Assembly (NCBI GenBank): GCA_963676515.1
Contig: OY781061.1
Coordinates: 744,001 to 808,000 of the forward strand
Direction of reading: 5' to 3'
Origin: G963667145 sp963676515 [NCBI: Candidatus Cloacimonadota bacterium]
GTDB lineage: Bacteria > Cloacimonadota > Cloacimonadia > G963667145
DNA length: 64,000 bases
The notes under the pieces were generated by a model. That model was not told the origin of the DNA, did not search any database, and worked only from the letters and a program-made list of their open reading frames with translations. This document shows positions 1 to 64,000 of the stretch, piece after piece. Each line of letters starts with the position of its first letter. Position 1 is the first letter of the stretch. The position numbers and the translations under genes are program-made.

Positions 1-1620
1 CAATGCGATACTGCCAGCTGTCAAATCACCTGCTATCGCTCCTATTTTGGAGTTGCCACCGACTACTGCTTTGAAGCTCACCAATGTCAAATCAGTGTTT
101 GGCACTGCAAAGGCGTTGTTGTCCAGCTCTCCGCAGAGTCCGCCCATAGTCACGCTGTTATCTGCAAAGTCACCATCGGTGAAGTCAATCTTCGCTTTTA
201 TGTGTGCCTTGCTGAGTCCTATCATTTTACTAGAGCCTGCCAGAGCTCCCACTACTAGAGTGTCAGCTTTATTTAGACTCGTGCCAAATATTACGCCTGA
301 GCTAACCACCACGCTGTCGTACATACTGCCTTTGCTAGCCTCTAGCCCTGTGACACCGCCGACATACGCTTTGCTGGCTTCAGCTGTAAAGCTCACATCT
401 GTCACATTGATACCATGGAACGAGGTCTTGGTAATATAGCCCACTGCTCCACCTAAGTATGCTTTTCCATTTGGTGTTGCGTATGCTTGTAGATAGCTCC
501 CGCTACCGTCTAGGAATACTCCTTTTCCATCTTCCCCGATGCTGCTAGAGGAGATGTCTTCCACCTTACCAGCTATCATACCTGCATACGAGTCACCACT
601 GGTGGAGGTGGCTGTTATGTTCCCAGCTAGGGTTACGGTGACCTCTTTTATAGAGCCGATAATGTTATTGAATTTACCTACTAATCCACCTGCACATGCC
701 TCTCCGCTGGCTGTAGCCTCTACTCCCATGACGGTAGCTAGGGTTACCTCGTCTATCTGCTCAGCTCGGGAGTAACCGATGAAGTAGCCCGCTGCACTCG
801 TAGAAGAGCCACTTGTTCCTGCTGTTACCTTATTGGTGATAGTATTCACTGTGGAGCTCAGATATTCACTGCCTGCGATTGGTTCGTATCCGACCATACC
901 ACCAGCGTAGCAATTACCGCTTCCTTGTGCTTGTATCGACTCTACTGTCTTCACTGTGGAGTTGGTGATAGTTCCACCAAAAGCTCCGACCATGCCGCCA
1001 GCAGCTGAGATAGTTCCTGTTCCACCTGTTGTCTTTATGTTCTCAGCCTGTGGGATGCCACAGTTCTTGATGCTACTTTGCGTGCCTCCCAGCTGTCCTG
1101 CCAGACCGCCAGCATACTCGCCTGCACTCAGGTCGCCAGAGATGGTGATGGTGTCTGCTGTGGCTACTACAGAGCCAGTGCCACCGCCTATCATCCCGCC
1201 TACTGCTGTCTTTGCCGTGAAGTTCTTCTCTATGGTAATGTCTACGCTGTCTATGTATGATGTCCCTGTCAGCTTTCCGACCAAGCCTCCGACATAGTCA
1301 CTGCTACCATCGCCGACTGCTTCTCCATAATGGAGCTGCAAGCTTTTAATATTGGCGTTCTTTATCACACCAAAGACTCCGACATTTGCCTCGTCTTGGT
1401 TGATAGCGTTGACAGTCATCTTATGCCCTTGTCCATCGAATGTCCCTTGGAAAGGATATGCATCATTGCCCAGTGGCAGTAGTGTGTCCCCATCGCTAGC
1501 GAAGACAAGGTCTTGTGCTAAGAGCACTGAGATTTCTCCTGTGATGTCGCCATCGTTGTATTGCTCGGCTAAGTCGTTGAACTCTAGGCAAGTATGCACT
1601 ACATAGTCGTCGCCATCCAT
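1..1620 (-). other. GLUG-like glycine-rich repeat region of the giant lipoprotein
   Basis: Residues 8453-8992 of the giant protein differ from the Fn3 array. The segment starts with a collar resembling M26/ZmpA-type GLUG proteins (ALAQDLVFASDGDT, then FQGTFDGQGHKMTV, then VGVFGVIKNANI). It then shows at least eight copies of a core such as YVGGLVGKL, AVGGMIGGG, YAGGLAGQL, AAGGMVGAF, YAGGMVGYE, CAGGLVGKF and YVGGVTGLE at 40-70 residue spacing, separated by Ser/Thr-rich beta-prone sequence. This is expected to fold as a beta-solenoid. It continues past the left edge, so whether a C-terminal anchor follows cannot be seen. Confidence 0.75.
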
Positions 1621-4600
1621 CCCGTAGGTAAAGCTCATGTAATTACTCCAAGCACTCGGTGTGCTTCCAGTGAGCTTGGCTACTCGGTAATAGTAGGTGT
1701 ATCCCATCTTCAGTTCGCCCAGTGGGCTGTTTTTCGACTCTGTGTTGTCCACTGGCAGGTTGTAGTCGATAAACATAGTGTCTCCTACCAAAATATCACT
1801 AGTTGCCAAAGTGTCTTGGCATGTAGCAAGATTATTCGCGACCACATCGTTGCCAGCAGCATCACTGATAAACGCTTGAGCTGTGTCACGACCTATTATG
1901 TATTCTTCAGGAGACACTGCAGGTTCTGTCCAGACTACTTTCAAGCCTTTTCTTGTCCCATTTATTTCATAGTTTGCGACTTTTAGCAGTGCCATAGCTT
2001 CTGTCTTGAGGAAAGATTCGGAGCTGTCCTTATCGTTCAATATCTCAGATTCGAAGAGGTGCGTTCCGTTGGTTATCACGGCCTGTATCGCATAGGCATA
2101 GGTTGTCCCTTCTGCTGGTACTTCCCAACCCCAGTCAGCCGAGTTCGCATTATCTTGTAGGACATAGACATTGTCGCCTGTCGTGGCATCAACTTGCTTT
2201 GAGAAATCACTAGCAGTAAACTTCTTCGGGCTACCATTGGAGATGTCATCATCTTTATCGTATCTGGTGATAAGATAGTAGCTTACCGTGTCTGGTGTGA
2301 TGTCTGAGGTAGTATAGTCATCAGCAGGTCTGCTAGGTATGAACTTATCGAAAGTCAACTCTATCCTGTCGGCATAGTTGCCCGGAGTTCCACTGTAGTT
2401 TATGTTTGTGGTTAGAGAGTCTTTGTCCCAGTCATAGTAGTAGCTCATCTTCATCGTGTCCGACTGGATAGTCATGGCATCGCCTATGCGACTCTGGATC
2501 TGACCTTTCAAGATATAGCTGTAAGCTGTGCCGACCTCTAATTCGCCGAACAATTCGCCATCATCCGTGATAGAGCACATACTGTCTGTAGTTGTTTCTG
2601 ATTCTATTGCTTCTCTTTTGATATTACTCGTGATATCTTGCTGTGTATAAGACGCTTTTGTGCTTGTTTTCCTCCACAGCTCATACTCCTCTGGTTTTCC
2701 ACCTACGGAGAAGTTGGCAGAACCATCTGTCCAAGATATCTTGATGCCTTTATTTACGAAACTGACAGTCAAGATGTCGATATAACTCTGGCAATAGCCA
2801 TGCACAGCCGTGGTTAGATCGAATCCAACTTTGGTGGTAATCGTGAAATCTTCCCCATCTACTTTTACCACTTTGGTAACCTCGATGCCGTAGTAATATA
2901 TCTTGCCTTCACCTGCTGTTGCATCTTCCCAGCTGACTCTGCCGTCTGTGATTTTGGTTAACAAGTCGCTTGGCGCAAGGGTCGCTAGGGCGGTTGTAAT
3001 AGCACCAGGGATAGTGTCTTGTTTCCTGTAGATGGTGTATTCGTCTGCCTCTGGGATGGTATCGAAGAACAACCAGATACTCGCACTGTCTGTGCTAGCT
3101 TCCATATTCAGCTCGCCCAGTGGCGGGTAGACGGCATCGCTTATCTCTGAGTATATAGATGTCGCTTTGTCGTTATCATACACCACTTGCACTTTGTAAT
3201 AATAAACACTCCCCGCTGGTGTTAGGTCAGATGATATTTCTACCATTTTCGCAGTTGGAGACTCTTGTTCTCCTACACTCTTGAAGCTATCTGCTGCTGT
3301 AGAGTTGCTAGCCTGATAGACAATATACTTGTCCACCTCATCGGTGGTGTAGCCTGTAGGCAAGCTATCCCAAGCTACACAAATCTTCTCGACCCCTACG
3401 GTCGGGTCGTATGCAGCACTTACGCCTTCCACAGATTTGCTTCTTACTGCAGCTGTTATCTCATCGCAGTATTCAGAGTAGTTCTTGCTGCCAGTGCCAT
3501 CCGTCATATAGGTTTTAGCCTTTATGTAATATTTGCGGATTTTCTTACCGCTTGCATACTCGTCTGGTGACCAGAAGTGAGTAGTATCGTTCTTGCTCTC
3601 TATCTCCACTGAGTCCATATGCCCTGCGATAATACCTGACACTGTGTCAAAGTAGAGATAGTAGCCAGCTCCATCTGGTTCTACATTCCAGCGGAAATTG
3701 ATGCCCGCAGTGTCCTCTTCCCCAGCTACATAGTCGTACTGGCTATTTTGCACAAACTCCAGATTTTTCGGAGGACTCAACCTGCTCACTCCAGTTTTGC
3801 TGTTACTTTCTCTTTTGCAATTTTGCAAATAAACAATAGCTTTGTACTGATAGTTCTCACCCGCTTGCAAAGATGGGTCTGCATCAAAGAATTTCTTTTC
3901 CTCTCTGTTTATCGCACTGTTAAGATTCCCAACTTTTCCCCAAGAACCACTACTGGTTTTTCTTTGCAATACGATAGAGTCCACATATTGGCAACTGGTG
4001 TAAGTAATTAGGATGCTGTCTTCGTAGGTCTCGTCTGAGGCGGATACCAGATAAACACTGTCTGGGAATGTATAGCCGACGATGGTATCGCCTGTTGGAG
4101 AGGAGATAGTAGTCTCAAAGTTTGCTCCGCTACCTGCTGTAGTGTCTTCGTCGATATCGTAGTATGCTTGGATAGTGTAGCGGTATATCTGTCCTTTCTC
4201 CGTGCCACCAAATTTAGAAGCATCCACTGAATCGATATAGATGCTGTCCTTTCCATCTACTTGTACTTCATCCCCTATCGTGCTTTCCTCTATATATCTG
4301 GTGATAAGGTAGTACGAGACCGAGTCGTGCATTACATCATCTATCCTATCCCAAGAGAGCTTGATGCTGTCTTCGTACCATATTGGAGTTCCGCCGTCGT
4401 CATATTCTAAACCTTTAGATACTTGTTTGTTTTCCACTTCGGGCATCTCCAGATATCCAAAAGCTGTGTTACTCGCATCGCTTGCCACATTTTGGACATT
4501 CACCACGCATCTGTAGAAATAAAGGTTGCCTATTTTTAGCTCATCTCCTAGTTCACTATCGATGAAGTAGTACTCTCCATCATTATCTCCGTTGTAGATG

Positions 4601-7600
4601 CCAAATTCTTGCTTATATTTTGACCTTATGCTGTCCACTCTGCCTATGGAGTCGAACTTGTAGATGTCTATATCTCCAGCAGATACGGTAGTAGGCATAC
4701 TAAAGATGAATTTCATCGTATCTATCCTTGCTCCTGCGAAGGCTAAATCTTTTACCCCTTCAAACTTGCGAGTACCGTAACCTTCCTCAGACCACGCAGA
4801 AACCGTGTCGTATCCCACTGTTTGTAAGCAATAGTATATCTTTTGCTCTGGCGAATAATCATTGTCATCTGTGTAGGTGGTATCTGAGCTGTTATCGGTG
4901 ACGGATGTATTTTCGGTGAGGAGACTATAATTGTCAGGAATCTCTCCTGTCGTGTTTTGCGTGGTGTCCGCGTAAATCCTATATCCTCCAAAGGCGTCCG
5001 CATTTCTGTTCCATTTGAGCTCGATTTTATCGATATACTTACTCACACTGATGGAGTCCCATGCAGGCGTTTCCATCTTAGCGAAGGCTTTTTGGTTGTC
5101 CGCAATAGTAAATGGAGAAGCTCCTAGCTCGTTTTTGTAAGCTATCTCGTAAGTGTAAAAGAGACCTTGCTGAACATTATGAGTGTCGCTTATAATGTAA
5201 GGCTCTGTATCCTCTGGTTTTTCTATTGTTATAGTATCGCTTTGAGCAGAGGTTGCGGCATACTTATAAACTATTATGGAATCGACATTTTGTTCTATAT
5301 TAGAAGAGTAAGCTTGGATGATTATTTTGTCTGTAAATTTCCCATTGCTTGTTATCTTCACACTGTCGGGGCGTTTTAGGGTGCTCCAGCCAGTGTCTGC
5401 TTCAGTCGTTTTTGTAAACGATCCCTTTGTGACTTTTATCTTGTAATTGTACTTACTGCCATAATCTATAATTGTATCTGCGAATCTTCCGATTTCGATG
5501 TTTTTGCCCACTTCCAATTTTTGGTAAACGGTATTTCCCCAAGAGGTCTCGCTCTCTTTTTTGCGATAGAGCTCTACTTGGTCCACATAGCTCGGTGAGC
5601 TGTATTCTATCACGATGGAGTCTTCGTATTCGCCTTGGCTGATGCTTACGAAAGATGCCTCTGCTGGTGCGGAGTAGCCCAAAACTTCGGCTGAAGCCTC
5701 TCCAACCAAGCTGTGGACAAAAAGCTCCTCTACCTCAGTCCCTGGCACTGTGTCTTGGCTTATCTCTTTGCCTGCTATTATGTAGTAGAGGTAGTCTCTT
5801 CCTTTGGCTGTACTACCAAATGGCGATTCATCTGTGTAATCCACGAACCTTTTGATGCCACCACTTACTTCTGCTTGAGCGGTAATAGTACTAGTTACGG
5901 CTCTACGATAGATAGTGTAGTAGTCTACTGTGTCGTTTTTGGCATGAGGGATGCTGTCCCAAGTGATAACTATGCTGTCACCTACACCTTTGGTCGCTGC
6001 CACATTCTTGACTATCGGCATTTCCAAAAAGCCAATTCCCAGATTTGATGCGGGGCTCAAGTTGCCATCCACTTTCACTCTCACCCTGTAGAAATACAGC
6101 TGTCCTATCAGCAAATCAGAGAAGCTGTTATTGTATTCATATTGGTCATACTCATTTTTTGTTACTGCTGTTACCTTAGTATTCCACTCGTCAAAAGGAA
6201 TTCTATATTTTTGCAAAGTTTCTAAGTTCTCCACATAGTCTACACTTGTCAGTCGAGACATGAAAATAGAATCATAGACAAGAGTATCGGGGATGCTCCA
6301 TGTCATACTCATGGTGTCCACTTTCCCTTTTTGGTTTGCCCAGTCATAGACTGTTAGGTCTTCCACTCCAGCATACATCAGGTAGCCATAATCCTTGTCC
6401 GACTCTCCAGATTTCTTGTCTGCTCCTCTGGCTACTACTTTGTAATAGATACTCTTGCCTGCTGGATAATCAGTCTCATCATTGTAGAAAGTGTCTGTCT
6501 CCGAAGTTGTTAGTGGTGTAGAACCAGTCTCATGCACTGTGTCGTAGATGCCATAGCCTACTCCACCTGATTGGTCTCGTAGCAAATAGTATCCTTGTGT
6601 TGCTCCTGGGATGCTAGACCAAGTAATCTTGATCGTGTCTTTGGATTCGCCTTTGTAAACGGACAAAATCTCTGGTGCGGATATATCCTTGCCAATAGTG
6701 TCCTTAGCATCGCCAAATGGAGAGTAGCCTGTTTCATCGTTATAGAGAGCAGCTTGATAGATGTACTCTTCTCCCTGCATACCAGAGCTGTCCACACAAT
6801 AGACTATGCCAGAGCCACCATCATATATAAGAGTGTCCACCGCTTCTGTAGGATCGTGCTTACTCTTCAGGAGCATCACCGAGTCCACGCTCGCATTTGT
6901 TGCAGTTGTAGGCAAAGTGACCTTAATCTTCACATAATTTTCCGTAACTTCCACCTCTTCTACAGCTGTAGCAGCTCTTAGGTTCGTATATGCCAAGGCA
7001 TCTGTGTAATTCTCAGAGATGTGGTCATTGCCCAAGAAGAAGCGATAATGTAAGATTTGACCCGCTTTTAGCACTGTGTCGTAGAGAGGAGAGGATTTTC
7101 CTCCTTCCAAAGAGTCTATTTTGGTAAAATTAGAATTAGAACCGTTTACTCTACGATAAGCTATGGCATATTTTTGGTATGGCTCGCTTGTCATATTAAG
7201 GTCTATCTGTATCGTAGTGTCTGTGCCACCATCTAGCGGTGGATAGTCGAAACAGATCTCTGAAGTGTCCCCTTTTGTCACAGTTACCAGCAATGAGTCC
7301 AGAGCACGCATCTCCGACCAGCCACTAGCTATATTGCTCTTGGCAGATTTTATCACTATGTCACTCATATCCACGCCTTCCAGCACTGTGTCTTCTTGTA
7401 TGTTCACCTTCGCCTGAATATAATATTGGTAATCCCTACCTTGCTCAAAATCTTCAGGGAAGATATGGTCGACATAATCTCGGAAAGTTGAGTCGTTTCC
7501 ACCTAGCTCTATCTCTTCTATCAGTGTTCCATTGTCATCACACCTTGCCAAAATATACGCATTTACTGTGTCGTTCTGCAATTTGCTTGTGGGCAGCTTT

Positions 7601-10600
7601 TCCCAAGTGATGAGCACTGTGTCCACTTTCGTTCCCGAGGTAGCCACCACTTCTGTCACAGCTGCAGGTTTCATCCAACCTTTGGCAACATTGGATAGGT
7701 CGGTGTAGCCATCACTATTTTGCACCTTGAGGATCACTCTGTAGAAGTAGAGGTTGTCATACTGCAAGTTACTCTTGTCTGAGATCGTGTACTTACTTCC
7801 CACTGTAGTTACGCTCATAGAGTTTGCATCGACAATGAAGCTATCACTGAGGCTCTCGATGCTGTCCACCTTATCATATCGCATCAGCTTCACGCCTTTC
7901 TTGAAAGGAGCGATTTCGCTTTCATCTAGATATACTCCGCTAGGTAGCGTGAATGTGAACTGCATCGTATCCACTCGGGGTATGTCCACCCCTACTAGGT
8001 CATCTACTCCACGGAAAGCTCTGCTACCATGCCCTATCTTACAGTCTGCAAAGACAGAAGTGGTATCAAGCCCTTTGGCTACGACTCTGTAATACACATT
8101 ACTACACTGAGTGTAGTTGTTTATATCATTATAAGAGGTGTCGTAACCATCCGTTTTCGTTTCAAGTAATGTCTTGGTCGCAAAATTTCCTGCAACGGAG
8201 GTGTCACAATAGAGGTCGTAACCATTCACCGCATCGTCTATCTTATTCCAGACCAAGAAAATTGTATCTTTGTTCAGCTCCTTGCTGATAGAGACAAACT
8301 GCGGAGCTTCCAGCTTGGCGTAAGCGGTATCTTTGGAGGTGCTCACTCTGGACAAGCCTGTTTTCCCATTATAATAAGCAGCGGTGTATTCGTAAAAGAC
8401 ACCTTGTGTCAGAGAGGTCGTGTCTACTAGCGTATTCGGATTTAGCCCACTAGTGTAATCTATTATTATCGTGTCGTAGGTGCCCAAAGAAGGAGAGTAG
8501 CGGTAAACAACGATGGAATCTATGTCGGTATCTTTATTGCCAACAACTTTGGTAATGTTTACTTTGATCTTATCCTCTGCTAAGGAAGAGCTCTTCCATT
8601 CTATCTTTGTGGGCATTCTCAAGGTAGTAAATGTCTTAAATGTTAAGAATTTACCCGGTCTTATCTGATTTACAAATTCAAGTTTATACTCGTAGATTTG
8701 TCCAAAGTTGCTGATCATCTTCTCTGTGTAAACACTCTCATTTTGGAAGAGTGTATCTTTTATGTCGTACACAGATGTTATTTCATTATCTTTCGTTAGA
8801 TAAACTTTCTCTATCCAGTCGCGGCTCACAGCCTGGCTAACATCAAATTTGCTATAAGCGGAGTCTCCTACATTTTTGCCTTTTATATCTAACTCTATAT
8901 CCGCAGTGTCGTTCTCCACGGCTACCCAGTCTGGCTCTACATCGCTATAATCTGCGTATCCGCTATCTATCTCTGCGGCGTATTGCGGGTAACCATATTC
9001 ACCTGCTTTGTTCTCATCGCCTACCAAGAAGAGTTTGAAGTAATACCATCTTCCACTTTGGCAACTATTGTCACTTACTTTCCAATTAGCTACGCCATTT
9101 TTTAGTTCACTAATGACTGCCACAGGGTCAGTAGAGTTTATCTCTAGGTTGGTATCTACGATTATCTTGTATGTAGAGTCCAGATTCCCTGTCCAGCTGA
9201 AGCTTATCGTGTCCACTTCCGTCCCTTTGCTTGCCACGAAGTCGCTTATCGTGTAGATTTTTGGCACAAAAGTTTGTAAAGCAGCAGAATAATCAGAAAG
9301 AGTTTTGCTCAAGCTGTTATTAGCTTTCACTTTATATTCGTATGTTTTATTCCTGTCCGCTTTTGGTAAAGTGTCGATGTAAGAACTTTCGTCAGCATAC
9401 ACTGTGTCTATAGGTGAGAAAGATTCTGTCGTCCCTGAGTATCTTCTGTAGATTATAGTGCTCTCAGAGTTGGTGCTGTTTACCCACTTTATACCAGTAG
9501 CGGTGGTGTCTTGTGGACTCTCTAAAGGCATCTTTTGCAAAGTCGTAGGTGCTACCAGCTTCGTCCATCCAGAGTCAGTTATGCTCTTTTCGCTATAGAT
9601 AGTGGCACCTTCGCCTATAGACCACGAAACTCTGATGTAAAGTTTTTGCCCGTATTGAGCAGGATAAATCCCATTGTCCAATTTCAAGGTTATCTCGTTC
9701 GTCGAGAACTCATAAGGCTCTCCTACATCAGGGGAGTCACTAGATATCTCGTCAGACTCTTTGTCTGCACTGACATATACTTTGTAGTTTATTGTTTGCT
9801 CGGCTATGCCTGCAGAAGATTCGTCTATTATGAAGCAGATGCTGTCTTGATAATTCCCTTGGGTTGGAGTTGATCCTGACTCATAAGTCGGTGCTGGTTG
9901 TTTGCCTATGCCTCGCACCGTGTCAGAGGCAGCAGAAGTACCAAACTTGCTGTGATAGCTGGACACATTGATAGTATTTTCACCTTGGCTAAAATTAGAC
10001 TTATAGATTAGCGAATCGCCTGTTACGGTTTCCGCTCCCGGAGTGCCAGTGGCATCCACATACTTCACTTTGTATTCCACAGCTTCGCTCCAGTCCCATG
10101 CTGTCCAACTAACTTTGATAGAGTCGGTTCTGTCTTTACTAGCTGTAACATCTTCTGGTGGGATGAGCTTAGACCAGCCACTATCCACTGGCGACCAGTC
10201 CGAGGTCAGCGAGTCCCATTCAGCGTTTCCATATTCCTGGTTCTCGACCTTCATCCGGAAATAATAGACCTGAGCCTTGTCTATCCCACCCGTGGCGGTG
10301 TAGTAGAAGCTATCCAACGTTCTGTTGGTGTTGTCTTTCCCTCTATCACGATAAAGCGGACTGTCAAAGCTACTAACAGTGTCTACATCAAATAGGTATC
10401 GTGTAGCGTTATCATCTTCGTCCCAAGTAATATAAATAGTGTCCACCTTGAGATTGTCTTTGCCTTTCTCCACCGAAATAGTAGGCTTAGCGAATTTTCT
10501 GCCCGTAAAATCGTGTTCCGACCATTCGCTTGATATCATTCCTTGATGGTAGTCGTGCTCAGATTCTGCCCATACTTTAGCATCTTCTCCATTAAAATTG

Positions 10601-13600
10601 ATAGAGCTTGAGTTGAAAGCTTTAACAAAGTATTGATACGCCATACCGTTCTCGAGTTTAGCTCCATCCGTAGCGATGGTGTCTGATATCACAGCACCAT
10701 TGTCTTCATAAATGTATAGGGTGTCAAAAGCACCTTCTTTGTATTTAATCCTCTTGTATACATAGCAGATATCTTTGTTAATAAGATTATTCTTGTCCCA
10801 GCTTAGGGTGAAATTCTTGTTTGCTTCTATTATCGGCACTTCCAGTCCCGTCAGCTGTGGCAATGCTATCCAGCCTGTGTCAATCTCCGAGTCGGGCGTG
10901 AAGTCGGAATATTTGCCATCTTTGAATGTCCTGATAGCATACAGATATTTCTGTCCACTTCTGGTAGTGTCCGCACCTTTTCCTGCATCCCAACCCAATT
11001 CATCCTTAAAAGTAATCTCGCCATCGGACTGCTTAAATTCCGATTTCGTAACTTTGCCTACGGTATCTGTAGTAGCGAAATTATTGCCACCAGCTGTCCC
11101 TATGTCGATGCGATACACATAAAAGCCATCTACGCCTACAGTCCTCTCATTTAGTGTCCAAGTAAGCGTTACTGCATCTTCTTCGCCCTTGCTGGCTGTC
11201 AGATTGTCTGGAGGCAGTATAGGGCAGATTGTGTCTACTATGGTAGATGTGTCAGACAGCCCCGTAGCCGTATTATAGGCTCTCACGAAATACCATCTCT
11301 TATCACCTGGCTCAGGAGTTTTATCTGTTGTATCTACTGGAGTTACCCCTACTGTATGCGGTATTTTCCCCAATTCATTGTAGGTTGTTCCATCATCAGA
11401 CTTAGAGATTACATATTTCTCTGTCCCGACTATCGTATCCCAGCTCAAATAGATGCCGCTCTCATTGTCTATATGTTCAGCTTTTACCTGCCTCGGGGCA
11501 GATAATTTGGCAAAGCCATTGAATGTCTCGGAATAAACGGGTTTATCTTTACCGCACAGGCTGTTATTTGCCGACACTTGGAAATCGTACAAGAATCCCT
11601 TTTGGGCATCGCTTGTTATATCCCACACATATTGTGTATCTGCTACTTCTGTTTTAAGGTCGCTCCAGCTACTTTCGTCATTTTCCCTATATTGCACCTT
11701 ATAAGCTTCCGCATAGGGCACGCTATCCCAGAGAATCACGATGGAGTCTGTATAAGTTACAGCAAATTTATTGTCCGCACCACTTGCCATCATCTTGCCA
11801 GAAGCCCACACATTTTCTGGCTCTGCTAATAGACACCAAGCGTAGCTTTCTTCCTGCGTAGACGCTTCATAGATCACTTGCAAAGCTTGTTTGTCACTCA
11901 CAGAGTTATCGTAGGCTACTTTTTTTGCTGTTATCCAATAGTAGTAAGGTTTACCTCCTACTGGATCTTTGTCATCGCTCTCTCTGACATCGAAGAACAC
12001 ATTTTTATCCTCCAGAGTTGCTATTTCTACAGCAGTGGTTGCGTTGTCTTTCTCATTGCGATATATAGTGTAGATAACCTCTGATACTGCCAGCTGCTCC
12101 CAGTAGAGCTTAATCGTGTCGATTCTGATGCTGTCTGCAAAACTCTGGAACAAGAATCCAGTTATCTTTTGGAAACGCACAAATCCTGTCTCAGTATCAC
12201 TAGCATCCGAGACCATCTCTCGTCCATACAAGCCATTTGTTTGACCATTGGGAGAATCGGAGTCTTTTTGGATTACAGCAGAAACTCTAACCTGGTAACG
12301 GACACCATCTTGCAATCCTTGTGTAGTTCTCCGTAAAGTTTTGAAAGTGTCTGTAATGTTTTCAATCTTATCCCAATTTTCAGTATCCTTCACTTTGTAC
12401 TCAAGCCAATACTCCGTGGCATAAGCTATCTTGTTCCATTCCACCCTGATGGTGTCTGCAGATGTGCCTTGGCTCACACTAGCGATAGTGGGTGCCTCTG
12501 GCTTTGTGTAAGCTAATAGCCCACCTGGTGATGTAGCTGTAGCTGGAGTCCATTCTCCGCGGTTACCATCTTTGTAGGCTCGTATCCAGTAGTGCCAGAG
12601 CATTCCACTTTTGTCTTGGACAGAGTCGTCTTTGTCTGTGTAATAATAACTATTGCCTTCGACCGAGATCTGTGTATCGACAGCGTTGGTGGTATCGGCG
12701 AAGGAGCTGCGATAAATATAATAGGTGTCTATATCTCCCCGTTGCTCCCATTGCAAACTTATAGAGTTATTTGCAAAAACTGCCGAATCTTGGACAAATC
12801 CTTTTACTAAACCTATTTTGGCACTCACAGACCTATGAGCAGAGGTGTCGGAGAGGATTACTTGTCCTTCTTCCTCAGTTGGTCTTTCCCACGCTTTGCT
12901 TACGAGGTAGTAAGTATATTGCTCACCCGGCAAACATTCTTCATCAAGATAAGCTATCTTGCCCGATACAGGTGCAGTGTAATATCCCTGCTCTAGCATA
13001 GAGAATTCATCGTCATTTTCTGAGCGGTGGATATTGTAGCTTACACTATCTCCTCCTATATCTACAGGATCCCATTTCAAAAGGATATCTCCACTAGACT
13101 CTGCTGTCAAAAGAAAAGTTTGCACGGCAGGTATCCGACTATATCCACTATCCACAACGAAATCGGAGTTAGCATTCGTCAGGTCACTCAGAGCCTGTAT
13201 GCTAGCGTAGTAATAGTAGCCCTCTTCACCATTGGCTATGGCTTTCAAAGTGTCCTCATTTTCGTAATCTTCCAGATATATCTCTGCACTACCATTTCCT
13301 AGCTTGCTCTCTTTCGTATCAGCGTAGAGCCTATAACCTTTTGCATGATTCCCTGCTCTAGGTGTGTAACTAAAGCGGATAGAGTCTAGCTCTGTTCCTT
13401 TGCTCGCCGTGAAGCCTGTCGGTGGTTTGAGCTTGGTGTAACCACTATCCAGCTGCACTTCTGAGCCGCCGTATTGGTTCTGTGCCCAGAGGTGGACATA
13501 AATCTGCCGACCCCTGAGAGAGTCTGCCGCTATAGGAATATAGACGGTGTCTTCGGTGTAACTGCTATTTGCAAAGCTTCCCTTTTGCCCCAGCCTCGTT

Positions 13601-16600
13601 GTGAACTTCCCTGTTGTCTGGTCACTAGCCTTACTTGTGCTCCACTCTATGTAGTAGCTCTTGTAAACAGGGAGCGTGTCCCAAGTGACAGTTATCGTGT
13701 CTGCACTAGCTCCTTTAGAACAGCTGACGCCACCTATCGGCTCCATGAGTGCATACCCCATAACTGCTGCTGACCTTTCTCCCTCGTCGCTCAAGTAGTT
13801 ATATGCTGCTACCTTGTACCAGCGGATAGTGCCTTGCGGTATCTCTTCATCTACAACAAATGTGTCCTGCGTAGTAACATTTGAGCCTGTAAGAGTGAGA
13901 GATCCATAAGCCCCTGCTTCCGTCGTGCTAAAATAAAGGCGGAAATCTTCTACTTCTGCTTGATTTCTAATCGAGTCCCAACTTATCTCAACATATCTTT
14001 GGTCTTCTGTAGCATCTACATTTGTCGGTGCGGCGAATTTCGCATAGCCAGTAGCGGTGATGCTGTCGGTAGAGAGCCTCGTCCCAGATGGATTGACTCG
14101 CATCGACTTGATGCTATACAAGTACTCTGTGCCTTGCTTTATCCCCTCTGTGTCTGCAAAAATGCAGGTGTCTGTTCCAGCAGACTTATCTGTTCCATAG
14201 CTATGAGTAAGTTTACTGTCATCGTCTCCCTCAAAAGCGTAGCGAGTCTCTTGCATACCCTCTGTTATATTGTAGCGAGTCACGATAAAGCTATCCACGA
14301 GTGCTGCTCTAGCTGTGCCCCATTGCCATTTCACCTCTATTCTATCAGAGTACTCACTCTGCGAGGCTGCAGCGTATCGGGGACTATAGAGCATATAGAA
14401 GGTATCTACAGCATCGGAATATTCAGAGGTCAACTCTGTATAAGCGTTTATCGTCTTTATGGTGTATTCCACCTTCTTACCTATGTTGTATTTGCTATAC
14501 AACACAGAATCTACATAGCTTCCTCCCGCTGTGACTGTTGCAAGCTGAGTCACATCCGCTCCATTTATGCTAGCCCAGACTTCAAAAGCATCTTTGTTAC
14601 TCGTTTCTGCTATTTTGAAATCTCCTGCGGTTGTGGTGGTAAGGCGTATTTCGGGTTTTTCCATTTTTGCCCAACCAGTTGCACTTTCATCGGAGACTTC
14701 GGAGGTTGTATAAGCTTGTGAACTTTCATCATAAAATATTTTTTTCAGCTTGTAGATATACTTGTTGCCATTTTTCACCTTTTGTGAACTCTCTTTGGAC
14801 TGTGCATAGCGAACAAGGCAAGTGTCGTCTGTCGTGCCAGAATCTTGAGCGACATCTGAAGTCTGCAAATCGTACTCTACCCACATATACTTGATACCAT
14901 CTACGAAACTTTCGTCGCCAGATTTTTCCCAAACCACCACTATAGAATCTTGATAAGTTCCTTGTGTAGCAACGATTTCATTGTCATATAGCCCAGCTTG
15001 ATTCCATCCTTTTTTCTCGCCCGATTCATTTTCTAGCCAAGTCTTGAAGGTGTCGGAAATCGCATCTTTCATTCCACTTTGATAGACCTGCACCATATAC
15101 GCATACTGCACACCATCTTTCCCCTCTGTAGAGGACAATATATCCTTACAGACATATTCAGTTTTAGCTGCATCATATTTCTTATCTGAGGGTGAAATTT
15201 TATTATAGCTACCCCAGTCATTTTCTGTGTTATTTACGGTGGCTGTGTCTGCACTTCTATAGACTTCCAGCTCAAAGCCAGGATCATCATAACCAATCTG
15301 CAGTTTCACAAAGCCGACGGAGTCTTGCGACAATGTAACATGCTCTGGTGAATAGAACTTCAGATACCCAATATCTGAGGACACATCAGAATAAACTCTT
15401 TGTCCGTCATAATAACAGCGACTATTCCACGCTGCTATGGCAAATCTATACTTCTTACCTATCTCCACATTAGAGATGCTTGCACTGACCAAGTTTACAG
15501 TACTATCTTGCGATGGTACCTCAGCCGAATCTACTAAATCTCCTGTAGCGTCCTCACTAATCCAAATAAAGTATCCGTCTGCTCTGGCGACTGTGTCCCA
15601 CTCGGCTACTATCATCTCCGAAAACTTTCCATCGCTGGCAGTTAGCCATGCTGGAGTCTGCAGTTTGGTATAAGAGGTCAGAGGATCTCCATTCTTCGAG
15701 TACCTTTCTTTGGCATAAGCTACACCATAGTATTTGTACATACTACCCGAGAGGATATCCTTTGTGTCTACATAGGTGAGCCAGCCCTTGTATGCTGTCA
15801 CATTATCATCGAAGATGATAGTATCTATTATATGGGAGTTCCCTTGATTGTTGTCTTCTCGATAGAGGAGTACACTATCCGCACCCGTCGATCTTCTTAT
15901 GTTTAGATTTACCTTGTCGGTATAAAAGTCTCCATCTCTTAGTTGTTCTATCTCTGGTGGATTGACCTTGATCGTGCCACTATCTGGGATGTCGTACCAT
16001 GGAGACGAGGACTTATCCATATTGTTATAGTCATTATAGTACTCTTGGCTGTAGAATCGCATCCTGTAATAGTAAACCTTGCTTGGAGTTAGATCTTTGC
16101 TGTCTGTGTACTCTTCCCATTCCAGAGAGTCTATACTTTTCAAAATGCTCTCTGTAAACGCATTAGCAGACTCTCTTCTTTGTATTTGGTATCTCACATC
16201 CAAATCTTGATAAGCTTTAAGGACATCACCGTCATCAGTAAGCTCTGTCGTCCAGCTCAAGACTATCTGATTGTCTTCGTCTTTGGTCAAGTTAGCAGAG
16301 CTAGCAGGCAACATCAATCTAGTGTGACCAGAGTCTTGGCTAAGCTCTTCTGTTTGGAATGGCAGTTCTGAGCCTGAGGGAGTCTCACCTCTTATCTGGA
16401 ACTGAGTCATTATCCCTCTAGTTAATGTGCCTTCCATAGAGAGAGTGATGTCGTAAAAATCGTCCTTGTTCGTTACCGCTCCATTGGCTAGCTGAACAGA
16501 CTCACTTCCATTATCATAATAAATGACATATCTCGAGGTCTGGTCAAGAGCGGTGTCTGTATCCTCTAGATAGTTGTCCCAAGTAAACCTGATGGAGTCT

Positions 16601-19600
16601 GCGTACTTCCCTTTGGTGGCAGTGAAGTTTATCGGAGCGGGTAGTTTGAGCCAGCCCTCTACTATGTCACTCCAATCTGAGAGAACCTCTGATCTTTGGA
16701 ATCTAATCCTGAAATAGTACTTCTTGCCTGGGAGTAGTCGCTGTTCTTCGCTTTCACTTCTTTCCAGTATTCCACTCGAGTCTGCTCCATTATTTACAAA
16801 GCTCGTTTCCATGATGTCTGCAGAGCTGCCAAAGCCATCTGCCGTCCACTGCACGACTACATCGCTGACCACATCATTATCCATCCTATTCCACTCTACT
16901 CTCAGCGTATCTAGCTTGCCATTGTATAGCTTGAGGTCTGGCTGTGCTATAGAGCTATAGAACTTTTTCGCTAGCGAGAAGTCAGAACAAATCTCAAAAA
17001 CTTCTGTTCCTCCCCCAGCTGTCATCACAGTGGTCTTTGTTATATAGGTTTTTAGTTTTGTATAATACTCTTTACCCTCTACAAACCAATCCGAAGAACT
17101 GAACCTACCTATCAAATCGTCTGTAGTGCTGTCCTTTAGCGAGATAGAATCTAACGGGTTCACTACTTCATTGCCTTCTCCTACAAAAATCCTAGCCTTA
17201 GAATCTTCGTTGCCACCTTCTCTGCTCCACTCCATCGCTATTTCTGGCGTATTTTTGGAGATAGTGACTATCTTTGGCTTCTTGAGCTTGGTGTATCCAC
17301 CCCTATAGCTGCTGGCACTGGACAGATGCTGATCTCTTTTGGCTTGCACCTTGTAATAATAAACCGTTCCATCTTCCAATCCTACACCATTATTGTCGTC
17401 TAGATATTGTGTGGGTGAGCCGTCTACTGTATCTACGATAACAGAAGGATCAAACTCCGTATTTTCGCTCCGCAAGATGACATACTCTTTGGCATCTTTT
17501 GTCCCATACCACTTTATCGTTATCTGCCCAGTATCCACACCCTTGTCTGTATAGGACAAACTAGGTGTCAGGAGCTCCAAAGATGCCATCTTCACGGCGG
17601 AAGTGTCTGAGATGGTCATTCCATCTTTGTATGCTCTCATATAGTAGTAATAGTCCGTACCCAAGAGGCAATCCTCGTCTGACCAAGTATAGTTGTATTT
17701 GTTTACATCCACCGCCATCGTATAGACAGGATCTCTTTCTGGATCATCGTAGGCAGTTTTCCGATAGATGTAGAAACTATCGATATTCTTGATGTAATCT
17801 TGCTCGTATTGCCATTCTAGTGTTATCGAATCTTCTCCGTATGGTGTCGCTCCGATGAGATAAGGAGGCAGCAACCTAGCATAAGCGACGATCTTTTCTG
17901 TCGGAGCTGAGCTAAGATAGCGAGGATGTCTGGCAGTGATAGTGTAAGTAAAGCAAACGCCCTCTTCTACATTCGTGGTGTCGCAGAAGCAGCCTGTATC
18001 TGAGAGGATTTTATATTCGGGGGTATAGTCCCTAGAAATAATATACTCTACCTCTTCGTTTCTACCGTGAGGCAACTCTTGCTTTGACCAGCGAAGAGTA
18101 ATCGTGTCTGAGTTTTCGCCTATAGATGAGAACTCAACCTCTGGTGTCCTGAGCTTGTACCAGCCAGAGTCCAGAGCACTAAAAGCCGAAGAAATTTGTA
18201 TCGCCTCGTCAAAATAGCAACTCTTGGCTTTGAAGTAATACATCGTAGCTGGAGCAAAATTCTGATTGTCTCTCGTGTTTATCATCAGATAGCCACTGGC
18301 AAGCTGACTATACTGTTTCTCCAAAGAGAGAAGCGATGTCCAATCATCTGCTGGCTCAGAGACGGTGTCGTAGTAAATGTCCAGCTTGTTTACTCTGCTG
18401 AATTGCTGAGCATTGGTATCCCAAGATATCTTGATAGAGTCCGTCATCAATCCATCTTGCTCGTTGTCCACCGTAATCTCTAGTGGCTTAAGAGTAATCC
18501 AGCCGTAGTCACTCCATCCACTCCAGTCCGAGTAAATTGTTGCTTTCTTGCTCCTGACGCGATAGTCGTAGATGTAGCCATCGCTACTATTCAAACTGTT
18601 GTAGTCCTGCACCTTAATGGTGATACTGTCGGCAGATGAAGCATCTACGCTAAATCTGGTTTCATCATAGTCCACATCAAAGGTGTCTCTATCCTCTCTT
18701 GCTCTACGCACTATTTCATAGTTATCCATACCTGTCAGATTGTCAAAGGCTTTGAATGTGAGTGTGATGGTGTCTGTGCTCGTGCCTTGTGAGGCTCTGA
18801 CATCCATAGGTGTAGTCAGTGCGATGTAGCCTGGATCACTGTTTGCTGTCTCTTTGTCGCCCTCTTTTGCCTCGGTGAAAGCTCGCACCCTAAAGTAGTA
18901 GCGAACTCCGACTTCCAACTTGCCGCCCTCTATAGACTCCTCGTATACATGGCGATCATCTGTGCTGGCAGGTCTTATCGTGTCCATCACACCGTAATCT
19001 AGCAGATTGTTGCTCTGGGCAGTATCTATGATGTATCCTTCGACTTTCGTGAGGTTGTCCCAAGATATCACCACTTTATCGTGATATTCTCCATCGGTAG
19101 CTTCCACATTTTGTGGCACTGGCACAGAGATATAGCCCGAGTCTATATCAGAGTAGTTTTTTTGCTCTTCGCCAAAAGTTACCGTTAAGTCATTTACAGC
19201 CAAGGCTTTGTAATAATAAATTTTACCGTAAATCAAATCGTCTATCGGGTCTTTGTATAGCAGTTCTGATGTTGTATTTATTTGTGCCCACTGAGAGGTA
19301 GTATCATCTGTTCTCCATACTTCGTAATAGTCTGCATTAGGAACGAGTGACCAGTTCAGACGGATAGTGTCTTCTAAATCACCTTTGGTCGCATTGAATC
19401 CTCCCACTTTGTCCAGCTGGGTGTATCCAGAATCTTGCTCCCCGTAACCATCAGAAGGCTGTAATTGCACCACAGAATTGTTTGCCCGCAACCTGAAATA
19501 GAATATCTCCCCTCTGTTAGATTCAATTATATTCTTTAGAGTGTAAGAGTCTCCTATATCTGCTCTCGTGGTACTCCAGCTACCGGCAACTGCATCTTTT

Positions 19601-22600
19601 TGTAAATACTGCAAATTGTAATAGTCAGCGTTGGTATATGGTTGCCAGTCTATGCGGATAGAGTCCAAATAGTCGCCTTTGCTCACATATTTTATTTCCA
19701 CGCCATCGAAGAGAGCAAACCCAGAGTCTGTGCATATCGTAGATTCTGTAGATGATGTGCCAAAGTCGGCGTCATAGAACCTCACTCCGAAGTAAATATA
19801 CTTTCCTTGCTCACTTTCATCTTCTATCTCTACAGAGTATTGCGTGCCTTGCAGCGATATCAGCTGATTGTCCCACAGTGTAGCGAGTGTGTCGCTTTTA
19901 TAAATCTGGGTAGTATAGTTTTTGGGGTTTTCCCATTGCAAGTAGATCGAGTCTGTGGCAAGTCCATCGCTAGCACTGAACCCCAAAGGAGTCGGCAGAG
20001 CCAGCCAGCCTGTAGCAGAGTCTGCACTCATTAACGAGGAGTGAGCCACCGTCATATCGCCACTGGCAGCCATCATCGCTCTCACTTGATAGGAGTATTT
20101 GTGCTTTTCTTCTAGCTTCGCTGTCACAGCGTTTTGAGTCAAGATGATAGTATCGCCAGAGATAGTCATATCCCCCGGAGATAATATCTGCGTAGAGTCC
20201 ACTATGCCTGTGGTCTCATCCTTCTGATAGACTCGGTAAGAGACCAAATCGTCGTGCTGATATGCATCGGACTTCTTCCACTTGACTACAATCTTCTTCT
20301 CATAGTCGCCTGTGCTAGCAGAGACCATATCGGGAGTGGAAATGCGAGCATATCCTATAGCTGTGCCCGAGAGTGCCGAGTAATTGCCAGCACTAGAACG
20401 AAAGTTTACGCTCCCGTTTACATTCACTGCGAAGATATAACGGCGTCCTCTTTTGATGCCAAACCACTCATTTCCTGTTGTATATTTCGCCCCAACCTCT
20501 ACGGTAAACTCAGGAGCTGTCGGTGGTAAATCTGTGTAGTTTGCATCATTATTCCCTGTAATTCTCTTGCCCTCTTCAGGTTTGTCTTTAGTTAAATCAA
20601 AATCGTTAGAATTTAGAATGCTGTCGGTATAAACATTATAGCTTATATCTGTTAAAGAAGCACTCTGCATGCCATCCCAAGAGACGACTATCTTGTCCTC
20701 GTACTCTCCATTTGTAGCTTCTATATTCTCTGGTGGCAAAAGCGGAGTCGTGATTGTCATAGTATCGCTATAGTCAGACATCCCTGTGATGTCTTTGTAA
20801 AATCTCACGCTGTAAGCATAAGTTGTCATCATCATCAAGAATTTATTGTCCTCGAAGAAGCCTGGTACTCCTTGCCCTTCGTTAGGCCTCACGGCTACAC
20901 TATATCTCTCATTTTGGCTTTCAGCCACTTCACGATAAAAGAAGATCGAATCCACCCAATCGTTCGGACAGGAGTAGCTGACTTTCACATATGAGCCGAT
21001 AGTCAGTAAAGACGATATCACATCATCTACCTCTGGAGTAGGCATCTTGGTGTATAGCGGCAACCACTCCGACCACGCAGAGTAACCGTATGTAGCTCTC
21101 TTTGAGCGTATGCGGACAGAATTATACTTAAATCTATCTGCCTCTTCTACAAAGATGGAGGTGTCTTTCGTCGTGCCGGGTATATCCTCGATGGTGTTTG
21201 CCACGGCTTCGCCTATCTTGTAGTCTATCTCATAGGTGATACTGTTCGGACTCAGCTCGCAGGGGTCTTCCCATGTCATACGGATGGAGTCTTCTATCAG
21301 AGCATACTCTCCGTCTTGGGCGGTGTATTTCACGAACTCTGGAGCGGGTATCTCTGCCCAACCAGAGTCTAGCATGCTCATCTCGGACTCTTGGGCTCCT
21401 ACTTTGGCTATCAAGCCGTAATAGAACATCTCGCCTATCTTCCTGTCGTCTAGGGCGTCCGTATAGCTCAGAGTCTTTTGGCTGTAGCCATCCCAGTCGC
21501 TTGGCTCTATATTACCGATGTAGTTCATCAGCTCTACGCTGTCACTCTCGCCTCTGTACACCAGATATTTAGTAGCTCCGTAGCTCGGGTTCGAGAGATT
21601 TTGAGGTGCATTCCACGAGACGATGATGGTGTCTTGCACATCGCCCTTGGTAGCTTCCACTCCATCGGGTGCCAAAAGCTGTGCTATACCGATGCACTCG
21701 TCCGACCAGTCAGATTTTTCGTTCTCGCAATTTTCGTTGAGTGCTCTCACTTGGTAAACATACTTATGCCCTGTGAAAATGCCCACGACATCTTCCAAGC
21801 TCGTTGTTGTTACCGTTTGGTATGTCGTGTCTTCTTTGCCTGAGAAGTCGAAAGCTCGTTTCACTTCAAAACTTTTGGCAGCACTCGGTGTTGTCCATTC
21901 CAGATAGATAGCCATTATAGAGTCTTTCGTTATCTTAGTTACATACGGTGCAGGTGTCTTTGCCCATCCGTAATAAGGCTTACCTTCCTCTTGTTGCGAG
22001 AGTGGCGACCACACACCGTTTGGTGTCGTCTGCGTCCTGATCCGATAATAATATTTTGTTCCGGGGTGAAATTTACCAGCAGTGGCATTCACGGCGTTGT
22101 GCAGATAGAAGTAATGTGACTTACTGTTATCTTCCACTTCTAGAGTGTCATACACATTTGTACCGTCGTTGTAGTCAGCGGCAGTTTGGTAAACGAATAT
22201 CTGGAATCTGAGCTCATCGCCTGTAGGCAATGATGGCCACGCAAGCCTAACATCCGAGAGATAAGTTCCCTTACTGACGGTGTCGAAGGTGATGGATGGT
22301 ATGTCTATGTAGGTGTCAACCGTAACAAATTCAGAGTTTTGCTCTATCCCTGTCGAGCCGACTCTGTTGGCTTGTGCTCTGTATTCGTAGGTCTTGCCCA
22401 CTTTTAGATTCGCGTGTGTATAGTTCCCCTCTGTAGATGAGAGTGTTGCTAGTGGTTGGTATGTAGCGGCTACCTTCACCTCCAGAACTGTGCTGTCGGA
22501 GTTTTGGGATGGATCCCAGCTAAGATTGATAGAGCTACTGCTCGAGATAGGCGTAGCTGCGAAGTTGGCTACTGGATACAGCTTGGTATAGCCAGTGACG

Positions 22601-25600
22601 ACCTCGCTCTTGCAGCTAGCTCCAAACTCTGCACTGACTCCCTTCACGAAGAACTCTATATCCGCTCCGACCTCTTTTGCGGTGACGGTGTATTTGTACT
22701 CTTGCGTTATATCCGAGAGTTCACCTCGCACCATTGCATCTTCTATGCCGTCATCATCGTTGCCCTCTTTCCACACTTGGTACTCTGTTACATCGTCCAC
22801 TACGATCAGAGTGTCCCAAGTAATCACGATGCTGTCTATCAGCCCTCTGCTCGCTTCCACATTCACTGGTCCTGCTATAGCTAGCCAGCCTACATCATAG
22901 AGAGCTTCCCATCCTTCCGAAATCTGTGTGCCTTTTTGCACAGCGATACGATACTCATACTTTTGTCCATCAAGCAAGGTTTCTTTTTTCTCATCCACAA
23001 ACCTATTTGTCTCTATAGAAAAGCTAGTGGTGTCAGCAGAGCTGGTAGCTCCCACTCTAGATCTCTCTACGAAATAGCTCTCTGCCACAGCGACAGAGTC
23101 CCATGTCACCACGATGCTATCTCTATATTTACCGTCCGTTGCCTTTATGTTGCTCACATTGGGCATCTTGGTGTAACCTGTAGCTAAGTTCCTTTTGTAT
23201 TCGGTGCTGAGGTCGCTATAACCCGTCTGACCGATGTCTCCCAAGAACCCTCTAATCTTATAGGTGTAAGAGAACCCCTTGGCTACATTGCCATCATCGA
23301 GATAGACCGTATCTCCTGTAGTGGAAAATCTCAGCTCGCTTGTATCTTTGGTAAAAATAGCAGAATCGCCAGACTCTATGTATCTGCATATTTGGTACTT
23401 TTCGGCTTTAGTCACCGCATCCCATTGGACTACGATTTTGTCGGCATACTCTGCTTTGCTCGCTTCCACATGCTCTGGTGGTGTCGGCATCGCATAGCCA
23501 AACACGCTATCGCACGATACTTTTACATTTGGATAATCTTCCGTGGCGACAGCTAGCCTGTAGTAGTAATAGTGGTTAGCTTTTGCTGTCGCGTCTGTCC
23601 ACTGGCTTACATCTTGCAGTCCACTAAACATCGTTACCCAAGCAACCGAGTCTTCTTCTCGCCTAAGACCAATGCAATTAACTCTGTCTCCCTTGTTCGT
23701 CCATGTCAGGAGTACACTGTCCTTCAGTGCTGTCTCTTGCGGACCTGTCGCCAAGAAGTTCCTTACTGCTGTCAACTGACTATAGCCAGTAGTAGTGTCC
23801 GAATATTCAGACCAAGCAGCACTCAAATTTTCTTCTGGGTAAACTGAGTCTATCTCTCTTTCAGCTGTTTTGTTTATCACCCGCACTCTATAAATGTACT
23901 TTCGCCCTTCTAGGACATTGTCTACATCTGTGTAATCTCCGTTGTTACTCACATCCAAGGTGACTTCTTCATTGCCTGTATTGGTCCTGAGCATCTGGTA
24001 AGTCAAAACATCGTCGCCAGCTTCTATCGTGTTCCACTTTATTACTATCTTGTTGTCTTCGCCTTTGCTCGCTCCATCGCTAAAGGTCAATATTGGCAAC
24101 TCCGTGAAGCCCGGCTTGAACTCCGTCAAGACTGACTCTCTACCCTCATTAGGTTTGTAGGTGCTCAAGGCGAAATAAACCACTTGCCCAGTATCTGCAT
24201 CTATGCTGCTATCTGCTGTCGCACCTTCGTAAACTGGCACGCTATAGCACATATAGCCATCACCTCTGTCATCTGCATCGGCATCAGCGATATAACCAAG
24301 CAGTTTTTTTTGCCCATGCTTTGCTGTTTTGTAATAAATCCCATAATTCACTGCGGCAGCTTTGCTAAAATACAAGTTGATCGTGTCGTCTTCGGTGGCT
24401 AAACTTGCCCTATCGAAATCTGGTGGCTGCAGCGAAACCCAGCCAGTATCAATATTAGAGGTGACCTCAGCATGCTTTTTGGTAGCGTAATCTGCTCTAT
24501 GAGAAACTATTTTATAGAGATACTCCTTTTCGCAGTCCAGCGTAGAGCTTTCATCGTAATAAGTATATTCTGTACTTCCATCATTGTCTTTGTTCTCTAT
24601 GACTTCGTAATCATCAGCACCACCTACGACTTTTCTACATACCTGATACTTTGTCGCTCCGCTATTTTTCAAAGTCTTCCACTGAAGCATTATCTTGTCG
24701 GCGTATTCATCCTTCCCTGCGGTCAAGCTATACGCAGCATCGAGCTTCATATAGCCTTCTACTATATTACTCAGGTCTGACTCTCCCCAGCCCTCTTTGC
24801 TCGTAGTGACCGCAAACTGGTAAATCTTGCCATAAGTCAGTTTGCCCTCTTCGGGGTAGAGAGTCACTGTAGAGTCGCCCACTGCCACACTTGTACCTTC
24901 TTCCCAGCCGTCATTGCTATCGTAATCTTTGTAATAAACTCTGTAGCTTTCGTTAGATTTGGACTCCCAGTATAAGATAATTTTGCTATCTAGGTTGTGA
25001 GAAACAGAGTCCAGCACAGGGATAGTAAGGGCTGTCATCGCACTACTGCTTAGCTCTACTTTCCCCGATGTCTCGTAATCTCCAGTGCTCAAAAGGATGC
25101 TACTTTCTGTCTCTATTTGATACATATATTCCGTAGCTGTCGCCAAGCCAGTATCTTTGTAAGTCACCGTCTCGCCTGAAACTTTCTCTATAAAGGCGTA
25201 GGCGTCTGTGGTATTTTTTAGTTTGCGATACAAGTTGTAATTTTGTGCATATTTCACAGGATCCCACTCCAGATCTACCCAGTCAGTATTAACACCCACT
25301 GATTTAAATCCATCCGGAGCAGCTATCTTGATCCAGCCAGAATCTATGTCAGAATCTTCACTCGACTCTACATCGTTCTTACTACGGATCTTGTAAATAT
25401 ATTTCACGCCTCTATCTATGCTGTATTCGTCTTGTGTTAAGGTCATATTTGTTAGCAAGGTGTCCGCTGTTATAGACGGCAATCTAGCCCAGTCTCCAGC
25501 CATGCCTTGCTTGTATATCACTATATAAGACTTAGCGTTTTCTACTTTATTCCATCGTACCACCACCACACTATCTCCGCCTTTGGTAGCAGACATGCTA

Positions 25601-26976
25601 AATGGAGGCTCGATCGCAGCGTATCCCACTTTTTCGGTAGAATAATCGGACTCTCCTATCACCTTGCCACCGTCGCTTTCGTACACTGTAGCCGAGTAAT
25701 AATATTTTTTACCTGGCTCGACATTACTTATCACACCGTCTTCCAGCGTAATTATCCCCATACCGCCAGAGGAAGCAACCGCACCAAGCACATCCGTCAG
25801 CTTGACGACCGTTTCAGAGTTCAACTCTCGTCTATAAAGTTGCACCACCAGATCTTGCCCTTCTTCTGGAGCTACAGTTTGGACCTTTATTCGGATAAAC
25901 CCAATAGAATCTTGTGTCGTCGTCAAGATAGTAGGCGTAGGATATTTAGTGTAACCTAAGTTAAAATAATAACCTTCTGGATTTTTATCGTTCTCTCCAC
26001 TGTTAGCTCCCGTCTCCTTGCCATCTTTCACACAAGTCACTTTGAAGCGGTAGTTTACACCTATTTCAGAATCCATCCATTCGTAAGCTCTATTCTCAAA
26101 TTCGTCACTACCATCTATTACTTCTGTTACAGGTGTATAGCTCGTTTCGCTCTCTTTTTTCACATAGATTATATAACCCTCTATGCCATAGACTTCATCC
26201 CATGTAATGCGGATCTTGTCACTATAGTCTCCCTTACTGGCATATACATTCTCTGGCGACTCTACACTCGTCCATCCAGAGTCCAGTGCCGTCATCTCCG
26301 AAGATTTCTCGCCCTCATCCACGATCACTATCTGTGTCTTGAAATAGTAAATCATCCCTTTGAGAATGTCGTCTTCCAGCTCCATGCCTTCACTGTTCTT
26401 GAGCTCAGACAAAGATATCGACACCTCATTCTCTGTCACATTTTTGCTATCCGTGGAGTAATATATCATCGCATTGCCCAGCAAACTTTGCTCTGCAGCT
26501 ACTTTGATCCTATCGGGGACATTCCAAGAGATACCGATCTTCTTTGGAAAGATACCCTTGGTAACTTCGACATTATTTAGAGTAGGAATCTCCAGCCATC
26601 CTATAGCTGGAGTGGAACGAGGCAGAGATTTGGTCGTTCCTCGCACAGAACGCACCTTATAATAATACGCTTTACCCGGAGCCAACTGCAAATCGCTATC
26701 CACATAGCGAGTAGCCTGCACTTGCCCTATGGAATAATAATCCTCGGCAAAGTTGCTGGAGTTTATCGACGCCCTGTATATCTCGTAATCGGAGACACCC
26801 GTTACCGAGTTCCACTCGATGACGATCTGTTCCTCGTATACACCCTGTGTCGCTGCAGCAACTGGGCTAGAAATTGTTGCTTCCATTTCTGTGGTACATC
26901 CCACGAAAAGGGATACAAACAACAATAAAGCTAGTAGAACTTTTTTTATTTTTTTCTGCCTACTATAAGCTTCCAT
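1..26976 (-). CDS. Giant lipoprotein with ~80 fibronectin-III-like modules and a GLUG-type region (3' end outside window)
   Basis: The frame opens at ATG 26976, seven bases after an AAGGAG ribosome site, and has no stop down to base 1, giving at least 8,992 residues. Residues 1-26 form a lysine-rich, hydrophobic signal peptide ending FVG before Cys27, a relaxed lipobox, so the mature protein should be lipid-anchored. From about residue 32 to 8450 it is a tandem array of Fn3-like modules. Typical features are a lead xxPxxVxASKG, a strand DSIxITWD, then YxIYR, a late YxYxVxA and a DxGW linker. From about residue 8453 the sequence changes to repeated VGGLVG/AGGMVG motifs preceded by FxGTFDGQGHKM, like GLUG regions of surface adhesins. 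All short open frames on either strand here are shadows. A surface adhesin or scaffold role is inferred. The array and architecture are clear; the function is not. The gene ends beyond the window. Confidence 0.93.
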   Translation of the reverse strand, partial: MEAYSRQKKIKKVLLALLLFVSLFVGCTTEMEATISSPVAAATQGVYEEQIVIEWNSVTGVSDYEIYRASINSSNFAEDYYSIGQVQATRYVDSDLQLAPGKAYYYKVRSVRGTTKSLPRSTPAIGWLEIPTLNNVEVTKGIFPKKIGISWNVPDRIKVAAEQSLLGNAMIYYSTDSKNVTENEVSISLSELKNSEGMELEDDILKGMIYYFKTQIVIVDEGEKSSEMTALDSGWTSVESPENVYASKGDYSDKIRITWDEVYGIEGYIIYVKKESETSYTPVTEVIDGSDEFENRAYEWMDSEIGVNYRFKVTCVKDGKETGANSGENDKNPEGYYFNLGYTKYPTPTILTTTQDSIGFIRIKVQTVAPEEGQDLVVQLYRRELNSETVVKLTDVLGAVASSGGMGIITLEDGVISNVEPGKKYYYSATVYESDGGKVIGESDYSTEKVGYAAIEPPFSMSATKGGDSVVVVRWNKVENAKSYIVIYKQGMAGDWARLPSITADTLLTNMTLTQDEYSIDRGVKYIYKIRSKNDVESSEDSDIDSGWIKIAAPDGFKSVGVNTDWVDLEWDPVKYAQNYNLYRKLKNTTDAYAFIEKVSGETVTYKDTGLATATEYMYQIETESSILLSTGDYETSGKVELSSSAMTALTIPVLDSVSHNLDSKIILYWESKSNESYRVYYKDYDSNDGWEEGTSVAVGDSTVTLYPEEGKLTYGKIYQFAVTTSKEGWGESDLSNIVEGYMKLDAAYSLTAGKDEYADKIMLQWKTLKNSGATKYQVCRKVVGGADDYEVIENKDNDGSTEYTYYDESSTLDCEKEYLYKIVSHRADYATKKHAEVTSNIDTGWVSLQPPDFDRASLATEDDTINLYFSKAAAVNYGIYYKTAKHGQKKLLGYIADADADDRGDGYMCYSVPVYEGATADSSIDADTGQVVYFALSTYKPNEGRESVLTEFKPGFTELPILTFSDGASKGEDNKIVIKWNTIEAGDDVLTYQMLRTNTGNEEVTLDVSNNGDYTDVDNVLEGRKYIYRVRVINKTAEREIDSVYPEENLSAAWSEYSDTTTGYSQLTAVRNFLATGPQETALKDSVLLTWTNKGDRVNCIGLRREEDSVAWVTMFSGLQDVSQWTDATAKANHYYYYRLAVATEDYPNVKVSCDSVFGYAMPTPPEHVEASKAEYADKIVVQWDAVTKAEKYQICRYIESGDSAIFTKDTSELRFSTTGDTVYLDDGNVAKGFSYTYKIRGFLGDIGQTGYSDLSTEYKRNLATGYTKMPNVSNIKATDGKYRDSIVVTWDSVAVAESYFVERSRVGATSSADTTSFSIETNRFVDEKKETLLDGQKYEYRIAVQKGTQISEGWEALYDVGWLAIAGPVNVEASRGLIDSIVITWDTLIVVDDVTEYQVWKEGNDDDGIEDAMVRGELSDITQEYKYTVTAKEVGADIEFFVKGVSAEFGASCKSEVVTGYTKLYPVANFAATPISSSSSINLSWDPSQNSDSTVLEVKVAATYQPLATLSSTEGNYTHANLKVGKTYEYRAQANRVGSTGIEQNSEFVTVDTYIDIPSITFDTVSKGTYLSDVRLAWPSLPTGDELRFQIFVYQTAADYNDGTNVYDTLEVEDNSKSHYFYLHNAVNATAGKFHPGTKYYYRIRTQTTPNGVWSPLSQQEEGKPYYGWAKTPAPYVTKITKDSIMAIYLEWTTPSAAKSFEVKRAFDFSGKEDTTYQTVTTTSLEDVVGIFTGHKYVYQVRALNENCENEKSDWSDECIGIAQLLAPDGVEATKGDVQDTIIVSWNAPQNLSNPSYGATKYLVYRGESDSVELMNYIGNIEPSDWDGYSQKTLSYTDALDDRKIGEMFYYGLIAKVGAQESEMSMLDSGWAEIPAPEFVKYTAQDGEYALIEDSIRMTWEDPCELSPNSITYEIDYKIGEAVANTIEDIPGTTKDTSIFVEEADRFKYNSVRIRSKRATYGYSAWSEWLPLYTKMPTPEVDDVISSLLTIGSYVKVSYSCPNDWVDSIFFYREVAESQNERYSVAVRPNEGQGVPGFFEDNKFLMMMTTYAYSVRFYKDITGMSDYSDTMTITTPLLPPENIEATNGEYEDKIVVSWDGMQSASLTDISYNVYTDSILNSNDFDLTKDKPEEGKRITGNNDANYTDLPPTAPEFTVEVGAKYTTGNEWFGIKRGRRYIFAVNVNGSVNFRSSAGNYSALSGTAIGYARISTPDMVSASTGDYEKKIVVKWKKSDAYQHDDLVSYRVYQKDETTGIVDSTQILSPGDMTISGDTIILTQNAVTAKLEEKHKYSYQVRAMMAASGDMTVAHSSLMSADSATGWLALPTPLGFSASDGLATDSIYLQWENPKNYTTQIYKSDTLATLWDNQLISLQGTQYSVEIEDESEQGKYIYFGVRFYDADFGTSSTESTICTDSGFALFDGVEIKYVSKGDYLDSIRIDWQPYTNADYYNLQYLQKDAVAGSWSTTRADIGDSYTLKNIIESNRGEIFYFRLRANNSVVQLQPSDGYGEQDSGYTQLDKVGGFNATKGDLEDTIRLNWSLVPNADYYEVWRTDDTTSQWAQINTTSELLYKDPIDDLIYGKIYYYKALAVNDLTVTFGEEQKNYSDIDSGYISVPVPQNVEATDGEYHDKVVISWDNLTKVEGYIIDTAQSNNLLDYGVMDTIRPASTDDRHVYEESIEGGKLEVGVRYYFRVRAFTEAKEGDKETANSDPGYIALTTPMDVRASQGTSTDTITLTFKAFDNLTGMDNYEIVRRAREDRDTFDVDYDETRFSVDASSADSITIKVQDYNSLNSSDGYIYDYRVRSKKATIYSDWSGWSDYGWITLKPLEITVDNEQDGLMTDSIKISWDTNAQQFSRVNKLDIYYDTVSEPADDWTSLLSLEKQYSQLASGYLMINTRDNQNFAPATMYYFKAKSCYFDEAIQISSAFSALDSGWYKLRTPEVEFSSIGENSDTITLRWSKQELPHGRNEEVEYIISRDYTPEYKILSDTGCFCDTTNVEEGVCFTYTITARHPRYLSSAPTEKIVAYARLLPPYLIGATPYGEDSITLEWQYEQDYIKNIDSFYIYRKTAYDDPERDPVYTMAVDVNKYNYTWSDEDCLLGTDYYYYMRAYKDGMTISDTSAVKMASLELLTPSLSYTDKGVDTGQITIKWYGTKDAKEYVILRSENTEFDPSVIVDTVDGSPTQYLDDNNGVGLEDGTVYYYKVQAKRDQHLSSASSYRGGYTKLKKPKIVTISKNTPEIAMEWSREGGNEDSKARIFVGEGNEVVNPLDSISLKDSTTDDLIGRFSSSDWFVEGKEYYTKLKTYITKTTVMTAGGGTEVFEICSDFSLAKKFYSSIAQPDLKLYNGKLDTLRVEWNRMDNDVVSDVVVQWTADGFGSSADIMETSFVNNGADSSGILERSESEEQRLLPGKKYYFRIRFQRSEVLSDWSDIVEGWLKLPAPINFTATKGKYADSIRFTWDNYLEDTDTALDQTSRYVIYYDNGSESVQLANGAVTNKDDFYDITLSMEGTLTRGIMTQFQIRGETPSGSELPFQTEELSQDSGHTRLMLPASSANLTKDEDNQIVLSWTTELTDDGDVLKAYQDLDVRYQIQRRESANAFTESILKSIDSLEWEEYTDSKDLTPSKVYYYRMRFYSQEYYNDYNNMDKSSSPWYDIPDSGTIKVNPPEIEQLRDGDFYTDKVNLNIRRSTGADSVLLYREDNNQGNSHIIDTIIFDDNVTAYKGWLTYVDTKDILSGSMYKYYGVAYAKERYSKNGDPLTSYTKLQTPAWLTASDGKFSEMIVAEWDTVARADGYFIWISEDATGDLVDSAEVPSQDSTVNLVSASISNVEIGKKYRFAIAAWNSRCYYDGQRVYSDVSSDIGYLKFYSPEHVTLSQDSVGFVKLQIGYDDPGFELEVYRSADTATVNNTENDWGSYNKISPSDKKYDAAKTEYVCKDILSSTEGKDGVQYAYMVQVYQSGMKDAISDTFKTWLENESGEKKGWNQAGLYDNEIVATQGTYQDSIVVVWEKSGDESFVDGIKYMWVEYDLQTSDVAQDSGTTDDTCLVRYAQSKESSQKVKNGNKYIYKLKKIFYDESSQAYTTSEVSDESATGWAKMEKPEIRLTTTTAGDFKIAETSNKDAFEVWASINGADVTQLATVTAGGSYVDSVLYSKYNIGKKVEYTIKTINAYTELTSEYSDAVDTFYMLYSPRYAAASQSEYSDRIEVKWQWGTARAALVDSFIVTRYNITEGMQETRYAFEGDDDSKLTHSYGTDKSAGTDTCIFADTEGIKQGTEYLYSIKSMRVNPSGTRLSTDSITATGYAKFAAPTNVDATEDQRYVEISWDSIRNQAEVEDFRLYFSTTEAGAYGSLTLTGSNVTTQDTFVVDEEIPQGTIRWYKVAAYNYLSDEGERSAAVMGYALMEPIGGVSCSKGASADTITVTWDTLPVYKSYYIEWSTSKASDQTTGKFTTRLGQKGSFANSSYTEDTVYIPIAADSLRGRQIYVHLWAQNQYGGSEVQLDSGYTKLKPPTGFTASKGTELDSIRFSYTPRAGNHAKGYRLYADTKESKLGNGSAEIYLEDYENEDTLKAIANGEEGYYYYASIQALSDLTNANSDFVVDSGYSRIPAVQTFLLTAESSGDILLKWDPVDIGGDSVSYNIHRSENDDEFSMLEQGYYTAPVSGKIAYLDEECLPGEQYTYYLVSKAWERPTEEEGQVILSDTSAHRSVSAKIGLVKGFVQDSAVFANNSISLQWEQRGDIDTYYIYRSSFADTTNAVDTQISVEGNSYYYTDKDDSVQDKSGMLWHYWIRAYKDGNRGEWTPATATSPGGLLAYTKPEAPTIASVSQGTSADTIRVEWNKIAYATEYWLEYKVKDTENWDKIENITDTFKTLRRTTQGLQDGVRYQVRVSAVIQKDSDSPNGQTNGLYGREMVSDASDTETGFVRFQKITGFLFQSFADSIRIDTIKLYWEQLAVSEVIYTIYRNEKDNATTAVEIATLEDKNVFFDVRESDDKDPVGGKPYYYWITAKKVAYDNSVSDKQALQVIYEASTQEESYAWCLLAEPENVWASGKMMASGADNKFAVTYTDSIVILWDSVPYAEAYKVQYRENDESSWSDLKTEVADTQYVWDITSDAQKGFLYDFQVSANNSLCGKDKPVYSETFNGFAKLSAPRQVKAEHIDNESGIYLSWDTIVGTEKYVISKSDDGTTYNELGKIPHTVGVTPVDTTDKTPEPGDKRWYFVRAYNTATGLSDTSTIVDTICPILPPDNLTASKGEEDAVTLTWTLNERTVGVDGFYVYRIDIGTAGGNNFATTDTVGKVTKSEFKQSDGEITFKDELGWDAGKGADTTRSGQKYLYAIRTFKDGKYSDFTPDSEIDTGWIALPQLTGLEVPIIEANKNFTLSWDKNNLINKDICYVYKRIKYKEGAFDTLYIYEDNGAVISDTIATDGAKLENGMAYQYFVKAFNSSSINFNGEDAKVWAESEHDYHQGMISSEWSEHDFTGRKFAKPTISVEKGKDNLKVDTIYITWDEDDNATRYLFDVDTVSSFDSPLYRDRGKDNTNRTLDSFYYTATGGIDKAQVYYFRMKVENQEYGNAEWDSLTSDWSPVDSGWSKLIPPEDVTASKDRTDSIKVSWTAWDWSEAVEYKVKYVDATGTPGAETVTGDSLIYKSNFSQGENTINVSSYHSKFGTSAASDTVRGIGKQPAPTYESGSTPTQGNYQDSICFIIDESSAGIAEQTINYKVYVSADKESDEISSDSPDVGEPYEFSTNEITLKLDNGIYPAQYGQKLYIRVSWSIGEGATIYSEKSITDSGWTKLVAPTTLQKMPLESPQDTTATGIKWVNSTNSESTIIYRRYSGTTESFSPIDTVYADESSYIDTLPKADRNKTYEYKVKANNSLSKTLSDYSAALQTFVPKIYTISDFVASKGTEVDTISFSWTGNLDSTYKIIVDTNLEINSTDPVAVISELKNGVANWKVSDNSCQSGRWYYFKLFLVGDENKAGEYGYPQYAAEIDSGYADYSDVEPDWVAVENDTADIELDIKGKNVGDSAYSKFDVSQAVSRDWIEKVYLTKDNEITSVYDIKDTLFQNESVYTEKMISNFGQIYEYKLEFVNQIRPGKFLTFKTFTTLRMPTKIEWKSSSLAEDKIKVNITKVVGNKDTDIDSIVVYRYSPSLGTYDTIIIDYTSGLNPNTLVDTTSLTQGVFYEYTAAYYNGKTGLSRVSTSKDTAYAKLEAPQFVSISKELNKDTIFLVWNKIDDAVNGYDLYCDTSVAGNFATKTLLETKTDGYDTSYNDINNYTQCSNVYYRVVAKGLDTTSVFADCKIGHGSRAFRGVDDLVGVDIPRVDTMQFTFTLPSGVYLDESEIAPFKKGVKLMRYDKVDSIESLSDSFIVDANSMSVTTVGSKYTISDKSNLQYDNLYFYRVILKVQNSDGYTDLSNVAKGWMKPAAVTEVVATSGTKVDTVLITWEKLPTSKLQNDTVNAYILARCDDNGTLIEEIELGGNDSTFRDYVDHIFPEDFEQGRDYQYYIQAKVNIQEDTVLEGVDMSDIVIKSAKSNIASGWSEMRALDSLLVTVTKGDTSEICFDYPPLDGGTDTTIQIDLNMTSEPYQKYAIAYRRVNGSNSNFTKIDSLEGGKSSPLYDTVLKAGQILHYRFFLGNDHISENYTDALAYTNLRAATAVEEVEVTENYVKIKVTLPTTATNASVDSVMLLKSKHDPTEAVDTLIYDGGSGIVYCVDSSGMQGEEYIYQAALYNDETGYSPFGDAKDTIGKDISAPEILSVYKGESKDTIKITWSSIPGATQGYYLLRDQSGGVGYGIYDTVHETGSTPLTTSETDTFYNDETDYPAGKSIYYKVVARGADKKSGESDKDYGYLMYAGVEDLTVYDWANQKGKVDTMSMTWSIPDTLVYDSIFMSRLTSVDYVENLETLQKYRIPFDEWNTKVTAVTKNEYDQYEYNNSFSDLLIGQLYFYRVRVKVDGNLSPASNLGIGFLEMPIVKNVAATKGVGDSIVITWDSIPHAKNDTVDYYTIYRRAVTSTITAQAEVSGGIKRFVDYTDESPFGSTAKGRDYLYYIIAGKEISQDTVPGTEVEELFVHSLVGEASAEVLGYSAPAEASFVSISQGEYEDSIVIEYSSPSYVDQVELYRKKESETSWGNTVYQKLEVGKNIEIGRFADTIIDYGSKYNYKIKVTKGSFTKTTEADTGWSTLKRPDSVKITSNGKFTDKIIIQAYSSNIEQNVDSIIVYKYAATSAQSDTITIEKPEDTEPYIISDTHNVQQGLFYTYEIAYKNELGASPFTIADNQKAFAKMETPAWDSISVSKYIDKIELKWNRNADAFGGYRIYADTTQNTTGEIPDNYSLLTENTSVTDNSSDTTYTDDNDYSPEQKIYYCLQTVGYDTVSAWSEEGYGTRKFEGVKDLAFAGARIDTMKFIFSMPTTVSAGDIDIYKFDSIGRVDSIRSKYKQEFGIYNGDNDGEYYFIDSELGDELKIGNLYFYRCVVNVQNVASDASNTAFGYLEMPEVENKQVSKGLEYDDGGTPIWYEDSIKLSWDRIDDVMHDSVSYYLITRYIEESTIGDEVQVDGKDSIYIDSVDASKFGGTEKGQIYRYTIQAYYDIDEDTTAGSGANFETTISSPTGDTIVGYTFPDSVYLVSASDETYEDSILITYTSCQYVDSIVLQRKTSSGSWGKVGNLNSAINREEKKFFDADPSLQAGENYQYKAIVYLQNCKRESNSKTGVSRLSPPKNLEFVQNSQYDYVAGEEDTAGINFRWNVEPDGAGYYLYFDTVSGIIAGHMDSVEIESKNDTTHFWSPDEYASGKKIRKYYIKAKTYMTDGTGSKNYSEYCDEITAAVRSKSVEGVSAAYDPTVGVEKICVAWDSLPTGYTTDEVDKYIVYQASNSTAADSFKSVGEQESPTAKMVEISSDLTPAGSVYYYKVQVVYDNDKATSIYSEISDAVYPPLGELNMEASTDSASIWLFFDTIPEADEYTIYRKQDTIPGAITTALATLAPSDLLTKITDGRVSWEDATAGEGKIYYYGIEVTKVVKVDGEDFTITTKVGFDLTTAVHGYCQSYIDILTVSFVNKGIKISWTDGSANFSVGGKPEEYELWRKTSTKASYTQQDITSNIKREAIESETTTDSMCSITDDGELFGELEVGTAYSYILKGQIQSRIGDAMTIQSDTMKMSYYYDWDKDSLTTNINYSGTPGNYADRIELTFDKFIPSRPADDYTTSDITPDTVSYYLITRYDKDDDISNGSPKKFTASDFSKQVDATTGDNVYVLQDNANSADWGWEVPAEGTTYAYAIQAVITNGTHLFESEILNDKDSSESFLKTEAMALLKVANYEINGTRKGLKVVWTEPAVSPEEYIIGRDTAQAFISDAAGNDVVANNLATCQDTLATSDILVGDTMFIDYNLPVDNTESKNSPLGELKMGYTYYYRVAKLTGSTPSAWSNYMSFTYGMDGDDYVVHTCLEFNDLAEQYNDGDITGEISVLLAQDLVFASDGDTLLPLGNDAYPFQGTFDGQGHKMTVNAINQDEANVGVFGVIKNANIKSLQLHYGEAVGDGSSDYVGGLVGKLTGTSYIDSVDITIEKNFTAKTAVGGMIGGGTGSVVATADTITISGDLSAGEYAGGLAGQLGGTQSSIKNCGIPQAENIKTTGGTGTISAAGGMVGAFGGTITNSTVKTVESIQAQGSGNCYAGGMVGYEPIAGSEYLSSTVNTITNKVTAGTSGSSTSAAGYFIGYSRAEQIDEVTLATVMGVEATASGEACAGGLVGKFNNIIGSIKEVTVTLAGNITATSTSGDSYAGMIAGKVEDISSSSIGEDGKGVFLDGSGSYLQAYATPNGKAYLGGAVGYITKTSFHGINVTDVSFTAEASKAYVGGVTGLEASKGSMYDSVVVSSGVIFGTSLNKADTLVVGALAGSSKMIGLSKAHIKAKIDFTDGDFADNSVTMGGLCGELDNNAFAVPNTDLTLVSFKAVVGGNSKIGAIAGDLTAGSIAL
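1640..26880 (-). repeat. Tandem array of fibronectin-III-like protein modules
   Basis: I located the conserved tryptophan of the second strand (I/V-x-I/V-x-W) of successive modules between 26814 and 20275. The 21 intervals average about 311 bp, roughly 104 residues, ranging from about 280 to 400 bp. The same spacing continues leftwards to the last module near 1640-1990, which extrapolates to about 80 modules. Copies share a protein pattern but are strongly diverged in DNA; I saw no near-identical neighbours, so the array looks old and not recently expanded. Most modules end in a G-W or G-Y linker followed by a short hydrophobic-Pro segment. The exact count needs a profile search. Confidence 0.85.
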
Positions 26977-27182
26977 ACAGTGTCTCCTTCTTTATAAAAT
27001 CGTGCAAGTTAAACGCATTTTTAAACATTTTTGGCATTTTTGGTAAATTTCCTATCTCTTTATAAAATAATATAGTTATCACTACTACTCCGACCTCTTT
27101 CACTCATTTTAGGGGTACAAAACACGCCCATACTATCCAAGCTGGTCTTCCGTGTAGTTTTTGTCAAATATTTTTTAATCTT

Positions 27183-27385
27183 TTACCCACATCTCGTATT
27201 TTACCCAAAAACAAGCAAATACGGACAACGAAAAAGAAGTAATCCACACAAAGACAACACTTTATCCACAACAAAACCAGCACAAAAAAACAAAAAAAAA
27301 GAAAAGAAGTAAACAAAACTAAATAAGAAAAATTACTGAAAAACAAATAAATGTTTCAATTTTCAGTAATTTTCTTTTATCCATT
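27183..27385 (+). other. AT-rich segment with a cluster of DnaA-box-like 9-mers
   Basis: One perfect DnaA-box consensus TTATCCACA lies at 27262-27270. Single-mismatch versions are TTACCCACA at 27183-27191 and TAATCCACA at 27240-27248, and TTATCCATT at 27377-27385 differs at two positions. All have the same orientation and lie next to long A/T tracts. There is no dnaA, dnaN or gyrase gene nearby and gene direction does not switch here, so an origin is only a possibility. Confidence 0.25.
27329..27373. repeat. 14-bp perfect inverted repeat in AT-rich DNA
   Basis: AAAATTACTGAAAA at 27329-27342 is the exact complement of TTTTCAGTAATTTT at 27360-27373, with a 17-base spacer. It could form a strong hairpin, but no adjacent gene makes it an obvious terminator. 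Confidence 0.6.
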
Positions 27386-27649
27386 TAACTTTTTGTTTTC
27401 CAGTTAGATATGCACTTAGATTTTTTTTGCTTTTTTTTTCTGTTTTTTTAAACTACAAGAGAATAAAGAGTAAGAAATTGTCGTTTTTTTTCATAAATGG
27501 GCAAAAATAGCAATTTTTAATTGATAATAGAGGATTTCTACTTTTCTCTTTTAGAAACCTACTTTGTTAAAATCTGCTCTCCTGACGACAGATTCCCTCA
27601 TCCTCACGAAAGCTAAGAACCAAAACCACAGATGGACACGGATTTCCTC

Positions 27650-27669
27650 ATCCTCGCGAAAGCGGGGAT
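27650..27669. repeat. REP-type palindrome
   Basis: ATCCTCGC-GAAA-GCGGGGAT is a near-perfect 8-bp stem with a four-base loop, in the sequence context CCTCAT...CCA. The same unit occurs at 51471-51490, and inverted relatives occur at 28221-28240 and 51354-51373. A degenerate copy lies at about 27594-27617. Confidence 0.6.
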
Positions 27670-27703
27670 CCAAAGGCGGGCTAGTGATGGCGGTTCTCTC
27701 TCG

Positions 27704-27752
27704 CTAGGCGGGTGGGGTTTCCTCCGCTTCACGGGCAGAGCCAGAAACACAG
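27704..27752. repeat. ~50-bp segment repeated in inverted orientation at 51257-51306
   Basis: The block around GTTTCCTCCGCTTCACGGG followed by AGAGCCAGAAACACAG matches the reverse complement of 51257-51306 with only a handful of differences. Both copies sit beside REP palindromes, so they belong to one composite repeat family. Confidence 0.65.
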
Positions 27753-27900
27753 TCAGTCGTCTTTGGCACTGCAAAGCCAACAATCGAAAATGCACAGCTA
27801 AGAACAAATCTCGGAGGTGCTCTCCACCACGGACAACCTACACACCTCACGCCATATCTCCGGAGGATTGAAGCGGAGCGGTTTTCTTTTCTCCTCCAAT

Positions 27901-27950
27901 CTGACCACATAAATGAAATCTCAAATGATTAGCTATATTTATGTGGTCAG
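27901..27950. repeat. 14-bp perfect inverted repeat
   Basis: CTGACCACATAAAT at 27901-27914 is the exact complement of ATTTATGTGGTCAG at 27937-27950, separated by 22 bases. It may be a hairpin or the ends of a small decayed element. No T-run follows, so it is not called a terminator. Confidence 0.6.
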
Positions 27951-28001
27951 GGCGGGAAACAAGGTGTGGGAGTGGCTAGTAAATAATTAAAACAGAAAGC
28001 G

Positions 28002-28215
28002 TAAAATTCGTTTACCGCCCAAAGCTACGCTGACGACGAAGTGCTATATCACCTATGAAAGACAAAATGCGATTCATAGCACGAGGCTGACAGCGTGCGA
28101 GGAAGGTTTAGAATTTAGCTTGCTGATTTGGTATTTTGACTTTACCTTTTGTTACTTTTCGCTTTGGTCAACCAAAGGGAAAAGTAAGACCCTCCGTCAG
28201 GAGGCCAGCTAAAAG
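28002..28215 (+). repeat. Dispersed ~200-bp repeat, copy A
   Basis: This block is recognisably the same as 51541-51740 (same orientation) and the reverse complement of 49890-50092. Shared landmarks in order are AGCTACGCTGA, GTGCTATATC, GATTCATAGCACGAG, CAGCGTG, ACTTTACCTTTTGTTAC and a terminal palindrome at 28152-28187. In that palindrome TTACTTTTC and GCTTTGG pair with the following ACCAAAG and GAAAAGTAA. GTGCTAT and ATAGCAC form a second inverted pair. CCTCC-GTCA-GGAGG ends the block. It encodes no protein and looks like a miniature or REP-like mobile element. Confidence 0.7.
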
Positions 28216-28220
28216 AATGG

Positions 28221-28240
28221 ATTCCTGCTTCCGCAGGAAT
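28221..28240. repeat. REP-type palindrome
   Basis: ATTCCTGC-TTCC-GCAGGAAT is a perfect 8-bp stem with a four-base loop, directly after repeat copy A. The same arrangement of AATGG before it and GAGG after it is found at 51354-51373. Confidence 0.65.
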
Positions 28241-28263
28241 GAGGAATGGTGGTAGCACGATAC

Positions 28264-28300
28264 AAAAAGAGGTCAAAGCAAAAGCTCTAACCTCTTTTTT
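28264..28300 (-). terminator. Intrinsic terminator after the riboflavin operon
   Basis: On the minus strand AAAGAGGTTAGAGC pairs, with two mismatches, with GCTTTGACCTCTTT around a TTTT loop, followed by a T-run. It lies just past the stop of the EamA gene and would end the rib operon transcript. A/T runs on both sides make it potentially bidirectional. Confidence 0.75.
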
Positions 28301-28314
28301 AAAACCATCAATTT

Positions 28315-29256
28315 TTAGTCACTCTGGCTCATGAGAGCTTTTTCCCTATCCCGCACGATGAAAGAGAGTGCCAACAGAAGCACAGCACAACCTGCTAGTT
28401 GCACAGTGTTTAGCGTATTTCCATTGATGAAGTAATCCAAAACTATCGCCGTGAGTGGCCAAAAAAGCTCGAAGAGCGTGGCGATAGATGCGGAGATTTT
28501 CTTGAGACCGAAGTAGTAGAGGAAAATCGCTCCTGCTCCGCTGGTGCAGAGGATCAGCCCGAAAAGCAGCCAGTGGGAGAGAGTAAAGCTTTGTGTTTGC
28601 ACGATTTGCCCCGAGACACAGATGTAAAGCAAGGCTATCAAGGCGGTGAACCCAAATCGCAATGAGGTAGCCGCTTTGAAATCCAGATCGCTGACGATCC
28701 GCTTGCCAAAAACCGTAGAAGAGCCAAAACTAAAAGCTGCTATCACTGCAAAAAAAGCTGCGTTGTGTGTCAGATCCAGATCTTGCCAATTTAGCCCGTG
28801 TTTGCCGAAAGCGATAAAATAAGTGGCGAAAACAGCCACCATTGCCCAGAGGTAAAAAACTTTCCCCATTTTTTCTTTGAGGAGCAAACGAGCGATCAAG
28901 ATGGCAAAAATTGGTTGCAGTTTTTGCAGGACGACCACAGTCGCAAAAGAGATTTCTCCGTTGACAGCGGCAAAAAAAGCTTTGGTGATGAACAAAGTGC
29001 CCAAAAAGCCTCCTAAGAGGCAAATCCAGCCTATTGCCAGCCAATCTCTTTTTTGCAGTGCTGCAATCTCTCGAAAATATTTTATGCCGAAAGGGAGCAT
29101 AATTATCGCTCCGAAAAAATGCTCCCAAAAAACCACCAACGCTGGGGGAAATCTGTAAAACTGAGGACGGATGAAAACTCCGTCGGCACTCCACATAGAA
29201 GCTGCCAAACCTACCGCCAAGCAGCCAATTATCAACTGCAAATTTTTCTTGTTCAT
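28315..29256 (-). CDS. EamA/DMT-family transporter, last gene of the riboflavin operon
   Basis: This 313-residue protein has about ten hydrophobic helices in two EamA repeats of five, the usual size and layout of the drug/metabolite transporter superfamily. It starts 21 bases after the ribH stop on the same strand, with no terminator between, so it should be co-transcribed from the FMN-riboswitch promoter. DMT-family proteins include RibN, a riboflavin transporter known to sit in FMN-riboswitch regulons, so movement of riboflavin or a precursor is a reasonable inference; the sequence alone does not show the substrate. A second, AT-rich EamA gene lies at 52018-52878 and is only a distant relative. 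The ribosome site (AAAGGACG) is weak, which fits translation coupled to ribH. Confidence 0.85.
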   Translation of the reverse strand: MNKKNLQLIIGCLAVGLAASMWSADGVFIRPQFYRFPPALVVFWEHFFGAIIMLPFGIKYFREIAALQKRDWLAIGWICLLGGFLGTLFITKAFFAAVNGEISFATVVVLQKLQPIFAILIARLLLKEKMGKVFYLWAMVAVFATYFIAFGKHGLNWQDLDLTHNAAFFAVIAAFSFGSSTVFGKRIVSDLDFKAATSLRFGFTALIALLYICVSGQIVQTQSFTLSHWLLFGLILCTSGAGAIFLYYFGLKKISASIATLFELFWPLTAIVLDYFINGNTLNTVQLAGCAVLLLALSFIVRDREKALMSQSD

Positions 29257-29277
29257 TTTCGTTTCGTCCTTTTTGAT

Positions 29278-29739
29278 TTATATCTGCTTCAAAAGATTTG
29301 CCATCTCCAAAGCACAAACGGCAGCCTCGGCTCCTTTGTTGCCCGCTTTCGAGCCTGCTCTCTCTATAGCTTGCTCCAGCGTGAGCGTGGTGATAACTCC
29401 GAATATCACGGGCACTCCGGTCTGCAACATCACATTGGCGATGCCTTTGCTCACCTCCGCACCTACGAACTCGTAATGGCTGGTTTGCCCTTTGATGACA
29501 GCTCCCAAGCAGATGATGGCGTCGTATTTGCCACTAATGGCAAGTTTCTGTGCCGCTAGCGGTATCTCGAAAGCTCCTGGCACTTTGACAATCTCGATGT
29601 TGTCTTCTGCTACCTCGTGCCTTTGCAAACTGTCCACTGCTCCTTCTACGAGCCTCGTGCCGATGAAATCGTTAAATCTGCTGACCACGATAGCAAATTT
29701 ACCGCCTGTTCCTATCAATTTTCCTTCATAAGTTTTCAT
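29278..29739 (-). CDS. ribH: 6,7-dimethyl-8-ribityllumazine synthase
   Basis: This 153-residue cytoplasmic enzyme condenses 5-amino-6-ribitylaminouracil with 3,4-dihydroxy-2-butanone 4-phosphate to give lumazine, the penultimate riboflavin step. The family signatures are in order: [13 protein letters not shown] near residue 22, [11 protein letters not shown] near 54, [15 protein letters not shown] near 79 and [17 protein letters not shown] near 113. Length is normal and the protein is expected to form 60-mer or pentameric shells. It follows ribBA by 21 bases in the rib operon. Confidence 0.96.
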
Positions 29740-29760
29740 AATTTCTCTCCCAGTATAAAT

Positions 29761-30957
29761 TCAAAATTTCAACAAATGTCCCATTTTATTCTTTTTCGTT
29801 TTCAGATAATAGTCGCTTTCGCTGCTGTGCTTTATTTGGATCTGGACTCTTTCTACGATTTCCAAATCGTATTTGGATAATCCCGATATCTTGTGAGGAT
29901 TGTTGGTGAGCAAGCGGATCTTGCCAACTCCCAAATCGCTCAGTATCTGAGCTCCTGTGCTATATTCTCGCATATCTTCGGGGAATCCCAACGCCAAATT
30001 CGCCTCCACCGTGTCCATGCCTTGGTCTTGCAAGTCGTAAGCTTTTATCTTATTCAAGATGCCGATGCCCCTGCCTTCTTGTGTCATATAGAGGAAAACG
30101 CCCGTGCCAGCTGACTCTATCAGCTTCAGAGCTTCCGCTAGCTGTCCTCCACAGTCGCAGCGAAGCGAGCCGAAGGTGTCGCCTGTCAAGCATTCGGAAT
30201 GCACTCTCACCAAGCACGGCTCATCCTTTTGCGGTCGTCCCTTTACCAAAGCGATGTGATGCTTGCCAGTGTGAATCTCTCGATATCCCACCATCTGGAA
30301 TTTGCCATATTTGGTCGGCAACTCGGCAGATGCGACTTTTTCCACCAGCTTCTCCTGCTTTTTGCGATATGCTATCAGAGCCTCGATGGTGACAATCTTC
30401 AGGCTGTGCTCACGAGCAAACTCTACGAGTTCAGGCACTCTTGCCATCGTGCCGTCTTTGGACATAATCTCACAGATAACTCCAGCAGGTTTACACCCTG
30501 CCATGCGAGCCAAGTCGACTGCAGCCTCTGTGTGCCCAGCTCTTTCCAGCACTCCTGCATCTTTGGCTGCCAGAGGAAAGATGTGCCCCGGCTGAGTAAA
30601 ATCCTGGTTCTTGCCGTTATTGTCCAGCAGTGCCTGAATAGTGCCCGACCTCTCGAAAGCGGAGATGCCCGTAGTGCAATCTTTGTGGTCGACCGAGGCG
30701 GTGAAAGCTGTCCCCTTGGCATCGGTGTTCTTGGCAACCATCGGGAGCAGTCCCAGACTGTCCAGCTTGCTCTGCGTCATCGGCACGCAGACCAGCCCTC
30801 TGGCGTGTGTCACCATAAAGTTGATCACCTGTGGCGTGGCGTGCTCGGCACAAACCAAAATGTCGCCCTCGTTCTCCCGATTCTCATCGTCCACCACGAT
30901 CACCATCTTTCCCAGTTTGAGGTCAACAATAGCTTCCTCTATCTTATTAAAAATCAA
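29761..30957 (-). CDS. ribBA: Bifunctional DHBP synthase / GTP cyclohydrolase II
   Basis: This 398-residue fusion supplies both precursor branches of riboflavin. Residues 1-200 are the RibB part, making 3,4-dihydroxy-2-butanone 4-phosphate from ribulose 5-phosphate, with the acidic metal motif [10 protein letters not shown] at about 23-32 and [13 protein letters not shown] further on. Residues 205-398 are GTP cyclohydrolase II, with the zinc cysteines in [15 protein letters not shown] and the QEGRGIG loop. Both halves keep their key residues, so neither appears decayed. The start is TTG at 30957, six bases after AGGAGG. It lies between ribE and ribH in the operon. Confidence 0.95.
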
Positions 30958-30993
30958 AATATCCTCCTATTATGAGTAATTGTGCAAATAGTA

Positions 30994-31641
30994 TCAAAAA
31001 AATCCGTTCTCCGCTAAAAACTGCGGTGTTATCTCTTGTCCTTTGGGCGATGCATCTCGCCTGAGCAGAGACTGGCAATATTTCCCCAAGATGTCTGTTT
31101 CCAAGTTTAACTGCTGTCCGACCACGGCGTTGTGCAAGATTGTGTGCTGACTCGTATGCGGTATGAGTGACACACCAAATCCGCTCTCCACTACTGAATG
31201 CACCGTGAGACTAACGCCACTGACGGCGATAGAGCCCTTGTCCACCAACAGAGCAAGGATTTCATCGGCAGCACCTATCTGCAGGAGCGAGGCGTTGCTT
31301 TGTTGTGTGATGCTCTGCACCCAGCCCACACCATCGACATGCCCCGTGACGAAGTGTCCGCCGAGGCGACCGCCGACTTTGAGAGCTCGCTCCAGATTTA
31401 TTCTGCTACCTGAGCGTAAAGAGCCCAAGGTGGTGATTTGCCAAGAGACCGGCATCACATTCACCACAAAGCTGTTTTGCTTGAGCAGGCTCACCGTTAG
31501 GCACACACCATCTGTCGCCACGCTGTCACCCAGTGCCAAATCGCTTTGGATGTGCGGAGCGGCTATCTCCAGCCTGCCACAGTCGCTGCCTTTGTCGATG
31601 GCGACTATCTCGCCCAACTCTTCCACTATGCCTGTAAACAT
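30994..31641 (-). CDS. ribE: Riboflavin synthase alpha chain
   Basis: This 215-residue enzyme dismutates two lumazine molecules to riboflavin. The N-terminus MFTGIVEELG is the hallmark of the family, and the protein has two lumazine-binding barrels of about 95 residues each. In the first, GDSVATDGVCLTV and GGHFVTGHVDGVG are visible; in the second, GSIAVSGVSLTV. The ATG overlaps the end of ribD by 16 bases, suggesting translational coupling. The position between ribD and ribBA is typical of FMN-riboswitch operons. Confidence 0.95.
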   Translation of the reverse strand: MFTGIVEELGEIVAIDKGSDCGRLEIAAPHIQSDLALGDSVATDGVCLTVSLLKQNSFVVNVMPVSWQITTLGSLRSGSRINLERALKVGGRLGGHFVTGHVDGVGWVQSITQQSNASLLQIGAADEILALLVDKGSIAVSGVSLTVHSVVESGFGVSLIPHTSQHTILHNAVVGQQLNLETDILGKYCQSLLRRDASPKGQEITPQFLAENGFF

Positions 31642-32747
31642 CTATTGTCCTCCTTGGGATACGCCGTTATCAGCAAATCTTCGCCCACTTTTTGCACGCT
31701 GTCCGTCCGCAAATCTGGGGCGTCTTGCAATCGTGCTACACCTTTTCCTGCAAAAATAGAGAGAGCCTCTTGCCCGCCGATGATTTTAGGAGCTAAAAAG
31801 AGCAAGAATTTATTTATCGCCCTCGCTTGCAAAAAAGCGGTCGCCAAAGTCGCTCCACCTTCCAGCAATATCGAGTCTAGCCCTAATTTCCCTAGCTCCA
31901 CCAAAGTCTGCCACACATCCAGTTTGCCGCCTGTGGCTTTCACTTTTAGCACTTTTGCTCCCAAGCTCTCATACTCGGCTTGCTTTGCTGGGCTGATAGT
32001 AATGGCACAGACCAAGATGGTCTTGGCTTTCGTCGGTTGAGTGAAAATCTTCGCCGTCGTGGGAGTTCTGCCAAAAGCGTCCATTATTACCCGATAGGGC
32101 TCTGCAACTATCTTGCCCTGCTTCCTCGCTGTGAGCGATGGGTCGTCTGCCAGCATCGTTCCTACTCCCACCATCACTGCCATCACCGCGGAACGCACCT
32201 GATGCACCATTTCTCTGGAATCTGGGCAAGAAATCCACTGCGACTCTCCTGTGGCGGTGGCGGTCTTACCGTCCAGAGATGCTGCCGATTTGAAGACAAC
32301 GAAGGGCGTCTGCTTTTGGATGTAATGCCAAAAAATCTCGTTCTGCTTCTTCACCTCTCGGGGCAATAAGTCACTCTCCACAGCCACGCCAGCTTCTTGC
32401 AAAAGAGCGATTCCCTTGCCTGCTACCAGAGGGTTGGGGTCGATAGCTCCGATGTAGACTCGGCGAACGCCAGCTTTGATGAGAGCCACGGCACATGGGG
32501 GTGTCTTACCGTAATGAGAGCAAGGCTCTAAGGTAACATACATCTCTGCATCTCGTGCTTGCTCTGCCGCTGCTCGCAGGGCATTCACCTCCGCATGAGC
32601 TTGCCCATAGCAGTGGTGGTAGCCTTCACCGACTATCTGTCCATCCTTCACCAGCACAGCACCCACCAGAGGGTTAGGGTTTGTCCTTCCTCTCCCTTGC
32701 TCTGCCAGCTCCACCGCTCGTAGCATATATTTCTTATCGTAACTCAT
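31626..32747 (-). CDS. ribD: Bifunctional riboflavin deaminase / reductase
   Basis: This 373-residue protein carries the second and third steps of riboflavin synthesis. Residues 1-145 are a cytidine-deaminase-like zinc domain with HAE at 51-53 and PCSHYGKTPPC at 75-85. The rest is a DHFR-like NADPH-dependent reductase domain (AASLDGKTATATGESQWIS, then VGVGTMLADDPSLTAR). I chose ATG 32747 (MSYDKKYM) because it follows AGAGAGG at good spacing; an in-frame upstream ATG at 32780 would start inside the riboswitch terminator. It is the first gene of the rib operon. Confidence 0.95.
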   Translation of the reverse strand: MSYDKKYMLRAVELAEQGRGRTNPNPLVGAVLVKDGQIVGEGYHHCYGQAHAEVNALRAAAEQARDAEMYVTLEPCSHYGKTPPCAVALIKAGVRRVYIGAIDPNPLVAGKGIALLQEAGVAVESDLLPREVKKQNEIFWHYIQKQTPFVVFKSAASLDGKTATATGESQWISCPDSREMVHQVRSAVMAVMVGVGTMLADDPSLTARKQGKIVAEPYRVIMDAFGRTPTTAKIFTQPTKAKTILVCAITISPAKQAEYESLGAKVLKVKATGGKLDVWQTLVELGKLGLDSILLEGGATLATAFLQARAINKFLLFLAPKIIGGQEALSIFAGKGVARLQDAPDLRTDSVQKVGEDLLITAYPKEDNRCLQA

Positions 32748-32770
32748 CTTGAGCCTCTCTTTTTTTCCAC

Positions 32771-32807
32771 AAAAAAACACTTGCCCTAAAATATTTCAAG
32801 GCAAGTG
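32771..32807 (-). terminator. Riboswitch-controlled intrinsic terminator before ribD
   Basis: On the minus strand CACTTGCC pairs perfectly with GGCAAGTG across a 14-base loop, followed by seven T. It lies between the FMN aptamer and ribD, the classic position of an expression platform that terminates transcription when FMN is bound. Confidence 0.85.
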
Positions 32808-32826
32808 CTACTAAAAAACGCTCTAC

Positions 32827-32943
32827 AACTTCTCTCATCTAGACTTTAACTATCGGTCTTGGATTTGCACCAAATCAATCTTGCTCAAAGACAAAACTCG
32901 CGGACTATTACCGCCGGTCGGGAATTTCACCCTGCCCTGAAGT
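32827..32943 (-). promoter_or_regulatory. FMN riboswitch (RFN element)
   Basis: The minus strand matches the conserved RFN aptamer block by block: ACTTCAGGGCAGGGTGAAAT, then CCCGACCGGCGGTAATAGTC, CGCGAG, GATTTGGTGCAAATCC, AAGACCGATAGTTAAAGTC and GATGAGAGAAGTT. The closing stem ACTTC/GAAGT is present. The aptamer is followed by an intrinsic terminator and ribD, so FMN should switch the operon off at transcription. Confidence 0.97.
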
Positions 32944-33019
32944 GTTTATTTATAGACAAAGGAATTTTTTCATTTTCCCTGTCAACTAATTATTTTTCTT
33001 CGCTAGAAAGTTTGCTTTT

Positions 33020-34648
33020 TCAAAGTCGGTTTGACAATTGCAACTCTTTTACTGCTATCTCTCTCATTTCCACTTTGCGGATTTTACCCGTAATAGTCAT
33101 AGGAAATTCACTCACAAACTTCCAGTAGTGAGGGATTTTGTAACTGGCTATCTGACCTTTGCAATAGGCTCTAAACTCCTCTTCCGAGACATTACCAGAG
33201 TCTTCTTTAAGGATAACCCACGCCATTACCCGCTCACCATATTTTTCGTCTGGCACACCGATAACCTGCACATCATAGATTTTGTCGTGATTCCGCAGAT
33301 ACTCCTCGATCTCGTGAGGCGAAATATTCTCACCGCCACGGATTATCATATCCTTAATTCTTCCCACAATCTTGATGTATCCACTTTCGTCCATCTCCGC
33401 CATATCCCCAGTGTGCATCCAGCGACCTTCATCGATCACTTTCGCTGTAGCATCTGGGCTGTTCCAATATTTGAGCATCACAGAGTAGCCACGAGTGCAA
33501 AGCTCCCCGCGAGTATTTCTGGGAACGACCTTTTTCGTCTCAGGGTCTATTATTTTTATTTCCAGATGAGGATGCACTTTGCCCACAGTGGCACACCTTC
33601 TTTGCTCGTTATCGTCCAAAAAGGTTTGCGTACTCACTGGAGAAGTCTCTGTCATCCCATAGCATATGCCCACATCTTTCATATTCATTTTCTCTCGAAT
33701 ATCACGCATAACAGATTCGGGACATTGCGAACCAGCCATAATGCCTGTCCTTAAACTGGAGAAGTCGTAATCATCTATTTCGGGGAGATTTAACTCGGCA
33801 ATAAACATAGCAGGCACTCCATAGAGTGAAGTTATCTTCTCATCCTGAACAGTTTTTATCACAGTCAGTGGGTCAAAAGCTTCGCCCGTAAAAACCATGC
33901 AGCAACCATGGGAAGTACACGCTAGATTCCCTAACACCATGCCAAAGCAGTGATAGAGCGGAACTGGTAGACACACACGATCATTTTCCGTATACTTTAA
34001 ACGCTTTCCAATAAAATACCCGTTGTTCAAAATATTGTGATGTGAAAGAGTTGCCCCTTTGGGAAATCCTGTCGTGCCGCTGGTGTATTGGATATTGATC
34101 GGTTCATCAAACTCCAGATTAGCCTCGATAGCCTCTATCTGCTCATTGGTGATTTTTTTGCCCACGGCGATTAGTTTGTCCCAGTCGTGCTCTATTACCA
34201 AGATGTCTTGTAAATTGACACACGAAGACCTTACTTCGTTGAGTATCTCGATATAATTCGTCTTCCGAAACCCTTTTGACATAATGAGCAGTTTGGTTTC
34301 CGATTGCTTCAAGGCAAATTTTAGCTCTTGAGCTTTGTAGGCTGGGTTCACATTAACCATAATCGCACCCATGCGAGCCGTGGCATACTGAAGGATAACC
34401 CACTCAAAACGGTTGGGCGACCAGATTCCCACTCGATCACCTTTCTTTATCCCGTAGGCAATCAGTCCTTTAGCAATTTCACTAATCTGATCCCAAAACT
34501 CGCTGTAGGTAGCACGATAATTTTGGTAAGGAACTACCAACGCCTCTCTGTTGGGAAATTTCTCCACTGTCTTTTTTAGATTCTCCGATATGGTCTCACC
34601 CAGCAATGGTATTGAGCTTAAACCTTGTTCATACGATTTTTTTTTCAT
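33020..34648 (-). CDS. AMP-forming acyl-CoA synthetase
   Basis: This 542-residue ANL-superfamily enzyme activates a carboxylic acid with ATP to an acyl-adenylate and transfers it to CoA. The P-loop-like AMP motif YTSGTTGFPKG lies near residue 188. YGMTETSP (motif A5-like), HTGDMAEMDESGYIKIVGR (A7/A8 hinge) and the catalytic lysine context PMTITGKIRK at the C-terminus are all present. Overall it resembles the medium/long-chain fatty-acyl-CoA synthase group (FadD/AcsF2-like), but the exact acid cannot be read. It is monocistronic, ending about 75 bases before the FMN riboswitch. The start ATG 34648 has only a modest ribosome site (GGTTAGGG). Confidence 0.9.
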   Translation of the reverse strand: MKKKSYEQGLSSIPLLGETISENLKKTVEKFPNREALVVPYQNYRATYSEFWDQISEIAKGLIAYGIKKGDRVGIWSPNRFEWVILQYATARMGAIMVNVNPAYKAQELKFALKQSETKLLIMSKGFRKTNYIEILNEVRSSCVNLQDILVIEHDWDKLIAVGKKITNEQIEAIEANLEFDEPINIQYTSGTTGFPKGATLSHHNILNNGYFIGKRLKYTENDRVCLPVPLYHCFGMVLGNLACTSHGCCMVFTGEAFDPLTVIKTVQDEKITSLYGVPAMFIAELNLPEIDDYDFSSLRTGIMAGSQCPESVMRDIREKMNMKDVGICYGMTETSPVSTQTFLDDNEQRRCATVGKVHPHLEIKIIDPETKKVVPRNTRGELCTRGYSVMLKYWNSPDATAKVIDEGRWMHTGDMAEMDESGYIKIVGRIKDMIIRGGENISPHEIEEYLRNHDKIYDVQVIGVPDEKYGERVMAWVILKEDSGNVSEEEFRAYCKGQIASYKIPHYWKFVSEFPMTITGKIRKVEMREIAVKELQLSNRL

Positions 34649-34986
34649 AAATCCCTAACCAATTTTTAATTGCTTTTTCAAAATTTTTATTATTTAAAAG
34701 ATAAAACCAAGCTTTTTGCTCCCCTGTCAACGGTTTTAAGTGGTTCTTTCCTGCGGTTGGACTAATTGTTTTTTTTTGGCTAGCTTATTTTGCCTTGACA
34801 GTAAATTTGAGTTATTGTGTTTAGGCTACAGATGAGTTGTTTTAATAAAACGAGAGAGTTAATGATTTTGAAGGGAAGGTATAGATAATGAAGATAGCAT
34901 GCCAAATAAGGAAGATATAGATAATGAACATAGCAAGTAGTTATTCGTCATTTTTTTGAAAATATTTTAGAACTGGAGTAAATACT
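34649..34986. other. Intergenic region at the left edge of the cassette-like insertion
   Basis: No gene was found in this stretch. TTGACA occurs on the plus strand at 34796-34801 and on the minus strand near 34714, but neither has a good -10 partner. A 26-bp imperfect direct repeat with three differences lies at 34874-34899 and 34910-34935 (period 36). GTTATTCGTC at 34940-34949 nearly complements ACGACGTATAAC at the end of the first cassette (10 of 12 bases), as expected for a cassette boundary. Confidence 0.5.
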
Positions 34987-35244
34987 ATGAATATGAGAAA
35001 TTTCGTTGCAGTTAACAAATCAACTCTTGAGAATTATTCTAATGTTGAGGCTTCACCATTCTCTATCTTTGAAATATGACCAAATGGAGGACAGACCATT
35101 GTAATGGCAGTTGCAGCGGATGGAAATGAACAAATTGAAAAAAATAAGTTTGGTATCGGTATAGATTTTAATACAGCATGCGATAATTTTATTTCTGATC
35201 TCAAGAAAATCTTGGACAATACATATAAAATTAATGAATTCTAA
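34987..35244 (+). pseudogene. Small unknown cassette gene interrupted by an in-frame TGA
   Basis: ATG 34987 opens a frame with a GGAG ribosome site nine bases upstream. It reads 30 codons (MNMRNFVAVNKS..., then ASPFSIFEI) to a TGA at 35077-35079. It then continues in the same frame for 54 more codons (PNGGQTIVMAVAADG..., FGIGIDFNTACDNF) to TAA at 35244, 18 bases before the start of the next gene. The continuation has normal composition and a sensible C-terminus, so it looks like one 85-codon gene with a nonsense codon, most simply TGG changed to TGA. I do not recognise the family. A sequencing error or true recoding cannot be excluded. Confidence 0.6.
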
Positions 35245-35262
35245 AATTAAAGGAGAATGAAA

Positions 35263-35631
35263 ATGGATTATAAATGGAACAAGGTTATTAACGCTGGCCA
35301 AAAAGCAATTGGATATATTGATATTTATGAAACAAATGCCAAAGGGATCGATATTAGAGCGATTGTTAACTTTTACCCAAATATAGAACAATTTGGAGAT
35401 AATCGGATATGTAATACAACAATTTTATATTCTTGTTCTAAAAGTGATATTACTGATGCATTTTTTCATTTTATTAACGATGATATTATTAAATTAATAC
35501 AAGGTGAAGAAACTGAGAAATTTGATTCAACAACTAAAAAGTTTGAACTGATGATGACTCAACAGTTCTTTGTAAAGGAACTCCCTGAAATGGATTACTT
35601 TACTCACGGAGATTATTCAGCAGAAGGATAA
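35263..35631 (+). CDS. Unknown small cassette-encoded protein
   Basis: This is a 122-residue soluble protein of unknown family, AT-rich and rich in Asn, Ile and Lys, with no signal peptide or membrane helix. I chose ATG 35263 because AAAGGAG lies seven bases upstream; the earlier in-frame ATG at 35257 is too close to that site. It follows the interrupted 85-codon gene by 18 bases, so the two probably share a transcript. An attC-like site begins 22 bases after the stop, which places the gene at the 3' end of an integron-type cassette. No function is proposed. Confidence 0.7.
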   Translation: MDYKWNKVINAGQKAIGYIDIYETNAKGIDIRAIVNFYPNIEQFGDNRICNTTILYSCSKSDITDAFFHFINDDIIKLIQGEETEKFDSTTKKFELMMTQQFFVKELPEMDYFTHGDYSAEG

Positions 35632-35653
35632 ACTTTAACCACAAAAAAACGAC

Positions 35654-35738
35654 GTATAACAGCGAGTACCCGCTACGCTTCGCTCCGTCCAAATTGCTCC
35701 CTTCGGTCGCAACTTCGGGTACTCGCGGAACATTGGGC
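35654..35738 (+). repeat. attC-like recombination site closing the first cassette
   Basis: The site starts with a GTATAAC core (35654-35660). It has a perfect 11-bp stem, GCGAGTACCCG at 35662-35672 with CGGGTACTCGC at 35716-35726, and a folded central part. It ends with ATTGGGC (35732-35738) in the place of the R' core GTTRRRY. The 85-bp length is typical of attC. As in real arrays, the right core matches the far end of the next cassette (TTGGGCACA here, TGTGCCCAA at 37781-37789). The cores deviate somewhat from consensus. Confidence 0.6.
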
Positions 35739-35812
35739 ACAATACAAGAAAAAAAACAGCATAGTTAGATGAAATACTTTACCTTTGCGATTAGACTTTA
35801 AATAGAATATTT

Positions 35813-36601
35813 ATGATTAAAATAGAACGACTAAAAAAAGCCGATTTAGTGCATTATTGTCAGCAAATAGGCATTGATACAAAAGACAAAAACAAAGATA
35901 TATTAATTGAAGAAGCTGTTAATTATGGCAATAATGAAATAACACAAGCATTGAAGAATAATAATGGTATTGAACTACTAACAACTAAAATAGAATGTCT
36001 TGCTGAAGATTATTCATCTAACTTAGATTTGAAAATTTCAGATAGAAAAGCTGAAATGAAAAAAGACGATAATTCTCACTATTTAATTTATCGAGTTTTG
36101 GGAATTACACAAGAAGATGGTCGCTTGATTGATGAATATCAGAATACTGGACGTTTTTTATATAAATATGCAGGTTCATTTCTTGAAGAGGCAGCTTCTC
36201 TTTGTCTGAAATTTAAGAATATAAATGGAGGAAAAACCCTAATCGATAATAACCAAGGTAAGAAGCCTAAGACATTTGAAATTGACTTTTTGGATGGCAA
36301 TGATGCTATCGAGATAAAATGGAGAGACGCAACAACGGACGGTGACCATATTACAAAAGAACACACTAGAGTAAAAGCAATAGAAAGTCAAGGTTATACA
36401 CCTATTCGTGTTATGTTTTATTATCCTCAACGTGAACAAGCAAAGAGAATACAAGCAACTCTTAAAACTATCTATGAAGGTGTTAATGGCAGCTATTTTG
36501 CAGGTGACGATGCTTGGACTTTCATTGAGAGTCATAGTGGCTATAACTTAAAAAAAATATTAACAAAAATTGCAGATAAAAGAACACCACTTAATGGATA
36601 A
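35813..36601 (+). CDS. Type II restriction endonuclease, ApaLI-like
   Basis: This 262-residue soluble protein encodes a PD-(D/E)xK nuclease core: Glu125/Glu126 in SFLEEAA, Asp158 in FEIDF and Glu167-Ile-Lys169 in AIEIKW, followed by RDATTDGDHITKEHTR. From memory this block resembles the ApaLI family, whose prototype cuts GTGCAC; specificity here is unproven. An N-terminal helical region (residues 1-60) may help bind DNA. The next gene is a DNA methyltransferase overlapping it by eight bases, so together they form a compact restriction-modification system. The ribosome site is poor. Composition is AT-rich compared with the flanking chromosome, consistent with transfer. Confidence 0.8.
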   Translation: MIKIERLKKADLVHYCQQIGIDTKDKNKDILIEEAVNYGNNEITQALKNNNGIELLTTKIECLAEDYSSNLDLKISDRKAEMKKDDNSHYLIYRVLGITQEDGRLIDEYQNTGRFLYKYAGSFLEEAASLCLKFKNINGGKTLIDNNQGKKPKTFEIDFLDGNDAIEIKWRDATTDGDHITKEHTRVKAIESQGYTPIRVMFYYPQREQAKRIQATLKTIYEGVNGSYFAGDDAWTFIESHSGYNLKKILTKIADKRTPLNG

Positions 36602-37802
36602 AAATAGAATATATAAAGGAAACTGTCTTGTGCAATTAGCTAAGATTAATTCCGAATCAGTAGATTTAGTATACTTCGACCCACCATTTTTTACACAGAA
36701 AAAACATTCTCTTGTAACAAAAGATAACACTAAAAAATACGAATTTAGTGACAGTTGGAATTCTATAGAACAATATCTTGAATTAATAGAATTATGTCTA
36801 GTTGAATGCCGAAGAATTCTTAAAAAGACTGGTAGTGTATTTTTACACTGTGACAAAATTGCGTCACACTATATACGAGTAGCTCTTGACAAGGTATTTG
36901 GTGTGGAGCATTTCAGAAGTGAAATAATATGGAGTTACAAAAGATGGTCAAACTCTAAAAAAGGTCTTTTAAATTCACATCAAAACATCTATTTTTACTC
37001 TAAGGGCAAAGATTTTAAATTTAACCAATTTTATACAAATTATGCCCCAACGACGAATGTTGACCAGATTTTACAAGACCGAAAAAAAACCTCAACTGGT
37101 AAATCCGTTTACAAAACAGATGTAAATGGTAATGTCATATTAGGCAAGGAGAAGAAAGGAGTTCCATTATCAGACACTTGGGAAATACCATATTTGAACC
37201 CTAAAGCTAAAGAACGAGTTGGATACCCAACTCAGAAACCTGTTTTATTACTAAAAGAAGTAATTAAAATTGTCACTAATGAAGGTGATTTAGTAGTAGA
37301 CCCCTTTTGTGGTAGTGGTACAACTTGTGTTGCTGCTAAATCGATGTCTAGAAATTTCATTGGTATAGATATTTCTAGTGATGCAGTGGAACTAGCAAAT
37401 AGTAGACTTGAAAAAATGATAATTACAGATTCAAATCTATTAAAGAAGGGAGCCAATAGCTATTTAGAAAAAAATGAAGCTGACATTTCATTACTTAAAA
37501 GCATTGATGCAATTCCGGTACAACGAAATTCAGGTATCGATGGATTTTTAAAAATGCATTTTAAAGACAAACCTGTACCTGTAAAGATTCAAGCTAAAAC
37601 TGAATCATTAGATGATGCTATTGAAAAACTGGAAAAAGCCTCGAATAAAAAAGGCTATGAATTAAAGATAGTAATTCAAACATCCAGTAATAATATCCCT
37701 AGCCTTTTTGAACATAATTCAGATATAAAAATAATAAAGTCCAATAAAATAATCATTGAAGAATTGGCAAACATAAGTACTGTGCCCAACAGGCTAGCAT
37801 AG
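36594..37802 (+). CDS. DNA (N4/N6-amino) methyltransferase, beta-class order
   Basis: This 402-residue partner of the upstream endonuclease should transfer a methyl group from S-adenosylmethionine to an exocyclic amino group in the recognition site. The catalytic motif DPPF is at 29-32 and the AdoMet-binding DPFCGSGT at 236-243. This order (catalytic first) marks the beta class typified by N4/N6 methylases. A C-terminal region after residue 280 (VQRNSGIDGFLKMHF, then KGYELKIVIQTSSN) is an extra domain, perhaps for target recognition. I prefer ATG 36594, which overlaps the endonuclease stop, over the in-frame ATG at 36570. The last codons (VPNRLA, stop) run into the attC-like site, as is common for cassette genes. 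Confidence 0.9.
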   Translation: MDKNRIYKGNCLVQLAKINSESVDLVYFDPPFFTQKKHSLVTKDNTKKYEFSDSWNSIEQYLELIELCLVECRRILKKTGSVFLHCDKIASHYIRVALDKVFGVEHFRSEIIWSYKRWSNSKKGLLNSHQNIYFYSKGKDFKFNQFYTNYAPTTNVDQILQDRKKTSTGKSVYKTDVNGNVILGKEKKGVPLSDTWEIPYLNPKAKERVGYPTQKPVLLLKEVIKIVTNEGDLVVDPFCGSGTTCVAAKSMSRNFIGIDISSDAVELANSRLEKMIITDSNLLKKGANSYLEKNEADISLLKSIDAIPVQRNSGIDGFLKMHFKDKPVPVKIQAKTESLDDAIEKLEKASNKKGYELKIVIQTSSNNIPSLFEHNSDIKIIKSNKIIIEELANISTVPNRLA

Positions 37803-37981
37803 ATAATATGGCAATGAGGCTGTTACTCCATTTTCAGTGGTTTCTAGCAGCTCCGCCAAATCAGAGATTTGACAGTGTCTGAAATGGAAAGTTCACAGTA
37901 AAATCTCTGATTTGGCTAAGTAATGGTCAGAACGATTTTTGATTTCTACATGCCATACTATCCATCTAGCAATCGTTAAAA
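37784..37981 (+). repeat. Long attC-like recombination site closing the restriction-modification cassette
   Basis: The site starts with GCCCAAC (37784-37790), an exact RYYYAAC core, inside the methyltransferase's last codons. It ends with GTTAAAA (37975-37981). The arms 37793-37813 and 37951-37970 are complementary over about 20 bases with two mismatches. There is one unpaired G, the kind of extrahelical base that attC hairpins use for strand choice. Inside are a 15-bp perfect inverted repeat, 37856-37870 with 37901-37915, and an interleaved shorter pair near 37829 and 37880. The length of 198 bp is at the upper end for attC. Confidence 0.6.
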
Positions 37982-38005
37982 ACTAGGCTCAAGATAAATT
38001 TCTCT

Positions 38006-38578
38006 TTAATTTATCCCTTCCACCATCAAAACCTTTTGCCAGCCAAAAAATATTTCTAAGCTCTTTAATTGGCTCTGCTCGTACTCCAGTAATAATTTCA
38101 CTCCTCCGTCCGAGATTTTCACAGGGTTAGCGTCTGCATCCACCTTTACTGTGGCTTCGCCTATCTTGTGGCTGCCACTCGTGTATATCTCATCCAGCCG
38201 ACTTAACGCGTAAATGACGGCATATAGGGGCTTCGAGTGACTGTCTGTTGCTTTTATCACCCCTGCAGAAGTTTTGGTGCGATAAGAGATTTGCTTGCCG
38301 AGTACCTCCACAGATAGAGTCGGTGTGGGCGTCATACCCATTACACCTCCTCCGTAGCAGAGCATGCGAAATTGCTCGCCCTCTTTCTGGGCAAAAAATT
38401 TCTGGTGCAGCTCTCTGCCGTCTTCCCAAATAGTGGCTTCGCCCTTGAGGGTGTAGGCTTTCCACCTCTGCGACTGACTACCGAGAAGCCCTGCATCCAG
38501 CTGACTGATGCTCACACTACACCCACAAAAAAAGAAAGTGCTAAAAAGTAGCACTTTCTCTAAGAATTTAATTCGCAT
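38006..38578 (-). CDS. Outer-membrane-type lipoprotein, possibly LolB/LolA-like
   Basis: This 190-residue protein has a short hydrophobic signal peptide ending FFFCG before Cys20 (relaxed lipobox), so it should be lipid-modified after export. The mature part is beta-rich (WKAYTLKGEATIWEDGREL, RMLCYGGGV, VKVDADANPVKISDGG, KLLLEYEQSQLKSLEIFFG), reminiscent of the LolA/LolB half-barrel, but similarity is too weak to assign. It begins nine bases after the lgt stop and is the third gene of ridA-lgt-lipoprotein; Lgt itself would lipidate it. An intrinsic terminator-like hairpin lies inside its signal-peptide codons, so read-through from lgt may be limited. Confidence 0.75.
   Translation of the reverse strand: MRIKFLEKVLLFSTFFFCGCSVSISQLDAGLLGSQSQRWKAYTLKGEATIWEDGRELHQKFFAQKEGEQFRMLCYGGGVMGMTPTPTLSVEVLGKQISYRTKTSAGVIKATDSHSKPLYAVIYALSRLDEIYTSGSHKIGEATVKVDADANPVKISDGGVKLLLEYEQSQLKSLEIFFGWQKVLMVEGIN
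38527..38558 (-). terminator. Terminator-like hairpin inside the lipoprotein coding sequence
   Basis: On the minus strand GAAAGTGCTA pairs perfectly with TAGCACTTTC (10 bp, CTTTT loop), directly followed by seven T. It covers codons 7-17 of the lipoprotein gene that starts at 38578. It may end part of the ridA-lgt transcript or act as an attenuator. Confidence 0.6.
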
Positions 38579-38587
38579 AGCTTCCGC

Positions 38588-39364
38588 TTAGTTGCGGTAA
38601 ATTTTCACGATCATAAAAGCAGCTACACCTATCATCAGGAAGCTCAGCAGTTGACCCATAGTGAGCCATCCAAAGAGGATGTAACCCAGCTGTATGTCTG
38701 GTTGGCGGAAGTTTTCCACGATTGTGCGAAAAACCCCATAAAGACCGAAGAACATCCAAAAGACGACTCCGTCTGTCTTGATTTTCTTGAGAGCAAACCA
38801 GCTAACCAGCCCGAGCACAACTCCTTCCAAAAGAAACTCATAAAGTTGCGAAGGATGCCGTGGCAAAGCTCCACCATTGGGGAAAACCATCGCCCAAGGA
38901 ACATCGGTGACTCTACCAAAAAGCTCGCCGTTGATGAAGTTGCCCAGTCTGCCCATACCCAAACCGATAGCTGCGTAAGGGGTGAAAACATCTGCCATTT
39001 TGGAAAAATTGTAACCATGCTTGCGAACAAAATACCAGCCGGCTGCGATTACTCCCAGTATTCCCCCGTGAAAGCTCATCCCTCCGTGCCAGACGGCGAC
39101 TATTTCCAGAGGGTTAGACAAATAAAAAGGCAGATTGTAAAACAAAACATAGCCCAGTCGCCCGCCTAGAATAATGCCCAACACGACAAAGAAAACAAAG
39201 TCTTCGTAATTTTTTTTGCTGATTTCCATTCCGCGTGCCATGAGAGATTTTCGATAGAAAATGTAGCCAAAAAATATGCTCAGCAAGTAACAGACGCCGT
39301 ACCAGCGGATTTGCAAAAAGCCAATCCTAAATATCGTCGGGTCTATCTCGGGATATGTTAACAC
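38588..39364 (-). CDS. lgt: Prolipoprotein diacylglyceryl transferase
   Basis: This 258-residue inner-membrane enzyme moves diacylglycerol from phosphatidylglycerol to the lipobox cysteine of prolipoproteins. It has about seven membrane helices. The family signature GRLGNFINGELFGR lies near residues 137-150, after HGGMSFHGG near 88-96. The start is GTG at 39364, overlapping the ridA stop by seven bases; the next internal Met would delete the first helix. It is the enzyme that would mature the giant Fn3 lipoprotein and the other lipoproteins in this window. Confidence 0.96.
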   Translation of the reverse strand: MLTYPEIDPTIFRIGFLQIRWYGVCYLLSIFFGYIFYRKSLMARGMEISKKNYEDFVFFVVLGIILGGRLGYVLFYNLPFYLSNPLEIVAVWHGGMSFHGGILGVIAAGWYFVRKHGYNFSKMADVFTPYAAIGLGMGRLGNFINGELFGRVTDVPWAMVFPNGGALPRHPSQLYEFLLEGVVLGLVSWFALKKIKTDGVVFWMFFGLYGVFRTIVENFRQPDIQLGYILFGWLTMGQLLSFLMIGVAAFMIVKIYRN

Positions 39365-39735
39365 TCAGCGACAGCCTCGATTTCTACTTTGGCGTATTTC
39401 GGCAAATTGGCAACCTCTACAGCTGCACGAGCAGGAGGATTGGATGTGAAGAACTTTGCGTAAACTTCGTTCATCGCAGCGAACTCTTTGATGTCAGCTA
39501 GGAAGATGTTCACTTTCGCGATCTTCTCGATAGATGAGCCCGCAGCCTCTACGATAGCCACAAGGTTTTTGAGCGATTGCTCTGTTTGACTGGCGATATC
39601 GTCTCCAGCGAACTCCATTGTCGCAGGGTCTAGCGGTAATTGTCCCGACACGAAAAGTAAATTGCCTACTTTGGCAGCTTGTGAATAAGGTCCGATAGCA
39701 GCAGGTGCTTTGTCTGTTTTGATTAACTCTTTCAT
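39358..39735 (-). CDS. ridA: RidA family reactive-imine deaminase
   Basis: This 125-residue protein belongs to the YjgF/YER057c/UK114 family, which hydrolyses reactive enamines/imines made by PLP enzymes such as threonine dehydratase. Signatures include APAAIGPYSQA near residue 10, LLFVSGQLPLDP near 27, the catalytic-arginine segment NPPARAAVEVANLPK near 99 and VEIEAVA at the C-terminus. It is expected to form a cytoplasmic trimer. Start ATG 39735 has a good AAGGAG site. It is the first gene of a small operon with lgt, which overlaps it by seven bases. Confidence 0.94.
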   Translation of the reverse strand: MKELIKTDKAPAAIGPYSQAAKVGNLLFVSGQLPLDPATMEFAGDDIASQTEQSLKNLVAIVEAAGSSIEKIAKVNIFLADIKEFAAMNEVYAKFFTSNPPARAAVEVANLPKYAKVEIEAVAEC

Positions 39736-39761
39736 AATATTTCTCCTTAATATTGGTTTTT

Positions 39762-40466
39762 TTAGTCTCTACTTCCCATACTCATAATGCGTAAGATGAA
39801 AAGAAACATATTTATAAAATCTAGATAGAGCTTCAAAGCTCCATAAAGAGAGAGCTTGAGCAATGACGCTTCGTCTTGTGTAGAGAGGGCGAGCCTTTTG
39901 AGGTACTGGGTGTCGTAAGCGGTGAGTGCACAAAAAAGCAACACTCCAATATAAGAGATAGCTTTGGACAATCCAGAAGAAGCCATAAACATATTCACGA
40001 CAGAGGCAATCACGATGCCAATCAAGCCCATAAAAAGGATGTTGCCAAGTTTGGAAAGGTCTGTCTTGGTGATGTAGCCGTAAATACACATCGTCCCGAA
40101 AGTGCCAGCGGTAACAAAAAAAGCTGAGGCGATAGTCGAGCCAGTATAGACGACGAAAAGCCCTGCCATCGAGATGCCATTGAGGGCAGCGTAGAGCAAG
40201 AAGAGGTTGCGAGCTTTGCCGTACTCCATCTTCATCAGATGCGACACTAGATAGAAAACCAGCCCGAGCTCTGCGATCATCACCGCAAAGAGCAGCATCC
40301 TATTGGCGTAAAAAAGCGAGAGCAACCTCGGAGAAGACGCTACGAGCATTGCCACCACGCCAGTAACAAAGAGCCCTATTCCCATCCACAAATATGTGGC
40401 GTACATAAACCGAGCCACCAAAGATTGACCCATCGTGCGGTCTTCATAAATTATATTTTGTTGCAT
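39762..40466 (-). CDS. Bax inhibitor-1 / YccA family membrane protein
   Basis: This 234-residue protein has seven predicted membrane helices and typical BI-1/TMBIM motifs: FMYATYLWMGIGLFVTG at the start, AALNGISMAGLFVVYTG near 93 and CALTAYDTQYLKR near 181, with conserved Asp residues in helices 6-7 including the final LDFINMFLFILRI. Relatives such as YccA modulate FtsH protease, and BsYetJ is a pH-dependent calcium leak; the specific role here is unknown. Ribosome site AAGGAGG is strong. It is followed 26 bases later by ridA on the same strand, so co-transcription is possible. Confidence 0.92.
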   Translation of the reverse strand: MQQNIIYEDRTMGQSLVARFMYATYLWMGIGLFVTGVVAMLVASSPRLLSLFYANRMLLFAVMIAELGLVFYLVSHLMKMEYGKARNLFLLYAALNGISMAGLFVVYTGSTIASAFFVTAGTFGTMCIYGYITKTDLSKLGNILFMGLIGIVIASVVNMFMASSGLSKAISYIGVLLFCALTAYDTQYLKRLALSTQDEASLLKLSLYGALKLYLDFINMFLFILRIMSMGSRD

Positions 40467-40559
40467 TGTATCCTCCTTAAAAGATAATAGCTTTGAATAG
40501 GTAACATTTGGAAATGAGAAGAAATTTTGTCAAACCTTAATCGGGAAATAATTGAATAC

Positions 40560-41567
40560 CTATTTAGTTACAACAGATAAATAAGCATTTTTAACACCTA
40601 TATCTCTGAAATGGAATTGTCCCATTTGCCTATTTAATTTATCTGACCATAATTTTGGTGCTTTTTCCTCCCAAGGCAAAACATAAAAAGAAAAATGATT
40701 ATTTTCTTTAAATTTTATCAATTCAGAGGGTATTTTTATACTAAATGACCTTATATTCCTGATTTCTTTATCAACCGTTTTTATTTCAAAGTTTTCTTCG
40801 TTTATAGAAAAATAAAAATTCTCAGCTTGTCCAAATCTAATCCCACTATGAAATCCATCAAAAATCAAAGTAATTTCAGCTTCTAAAAATTCTTTTTCTG
40901 TAATTCCATTATCCAAGAGAACAGATTGAGGCCTAAAATCTTTTACAAAAGCAATTGCTGCATATCTATCATAGAATCCAAAAGATTCTTTTAAATATTT
41001 AGTTTTTTCGTTTTCCTCATATAATAAATTCCCGCTAAAACTTTGAAATTTGACACCCAAAGATAAAAGATTTTTTATATTTTTTTCTGTTTTTGCAATT
41101 GCTTTTATTCTCTTGTAATTGCTAAAATCACAATCAGAAATTTTTTCCCTATATTCACTGACAAATATCCTTTGAATCTCAAGAGGGGAAACTGCACCAG
41201 CCAAGTAATTTTCATTCTCCTTATCTAAAAAAATAATTCCAGAAGATTTTTGAGAGGAAATAGTTTTATGCTGTGCATTGTAATTAAGTCCATTTTGGGA
41301 ATAAACATTGTCACCCAAATGAATTTCTTGTTCATTCAAAAACCAAATAATTCCATATTTTGAAGGTTCTTTTTGGATAATTTCTATTTTGTTCCCAGTC
41401 CCATTGCTTTGAATATTTATATTTTCACTACCTTCAGGAGAAAAGATGTTTTCTCCATCGGTCTTATTTGTCGAAGGATCTAAAATAATACCTACAATAG
41501 CCACTATCACGCTAACAAAAGCTAGAACAAGACCAATTATTTTAAATATTGGCAATTTTTTTTTCAT
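40560..41567 (-). CDS. Unknown membrane-anchored protein
   Basis: This is a 335-residue protein I do not recognise. It has a Lys-rich N-terminus and a single membrane helix at about residues 9-29, then a polar region that should face the periplasm. That region starts with an Asn/Gly-rich linker (ENINIQSNGTGNKIEI), followed by a mixed alpha/beta part without obvious catalytic motif. The gene is notably AT-rich and uses Lys, Asn, Ile and Phe heavily compared with its neighbours, suggesting acquisition. The ribosome site AGGAGG is strong. It is separated from yccA and ygeY by gaps of about 90 bases, with an intrinsic terminator on the ygeY side, so it is probably transcribed alone. Confidence 0.75.
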   Translation of the reverse strand: MKKKLPIFKIIGLVLAFVSVIVAIVGIILDPSTNKTDGENIFSPEGSENINIQSNGTGNKIEIIQKEPSKYGIIWFLNEQEIHLGDNVYSQNGLNYNAQHKTISSQKSSGIIFLDKENENYLAGAVSPLEIQRIFVSEYREKISDCDFSNYKRIKAIAKTEKNIKNLLSLGVKFQSFSGNLLYEENEKTKYLKESFGFYDRYAAIAFVKDFRPQSVLLDNGITEKEFLEAEITLIFDGFHSGIRFGQAENFYFSINEENFEIKTVDKEIRNIRSFSIKIPSELIKFKENNHFSFYVLPWEEKAPKLWSDKLNRQMGQFHFRDIGVKNAYLSVVTK

Positions 41568-41623
41568 TTTTCCTCCTATGAAAAGAATTAATTTCCCCTT
41601 TAAAAACTAAAATTTAACAAAAA

Positions 41624-41643
41624 GGAGAGTCTTGCGACTCTCC
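41624..41643 (-). terminator. Intrinsic terminator after the ygeY-like gene
   Basis: On the minus strand GGAGAGTC-GCAA-GACTCTCC forms a perfect 8-bp stem with a stable tetraloop, followed by five T. It begins 22 bases past the stop at 41666. Confidence 0.9.
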
Positions 41644-41665
41644 CATTTTTATCTTAAAGTAAAAA

Positions 41666-42886
41666 TTACTTCTTAACAGTTTCGCCCAATTCAACAGCAT
41701 ACATAGCGTAGAAGGCAGAAGCCATCACGAGGTCTTCGATAGGACACCACTCGTTGGGAGCGTGTGCCAATACCTCGTTACCTGGTCCAAAACCAATCAT
41801 AGGAATGCCGTGCTTACCGTTGATGGTAACACCATTGGTAGAGAATGTCCATTTGTCCACTTTTGGATCTTTGTTAAAGAGTTCTTTGAAAGATTTAACG
41901 CCAACTTGTACAACTGGCTCAGACTCTTCCAACTTCCAAGTTGGGAAATATTTTTTCATCCCGTACTCAAGACCTGTCCAAGCTTTCTCTTTGTATTCCA
42001 ACACTTCAACTTTAGCCTCTTTGGTGAAGCCAAGTTTGTCGATGATGTTTTGAATCTCTTTGCAGGCAGAAGTCTCTGTCTCGCCCCAAGTAAGACGACG
42101 ATCCAAATGGAAGTAAGCATAGTCGGCTACAGCACAGAGTGATGGAGAACCAGACTCAATGTGAGATACAGTTACAGTTCCTTTGCCCAAGAAGTTTCCT
42201 TCGTCAGGTTGCAAATTCTCGTTCAATTTTTCGATTTCTACAAGAACTTTAGAAGCCATATAAACTGCGTTTTTGCCACGCTCTGGAGCAGAACCATGAC
42301 AAGAGATGCCACGGAAAGAGACACCAATTTCCATTCTGCCACGGTGTCCACGATAGATGTTCATATTGGTAGGCTCAGTAGAGATAGCAAAGTCTGGTTT
42401 TAAGCCGTGCTCCTCTATGATATAGTTCCAGCAAAGACCATCGCAATCTTCTTCCATTACAGAACCAACAACCCAGAGAGTAACCTTGTCGCCAAGACCA
42501 AGCTCTTTGAGGATGCGACCAGAAGTAACAGCAGCAGCAGGTCCACCTTCTTGGTCAACTGTTCCGCGACCAAAAATTTTGCCGTCTTTGATAGTTCCGC
42601 AGTGAGGATCGAAATCCCAGTTGTCCATATTGCCTACACCTACTGTGTCCATATGTCCGTCCACAGCAAGGACAATAGGTCCATTTCCAATGCGACCCAA
42701 CACATTTCCAAGTCCGTCAATGACTACTTCGTCAAATCCAGCCTCTTCCATTTGTCTTTTGAGTTCTTTTTGCACACCTTCTTCTTGCATACTTTCAGAA
42801 GGGATGTTTACTAATTTGGCAAGATTTTGAGCAGTATAATCTCTATACTTTTCTGCCAACTCCATGATTTGTTTAGCTACGCTCAT
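41666..42886 (-). CDS. ygeY: YgeY-family M20 metallohydrolase
   Basis: This 406-residue zinc-dependent amidohydrolase belongs to the ArgE/DapE/CPG2 (M20) group. Metal ligands are visible as His78 and Asp80 (VDGHMDTVG), Asp111 (GRGTVDQEGG) and Glu145/146 (VMEEDCDG). The lengthy match to YgeY (DGLCWNYIIEEHGL, RGHRGRMEI, SCHGSAPERG, DRRLTWGET) is from memory. YgeY-type enzymes are often annotated as selenium-metabolism-linked and act near purine or carbamoyl catabolism, but the substrate is not settled. I chose ATG 42886 because AAAGGAG lies seven bases upstream; ATG 42889 is too close. It has its own promoter and terminator. Confidence 0.9.
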   Translation of the reverse strand: MSVAKQIMELAEKYRDYTAQNLAKLVNIPSESMQEEGVQKELKRQMEEAGFDEVVIDGLGNVLGRIGNGPIVLAVDGHMDTVGVGNMDNWDFDPHCGTIKDGKIFGRGTVDQEGGPAAAVTSGRILKELGLGDKVTLWVVGSVMEEDCDGLCWNYIIEEHGLKPDFAISTEPTNMNIYRGHRGRMEIGVSFRGISCHGSAPERGKNAVYMASKVLVEIEKLNENLQPDEGNFLGKGTVTVSHIESGSPSLCAVADYAYFHLDRRLTWGETETSACKEIQNIIDKLGFTKEAKVEVLEYKEKAWTGLEYGMKKYFPTWKLEESEPVVQVGVKSFKELFNKDPKVDKWTFSTNGVTINGKHGIPMIGFGPGNEVLAHAPNEWCPIEDLVMASAFYAMYAVELGETVKK

Positions 42887-42937
42887 CATGAATCTCCTTT
42901 GGTTTAAATTTTTCAATCTCCCGACTTAACTCTGAAG

Positions 42938-42965
42938 ATTATCGCTCAATTTCCGTTCTTGTCAG
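42938..42965 (-). promoter_or_regulatory. Probable sigma-70-type promoter of the ygeY-like gene
   Basis: On the minus strand CTGACA (42965-42960) and GATAAT (42943-42938), each one base from consensus, are 16 bases apart. The start codon at 42886 is about 50 bases downstream. It lies in the gap after the transporter gene. Confidence 0.5.
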
Positions 42966-42973
42966 ATTCTATG

Positions 42974-43642
42974 TCAAATCTTTTGTCCTATTTTTTTGGA
43001 TAAATAAAGGAAAGGCGTGTCCACCAAAGCTGTAAGCCATTTGAAAAGGTAAGTGGTGAAGACGATTTGCCACCAGACATCCAGCGAAAATACACCAAAA
43101 AAGGCGATAAAAGCAAACACAAACGAGTCTAACAACTGACTAATCATCGTGGAAAAATTATTGGCAATCCAAATTTTACCTGTTCGCTTTTTCCAAAAGG
43201 TGTAAGCCCATATATCGTGCGACTGGCTGATAAGGTAAGCAGTGATAGAGCCTGCCACTATGCGAGGCATTATCCCGAACATCTTTTGCAAGCTACCTTG
43301 AATAAAGTCACTCTCGTGCGGAGTGAAAAGGAGTGCCATCTGCATCACCACTAGCATCACCACCATAGAGCCAAACCCGAGGAGCATCCCTTTGGTGGCA
43401 GCTTTTTTCCCGTGATTCTCGCTCAATATATCTGTCGCCAAAAACCCTGTGGCATACATAATATTCCCCAGAGTAGCCACCATCCCGAAAATCTCCACCG
43501 TCTTCAACACTTGGATATTCGCCAAAATGGTGGAAATAGGTATCCAAGCATATAAACCAGCTTTACCAAAATAACGATAAAATCCCAAAATCAAGCCAAA
43601 GTTGACCAACATAAACAAAAGCCACAATATTTCGTTTCCCAT
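42974..43642 (-). CDS. yhhQ: Queuosine precursor transporter (YhhQ family)
   Basis: This 222-residue membrane protein of the COG1738/YhhQ family imports queuosine precursors such as preQ0 for tRNA modification. It has about six hydrophobic helices. Family features are LANIQVLKTVEIFG near residue 42, ATDILSENHGKKAA near 69 and FVDSF-like QLLDSFVFAFIAFFG near 168. Length is normal. It stands alone upstream of ygeY. The upstream region was checked for a preQ1 riboswitch without a convincing match, so regulation is unknown. Confidence 0.9.
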   Translation of the reverse strand: MGNEILWLLFMLVNFGLILGFYRYFGKAGLYAWIPISTILANIQVLKTVEIFGMVATLGNIMYATGFLATDILSENHGKKAATKGMLLGFGSMVVMLVVMQMALLFTPHESDFIQGSLQKMFGIMPRIVAGSITAYLISQSHDIWAYTFWKKRTGKIWIANNFSTMISQLLDSFVFAFIAFFGVFSLDVWWQIVFTTYLFKWLTALVDTPFLYLSKKIGQKI

Positions 43643-43963
43643 AAATCTCTTCCTTCGTTCTCTTCTCTTGAAAACTTCTTATAAAATGCTTATTCTTTCT
43701 TTTTTATTGATTTAAAGTAAGATAAAGGAGTTTACCCCTAGTTTGTCCACCTCTTGTTCTTAGTTATGCACAATTGCTATCTATCTGTTTATCTGTCTGT
43801 TAGCTATTGCGTTTGCCTCTAAATGCCTAACTTCTGAGTGTTTGCTCACGCTGTGTTTAACTTTTTCCTTGTTACTCGCCAAATAGTAAGCAGTTAGGGG
43901 AAAAGAGCCAAAAAATTGAACACACACCCTAAGATTGAAGATGAGACCTCCTCTTTTTCTTTG
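43643..43963. other. 321-bp intergenic region
   Basis: No gene was seen here. The part upstream of yhhQ has an AT-rich leader. Bases 43773-43805 contain a degenerate tetranucleotide run (CTAT/CTGT units). No clear terminator was seen after the small membrane protein that ends at 43964. Confidence 0.5.
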
Positions 43964-44347
43964 TCATCTCTTTAGATAAGCAGTTGCCTTCTCTAGCATC
44001 TCTCGTGGCAAACTACCCACAATAATCAAGGCAAAGCCCAAAAAAGCTGTATAGAAGCCGAATTTCATCGAGACTACTCGCATTACCTCGCCACCACTGT
44101 AATAGGATATACACAAGGCAATTGCCGCTCCTATACCTGCTATAAGTGAGTGACGCACAACTTTTGTCCAGCAACTGAAGGCTGCACCTGCCATACTTAG
44201 CACCAAGAAGAATTTTATCGAGACTGGTATTTGAGAGGTGCTTAGGACTTGCAAACCGTTGAACGACTCCCCAGCACAGCCACCTAATGGCATTATAAGC
44301 AAGGAGAGCAAAGCCACTATTGCACCTAGTTTTACTACTCTGTTCAT
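43964..44347 (-). CDS. Small membrane protein coupled to the SulP permease gene
   Basis: This 127-residue protein is of unknown family. The N-terminus resembles a lipoprotein signal (IMPLGGC, Cys24), yet three more hydrophobic segments follow, at about residues 42-60, 66-88 and 95-112, so it may instead be a four-helix membrane protein. Its ATG overlaps the SulP stop in an ATGA arrangement, implying translational coupling and a related function, perhaps an accessory subunit of the transporter. That link is inferred from position only. Confidence 0.7.
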   Translation of the reverse strand: MNRVVKLGAIVALLSLLIMPLGGCAGESFNGLQVLSTSQIPVSIKFFLVLSMAGAAFSCWTKVVRHSLIAGIGAAIALCISYYSGGEVMRVVSMKFGFYTAFLGFALIIVGSLPREMLEKATAYLKR

Positions 44348-46005
44348 ACATTTTCCTTTCTGTTTGTTCTTTCCAATATTTTTTTCGCTTTCTCGATAGA
44401 TTTGTCGAAACTATCGAAGATGGAATCGTGTGTCAAAACTTTTTCGACTCCAAACCGCAGTAAGTCTTCGCGAACTTCGCCACTGACTCCCGAGAGGAGC
44501 ACCCGTATGTGCTTGTGTTTGAGGATGCTGAGCACATTCTGGAGGTTGTGAAGTCCTGTCTGATCGACAAAAGACAGGTGTCGCATACGGATCACCAGCA
44601 CCTGACACCGCAGACCTGCTTCTTGCAACGCCTCTGAGTATCGCCTAGCGGATGCAAAGAACAGCGGACCGCTTATCTCATAAATCAACATTCCTTTGGG
44701 TAGGTCAGAATAGTTATCGATGACATCCCTATCGACGACATCGTTTATCCTCTTTTCGCTTATGTCCGACATCCTTTTCATAAAGAGGATTGCAGAGAGG
44801 ATGACACCCACTTCTATAGCTAAGGTCAGTCCGAAAAAAATCGTGATGAAGAATGTGGTCAGCAGAACAATCACATCGAAGTATGAGCCCCGCATAATGG
44901 AGATGAAAGACCGCCATTCGCTCATATTGTAGGACACCACAAGCAATATGCCCGCAAGGCAACACATCGGGATGAGTTTTGCCCAATTGCCCAAAAAGAG
45001 CATAATCGCCAGCAAAGTGACCGCATGCACCATTCCCGAGATGGGTGTTCTGCCGCCGTTCTTGACATTGGTCGCCGTGCGTGCTATCGCCCCTGTGGCA
45101 GGGATGCCACCCAAAAATGGCGTGAGCACATTAGCTACGCCTTGAGCGATTAGTTCTGTGTTCGAGCGATGCTTGCCGCCTATCATACCATCGGAAACGA
45201 CTGCAGAGAGCAAAGATTCGATGCTCCCCAGCATAGCGATGGTGATGGCTGGCATCAGATATAGACTCAAGTCTGCAAAAGCGAACTGAGGCAATTGGAA
45301 CTTGATCTTGCAGGGGATTGAGCCAAAAAAGGTTTCGATGGTGGTAACATCCAAAGCGAAAAAATTTACCAAGGAGGTGACCAACACGATGGCGATAAAT
45401 GAGCCGGGAATCTTGGGAACGAACCTTTTGCTAAAGACGATTATCAGGATAGTCACGGCTGTGAGGGAAAATGCAGTCCAGTTGATGAGGTGGAGATGCT
45501 GGAAATAAACGCACCATTTCTGGTAAAATTCCGACGGCACGGAGGCGAGAGGCAAACCAAGGGCGTCTGGTATTTGTGTAGAAAAGATGACCAAAGCGAT
45601 GCCGCCTGTAAAGCCGACGATTAAAGGCTGCGGAAAATATTTGAGCACCGTGCCGAGTCGCAAAAGACCGAAGATTATCATGATGAAGCCAGCCAAAACT
45701 GTGGAGATGAAGAGCCCATCTAGCCCATATTGCTGCACGATGCCGTACACGATGACGATAAAAGCTCCCGTGGGACCTCCTATCTGCACGCGACTGCCTC
45801 CCAAGAAGGAGATGATAAATCCTGCGACTATCGCCGTCACTAGCCCTTTTTCTGGTGACACTCCCGATGCGACGGCAAAAGCTATCGCTAATGGCAAAGC
45901 CACGATACCGACCACTATTCCCGACATTATGTCCGACGAGATTTGCTTTTTAGTTATTCCTAACTTCAAAAGCGAAAAAAATTTTGGTTTAAAAATGGTG
46001 TTCAT
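44344..46005 (-). CDS. SulP/SLC26-family anion permease with STAS domain
   Basis: This 553-residue inner-membrane transporter has a SulP core of about twelve helices (residues 20-420) and a cytoplasmic STAS domain (about 435-545). Signatures are VGIVALPLAIAFAVASG near 32, GGSRVQIGGPTGAF near 69, and in the STAS part LVIRMRHLSFVDQTGLHNL. Family members carry sulfate, bicarbonate or dicarboxylates, often with sodium or proton; the substrate cannot be read. The strong FVD-x-TG STAS strand indicates an intact regulatory domain. It forms a two-gene operon with the overlapping small membrane protein downstream. An SPFH gene lies upstream behind a terminator. Confidence 0.93.
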   Translation of the reverse strand: MNTIFKPKFFSLLKLGITKKQISSDIMSGIVVGIVALPLAIAFAVASGVSPEKGLVTAIVAGFIISFLGGSRVQIGGPTGAFIVIVYGIVQQYGLDGLFISTVLAGFIMIIFGLLRLGTVLKYFPQPLIVGFTGGIALVIFSTQIPDALGLPLASVPSEFYQKWCVYFQHLHLINWTAFSLTAVTILIIVFSKRFVPKIPGSFIAIVLVTSLVNFFALDVTTIETFFGSIPCKIKFQLPQFAFADLSLYLMPAITIAMLGSIESLLSAVVSDGMIGGKHRSNTELIAQGVANVLTPFLGGIPATGAIARTATNVKNGGRTPISGMVHAVTLLAIMLFLGNWAKLIPMCCLAGILLVVSYNMSEWRSFISIMRGSYFDVIVLLTTFFITIFFGLTLAIEVGVILSAILFMKRMSDISEKRINDVVDRDVIDNYSDLPKGMLIYEISGPLFFASARRYSEALQEAGLRCQVLVIRMRHLSFVDQTGLHNLQNVLSILKHKHIRVLLSGVSGEVREDLLRFGVEKVLTHDSIFDSFDKSIEKAKKILERTNRKENV

Positions 46006-46114
46006 ATTTCCTCAAATCTGTTTAATCGCTCGGAAGTTTGCCCGCCTTGATTTCTGTCAAGGGATATGCCCGCCATTTTCATCCTGTTCTATTTTCATAA
46101 TTAAAGCCCAAAAA

Positions 46115-46138
46115 AAAGAGACCTTTTACAGTCTCTTT
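46115..46138 (-). terminator. Intrinsic terminator after the SPFH gene
   Basis: On the minus strand AAAGAGAC-TGTAAAAG-GTCTCTTT is a perfect 8-bp stem followed by a run of T. It lies 20 bases past the SPFH stop and before the SulP gene. Confidence 0.85.
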
Positions 46139-46158
46139 AGTGTTTGATTTTTTTATTT

Positions 46159-47100
46159 CTACTTAACGAACATCTCTTTTATGCTTTTTATTGAGCCTAG
46201 CAAAGCTGACGATTCGTAAGGCACGACTACCGTTTTATCGCCGTGTTGGGTCACTTTTTGGAAAGCCTCGATGTATTTGAGAGCCATCAGATACTGTGCA
46301 GGGTCTGTGCCTGTCGCTTGCACGCTGGAGGAGATTTTGCCGATAGCTAACGCCTCTGCATCTGCCACCAACAGCCTAGATTGAGCTTGTCCCTCGGCAT
46401 TTTTGATAGCCGACTCTTTCGCTCCTTCTGCTTCCAATATCAGTGCCATCTTGCTACCTTCTGCTGTGAGTATCTTGGCTCGCCTGTCCCGCTCTGCACG
46501 CATCTGCTTCTCCATCGCTTCCCTTATCTCTTTCGGCGGATTGATGTCTTGCAGCTCCACTCTGTTCACCTTGACTCCCCATTTGTCTGTGGCGTCGTCC
46601 AAGATGTCCCTCAGCTTAGCGTTGATAGTATCGCGAGAGGTGAGCGTCTTGTCCAAATCCATCTCGCCGATCACATTCCGCAATGTCGTCTGTGTCAGCT
46701 TCTCGATAGCATTGGGCAAGTTGATAATCTTATACACCGATTTCACGGGATCCATCACTTGGAAATAGAGCAGTGCGTTAATCTCGATGCCCACATTGTC
46801 CGCGGTAATCACATTTTGCCTCGGGAAATCGTAAACTGTCTCTCGCAGGTCAATCCTGCTGACCATCCTCGATGACACAATCGTTTGCCCTTGCATATTC
46901 GTTCGCAAAGTCCGCCACTCGATCGTCCTGATCTTGTCCAAGATTGGGATGATAAAACCGATACCGCTTTGCAAAGTCCTAGAATAGCGACCCAGCCGCT
47001 CTATGATGATTACCTCCGATTGCTTGACGATTACCACACCTTTGGCAATAAAAACAATAATCAAAATCAGCAATAAGACGGGAAAATAATTACTTAACAT
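46159..47100 (-). CDS. SPFH/stomatin-like membrane protein (QmcA-type)
   Basis: This 313-residue protein has one N-terminal membrane helix (about residues 4-23) followed by a prohibitin/SPFH domain: ERLGRYSRTLQSGIGFIIP, the stomatin signature region VITADNVGIEINALLYFQV, and TLRNVIGEMDLDKTLTSRD. A coiled-coil rich in Glu/Ala follows (ILEAEGAKESAIKNAEGQA). Such proteins build large oligomeric cages in the inner membrane and often regulate FtsH; a nearby NfeD partner was not found. I chose ATG 47100, four bases after GGAGG, instead of the longer in-frame start at 47157, which reads a basic non-conserved extension. Confidence 0.9.
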   Translation of the reverse strand: MLSNYFPVLLLILIIVFIAKGVVIVKQSEVIIIERLGRYSRTLQSGIGFIIPILDKIRTIEWRTLRTNMQGQTIVSSRMVSRIDLRETVYDFPRQNVITADNVGIEINALLYFQVMDPVKSVYKIINLPNAIEKLTQTTLRNVIGEMDLDKTLTSRDTINAKLRDILDDATDKWGVKVNRVELQDINPPKEIREAMEKQMRAERDRRAKILTAEGSKMALILEAEGAKESAIKNAEGQAQSRLLVADAEALAIGKISSSVQATGTDPAQYLMALKYIEAFQKVTQHGDKTVVVPYESSALLGSIKSIKEMFVK

Positions 47101-47210
47101 TCTTCCTCCATTTTTTTCTTTATTTAGTAGGCATCCTTTTGCTCTCGCTTTCGTCAATGTTAATCACTGAGAATATACAAAAGAAAAATAATTGACAACT
47201 TTTAGTTAAA

Positions 47211-47237
47211 TTAGCAATCTGGCTTCAAGAGTGCTAG
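47211..47237 (+). promoter_or_regulatory. CIRCE operator (HrcA binding site) upstream of clpB
   Basis: TTAGCAATC-N9-GAGTGCTAG matches the CIRCE consensus TTAGCACTC-N9-GAGTGCTAA at 16 of 18 positions with the exact nine-base spacer. A TTGACA -35-like hexamer lies at 47192-47197 just upstream. The right half-site overlaps a second short palindrome (GTGCTA-N5-TAGCAC, 47231-47247). HrcA repression of clpB is therefore likely. Confidence 0.85.
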
Positions 47238-47267
47238 TTTTTAGCACCAAAACTTTTAGGAGGAAAT

Positions 47268-49808
47268 ATGAACTTCAATAAATACACCATTAAATCGAAA
47301 GAGTGTTTGCAAAAAGCCGCCGATTTGGCTACAGAGTACGGACATCAGGAGATAAGAGGTCTGCACCTTTTGCTCGCTGCTCTGACAGTAGAGGACTCGC
47401 TCGTGCCGACTTTGCTCCAAAAGGTGGAAATCCAGCCTACTGTAGCCCAAGAGCGGACAAAAGCAAAGCTGAGCGAGTACCCGAGGGTAGAGGGCAGCTC
47501 TCCGGCTTACCTCAACGCAGAAGCCAACAAAGCTCTTTTGCTTGCCGAAAAAATCGCTGGTCAGTTTCAAGACGAGTTCGTAAGCCTAGAGCATCTTTTG
47601 CTCGCTTTGGTGAAAAGTTGTCGCGACATCCAAGAAATATTGGGCAATCCCCAAGAGAAAGATTTGCTCAAAGCTATCCAAGAGATAAGAGGCAACCACA
47701 AGGTGGACAGCGAGAATCCCGAAGCGAAGTACCAAGTATTGGACAAATACACGCGAAACCTCACGGACTTGGCGAGAAAGGAGAAGCTCGACCCTGTAAT
47801 TGGCAGAGACGATGAAATCCGTCGCACTATCCAGATATTGTCTCGTCGCAGGAAAAATAACCCTGTGCTCATCGGAGAGCCAGGAGTAGGGAAGACAGCC
47901 ATCATCGAAGGCTTGGCACGGAGGATTATCGACCGTGATGTCCCCGAAAACCTCAAGAACAGAACAGTTTTGGAGCTAGATATGGCTTTGCTACTAGCAG
48001 GGGCGAAATACCGTGGCGAGTTTGAGGAAAGGCTCAAAGCGGTCTTGAAAGAGGTGGAGAGCTCCAACGGCGAGATTATCCTCTTCATCGACGAGCTCCA
48101 CACCATAGTGGGAGCCGGTGCTGCCGAGGGGCAGAGCGATGCCTCCAATATGCTCAAGCCTGCTCTCGCCAGGGGCGAGCTGCGTTGCATAGGTGCGACC
48201 ACCCTGAGCGAGTACAAGAAGTACATCGAAAAGGACGCCGCTCTCGAACGCCGCTTTCAACCTGTAATTGTCGGAGAGCCAAGCATTGCCGACACCATCT
48301 CCATCTTGCGAGGCATAAAGGACAAATACCAAGTGCATCACGGCTTGCAAATCACCGACGAAGCTCTGATAGCAGCAGGCAAGCTCTCTGCACGATACAT
48401 CAACGATCGGTTCCTACCCGACAAAGCTATCGACCTGATGGACGAAGCGTGTGCCTCGGTGCGGATGCAAATCGACTCGATGCCCCAAGAGCTGGACGAT
48501 ATGAAACGCAAGATACAGCAGTTGGAGATAGAAGAGCTTTCTTTTAAAGGCGAAGCCAAAGGGAAAAGGGAAAAGGCTCAATCTGAAATCGCTAATCTCA
48601 AAGAGAAGTTTTCTATTATGATGGACAAATGGAAGCAAGAGAAGGACAATCTGAACAAAATCGGTGATGTGAACGACAAGCTGGACAAAGCCAAGTCGGA
48701 GATGGAGATTGCCCAAAGAAATGGCGACCTAGAGACTGCGTCGCGGCTGAAATACGGCACGATTATTGCACTGGAAAAACAACTGGAAACTGCCAAGGAG
48801 AATTTGAGTAAGAAGGCGGAAGGTTCTCAGATGGTGAGCAAAATCGTGGACGCCGCTACCATCGCCACGATTATCTCCAAATGGACGAACATCCCGCTGG
48901 AGAGCCTGCTAAAGAGCGAAGCCGAAAAACTGACGAATATGGAAGAGATTCTGAGCAAAAAGGTCATCGGGCAAAAGGAAGGCATCGTCGCTGTGTCCAA
49001 CGCCATCCGCAGAGCCAGAAGCGGATTTTCCGATGAGAACGCTCCCATCGGCTCGTTCCTCTTTTTGGGTCCAACCGGAGTCGGCAAAACTTACCTCACG
49101 CAAGAGCTGACTCGCCTTTTGTTCAACGACAAAAAAGCGATGTTCCGCTACGATATGAGCGAGTTTATGGAGAAGCACTCCGTCTCCAGACTCATCGGTG
49201 CTCCTCCGGGATATGTCGGTTACGAAGAAGGCGGCAAGCTCACGGAAGAGGTGCGACGACACCCTTATTGCGTTTTGCTGTTTGATGAAATCGAAAAGGC
49301 TCATCCCGATGTTTTCAATATTTTCTTGCAAATCTTGGACGAAGGCAGACTCACCGATGGCAAAGGTCGCACGGTCAATTTCCGCAACACCATCATCGTG
49401 ATGACCAGCAACATCGGAGCGAATCGCCTACTGGAAGCCAAAAACAGCCAAGATGTGGAAGCGGAAGTTTTGCAAGACATCAAGTCACATTTTCGCCCAG
49501 AGTTCATCAACCGCATCTCACAGACGGTGGTTTTCCACAAGCTAAAAGAGAAAGAGATCAAGCAAATCGTCCTTTTAGAGCTTTCCACTCTGCAAAAACG
49601 CTTACAAGAGAAAGGGTTTACGCTGTCGTTGAGTGATAGAGCTGTGGACGCTCTTGCCAAAATTGGCTTCGATCCGCAGTTTGGAGCAAGACCGATAAAA
49701 AGAGCTATCCAAGAGAATTTGGAGAATATGCTCGCTCAGAAGTTTCTGCAAGGCGAGCTCCCAGAAAAAGTGGAAGTGGATTATGATAAGGGGTTTGTGA
49801 TTAAATAA
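47268..49808 (+). CDS. clpB: ATP-dependent disaggregase ClpB
   Basis: This 846-residue Hsp100 chaperone rescues aggregated proteins together with DnaK. In order it shows the Clp N-domain (1-145) and a first AAA+ module with Walker A GEPGVGKT at 203-210 and Walker B ILFIDE at 271-276. The long coiled-coil middle domain (about 405-525) separates ClpB from ClpA and ClpC. The second AAA+ module has GPTGVGKT at 601-608, pore loop GYVG near 648 and VLLFDE at 669-674. A strong AGGAGG site precedes ATG 47268. It is transcribed alone on the plus strand from a CIRCE-controlled promoter and ends at an intrinsic terminator. Confidence 0.96.
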
Positions 49809-49821
49809 TCTCAGTATCTTG

Positions 49822-49856
49822 CTGGCGAGCTTTCTGGCTCGCCAGTTTTGTTTTTC
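49822..49856 (+). terminator. Intrinsic terminator of clpB
   Basis: CTGGCGAGC-TTTCTG-GCTCGCCAG is a perfect 9-bp GC-rich stem followed by TTTTGTTTTT, starting 13 bases after the clpB stop. Confidence 0.95.
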
Positions 49857-49889
49857 GCTCTTCTCTTTAAAGGTGTCCGCCTACAGCGG

Positions 49890-50092
49890 ATTACTTTGTC
49901 ACTTTTCCCTTTTGATGAAAAAAGCGAAAAGTAACACAAAAGGTAAATTCAAAATACGAAATCAATTAGCTAAATTCCTAAACCATCCATCTCACGCTAA
50001 TACTGCTCGTGCTATGAATCACTTTTGTTCTTTTTTTGGTGATATAGCACATCGCAATTAGCGTAGTTCAGTCGGTATAAGTAATTTTACGC
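49890..50092 (-). repeat. Dispersed ~200-bp repeat, copy C (inverted)
   Basis: The reverse complement of this stretch aligns to copies A and B. It has TACGCTAA, GATGTGCTATATCACC, GTGATTCATAGCACGAG, TTTAGGAATTTAGCT, ATTTACCTTTTG and the terminal TTACTTTTCGCTTTT...AAAAGGGAAAAGTGA palindrome. It is the most diverged of the three copies and lies inverted relative to copy B, with the nuclease-like gene between them. No other gene was seen in 49857-50216; a short GGGCTTTAGCCC palindrome lies near 50177. Confidence 0.65.
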
Positions 50093-50216
50093 TTCTTGAT
50101 TTGAGTATTTCCTTGGTGGCTTCTGGGGATTTGTGTCAAATACTTGAAAAACCACATGTGGTATGCCTAGTTTGAGCGGGCTAAAGCCCTTGAGTTTACT
50201 GCTAAACGACAATTAT

Positions 50217-51059
50217 TTATGAGCTAGTGTTAAGCAATGCCTTTTTTATTTTAACCATTTTTAACTCATTAGATTTCTCAAGAGTTATAATTTTATCCAT
50301 AAAATCAGAAAATCCTTTCTTGGTAACGACAAAAATATATGCCATTTTTGATTCTTTCTTATAATGGTAATTAAAAACAAGAATTGAGGACTCAACTTTT
50401 ATTAGTTTTTCTTCTTGCATTTCATATAAATCTTCATTTATTAAAAGAATTGGCATATATAAAAAGTGTCTAAAATGCTCATTCGCAGAAATGGATTCTG
50501 GATTACCAATCTCAAATAATTCCAACCTAGATTCACAATATTCTACAATTTTTGATAATCCGCTATGGATATTGTCTGGATGAAAAGCCATTAATTCATC
50601 TTTGTTTTTCTTTTTTTGGAATGAGCAATATTGCGTATAGGTTTTTACCTTTTCATTTTCTATTAGTGAAGTATAAAATGAATCATGCAATCTATAATCG
50701 ATACCCACAGGTAATGTAAATGCTTCTTTCAAACCACACCATGCTTCAATGTTTGGTGAAGGTTCAGCTTTTGTTAATAGTATTAGGGGTAATCTGTTAT
50801 TTTTAAGCTCAAAAACAAATTTTGTCTTGCAAATAACCTTTTCTTCGACATACCTATAGTATTCTGCAGTAATGTCAATTTCTCTGCTTTTGCCAGTAAT
50901 TGGGTCTTCAATAGCTTGGTTTGATTCTACGAAAAATCCAGCTTTAGAAAGACTTGAAGATATTTCTGATTCCAATAAATATCCTGACCTTTTTAAAGCT
51001 TCTAGCATTTTTTCCTCTGACAATTTATTGTGAGTGCTCATTTCTTTAAGGTTTTGCAC
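50217..51059 (-). CDS. Unknown protein with a probable PD-(D/E)xK nuclease fold
   Basis: This is a 280-residue soluble, AT-rich protein of unrecognised family. Residues 28-90 look like a nuclease core: a helix with Glu30/Glu32 (LESEISSSLSKAGFFVE), then EDPITGKSREIDI with Asp62, then FVFELKNNR with Glu84 and Lys86, matching the spacing D-x(n)-E-x-K of PD-(D/E)xK enzymes. Similar cores occur in restriction and defence proteins, but no partner methylase is present. The C-terminal half (residues 150-280) has no familiar motif. The start is probably GTG 51059, nine bases after GGGGAG; ATG 51041 is the alternative. It lies between inverted repeat copies and appears acquired. Confidence 0.6.
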   Translation of the reverse strand: MQNLKEMSTHNKLSEEKMLEALKRSGYLLESEISSSLSKAGFFVESNQAIEDPITGKSREIDITAEYYRYVEEKVICKTKFVFELKNNRLPLILLTKAEPSPNIEAWCGLKEAFTLPVGIDYRLHDSFYTSLIENEKVKTYTQYCSFQKKKNKDELMAFHPDNIHSGLSKIVEYCESRLELFEIGNPESISANEHFRHFLYMPILLINEDLYEMQEEKLIKVESSILVFNYHYKKESKMAYIFVVTKKGFSDFMDKIITLEKSNELKMVKIKKALLNTSS

Positions 51060-51182
51060 AACAATCCACTCCCCTCAACATGTCTCACACACTTCCATAT
51101 TGGCACAGTATGCGAACGCTTTGTTCGGTTATTCTCTATTCCTTCGCATAATCTTTTCATCTATACCCTCTCGCTCTTTCCC

Positions 51183-51245
51183 GCATAATAGCTGTTCCTA
51201 TTTCCTGTCAATCAAAATAAGTTACGCCCGAAATTTGGAAATTCA
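51183..51245 (-). repeat. ~60-bp repeat upstream of the nuclease-like gene
   Basis: This segment is about 80 percent identical by eye to 52901-52965, which lies in the same orientation upstream of the AT-rich EamA gene. Shared blocks are ATAAT-ctgtt, AATAxGTTACGC and CGAAATTT on the plus strand. On the minus strand this copy contains TTGACA. It could be a shared promoter region or a boundary of mobile cassettes. Confidence 0.55.
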
Positions 51246-51256
51246 TAGATAAAGGT

Positions 51257-51306
51257 CTGTGTCTCTGGCTCTATCCCGTGAAGCGGAGGAAACCCCAACC
51301 CAACTA
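51257..51306. repeat. Inverted copy of the 27704-27752 segment
   Basis: CCCGTGAAGCGGAGGAAAC is the exact complement of the core at 27704-27752, and the match extends over about 50 bases with few differences, including GTGTCTCTGGCTC against GAGCCAGAAACAC. Confidence 0.65.
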
Positions 51307-51353
51307 GCAAGTGAGAAAGCCCTACGACTCTCGTGCATCGTGTTAGAGAATGG

Positions 51354-51373
51354 ATTCCCGCTTCCGCGGGAAT
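51354..51373. repeat. REP-type palindrome
   Basis: ATTCCCGC-TTCC-GCGGGAAT is a perfect 8-bp stem with a four-base loop, in the same AATGG...GAGG context as 28221-28240. Confidence 0.7.
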
Positions 51374-51470
51374 GAGGGCTGGTGGGCAGGAATAATGGCT
51401 GGTGATAACGCAAAGCGAGTGGCGTGCAGGAATGATGGCTGGTGGTATGCTTTCTTGTTTCTCTATCCTC

Positions 51471-51490
51471 ATCCTCGCGAAAGCGGGGAT
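51471..51490. repeat. REP-type palindrome
   Basis: ATCCTCGC-GAAA-GCGGGGAT is the same sequence as at 27650-27669, again preceded by CCTC and followed by CCA. Confidence 0.65.
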
Positions 51491-51540
51491 CCAGAGATGG
51501 GTTGGGCTAAGAAAAAACTTTAAGCAAGTAGCTTACAATT

Positions 51541-51740
51541 ACTTATGCCGACCGAGCTACGCTGAAAAGCGATGTGCTATATCTCCCAAAAACGATAAAA
51601 TGTGATTCATAGCACGAGTTTTGCCAGCGTGCGAGGGATGGCTTAGTAATTTTGCTAGTGGCTTAGGTTTTTTTGACTTTACCTTTTGTTACTTTTAGCT
51701 TTGGTCAGCCAAAGGGAAAAGTAAGACCCTCCGTCAGGAG
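51541..51740 (+). repeat. Dispersed ~200-bp repeat, copy B
   Basis: It aligns with copy A (28002-28215) in the same orientation: GAGCTACGCTGA, GATGTGCTATATC, GTGATTCATAGCACGAG, CAGCGTGCGAGG, TTGACTTTACCTTTTGTTAC and the terminal palindrome at 51689-51724, ending CCGTCAGGAG. Copies A and B are closest in the last 60 bases, where they are nearly identical. Confidence 0.7.
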
Positions 51741-51820
51741 AGCAAATTAAAGAAAATGAACTATTATTTTGGGAATGCATAGCAAACAAAGCATACAGTT
51801 AATTAATTAACACATATACA

Positions 51821-51842
51821 CTCCCAAGCTGGAGCTTGGGAG
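51821..51842. repeat. 10-bp palindrome
   Basis: CTCCCAAGCT-GG-AGCTTGGGAG is a perfect inverted repeat of a type seen scattered in many bacterial genomes. It is followed by an A-run on the plus strand. Confidence 0.6.
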
Positions 51843-52017
51843 CGAAAAAAAAAATTTCATATTATTCTCCTACTTTAAAAGCCTAGCAAAATATTCGTGA
51901 TGCAAATAAAACATTTTTTGAATTGAGTACAACGGCTTGTATATAAATCGGTTAGCATTTCGAAGCCCATCGCTTCAAAGCACTATTAATTTTCTACATT
52001 ATTGTGCACAGCATTTT

Positions 52018-52878
52018 TTATTCTTTATTAATCAATCCTCCTAAAATTACTGAAATCATACCTATCATATATACTAATAGAAATGGCTCCTTGAAAAATA
52101 AAATCAACAATATAGTTGAAATCACAGGAGTCAAAAAAACGAAGGGTGCCATAAACGAGGCTTTACCAATTTTTAGTGCTCCAATCCAGAAAATATATGA
52201 GATTCCGTTTACAAATATTCCGTTTATTAAAATCGGCAAAATAGTATCTTGTGTCGGCAATTTAAATTCCGAAAGAAGAATCATTGAAATAAATGAGATT
52301 ACTGTTGCGGTTAAAAAATAAATTGTAACAAGAGATAATGAATCAATTTTAACCTTTTTACTGAGTACAGAAAAAAGCCCAAATACGAACGCTGCTAACA
52401 ATACAATACTATCAACAAAAAAATTATCAAAGTGAATATCAGTCAATTCCCCTTTAGTCAAAACCATAAAAACTCCGAAGAATCCTAGAATTATTGAAAT
52501 CACTTTTCGCAAATTCAGTCTTTCTTTTAAAATCAAGATTGATAAAACTATCACAAAAATTGGCCAACAGTATTGTATTATAAGAACCTCAATGCCTTTT
52601 GCATTCGCGTATCCAAAATACACTAAAATATAGTACAAGTATGTTCCTAGCAATCCTAAAACAATTGATTGAATCCAATCTTTAGCTGAAAGCCTTAGAA
52701 GTAAAAAAACTTTTTTCTTTATCAGGATTATCGCTAAAAAAGTCAAAAATGAAATCACGCTTGACCAAAAAAGAAATTGGTAATTATTAAGATTTGATTG
52801 TCCTAATTTTGAAACTACAGGAATCATTGCCCACAATAGGACACAAATCAGAACATATATTATTGATTTTGTTTTCAT
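52018..52878 (-). CDS. EamA/DMT-family transporter (AT-rich)
   Basis: This 286-residue protein has ten predicted membrane helices in two EamA repeats, each starting with a charged N-terminal segment, and a helix-4 motif YWPIF-like QYCWPIFVIVLSILILKERL near residue 107 typical of the family. The substrate is unknown. It is distinctly more AT-rich than the EamA gene of the rib operon and than pnp beside it, and a repeat shared with the neighbouring nuclease-like gene lies just upstream, so both may have arrived by the same route. The ribosome site is weak; the nearest GGGGAG lies 15 bases before ATG 52878. Confidence 0.88.
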   Translation of the reverse strand: MKTKSIIYVLICVLLWAMIPVVSKLGQSNLNNYQFLFWSSVISFLTFLAIILIKKKVFLLLRLSAKDWIQSIVLGLLGTYLYYILVYFGYANAKGIEVLIIQYCWPIFVIVLSILILKERLNLRKVISIILGFFGVFMVLTKGELTDIHFDNFFVDSIVLLAAFVFGLFSVLSKKVKIDSLSLVTIYFLTATVISFISMILLSEFKLPTQDTILPILINGIFVNGISYIFWIGALKIGKASFMAPFVFLTPVISTILLILFFKEPFLLVYMIGMISVILGGLINKE

Positions 52879-52900
52879 CTTATCTTTTACTTTCTCCCCT

Positions 52901-52965
52901 ATATAATAACTGTTTCTTTTGCTGTAAATCCAAAATAGGTTACGCTCGAAATTTTGTAAATATTG
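52901..52965 (-). repeat. ~60-bp repeat upstream of the AT-rich EamA gene
   Basis: This is the partner of 51183-51245 in the same orientation. It lies between the EamA start and the pnp terminator. Confidence 0.55.
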
Positions 52966-52998
52966 TCAATCTCTTCCCTTTCGTTGGAAACTAGAGAA

Positions 52999-53024
52999 AA
53001 AAGGCAGGATAAATCCTGCCTTTT
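52999..53024 (-). terminator. Intrinsic terminator after pnp
   Basis: AAAAGGCAGGAT-AA-ATCCTGCCTTTT is a perfect 12-bp stem with T-runs on either strand, 22 bases past the pnp stop. Confidence 0.93.
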
Positions 53025-53045
53025 CGTTATCGTTAAGAAATTGTC

Positions 53046-55259
53046 TTAATCTCTTTTTTTGTAGTCTCTTCTTGGTCTTCTGTCTCGGCTGTCTCGGCTA
53101 TCGCGTCTATCGCCGGAAGGTCTCCTCTCAGTCCTTTTGTTGGGGTCTACCCCACAACTGGCTACTGTCGGGTTACCCTCTATGCCGTCCATAGCTAGGC
53201 TGATTTTGCCTTCCTTAAAGCCGACAAAGCGAACCTTGACCTTATCGCCAATTTTTACCAAGTCGGCAGGGTCATCCACGCGTGCGTTGTCCATTTTGGA
53301 GACATGCACCATACCTTGCTTGTTATACATAAACTTCACAAAGGCACCGTAAGCCTCGACTCTGGTCACTTCGCCTTCATAGATTTTATCTCTTTCGGGG
53401 TCTTCCACAATGCTTTTCACGATAGCCATCGCCTTGCTCAGAGCCTCAGCATCTGGCGAAGCGATAGACACTCTACCATCGTCGTCGATGTTGATATCCG
53501 CACCTGTAACCTCGATAATTTCTTTGATTACCTTGCCACCAGCACCGATTACTTGGCTTATCTTGTCTTTGGCAACCATAATGCTCTCAATCTTCGGAGC
53601 GTACTTACTCAGCTCTTTCGATGGCTCAGAGATGCATTCCTTTATCTTGCCCAAGATGTGGAGTCTGGCGATTTTCGCTTTTTCCAGAGCCAACTTCATT
53701 ATCTCTTTGGTAATTCCGTCTATCTTGATGTCCATCTGAATAGCGGTGATACCGTCCTCAGTTCCAGTCACCTTGAAGTCCATATCGCCCAAGTGATCTT
53801 CCATCCCTTGGATGTCGGTGAGGATTACGAAATTCTCGCCATCCATCACAAGACCGTTAGCGATACCAGCCACAGCTTTTTTGATCGGCACACCTGCTGC
53901 CATCATCGCTGTACAGCAACTACACACACTCGCCATAGAGCTAGAGCCGTTGGATTCCAAAATCTCGGAAACCGCTCTAATGGTGTAAGGGAAATCCTCA
54001 CCATCTGGCATCACAGCGTACATCGACCTCTCAGCCAAGTGTCCGTGACCAAGCTCTCTTCTGCCCGGAGGACGCATAAATCCAGCCTCGCCCACACAAA
54101 ATGGCGGAAAGTTATAGTGTAAAAAGTAATTTTTGAAATGCTTCTCGCTCAAATCGTCTATCATTTGCTTGTCTCTAGGGCTACCCAAAGTTATCACACC
54201 CAAACTCTGTGTCTCGCCTCTGGTGAAAAGTGCCGAGCCGTGAGCTCTAGGCAATATGTCTTTTTCCACAGTAATCGGGCGAATTTGATCCAAACCACGA
54301 CCGTCTGGACGACATCCAGCCAAAATCAAATCGCGGACAATCTCTTTGAGGTATTTCTCAAAAGCGTCTTTGTAATCTGCTCCGCTCTCCAGAATCTCTT
54401 CCTCAGAAAGCTTCTCTTCCATCATCGTGATAAGCTCTTGTTTGAGCTCTTTCAGAGCGTCATCTTTCGGCAATTTCTCGGTAATCTCGTTAGCTTTCTT
54501 TATCTTGTCGTAGAAATTGTCTTTCACGAAAGCCAGAGCTTCTTCTTTCAGCTCATGCACCTCAAAGACAAATTTCTCTTTGCTGCAATCTTTAGCGAAC
54601 TCTTTTTGAAAAGCCACAATCTCTTTGATCTTATCGTGAGCCATATAGATAGCGTCCAAAAGAACCTCTTCCGAAAGCTCCCAAGCACCTGATTCCACCA
54701 TATTCACATTCTCGTATGTCCCCGAAACTGACAACTCCAACTCAGAGCCTTCTATCTGTTCTTTGTTGGGGAATACGACAAGCTCGTCTCCTTTTTTGGA
54801 AACGAAAGCTCCTGCTATCGGTCCTGCGAAAGGGATATCCGAGATAGTCAACGCGGCACTAGCGACGATTGAACCCAAAGAACCCAAATCGGCGTCTTCG
54901 TCGTAACTCATCACGGTCAGCACTACATGCACAGCGTTCTTGAACCCCTTAGGGAACAATGGACGCAATCCACGGTCTATCTCCCTTGCTATGAGTATCG
55001 AACTCACTGGAGGCTTAGACTCTCTCTTGAAAAATCCGCCCGGAATTTTGCCCGAAGCATACATCTTGGGGATAAAATCCACCGTAAGCGGGAAAAAGCC
55101 TTGCCCTTCCCTTGCTTGTTTTTCGCCAGTGGCTGCTGCCAAAATGACGGTTTCGCCATATGTTAGCAACACCGAGCCGTTAGCTTGTTTCGCCATTCTC
55201 CCTGTTTCTAGGGTCAGCGTTTTACCAGAAATCTCCATCGATTTTCTAATAATATTCAT
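53046..55259 (-). CDS. pnp: Polyribonucleotide nucleotidyltransferase
   Basis: This 737-residue exoribonuclease degrades RNA phosphorolytically from the 3' end as a trimer. It shows two RNase PH-like halves joined by a helical linker (KEEALAFVKDNFYDKIKK...), with GRGLDQIRP near 327 and LPRAHGSALFTRGETQ near 343 in the active half. A KH domain (GAGGKVIKEIIEVTGADI) and an S1 domain (YEGEVTRVEAYGAFVKF) follow. The C-terminal tail is an Arg/Asp-rich run of RRDSRD-like repeats that may contact RNA. Length is normal. It lies downstream of rpsO, separated by a long hairpin, as in many bacteria. Ribosome site AAGGAG precedes ATG 55259. Confidence 0.97.
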   Translation of the reverse strand: MNIIRKSMEISGKTLTLETGRMAKQANGSVLLTYGETVILAAATGEKQAREGQGFFPLTVDFIPKMYASGKIPGGFFKRESKPPVSSILIAREIDRGLRPLFPKGFKNAVHVVLTVMSYDEDADLGSLGSIVASAALTISDIPFAGPIAGAFVSKKGDELVVFPNKEQIEGSELELSVSGTYENVNMVESGAWELSEEVLLDAIYMAHDKIKEIVAFQKEFAKDCSKEKFVFEVHELKEEALAFVKDNFYDKIKKANEITEKLPKDDALKELKQELITMMEEKLSEEEILESGADYKDAFEKYLKEIVRDLILAGCRPDGRGLDQIRPITVEKDILPRAHGSALFTRGETQSLGVITLGSPRDKQMIDDLSEKHFKNYFLHYNFPPFCVGEAGFMRPPGRRELGHGHLAERSMYAVMPDGEDFPYTIRAVSEILESNGSSSMASVCSCCTAMMAAGVPIKKAVAGIANGLVMDGENFVILTDIQGMEDHLGDMDFKVTGTEDGITAIQMDIKIDGITKEIMKLALEKAKIARLHILGKIKECISEPSKELSKYAPKIESIMVAKDKISQVIGAGGKVIKEIIEVTGADINIDDDGRVSIASPDAEALSKAMAIVKSIVEDPERDKIYEGEVTRVEAYGAFVKFMYNKQGMVHVSKMDNARVDDPADLVKIGDKVKVRFVGFKEGKISLAMDGIEGNPTVASCGVDPNKRTERRPSGDRRDSRDSRDRRPRRDYKKRD

Positions 55260-55328
55260 TCTTTTCTCCTTGTGTTTTTGCCGACATCACGCCTTATCTT
55301 CGATTATTTAAAAGACAACAAGAAAAAA

Positions 55329-55381
55329 AGCAATAACCAAAAATTCTTTGTTTATTACAACCAAGAATTTTGATTATTGCT
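55329..55381 (-). terminator. Long hairpin between rpsO and pnp
   Basis: On the minus strand AGCAATAATCAAAATTCTT pairs with AAGAATTTTTGGTTATTGCT, about 18 pairs with minor mismatches, followed by a T-run. It can be a partial terminator after rpsO or a processing site in the pnp leader. Confidence 0.7.
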
Positions 55382-55472
55382 AAAAATCTGAATTTTGTCT
55401 TATTTTTCAAAAATTTACGGCGTTAAGTCGAACCTTTTTAAAATAATGAGAAAAGTAAAAGGTAAAACCCTT

Positions 55473-55742
55473 CTACTTCCTCAAACCTAATTTAGCTACT
55501 AAAGCTCTGTATCTTTCGATATCTTTACCTTTCAGATATTCCAAAAGTTTCCTTCTGCGTCCCACAAGTTTTAGCAAACCTCTTCTAGAGTGGTGATCTT
55601 TTTTGTGGATATCCAAGTGAGCGGTTATGTTCTTGATGTTGTTGGTCATCAGAGCTACTTGTACCTCTGGTGAACCTGTGTCTGTTTCGTGAAGTTTAAA
55701 CTCTACCACGATTGCTTCTTTGGCTTGATTAGTAAGTGCCAT
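55473..55742 (-). CDS. rpsO: 30S ribosomal protein S15
   Basis: This 89-residue primary binding protein of the 16S central domain is of normal length. The family signature [36 protein letters not shown] begins near residue 31 (given here in parts: [16 protein letters not shown] and [10 protein letters not shown]). AAGGAGG lies seven bases before ATG 55742. It is followed by pnp on the same strand. Confidence 0.97.
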
Positions 55743-55906
55743 GTCAGCCTCCTTATTTGTATCTTTGCACCAACATTTCGCTATATCGTTTATGCGTCAA
55801 CATAATAATTGCCTTTCGCCAAAAAAAACACCCTCTTAGTAAAATAGTAGTTGACATTTTTTTTATCTCATTTTTTTACTGAAACAATTAAACTGAGGAG
55901 AAGAAA

Positions 55907-56332
55907 ATGAAAAATTTCTTGAAAATGATGTTGGTAATGGGTTTGATGGCTCTTACCGTGAGCGGGTGTAATATTTTTGGCAACGATGATGATGACGATG
56001 GAAAAGAAATATACGGAACTTGGATTTTCATAGATGGAGACGCATCTGAAACTCTTGTCTTTTCTGAAACTTTCATCACTAGCACTATCGTAAGAACTAA
56101 AGGCACGCCATATTCGTTTGAAGTCTCAGCCTCTATCACATAGAATGATACATCTTCCCCTAAATCTTTTACTAGTAGCTTATTTAAAGCAAAAAAAAAA
56201 GAAACATCAAATTCTGAGTGGGAAGATGTAGAAATAGATTCTTCCTCAGTAACTAACACCTACTCTATCTCTGGAGAGAAATTAACTCTCTCGAATGAAG
56301 ACGAAAAAGAAACTGTTTACACTAGACAATAA
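55907..56332 (+). pseudogene. Small lipoprotein gene (lipocalin-like) interrupted by TAG
   Basis: ATG 55907 follows GAGGAG and encodes a signal peptide with a good lipobox (VSGC, Cys21), then an acidic run and KEIYGTWIFIDGDASETLVF, like the first strands of lipocalin-type small lipoproteins. Codon 79 is TAG at 56141-56143. The same frame then stays open for 62 codons (NDTSSPKSF..., SEWEDVEID, YSISGEKLTLSNEDEKETVY) to TAA at 56330-56332. The downstream part reads as the natural end of such a barrel, so this is probably one 141-codon gene with a nonsense mutation. Error or read-through is possible. A ten-A tract near 56190 is a likely error-prone spot. Confidence 0.65.
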
Positions 56333-56351
56333 TAACTAGCTGTAAAATTTC

Positions 56352-56379
56352 AAAGGCAACCTCACCGGTTGCCTTTTTT
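56352..56379. terminator. Bidirectional terminator between the small lipoprotein and pyrE
   Basis: AAAGGCAACC-TCACC-GGTTGCCTTT is a perfect 10-bp stem followed by T on the plus strand and preceded by A, lying between two converging genes. Confidence 0.88.
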
Positions 56380-56404
56380 CTATTTTGTTAGCTTTCAAAC
56401 TGTG

Positions 56405-57028
56405 TCAAACCAACTTTCCCCACCATCCTTCGGGATCCAAAGACCACAATTTTGCAGAATAGTATTCAATCTCACTTAGATATTGCTCTTCTTTTGCCAA
56501 AGATAAAAGCGTGGAGAAATCGCTCAGAGTCTCTATTTTGAGATTGCTTTCCAGAGCATTTTTTGCCGAACTCTTGAATTGGTAGGTAAAGATAGCCACA
56601 ATTCTTTCGACGATAGCACCCTCTTTTGCTAAATTCTCAGCCGCCTTGATGCTACTACCTCCCGTGCTGATAAGGTCTTCTATCAAAATCACCTTTTTGT
56701 TGTTGACCTCGGCTCCTTCCACTACTTTTGCTTTGCCGTGTTCCTTTTTCTTGTTACGGACATAAGCAAGGGGCTTATTTAAGCGATCGGCGATAATAGC
56801 CGCCCAAGGGATGCCTGCTGTTGCCGTGCCACAGACAACATCAAAATCATAATTGCTTAGTTTTTCCAAAAAAAGCTCAACAACTCTATCTCTTTCCTTT
56901 TTCCCGATTAAAATTCTGTTGTCGCAATAGATGGGACTTTTTATCCCCGAAGCATAGGTAAAAGGGTTGTTTGCATCCAGTTTTACCGCCTTGGTTCGTA
57001 GCAGTATTTTAGCAATTTCTCGTTTCAA
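56405..57028 (-). CDS. pyrE: Orotate phosphoribosyltransferase
   Basis: This 207-residue enzyme joins orotate to PRPP to give OMP. The PRPP-binding loop VILIEDLISTGGSS lies at 113-126, and SGIKSPIYCDNR near 27-38 and RNKKKEHGKAKVVEG near 91-105 are typical of PyrE. The start is TTG 57028, seven bases after AGGAG, 20 bases inside the pyrC reading frame, so translation is probably coupled. It is the last gene of the pyr operon and ends before a bidirectional terminator. Confidence 0.95.
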   Translation of the reverse strand: MKREIAKILLRTKAVKLDANNPFTYASGIKSPIYCDNRILIGKKERDRVVELFLEKLSNYDFDVVCGTATAGIPWAAIIADRLNKPLAYVRNKKKEHGKAKVVEGAEVNNKKVILIEDLISTGGSSIKAAENLAKEGAIVERIVAIFTYQFKSSAKNALESNLKIETLSDFSTLLSLAKEEQYLSEIEYYSAKLWSLDPEGWWGKLV

Positions 57029-58202
57029 AATTTATCTCCTTTCCTTTATCATTACTGACTATTTTGCCATCTCTGCAAGCCACTTTGCCTGCCAAAATGA
57101 CCATCTTCACGCTTCCTTTAACCTCAAATCCGCTAAACGGAGTCCAGGCGGCTTTTGAAAGAATCTGCGAATCGGTAATTTTTTCCATTTTGTGCAAATC
57201 TATCATCACGATGTCTGCATCGTATGAGGGTGAAATCTTGCCCTTGTTTTTTATCCCAAAGATTTTTGCGGCATTGCCACTGGTGAGGTTTTGCAGTTGC
57301 TCCAAAGTGATGATCTTTTGCCTCCACAGTTTGAGCATCGAGGCTAAAATAGTTTGTGTGCCAGGCACTCCAAACGCTTTCCCGCTAAGCTTTTCTGCGT
57401 CTGTATGAGGTGCATGATCGCTACCGATAGCATCTATAAAGTGAAGCGATTTTCTTAAAAAATCTCTGTCTTGAGTAGTTCCCAGAGGTGGTTTCATATA
57501 GAGTTTTGGGGTTTGATTTTGCTTGCTAAAAAAAAGATGATGCGGTGTAGCTTCAATAAAAACATTTCTGTCCATTTTTTTTGCCTCAAGAGCTTTCTCC
57601 ATTTCGTACTTTGAACTAATATGGCAAATGTAAAGTTTATTGTATTTGTTGTGAAAGTTGAGAGCAAGGTCAACACTTTTTTCCTCGGCGTGAACACAAA
57701 TAATCGGTGAATTTTTAAAGTAGTAGTCGAGTATCTTTTCATCTGTTTGTTGCAAACTGCCCGTAGTTGCATCAAAAAAAATCTTGGTAGAAGCAATGTT
57801 TTGAGGCAATTTCGGTAATTTTGCAGATGTTCCAAAGTGAAAACCAAAATTCACGAGCGATTTTTTCCCTGCTAACGCTATCTTGTCATCCAATCTTTTT
57901 TTGCTGTTGGTGGGCGGATTTGTGTTAGGCATATCCAAAAAAGTTGTCACTCCTCCTGCCAAAGCTGACATCGAACCTCTTGCGAAGCCCTCTTTGTACA
58001 CAAACCCCGGCTCACGCATATGCACATGAGGGTCTATCAAGCCAGGTATTGCCAGAAAACCTTGGCAATCGATGATGGTAGCGTCGCCTTGTTGGACTTC
58101 AGGAGAAATTTGCGTTATTTTGCCATTTTCTAAGAGTATGTCCACTTCTTTGGTGTCGTTGCCAGAAGTGACTATGAGAGCCTTTTTTAGAAGCATTCTC
58201 AT
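57009..58202 (-). CDS. pyrC: Dihydroorotase
   Basis: This 397-residue zinc amidohydrolase cyclises carbamoyl aspartate to dihydroorotate. Metal ligands His59 and His61 lie in LIDPHVHMREPG, and GSDHAPHTDAEK carries the catalytic Asp. The overall length and the RExPG context place it in the class I (long) dihydroorotases. The region where many relatives have a carboxylated lysine reads ATTGSLQQTDEK and is short, so the metal centre may be of the atypical sort. ATG 58202 has only a weak GGCAGG site. It follows pyrF by 34 bases and overlaps pyrE. Confidence 0.92.
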   Translation of the reverse strand: MRMLLKKALIVTSGNDTKEVDILLENGKITQISPEVQQGDATIIDCQGFLAIPGLIDPHVHMREPGFVYKEGFARGSMSALAGGVTTFLDMPNTNPPTNSKKRLDDKIALAGKKSLVNFGFHFGTSAKLPKLPQNIASTKIFFDATTGSLQQTDEKILDYYFKNSPIICVHAEEKSVDLALNFHNKYNKLYICHISSKYEMEKALEAKKMDRNVFIEATPHHLFFSKQNQTPKLYMKPPLGTTQDRDFLRKSLHFIDAIGSDHAPHTDAEKLSGKAFGVPGTQTILASMLKLWRQKIITLEQLQNLTSGNAAKIFGIKNKGKISPSYDADIVMIDLHKMEKITDSQILSKAAWTPFSGFEVKGSVKMVILAGKVACRDGKIVSNDKGKEINFETRNC

Positions 58203-58236
58203 TGCCTGCCGAGACCTACAAGAAAATTTCCTGGTG

Positions 58237-58926
58237 TCATTGATTTATCTCTTTCAATATTTCTTCCACAACCAAAACTGGGTCTTTTGCCTTAGTAATG
58301 GGACGCCCTATCACCATATAATCCACGCCGTTTTTGATCGCCCAAGCGGGAGTGACCACTCTTTTTTGGTCGCCTTGCTCGCCGCCTTGAGGTCTAATGC
58401 CTGGGCAAACTGTGATGAAATCATTCCCTAATTTTTCTTTGAGCATCTTTGCCTCTTTCGCCGAGCAAACAACACCATTTAAGCCAGCTTTTTTCAACAC
58501 ATTTGCCAAATTAAAAACTACTTCAGAAAGTTTTTTTTCTGTTCCAAACATCTCAAAAATATCGTCTTGATCCAAAGAAGTCAAAAGTGTAACGCCGATG
58601 ACAAGGGATTTACTGCCTTTTGCCTCTTTTGCCACCGCCTTCATCATCTGGTAGCCACCCGAGGTGTGGACATTGAACATAAACAAATCTTTTGCAAGGG
58701 CAAATTTTGCCGCATGAAGCACGGTATTGGGAATATCGTGAAATTTTAAATCTAAGAAAACCTTTTTGTTTTTGCTTCGTAGATAGTCCAAAATTTCTCC
58801 GCCCGTGTTCAAAAAAAGCTCTAAGCCTACCTTAAAAATCTCTATTTTACTCGAGAGCTTGTCGATACACTCTTTGGCTTGATTCATATCGGGAAAGTCC
58901 AACGCTACAATAATTGGGTTTTTCAT
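58237..58926 (-). CDS. pyrF: Orotidine 5'-phosphate decarboxylase
   Basis: This 229-residue TIM-barrel enzyme decarboxylates OMP to UMP. The catalytic motif DLKFHDIPNT (Asp59, Lys61, Asp64) and the phosphate-binding end (VTPAWAIKNGVDYMVIGRPIT) are intact, with VALDFPD at residues 7-13. I chose ATG 58926, six bases after AGGAG; a longer in-frame start at 58995 overlaps pyrD and reads a non-family extension. It lies between pyrD and pyrC. Confidence 0.96.
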   Translation of the reverse strand: MKNPIIVALDFPDMNQAKECIDKLSSKIEIFKVGLELFLNTGGEILDYLRSKNKKVFLDLKFHDIPNTVLHAAKFALAKDLFMFNVHTSGGYQMMKAVAKEAKGSKSLVIGVTLLTSLDQDDIFEMFGTEKKLSEVVFNLANVLKKAGLNGVVCSAKEAKMLKEKLGNDFITVCPGIRPQGGEQGDQKRVVTPAWAIKNGVDYMVIGRPITKAKDPVLVVEEILKEINQ

Positions 58927-58972
58927 TTTATCTCCTGTTTTTTTGGTAATGAGATTCCTGGGCAAAGTTTCT

Positions 58973-59890
58973 CTATTGGTGACAAACTCCCACAATCTCT
59001 TGCAGATTTTTTAGTCCCTCGTTTTCGCAATATTTTTGTAAATCTTGCAAAATTTTGCCAACCATAAGCGGCTCGCTTAAAAGCATCGTTCCGATAGAAA
59101 CAGCATTTGCTCCCACAGCCATATACTCCAGCACATCTTTTGCATTTGCAATACCGCCAACTCCGATGATGGGCAAGTTCGTCACTTGCCTAGCTTGGTA
59201 CACACATCTGAGTCCCACGGGTTTGATCGCAGGACCCGAGAGCCCTCCGAAGGTATTACCCAAGACTGGCTTTTTTTTGCCGATATCTACCGCCATGCCA
59301 AGAAGTGTGTTTATCAAGGAGATGCCATCTGCCCCGCCTTCCGCAGCTGCAAGGACGATCGCTTGCATGTCGGTAACATTGGGAGAGAGCTTCACAATCA
59401 CGGGCTTGCTAGTGGCTTGCTTTACAGCCAAGGTGATGTCGTGAACCATTTTCGCTTGTGTCCCAAAACTCATTCCGCCACTTTTGACATTCGGGCAAGA
59501 AAGATTTAGCTCCAGAGCGACTATTTTTTTGTGCTTATCCAGCTTTTTTGCCAAAAGAACATACTCTTCTGGTGTGCTTCCGTTGATGTTCGCGATTACA
59601 GGAATAGAAATCTTAGCTTCTATTTCGGGCAAACTTTCTTTGATGAATTTGTCATACCCTAGATTTTCCAACCCCACAGAGTTGAGCATTCCGCTAGCAG
59701 TTTCTATCACTCTTTCGCCAGAATTTCCATCTTTTGGTTTTAGGGTAAGACCCTTTAAAATAGTGCCACCGAGGATGTTGGGATCGAAATATTCCAAGTA
59801 GCTCAAAGAGTTGCCAAAACAACCAGAAGCTGACAATATCGGATTGCTAAATTTTAGATTGGAAAGAAAATCAACAGACAACTTAGTCAT
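58973..59890 (-). CDS. pyrD: Dihydroorotate dehydrogenase, class 1B catalytic subunit
   Basis: This 305-residue FMN enzyme oxidises dihydroorotate to orotate and passes electrons to PyrK. Signatures are NPILSASGCFG near residue 16, NSVGLENLG near 68 and the active-site cysteine loop LNLSCPNVKSGG near 128, as in type 1B enzymes that use NAD through a partner subunit. ATG 59890 follows AAGGAGG and overlaps pyrK by eight bases, which fits a two-subunit complex. FMN for it comes from the riboflavin pathway encoded at 28-33 kb. Confidence 0.96.
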   Translation of the reverse strand: MTKLSVDFLSNLKFSNPILSASGCFGNSLSYLEYFDPNILGGTILKGLTLKPKDGNSGERVIETASGMLNSVGLENLGYDKFIKESLPEIEAKISIPVIANINGSTPEEYVLLAKKLDKHKKIVALELNLSCPNVKSGGMSFGTQAKMVHDITLAVKQATSKPVIVKLSPNVTDMQAIVLAAAEGGADGISLINTLLGMAVDIGKKKPVLGNTFGGLSGPAIKPVGLRCVYQARQVTNLPIIGVGGIANAKDVLEYMAVGANAVSIGTMLLSEPLMVGKILQDLQKYCENEGLKNLQEIVGVCHQ

Positions 59891-60635
59891 AAAAGACCTC
59901 CTTATCCAAGAAAACAGGTCCGTCAAGGCAAACTTTCTTCATTCCATTTTTAGTTTTGATGGAGCAACCCATACAAGCTCCTGTGCCGCAAGCCATATTT
60001 TTTTCCAAAGAGACAAAATGGGGAATGCCAGAAATTTCTTTAGAAAGAGCTCTTAGCATCTGCTCTGGTCCACAAGAAAAAACGACAGCAAACTTTTCTT
60101 TCCCCAAAAGCTCCTTTAGAGGGGTCAAAACACTTCCTTTAATCCCTGTAGAGCCGTCCTCGCTGGTGGTAATAATCTTGAGATTGTAGGGCAAAAAGGT
60201 GCGAACTATTTTCAGTTCTTTAGCACTTCTTGCTCCTGCGATCATCGTCAAAGCGTTGTCTTCTCCAAGCTGTTTGGCTACATACAAAAATGGAGCAATT
60301 CCCATTCCCCCAGCTACTAGGAGAATTTTCTTTTTGCTAAATTCCTTAAATCCATTGCCAAGAGGACCCTGAAGAGAGACAGCTTCACCACTCTTTAGCC
60401 TAGAGATTTTTTGGGTTCCTTCTCCTTTTACGGCGTAATAAAAGAAAAGCGATTTCCCGTCATAAAGGTGAATGCTGATAGGTCGCCTGAGTGTCATCCC
60501 CGGAAGTTTGAAGAGATAAAACTGCCCAATTTTGGGAAGAACAAGAGAACCCTTTGTCAACTTTAGGCGGAAAAGATTTTTCTCTATTTCTTCATTTTCT
60601 TGCACGATGAGATTTTCTATTTTGACCAAGTTCAA
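59883..60635 (-). CDS. pyrK: Dihydroorotate dehydrogenase electron-transfer subunit
   Basis: This 250-residue iron-sulfur flavoprotein links PyrD to NAD. It has an FAD-binding barrel (RRPISIHLYDG near 50), an NAD-binding half (LLVAGGMGIAPFLYVAKQL near 105) and a C-terminal [2Fe-2S] site with Cys216, Cys221, Cys224 and Cys236 (CGTGACMGC...C). All four cysteines are present. The start is a TTG, either at 60635 or, with better spacing to AAGGAG, at 60629. It lies 11 bases after pyrI and overlaps pyrD by eight. Confidence 0.95.
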   Translation of the reverse strand: MNLVKIENLIVQENEEIEKNLFRLKLTKGSLVLPKIGQFYLFKLPGMTLRRPISIHLYDGKSLFFYYAVKGEGTQKISRLKSGEAVSLQGPLGNGFKEFSKKKILLVAGGMGIAPFLYVAKQLGEDNALTMIAGARSAKELKIVRTFLPYNLKIITTSEDGSTGIKGSVLTPLKELLGKEKFAVVFSCGPEQMLRALSKEISGIPHFVSLEKNMACGTGACMGCSIKTKNGMKKVCLDGPVFLDKEVFYD

Positions 60636-60646
60636 CTCTCCTTTTT

Positions 60647-61108
60647 CTATTTTATTTTGATGTCGGCTATTTCTACCAATTTTTCACAGTAAAAACAGCG
60701 GTAATATTTTTTCCCGTCTTTCCCCGTTTCCAAGAGCAGCTTGCTATCCAGAGATTCATCTTCCATATTTGTGATACACCTAATATTGGAACAGGCGGCT
60801 AAATTATTAAGAGTTTTAGGAATATTGAGCTTGAACTTCTCTACTCTTTTGCCATTTTTGATGATATTAACGCTAGCCATTTCAGCTAAAAGCGAGATTT
60901 TATCTAACTCTTTTTTATTCAAAAAGGTGCCTTCAATTTTTATCATTCCTTTCTTGCCCATTTTTTTACTGGACAGATTCCCTGCGACGATTATAACATG
61001 TTGGCTTTTGGGAAGATCGAGTATTTGGGCAATCTTGAAAATAAGCTGACTAGGAAGATGATCGATCACAGTTCCATTTTGGATCGGCTTAATTTTGATG
61101 TTCATCAT
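60647..61108 (-). CDS. pyrI: Aspartate carbamoyltransferase regulatory chain
   Basis: This 153-residue chain binds nucleotide effectors and gives feedback control to PyrB. The N-terminal allosteric domain contains IQNGTVIDHLPSQ, and the C-terminal zinc domain has the four cysteines as CSNIRC and CFYC. Length is normal. Its ATG overlaps the pyrB stop (TAATG), so the two subunits are made together. Presence of PyrI implies an E. coli-like dodecameric, CTP/UTP-regulated enzyme. Confidence 0.96.
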   Translation of the reverse strand: MMNIKIKPIQNGTVIDHLPSQLIFKIAQILDLPKSQHVIIVAGNLSSKKMGKKGMIKIEGTFLNKKELDKISLLAEMASVNIIKNGKRVEKFKLNIPKTLNNLAACSNIRCITNMEDESLDSKLLLETGKDGKKYYRCFYCEKLVEIADIKIK

Positions 61109-62025
61109 TAGTTTCCTCCCTTTTTGTTCAATAAAAGTGCCAAGAGAGCCTGCCGCACGGGCACTCCATTTGCTGCTTGCTGGAAATATCTGGCATAAGG
61201 AGCCTCATCAAGGTCTTTGCTTATCTCTTTTACCCGTGGCAGAGGATGCATTATTATCATATCGGGCTTGCATTTCCCCTCGACTTTTTCTTTGTTAATA
61301 ATATAAACATCTTTGATTTTGTTATACTCTTCAATATCTGGAAAACGCTCTCTTTGCACCCTTGTCATATAGACGATATCGACCTTTGGTATCGTTTCGG
61401 TGAGGCTTTTTGTGATGTGATAGGCGATGTTGGCGTCATCCAACTCTTGTATGATGTAGCTAGGCATCTTTAGGCTCTCTGGTGAAACGAAATACATTGT
61501 CGCCCCAAAAAGCTTCATCGCTTGTGCCAGTGAGTGGATTGTGCGTCCATATTTGAGATCTCCCACAAAAGCTATTTTCAGATTGTCAAGTTTCCCTTTT
61601 TCTTTTTGGATGGTGTATAAATCCAAAAGCGTTTGGGTCGGATGCTGATTCGCTCCATCTCCAGCGTTGATTACAGGCTTTTTTGAGATGCTAGAAGCCA
61701 GCTTTGCCGCTCCCTCGCTAAAGTGCCGAATAACAATCAAATCGGAATAAGCTTCTGCCATTTTTATTGTGTCTGCCAAGGTCTCCCCCTTTTTGGCAGA
61801 AGTGCCCTCTTTGGAGTCGAAGCCGTGTACTAAGGCTCCTAGTTTTTGAGCTGCAGAGATGAAAGAAAGTCTTGTCCGCGTAGAAGGTTCAAAAAAGAGC
61901 GTTGAAACTATTTTACCTTGTAATAAGTTTGGCTGTGGATTTTCTTCCAGCTCTCTGGCAAGATTTAAAATTTGGAAAATATCCTCTTTTTTAAGATTTC
62001 TTATAGTAATGATATCTTTTTTCAT
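61108..62025 (-). CDS. pyrB: Aspartate carbamoyltransferase catalytic chain
   Basis: This 305-residue enzyme makes carbamoyl aspartate, the committed step of pyrimidine synthesis. The carbamoyl-phosphate loop FEPSTRTR is at 45-52, KKGETLADT near 76 is the mobile loop, and HPTQTLLDLYTI near 127 and MHPLPRVKEI near 258 complete the family set. GGGAGA precedes ATG 62025. It is the first gene of pyrBIKDFCE and lies directly downstream of a hairpin with a T-run, so transcription is likely attenuated. Confidence 0.97.
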   Translation of the reverse strand: MKKDIITIRNLKKEDIFQILNLARELEENPQPNLLQGKIVSTLFFEPSTRTRLSFISAAQKLGALVHGFDSKEGTSAKKGETLADTIKMAEAYSDLIVIRHFSEGAAKLASSISKKPVINAGDGANQHPTQTLLDLYTIQKEKGKLDNLKIAFVGDLKYGRTIHSLAQAMKLFGATMYFVSPESLKMPSYIIQELDDANIAYHITKSLTETIPKVDIVYMTRVQRERFPDIEEYNKIKDVYIINKEKVEGKCKPDMIIMHPLPRVKEISKDLDEAPYARYFQQAANGVPVRQALLALLLNKKGGN

Positions 62026-62043
62026 AATTCTCCCTTTTTTTGC

Positions 62044-62080
62044 AAAAAAAAGGACAATAGCTATAACTACTGTCCTTTTT
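62044..62080 (-). promoter_or_regulatory. Attenuator hairpin of the pyr operon
   Basis: On the minus strand AAAAGGACA-G-TAG and CTA-T-TGTCCTTTT form a 12-bp stem with one mismatch and a TTATAG loop, followed by seven or more T, ending about 19 bases before the pyrB start. TTGACA lies upstream at 62159-62154. This is the position of a UTP-sensitive attenuator. Confidence 0.75.
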
Positions 62081-62106
62081 CAAAATGGTCGCCTTTTTTG
62101 TCTCAA
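62080..62106 (-). CDS. Possible 8-residue leader peptide of the pyr operon
   Basis: On the minus strand AGGAG (62117-62113) is followed after six bases by TTG at 62106, then seven more codons (read as MRQKRRPF) and TGA at 62080-62082, exactly at the foot of the attenuator hairpin. The layout resembles the pyrBI leader of enteric bacteria, where ribosome-polymerase coupling controls termination. It is too short to prove by sequence and the start codon is not ATG. Confidence 0.4.
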   Translation of the reverse strand: MRQKRRPF

Positions 62107-62256
62107 AAAAATCTCCTGTTCTTTTTTGAATATGAAAAATGAGCGGGGATTTTTGTCAAGGACTTTGGTCATTATCGTGAGAAGAGCAAATAGAGATTAA
62201 AAGCGTCAAAAAATGTCCAGCATTTAGGGTTCATCTCCCGCAGTTGCCTTTTTTTA

Positions 62257-63352
62257 TTACATCTTATTAAATCGCAAAAACTCCTGAATGAAGCCATCCA
62301 GCTCGCCGTTCATCACCTTTTCCGTGTTTTTTAGTTCAAACTTGGTGCGGTGATCTTTGACCATCTGGTAAGGATGAAAAACATAGGAGCGAATCTGATT
62401 GCCCCAGCCAATTTCGGTTTTGGAGCTTTCCAGCTCTTTGTTCTCCTTCTTTTGCTCTTGGAGATAGTGCTGATATAGTCGGGACTTCAAGATTTTCATG
62501 GCGTGGTCTTTGTTCTTTAGCTGGCTTCGTTCGTTTTGGCACTGCACCACTATCCCTGTGGGGTTGTGGGTAATCCGCACGGCTGAGTCGGTGGTGTTCA
62601 CGCATTGCCCGCCCTTGCCAGAGGCTCTGTAGGTGTCTATGCGGAGCTCACTGGGGTCTATGTCCACCTCTATCTGGTCGTCCACTAGTGGGTATGCAAA
62701 CACTGAGGCGAAGGAGGTTTGTCGCTTGCCTTGTGCGTTGAAGGGAGATATCCGCACCAAGCGGTGGACTCCTGCCTCACAAGCCAGATAGCCGTAAGCG
62801 AACTGCCCTTTGATCTCCACGGTGGCACTCTTGATGCCAGCTTCGTCGCCTGCCTGTAACTCCACGATGTCCACCTTGAAACCTCGCTGTTCCGCCCATC
62901 GCAGGTACATCCGCAGTAACATCTCCGCCCAGTCTTGGCTTTCTGTGCCTCCTGCTCCAGGATTGAGAGTCAAGATGGCATCACCTGCGTCCAGCTCTCC
63001 AGAGAGCAGTGTCTTGATTTCTAGCTCCTGCAGGAACTTCTCCCACTGCATCAGCTCGTTTCCAGCTTCCGTGAGCAGTCCCGAGTCCTCTTGCAACATC
63101 TGCAAGTACACGCCCAAATCTTCGACGATTGTGGCAAGATTTTTGCACTCCTCCTCTTTCGACTTGAGAAGATTAAGCTGTTTTATTATTTTTTGAGCTT
63201 TGCCCGTGTTGTTCCAGAATTCGGGTTGCATCGTCTGCTTTTCTAGCTCTGCTATCTCTTTTTCTAATTTGACGAAGTCAAACCAACCTCCCAAGCTGCT
63301 CAGCTTTCAGGATTAGTTGGCTGGCTCTCTCTTTGAAATCTTGCATTTCCAT
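62257..63352 (-). CDS. prfB: Peptide chain release factor 2, with programmed +1 frameshift
   Basis: RF2 reads UAA and UGA and triggers peptide release. The gene starts at ATG 63352 (AAGGAG five bases upstream) and reads 24 codons to an in-frame TGA at 63280-63278. It continues in the +1 frame to 62257, giving about 364 residues, the family norm. The +1 part has the anticodon-mimic SPF (RISPFNAQ), GKGGQ with the catalytic GGQ, and PGAGGTESQDW. It follows the antiporter gene by two bases and precedes the pyr operon. Having UGA autoregulation confirms that UGA is a stop in this organism. Confidence 0.95.
63278..63292 (-). promoter_or_regulatory. prfB programmed frameshift site
   Basis: On the minus strand GGGAGG-TTG-GTT-TGA-C has the layout of the E. 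coli site (AGGGGG-TAT-CTT-TGA-C): an internal Shine-Dalgarno sequence, three bases, a slippery codon, TGA and a following C. Here the slippery codon is GTT, not the usual CTT. Confidence 0.9.
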
Positions 63353-63354
63353 CG

Positions 63355-64000
63355 TTACTCCTTATTTTGCAATGATGAAGCTATCACCTTTATTGCTTGT
63401 AAATGTTGTTGTGGATTCTTCGCTCCGGTCAAGATTAAAAAAACTTGCTTGACCATATTCTGCTTTTTGTCCCAAATCAAAGGCTCTTTCAAATCTATTT
63501 TTACCAAATATGGCTGCTCTAAACTTTCCAATCTGCAGTGTGGGATTGCCACATTTTGGGACATATAGGTAGAAGAGAGCTTTTCTCTTGCCATAAGTGA
63601 ACTCAAAATCTCCGAGAAATTATCATCGCGGACGATGTTTAGCTCTCGCAAACTCTCCAGCCCTGAGATTAGGAGAGCTTTTGGGCTTTCTGCCTGAAGC
63701 AACAAACTCCTAGTTTCCAAAAAACAATCTTGCAGACTACTCTTTTTATTAACCGTCTGAGAGTAAATCTCCTTCTCGCCGATTGTCCAGTTTTTCCACT
63801 TAATCAGAGTCCTCTCCGAGAGTATCGCTCCACCCACTTCAAAAAAGACCAAAGCAGGGATGATGATATTGAAAATCATCTCGCCTCCACTGCCAGCAAG
63901 CACTGTGGCAACCAAAATCGTCTCTACCGCTGCCATGCCAGCTTGTGGGAGCATCAATTTAGGGAAAAAAGCCACAATCATGGGATCTTGCCCTGTGTAT
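63355..64000 (-). CDS. Cation/proton antiporter with C-terminal PTS EIIA domain (5' end outside window)
   Basis: The frame is open from the right edge to TAA at 63355, so only the last 214 codons are seen. The first 65 residues are the end of a monovalent cation/proton antiporter membrane domain (LMLPQAGMAAVETILVATVLAG, then a final helix). After a short linker, residues from about 80 resemble a fructose-type PTS EIIA domain with the phosphorylatable histidine in NVAIPHCRLESLEQPYLV. Such fusions may tie ion flux to phosphotransfer state. The stop is two bases before the prfB start, so the genes probably share a transcript. Confidence 0.85.
   Translation of the reverse strand, partial: YTGQDPMIVAFFPKLMLPQAGMAAVETILVATVLAGSGGEMIFNIIIPALVFFEVGGAILSERTLIKWKNWTIGEKEIYSQTVNKKSSLQDCFLETRSLLLQAESPKALLISGLESLRELNIVRDDNFSEILSSLMAREKLSSTYMSQNVAIPHCRLESLEQPYLVKIDLKEPLIWDKKQNMVKQVFLILTGAKNPQQHLQAIKVIASSLQNKE

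What the first reader, a model, noticed from the sequence alone, without database searches (positions are those of the whole stretch)
1..26976. Single reading frame of at least 8,992 codons: a ~1-MDa Fn3 lipoprotein
The minus-strand frame from ATG 26976 has no stop over 26,976 bases. The lipobox, ~80 Fn3-like modules and absence of any gene on the other strand are seen directly. A lipid-anchored array of this length would be hundreds of nanometres long if extended, far beyond usual Fn3 surface proteins. An adhesion, aggregation or polysaccharide-binding role is inferred from the fold.
Basis: partly seen in the sequence, partly recalled or inferred. Interest (0 to 1): 0.78.

Follow-up and report, generated by a model that had tools for sequence, protein, structure and literature searches.

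The report
Megadalton fibronectin-type lipoprotein of uncultured bacterium
One uninterrupted bacterial gene encodes a probably lipid-anchored chain of 79 fibronectin-like beads followed by a second, glycine-rich repeat region, most likely a roughly 0.3-micrometre arm that holds a sticky tip away from the cell; giant adhesive arms are known in bacteria, but one built this way was not met in the papers searched here.

Summary
The minus-strand frame from ATG 26976 is open for 8,992 codons to the window edge (at least 998 kDa), with a Shine-Dalgarno-like sequence, a lipobox-like signal peptide (Cys27) and the best coding score in 44 of 44 stretches. Residues 42-8449 hold 79 tandem ~106-residue modules. 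They are Fn3 by Pfam, PDB profiles and an AlphaFold model; the last 24 modules, which Pfam misses, match Fn3 structures independently. No exact DNA repeat exceeds 16 bases, so an assembly artefact is unlikely. Modules 59-73 look like a five-module block present three times. The host is probably a deep Cloacimonadota lineage. No comparable array was found in 124 Cloacimonadota, 285 Omnitrophota and 198 Elusimicrobiota genomes; the frames read there hold up to 7 modules. Best explanation: a surface lipoprotein whose Fn3 modules form a ~0.26-0.37 µm extender for a distal head, working like SiiE or the Marinomonas ice adhesin. Lipidation, surface location, function and C-terminus are not shown.

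The parts
1..26976 (-). Giant ORF, 8,992 codons in the window, C-terminus outside it
26984..26990 (-). Shine-Dalgarno-like GAAGGAG, 7 bases before the ATG
   Evidence: read from sequence
26896..26976 (-). Lipoprotein-type signal peptide, residues 1-26, with L-F-V-G-Cys27 lipobox
   Evidence: read by eye from the translation; lipobox rule recalled, no predictor run
1630..26856 (-). 79 tandem Fn3 modules (boundaries residues 41-8449)
3733..8598 (-). Modules 59-73: probable five-module block present three times (59-63, 64-68, 69-73)
   Evidence: offset-5 and offset-10 module similarity reached by 0 of 5,000 order permutations; 8 of the 10 offset-5 pairs inside modules 59-73 stand out, 63-68 and 64-69 do not; closest pairs
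1..1629 (-). Region after the Fn3 array (residues 8450-8992) with 14 spaced GG-x-x-G type motifs about every 34 residues from residue 8532; GLUG-like, possibly a beta-solenoid, open to the window edge
   Evidence: single-sequence model is all-beta but poor
28191..28240 (-). Two terminator-like hairpins between the upstream EamA gene and the giant gene
   Evidence: 5 terminator-like sites found in 26900-28400, 1.4 expected; no sigma-70-like promoter found on this strand
38588..39364 (-). lgt, prolipoprotein diacylglyceryl transferase: the enzyme needed for lipid anchoring, same contig
   Evidence: Pfam LGT 4.5e-75

Best explanation
It is a giant cell-surface lipoprotein that works as an adhesive arm. 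Shown: one intact reading frame; a lipobox-type signal peptide (by eye); 79 Fn3 modules in one unbroken series; a different, GLUG-like repeat region after them. Inferred: the N-terminus is lipidated at Cys27 and held in the outer membrane; the chain is exported to the outside, since an extended array of ~0.26-0.37 µm would not fit across a periplasm; the Fn3 modules act as a semi-rigid extender and the GLUG-like region, with whatever follows, is the distal head that binds a surface, polysaccharide or another cell. The array grew by duplication, at least once of a five-module block.
For: Frame intact and coding throughout. Signal peptide and Cys27, lgt on the same contig, and a second short lipoprotein-like ORF beside lgt with a similar F-x-G-C lipobox. 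Fn3 by sequence and by predicted fold: a three-module model, mean pLDDT 80, pTM 0.76, matches multi-domain fibronectin fragments at E down to 1e-11 and query TM-score up to 0.60, though with rmsd 5-7 A for the better ones, so the angles between modules are only roughly alike. GLUG-like region: matches at E <= 0.001 in 10 of 124 Cloacimonadota genomes, best 1.7e-14; three matched proteins were scanned, all carry Pfam Glug and two a type IX sorting domain. Analogues with the same layout: SiiE, 53 Ig-like domains, 175 nm; MpAFP, ~120 repeats of 104 residues, ~0.6 µm proposed.
Against: The C-terminus is not seen, so the head could be something else. No ligand-binding domain was recognised in the window's part. 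No Pfam Glug match in the window's own region at E <= 10, with HMMER's filters on, and the model of that region is too poor to prove a solenoid (mean pLDDT 43). Of the GLUG-bearing frames read elsewhere none carries an Fn3 array, at most one module. A machinery that puts lipoproteins on the surface was not searched for and none shows among the window genes that were named. No orthologue among 124, 285 and 198 genomes, so conservation, the usual sign of function, could not be tested.
Confidence: 0.55

Rival explanations
1. A giant surface enzyme: the Fn3 array is a spacer and the unseen C-terminus holds a hydrolase or peptidase acting on polymers or on other cells.
For: GLUG proteins of Cloacimonadota also match the M26 peptidase N-terminal region (one of three just above its cut-off, two below); bacterial Fn3 often accompanies hydrolases (recalled); a giant Omnitrophota protein was proposed to degrade target-cell polysaccharide (passages).
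Against: No catalytic family above its cut-off in the six pieces of the 8,992 residues (pieces were cut at fixed places) nor any match in the C-terminal piece.
Confidence: 0.2
2. An envelope scaffold or tether that stays in the periplasm, folded back or lying along the cell, lipid-anchored at one end and binding the cell wall or a matrix at the other.
For: Many lipoproteins of diderms face the periplasm (recalled); no surface-export signal was proven; the residues after Cys27 (TTEME) are not a tested surface signal.
Against: An extended array is roughly ten times deeper than a periplasm (array length scaled; periplasm depth recalled); two related GLUG proteins carry a sorting domain for export out of the cell.
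Confidence: 0.15
3. Kin or self-recognition and cell aggregation: the modules themselves are the binding surface, each weakly adhesive, so that avidity grows with length, rather than a spacer with one head.
For: For SiiE longer fragments bound more (passage); modules are diverse (24-36% identity for the best pairs aligned over 75 residues or more), which suits many binding faces.
Against: Conserved positions in the module consensus (W, Y, G..Y.Y) look like the usual Fn3 core (recalled); no conserved surface motif was seen, but none was sought systematically.
Confidence: 0.08
4. Artefact: chimeric assembly or a decayed pseudogene.
For: The genome itself is not held, so neither reads nor an independent assembly could be inspected.
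Against: No stop in 8,992 codons, coding frame preferred in 44 of 44 stretches, no exact direct repeat above 16 bases, no tandem DNA repeats.
Confidence: 0.02

Closest known systems
MpAFP ice-binding RTX adhesin of Marinomonas primoryensis
   Same: Megadalton size (1.5 MDa), ~104-residue beta-sandwich modules in long tandem, acidic, proposed extender with distal binding region (abstract and passages)
   Different: Its RII repeats are identical Ig-like Ca-binding domains and RTX proteins leave by type I secretion; here the modules are divergent Fn3 domains behind a lipoprotein-type signal peptide, with no RTX part seen
SiiE giant adhesin of Salmonella
   Same: Dozens of tandem beta-sandwich domains forming a linear arm of 175 nm (passages)
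   Different: 53 Ig-like domains, type I secretion with C-terminal signal (passages); no lipid anchor (recalled)
Giant ORFs of Omnitrophota
   Same: Single genes above 20 kb in an uncultured phylum, some with adhesion domains (passages)
   Different: Those have few annotated domains and many have transmembrane helices; 285 Omnitrophota genomes gave weak Fn3 matches in 6, frames read there hold up to 5 modules
GLUG-motif proteins of Cloacimonadota
   Same: Related to the region after residue ~8510
   Different: They sit in open frames of 170-1,944 residues, some cut by contig ends; in the frames read they hold at most one Fn3 module; two of three scanned have type IX tails
Short Fn3 arrays of Cloacimonadota
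   Same: Same kind of module, in tandem; up to 7 in the frames read, and single modules in 124 of 124 genomes
   Different: Open frames of roughly 700-1,200 residues, not 8,992
Giant1-5 proteins of Apilactobacillus kunkeei
   Same: 3,000-8,000 residue extracellular surface proteins, Giant1-4 with a predicted beta-solenoid (abstract)
   Different: The solenoid is N-terminal; no Fn3 lipoprotein array is named in the abstract

Membership tests
Fibronectin type III (PF00041) | Significant match to the fn3 profile | tested here: met
   Four of six pieces above the Pfam cut-off (49.5-72.6 bits against 25), five single stretches passing on their own; the last two pieces had no match
Fibronectin type III (PF00041) | Fn3 beta-sandwich fold | tested here: met
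   Model of modules 12-14; 262 Foldseek matches at E <= 0.001, best are fibronectin fragments; last 24 modules match titin, RPTP-delta and neogenin by profile, E down to 3.3e-9
Bacterial lipoprotein | Signal peptide ending in lipobox with Cys | tested here: met
   By eye against a recalled rule, no predictor run: R6, K8, K9, K11, K12, hydrophobic stretch, L-F-V-G-C27; F at -3 is unusual for E. coli (recalled)
Bacterial lipoprotein | Lipidation and anchoring of the protein | not testable with these tools
   lgt is encoded on the contig; lipidation itself needs an experiment
GLUG-motif (PF07581) protein | Match to the Glug profile | tested here: not met
   No match at E <= 10, filters on, in residues 8440-8992
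GLUG-motif (PF07581) protein | Homology to proteins that carry Glug, repeated GG-x-x-G motif | tested here: met
   E 1.7e-14 and 2.1e-13 in genomes G070 and G066; three matched proteins carry Glug; 15 matches of a pattern written after seeing the region, none in residues 1-8440, mean 0.9 and at most 4 in 200 shuffles
RTX adhesin (MpAFP, SiiE-like) | C-terminal RTX repeats or type I secretion signal | not testable with these tools
   C-terminus lies outside the window and no genome is held
RTX adhesin (MpAFP, SiiE-like) | No cleavable N-terminal signal peptide (recalled) | tested here: not met
   N-terminus is a lipoprotein-type signal peptide, by eye; so it is not filed as an RTX adhesin
Type IX secretion substrate | C-terminal sorting domain | not testable with these tools
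   C-terminus not seen; two related GLUG proteins have one
Cloacimonadota (host) | Phylogenetic position of core proteins inside the phylum | tested here: inconclusive
   PNPase, 24 Cloacimonadota genomes of 124 and 7 others: inside, next to G067, support 98/98; ClpB, 9 Cloacimonadota genomes: beside seven of them, 89/94, not starred. Fibrobacterota, Spirochaetota and other neighbours were not in the trees

The most novel reading that the evidence does not exclude
A new architecture of megadalton adhesin in a deep, uncultured bacterial lineage: an outer-membrane lipoprotein that carries an Fn3 'titin-like' arm of a third of a micrometre out to a GLUG solenoid head, with neither RTX secretion nor a pilus, which would require a route for moving a lipoprotein of about a megadalton across the outer membrane.
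Probability: 0.35. Interest if true: 0.72.

Novelty: new variant of a known kind. Interest (0 to 1): 0.52.

Why it matters
Giant bacterial surface proteins are reported from several uncultured phyla, and for many of them few domains can be recognised (passages). This one has a readable plan: anchor, 79-module arm, start of a second repeat region, and visible traces of how the array grew. It gives a test case for how a diderm bacterium moves and anchors a lipoprotein of about a megadalton, and whether Fn3, like Ig-like domains, serves as an extender in bacteria. Short arrays of the same module in the same phylum offer a starting point for its evolution.

Tried and rejected
Assembly artefact and pseudogene: rejected on open frame, coding score and lack of long exact repeats. 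A hidden second gene on the plus strand: two ORFs of 150 codons or more, no Pfam match. Orthologue hunts: the genome-contig scan with the N-terminal 1,500 residues found none; viral-contig scans with N- and C-terminal pieces found none; 124 Cloacimonadota, 285 Omnitrophota and 198 Elusimicrobiota genomes gave only weak matches in 15, 6 and 0 genomes. The empty Elusimicrobiota answer proves little, as the tool itself warns, and the last two phyla were samples of larger groups. G122 looked like a relative whose gene was cut by a contig end; reading it showed a trypsin-like protease (by eye) with two Fn3 modules before the contig ends, not an orthologue.

Other arrays: the longest Fn3-bearing frames listed (G032, 3,598 residues, 3,190 of them fetched; G029, 2,125; G386, 2,038) hold 1, 3 and 3 modules. 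A later count over 203 frames above 150 residues in fetched loci found up to 7 modules, in frames or parts of 693-964 residues. The list was cut by the tool, so a longer array may have been missed.

Structure of the C-terminal region: the single-sequence model was too poor to use (mean pLDDT 43) and no fold search was run on it. An alignment of overlapping three-module stretches (A1) went out of register and was dropped; A3 with 24 non-overlapping triples replaced it. The profile A2 holds 74 of 79 modules; module 54 and modules 76-79 were left out. RibBA was not used to place the host: its best relatives are a Mycoplasmatota bacterium and Firmicutes at 60-67%, Cloacimonadota reaching 58%, at odds with PNPase. 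No promoter-like site was found on the gene's strand.

Papers: searches showed no giant bacterial Fn3 lipoprotein among the listed titles and abstract beginnings; lists were cut at 6-15 papers each and the library lacks most subscription papers and preprints, so this is weak evidence of novelty. Seen of papers: PMC11573180, passages and one section; PMC10066038, PMC4083281 and PMC6272769, passages; PMC12863079, abstract and outline; all others, search listing only.

Full report
What is there. The minus-strand frame starting at ATG 26976 has no stop in 8,992 codons and leaves the window at base 1. It starts 7 bases after GAAGGAG. From the base composition, such an open frame has a chance probability near 10^-242; the other five frames of the same DNA hold 199 to 680 stops. 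Codon usage learned from 14 other genes of the window favours this frame in 44 of 44 stretches of 200 codons. No tandem repeat was found in the DNA and the longest exact direct repeat in the gene is 16 bases, so the usual cause of false giant genes, mis-assembled repeats, is unlikely. Residues 26-8992 weigh 998 kDa, pI 4.5.

Modules. An HMM iterated on the protein finds 79 tandem modules between residues 42 and 8449, 78 with i-E below 0.01, median spacing 104, range 92-140. Because such an HMM can train on noise, a second one was built from modules 1-40 only: it gives 37 hits at i-E below 0.01 in the untouched second half, against 4 hits summed over 20 shuffles. The module HMM hits none of 29 other window proteins and not the C-terminal region. 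Pfam fn3 passes its cut-off in the first four pieces of 1,500 residues, mostly by summing weak modules (five single stretches pass alone), and is absent from the last two. For those, a profile of modules 56-79 matches titin, RPTP-delta and neogenin Fn3 domains in the PDB (best E 3.3e-9) and aligns to modules 1-30 with 98% probability. A profile of 74 modules matches titin (E 1.3e-34) and fibronectin (7.2e-16). AlphaFold on modules 12-14, with 24 module triples as alignment, gave mean pLDDT 80; Foldseek's best PDB matches are multi-domain fibronectin fragments, query TM-score up to 0.60, with rmsd of 5-7 A for the better ones, so the single-domain fold is clear and the geometry between modules approximate.

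Growth of the array. Module similarity is far higher at offsets 5 and 10 than in 5,000 random orders (0 reach it). This comes mainly from modules 59-73, where 8 of 10 offset-5 pairs stand out: a block of five modules probably present three times. A few weaker offset-5 pairs lie elsewhere (13-18, 21-26, 28-33, 46-51, 72-77). Identities between the closest modules there are about 25-36%, so the duplications are old.

The far end. After residue 8449 the module HMM finds nothing more. From residue 8532 to 8992 a GG-x-x-G type motif occurs 15 times, in 14 spaced units about 34 residues apart, and not once in residues 1-8440; the pattern was written after seeing the region, but shuffles of it give 0.9 matches on average and at most 4. 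The region matches proteins in 10 of 124 Cloacimonadota genomes, best E 1.7e-14; three of these were scanned (one cut by its contig end), all carry Pfam Glug and two a type IX sorting tail. The window's own copy does not match Pfam Glug and its single-sequence model is all-beta but poor, so 'beta-solenoid' is an inference. The frame is still open at the window edge.

Host and neighbours. No genome is held for the window. PNPase puts the window inside a tree of 24 Cloacimonadota genomes and 7 others, next to genome G067 with 98/98 support; identity to the rows of the tree is at most 61%. ClpB puts it beside the phylum's members with weaker support. Several neighbouring phyla could not be included. 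The genes next to it are ordinary: EamA transporter, riboflavin operon, restriction-modification pair, lgt, clpB, pnp, pyrimidine genes, prfB. Terminator-like hairpins lie between the EamA gene and the giant gene, but no promoter-like site was found on its strand; it is probably its own transcription unit.

Is it found elsewhere. The N-terminal 1,500 residues gave weak matches in 15 of 124 Cloacimonadota, 6 of 285 Omnitrophota and 0 of 198 Elusimicrobiota genomes. Single Fn3 modules of this type are in 124 of 124 Cloacimonadota genomes. Short arrays exist there: among 203 frames in the loci fetched, six hold 7 modules, in frames or parts of 693-964 residues. The longest Fn3-bearing frames listed (3,598, 2,125 and 2,038 residues) hold 1, 3 and 3 modules in the parts fetched. 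The printed list was cut, so a longer array may have been missed, and draft genomes break such genes. GLUG-bearing frames in these loci hold at most one Fn3 module, so the joining of the two parts was not seen elsewhere.

Mechanism. Scaling from SiiE (53 domains, 175 nm) gives 3.3 nm a module, and from MpAFP (four repeats, ~190 A) about 4.7 nm: 79 modules would span about 260-375 nm if extended. With a probable lipid anchor at one end and a different domain type at the other, the likeliest working is an extender arm that presents a binding head. Shown: frame, signal peptide motif (by eye), Fn3 fold, change of domain type. Inferred: lipidation, surface exposure, stiffness, head function.

Noticed in passing
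32823-32948 (-): FMN riboswitch (RF00050, 110 bits) in front of ribD, ribE (lumazine-binding), ribBA and ribH genes; RibBA is closest to a Mycoplasmatota bacterium and Firmicutes (67-60%), while PNPase is closest to Cloacimonadota: the operon may have been acquired.
   Followed up: partly
35813-37802 (+): ApaLI-like restriction enzyme with its methyltransferase; the window holds 2 GTGCAC sites where about 7 are expected (that ApaLI cuts GTGCAC is recalled).
   Followed up: partly
63277-63352 (-): prfB seems to need a +1 frameshift: a short frame from ATG 63352 ends in GGGAGG TTG GTT TGA C, where the main frame takes over, the usual RF2 autoregulation pattern (recalled).
   Followed up: no
38006-38578 (-): Small lipoprotein-like ORF next to lgt with lipobox F-F-C-G-C and no Pfam match at E <= 0.001; it shares the F at -3 with the giant protein.
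   Followed up: no
L138, L168 (Cloacimonadota loci): GLUG-motif proteins of Cloacimonadota carry Por_Secre_tail type IX sorting domains (two of three scanned).
   Followed up: partly
L103, L104, L114, L160, L163, L164: Cloacimonadota frames of about 700-1,200 residues with 7 tandem Fn3 modules in the parts fetched: possible small relatives of the giant array.
   Followed up: no
40560-41567 (-) and 50217-51059 (-): Two ORFs of 335 and 280 codons without any Pfam match at E <= 0.001.
   Followed up: no
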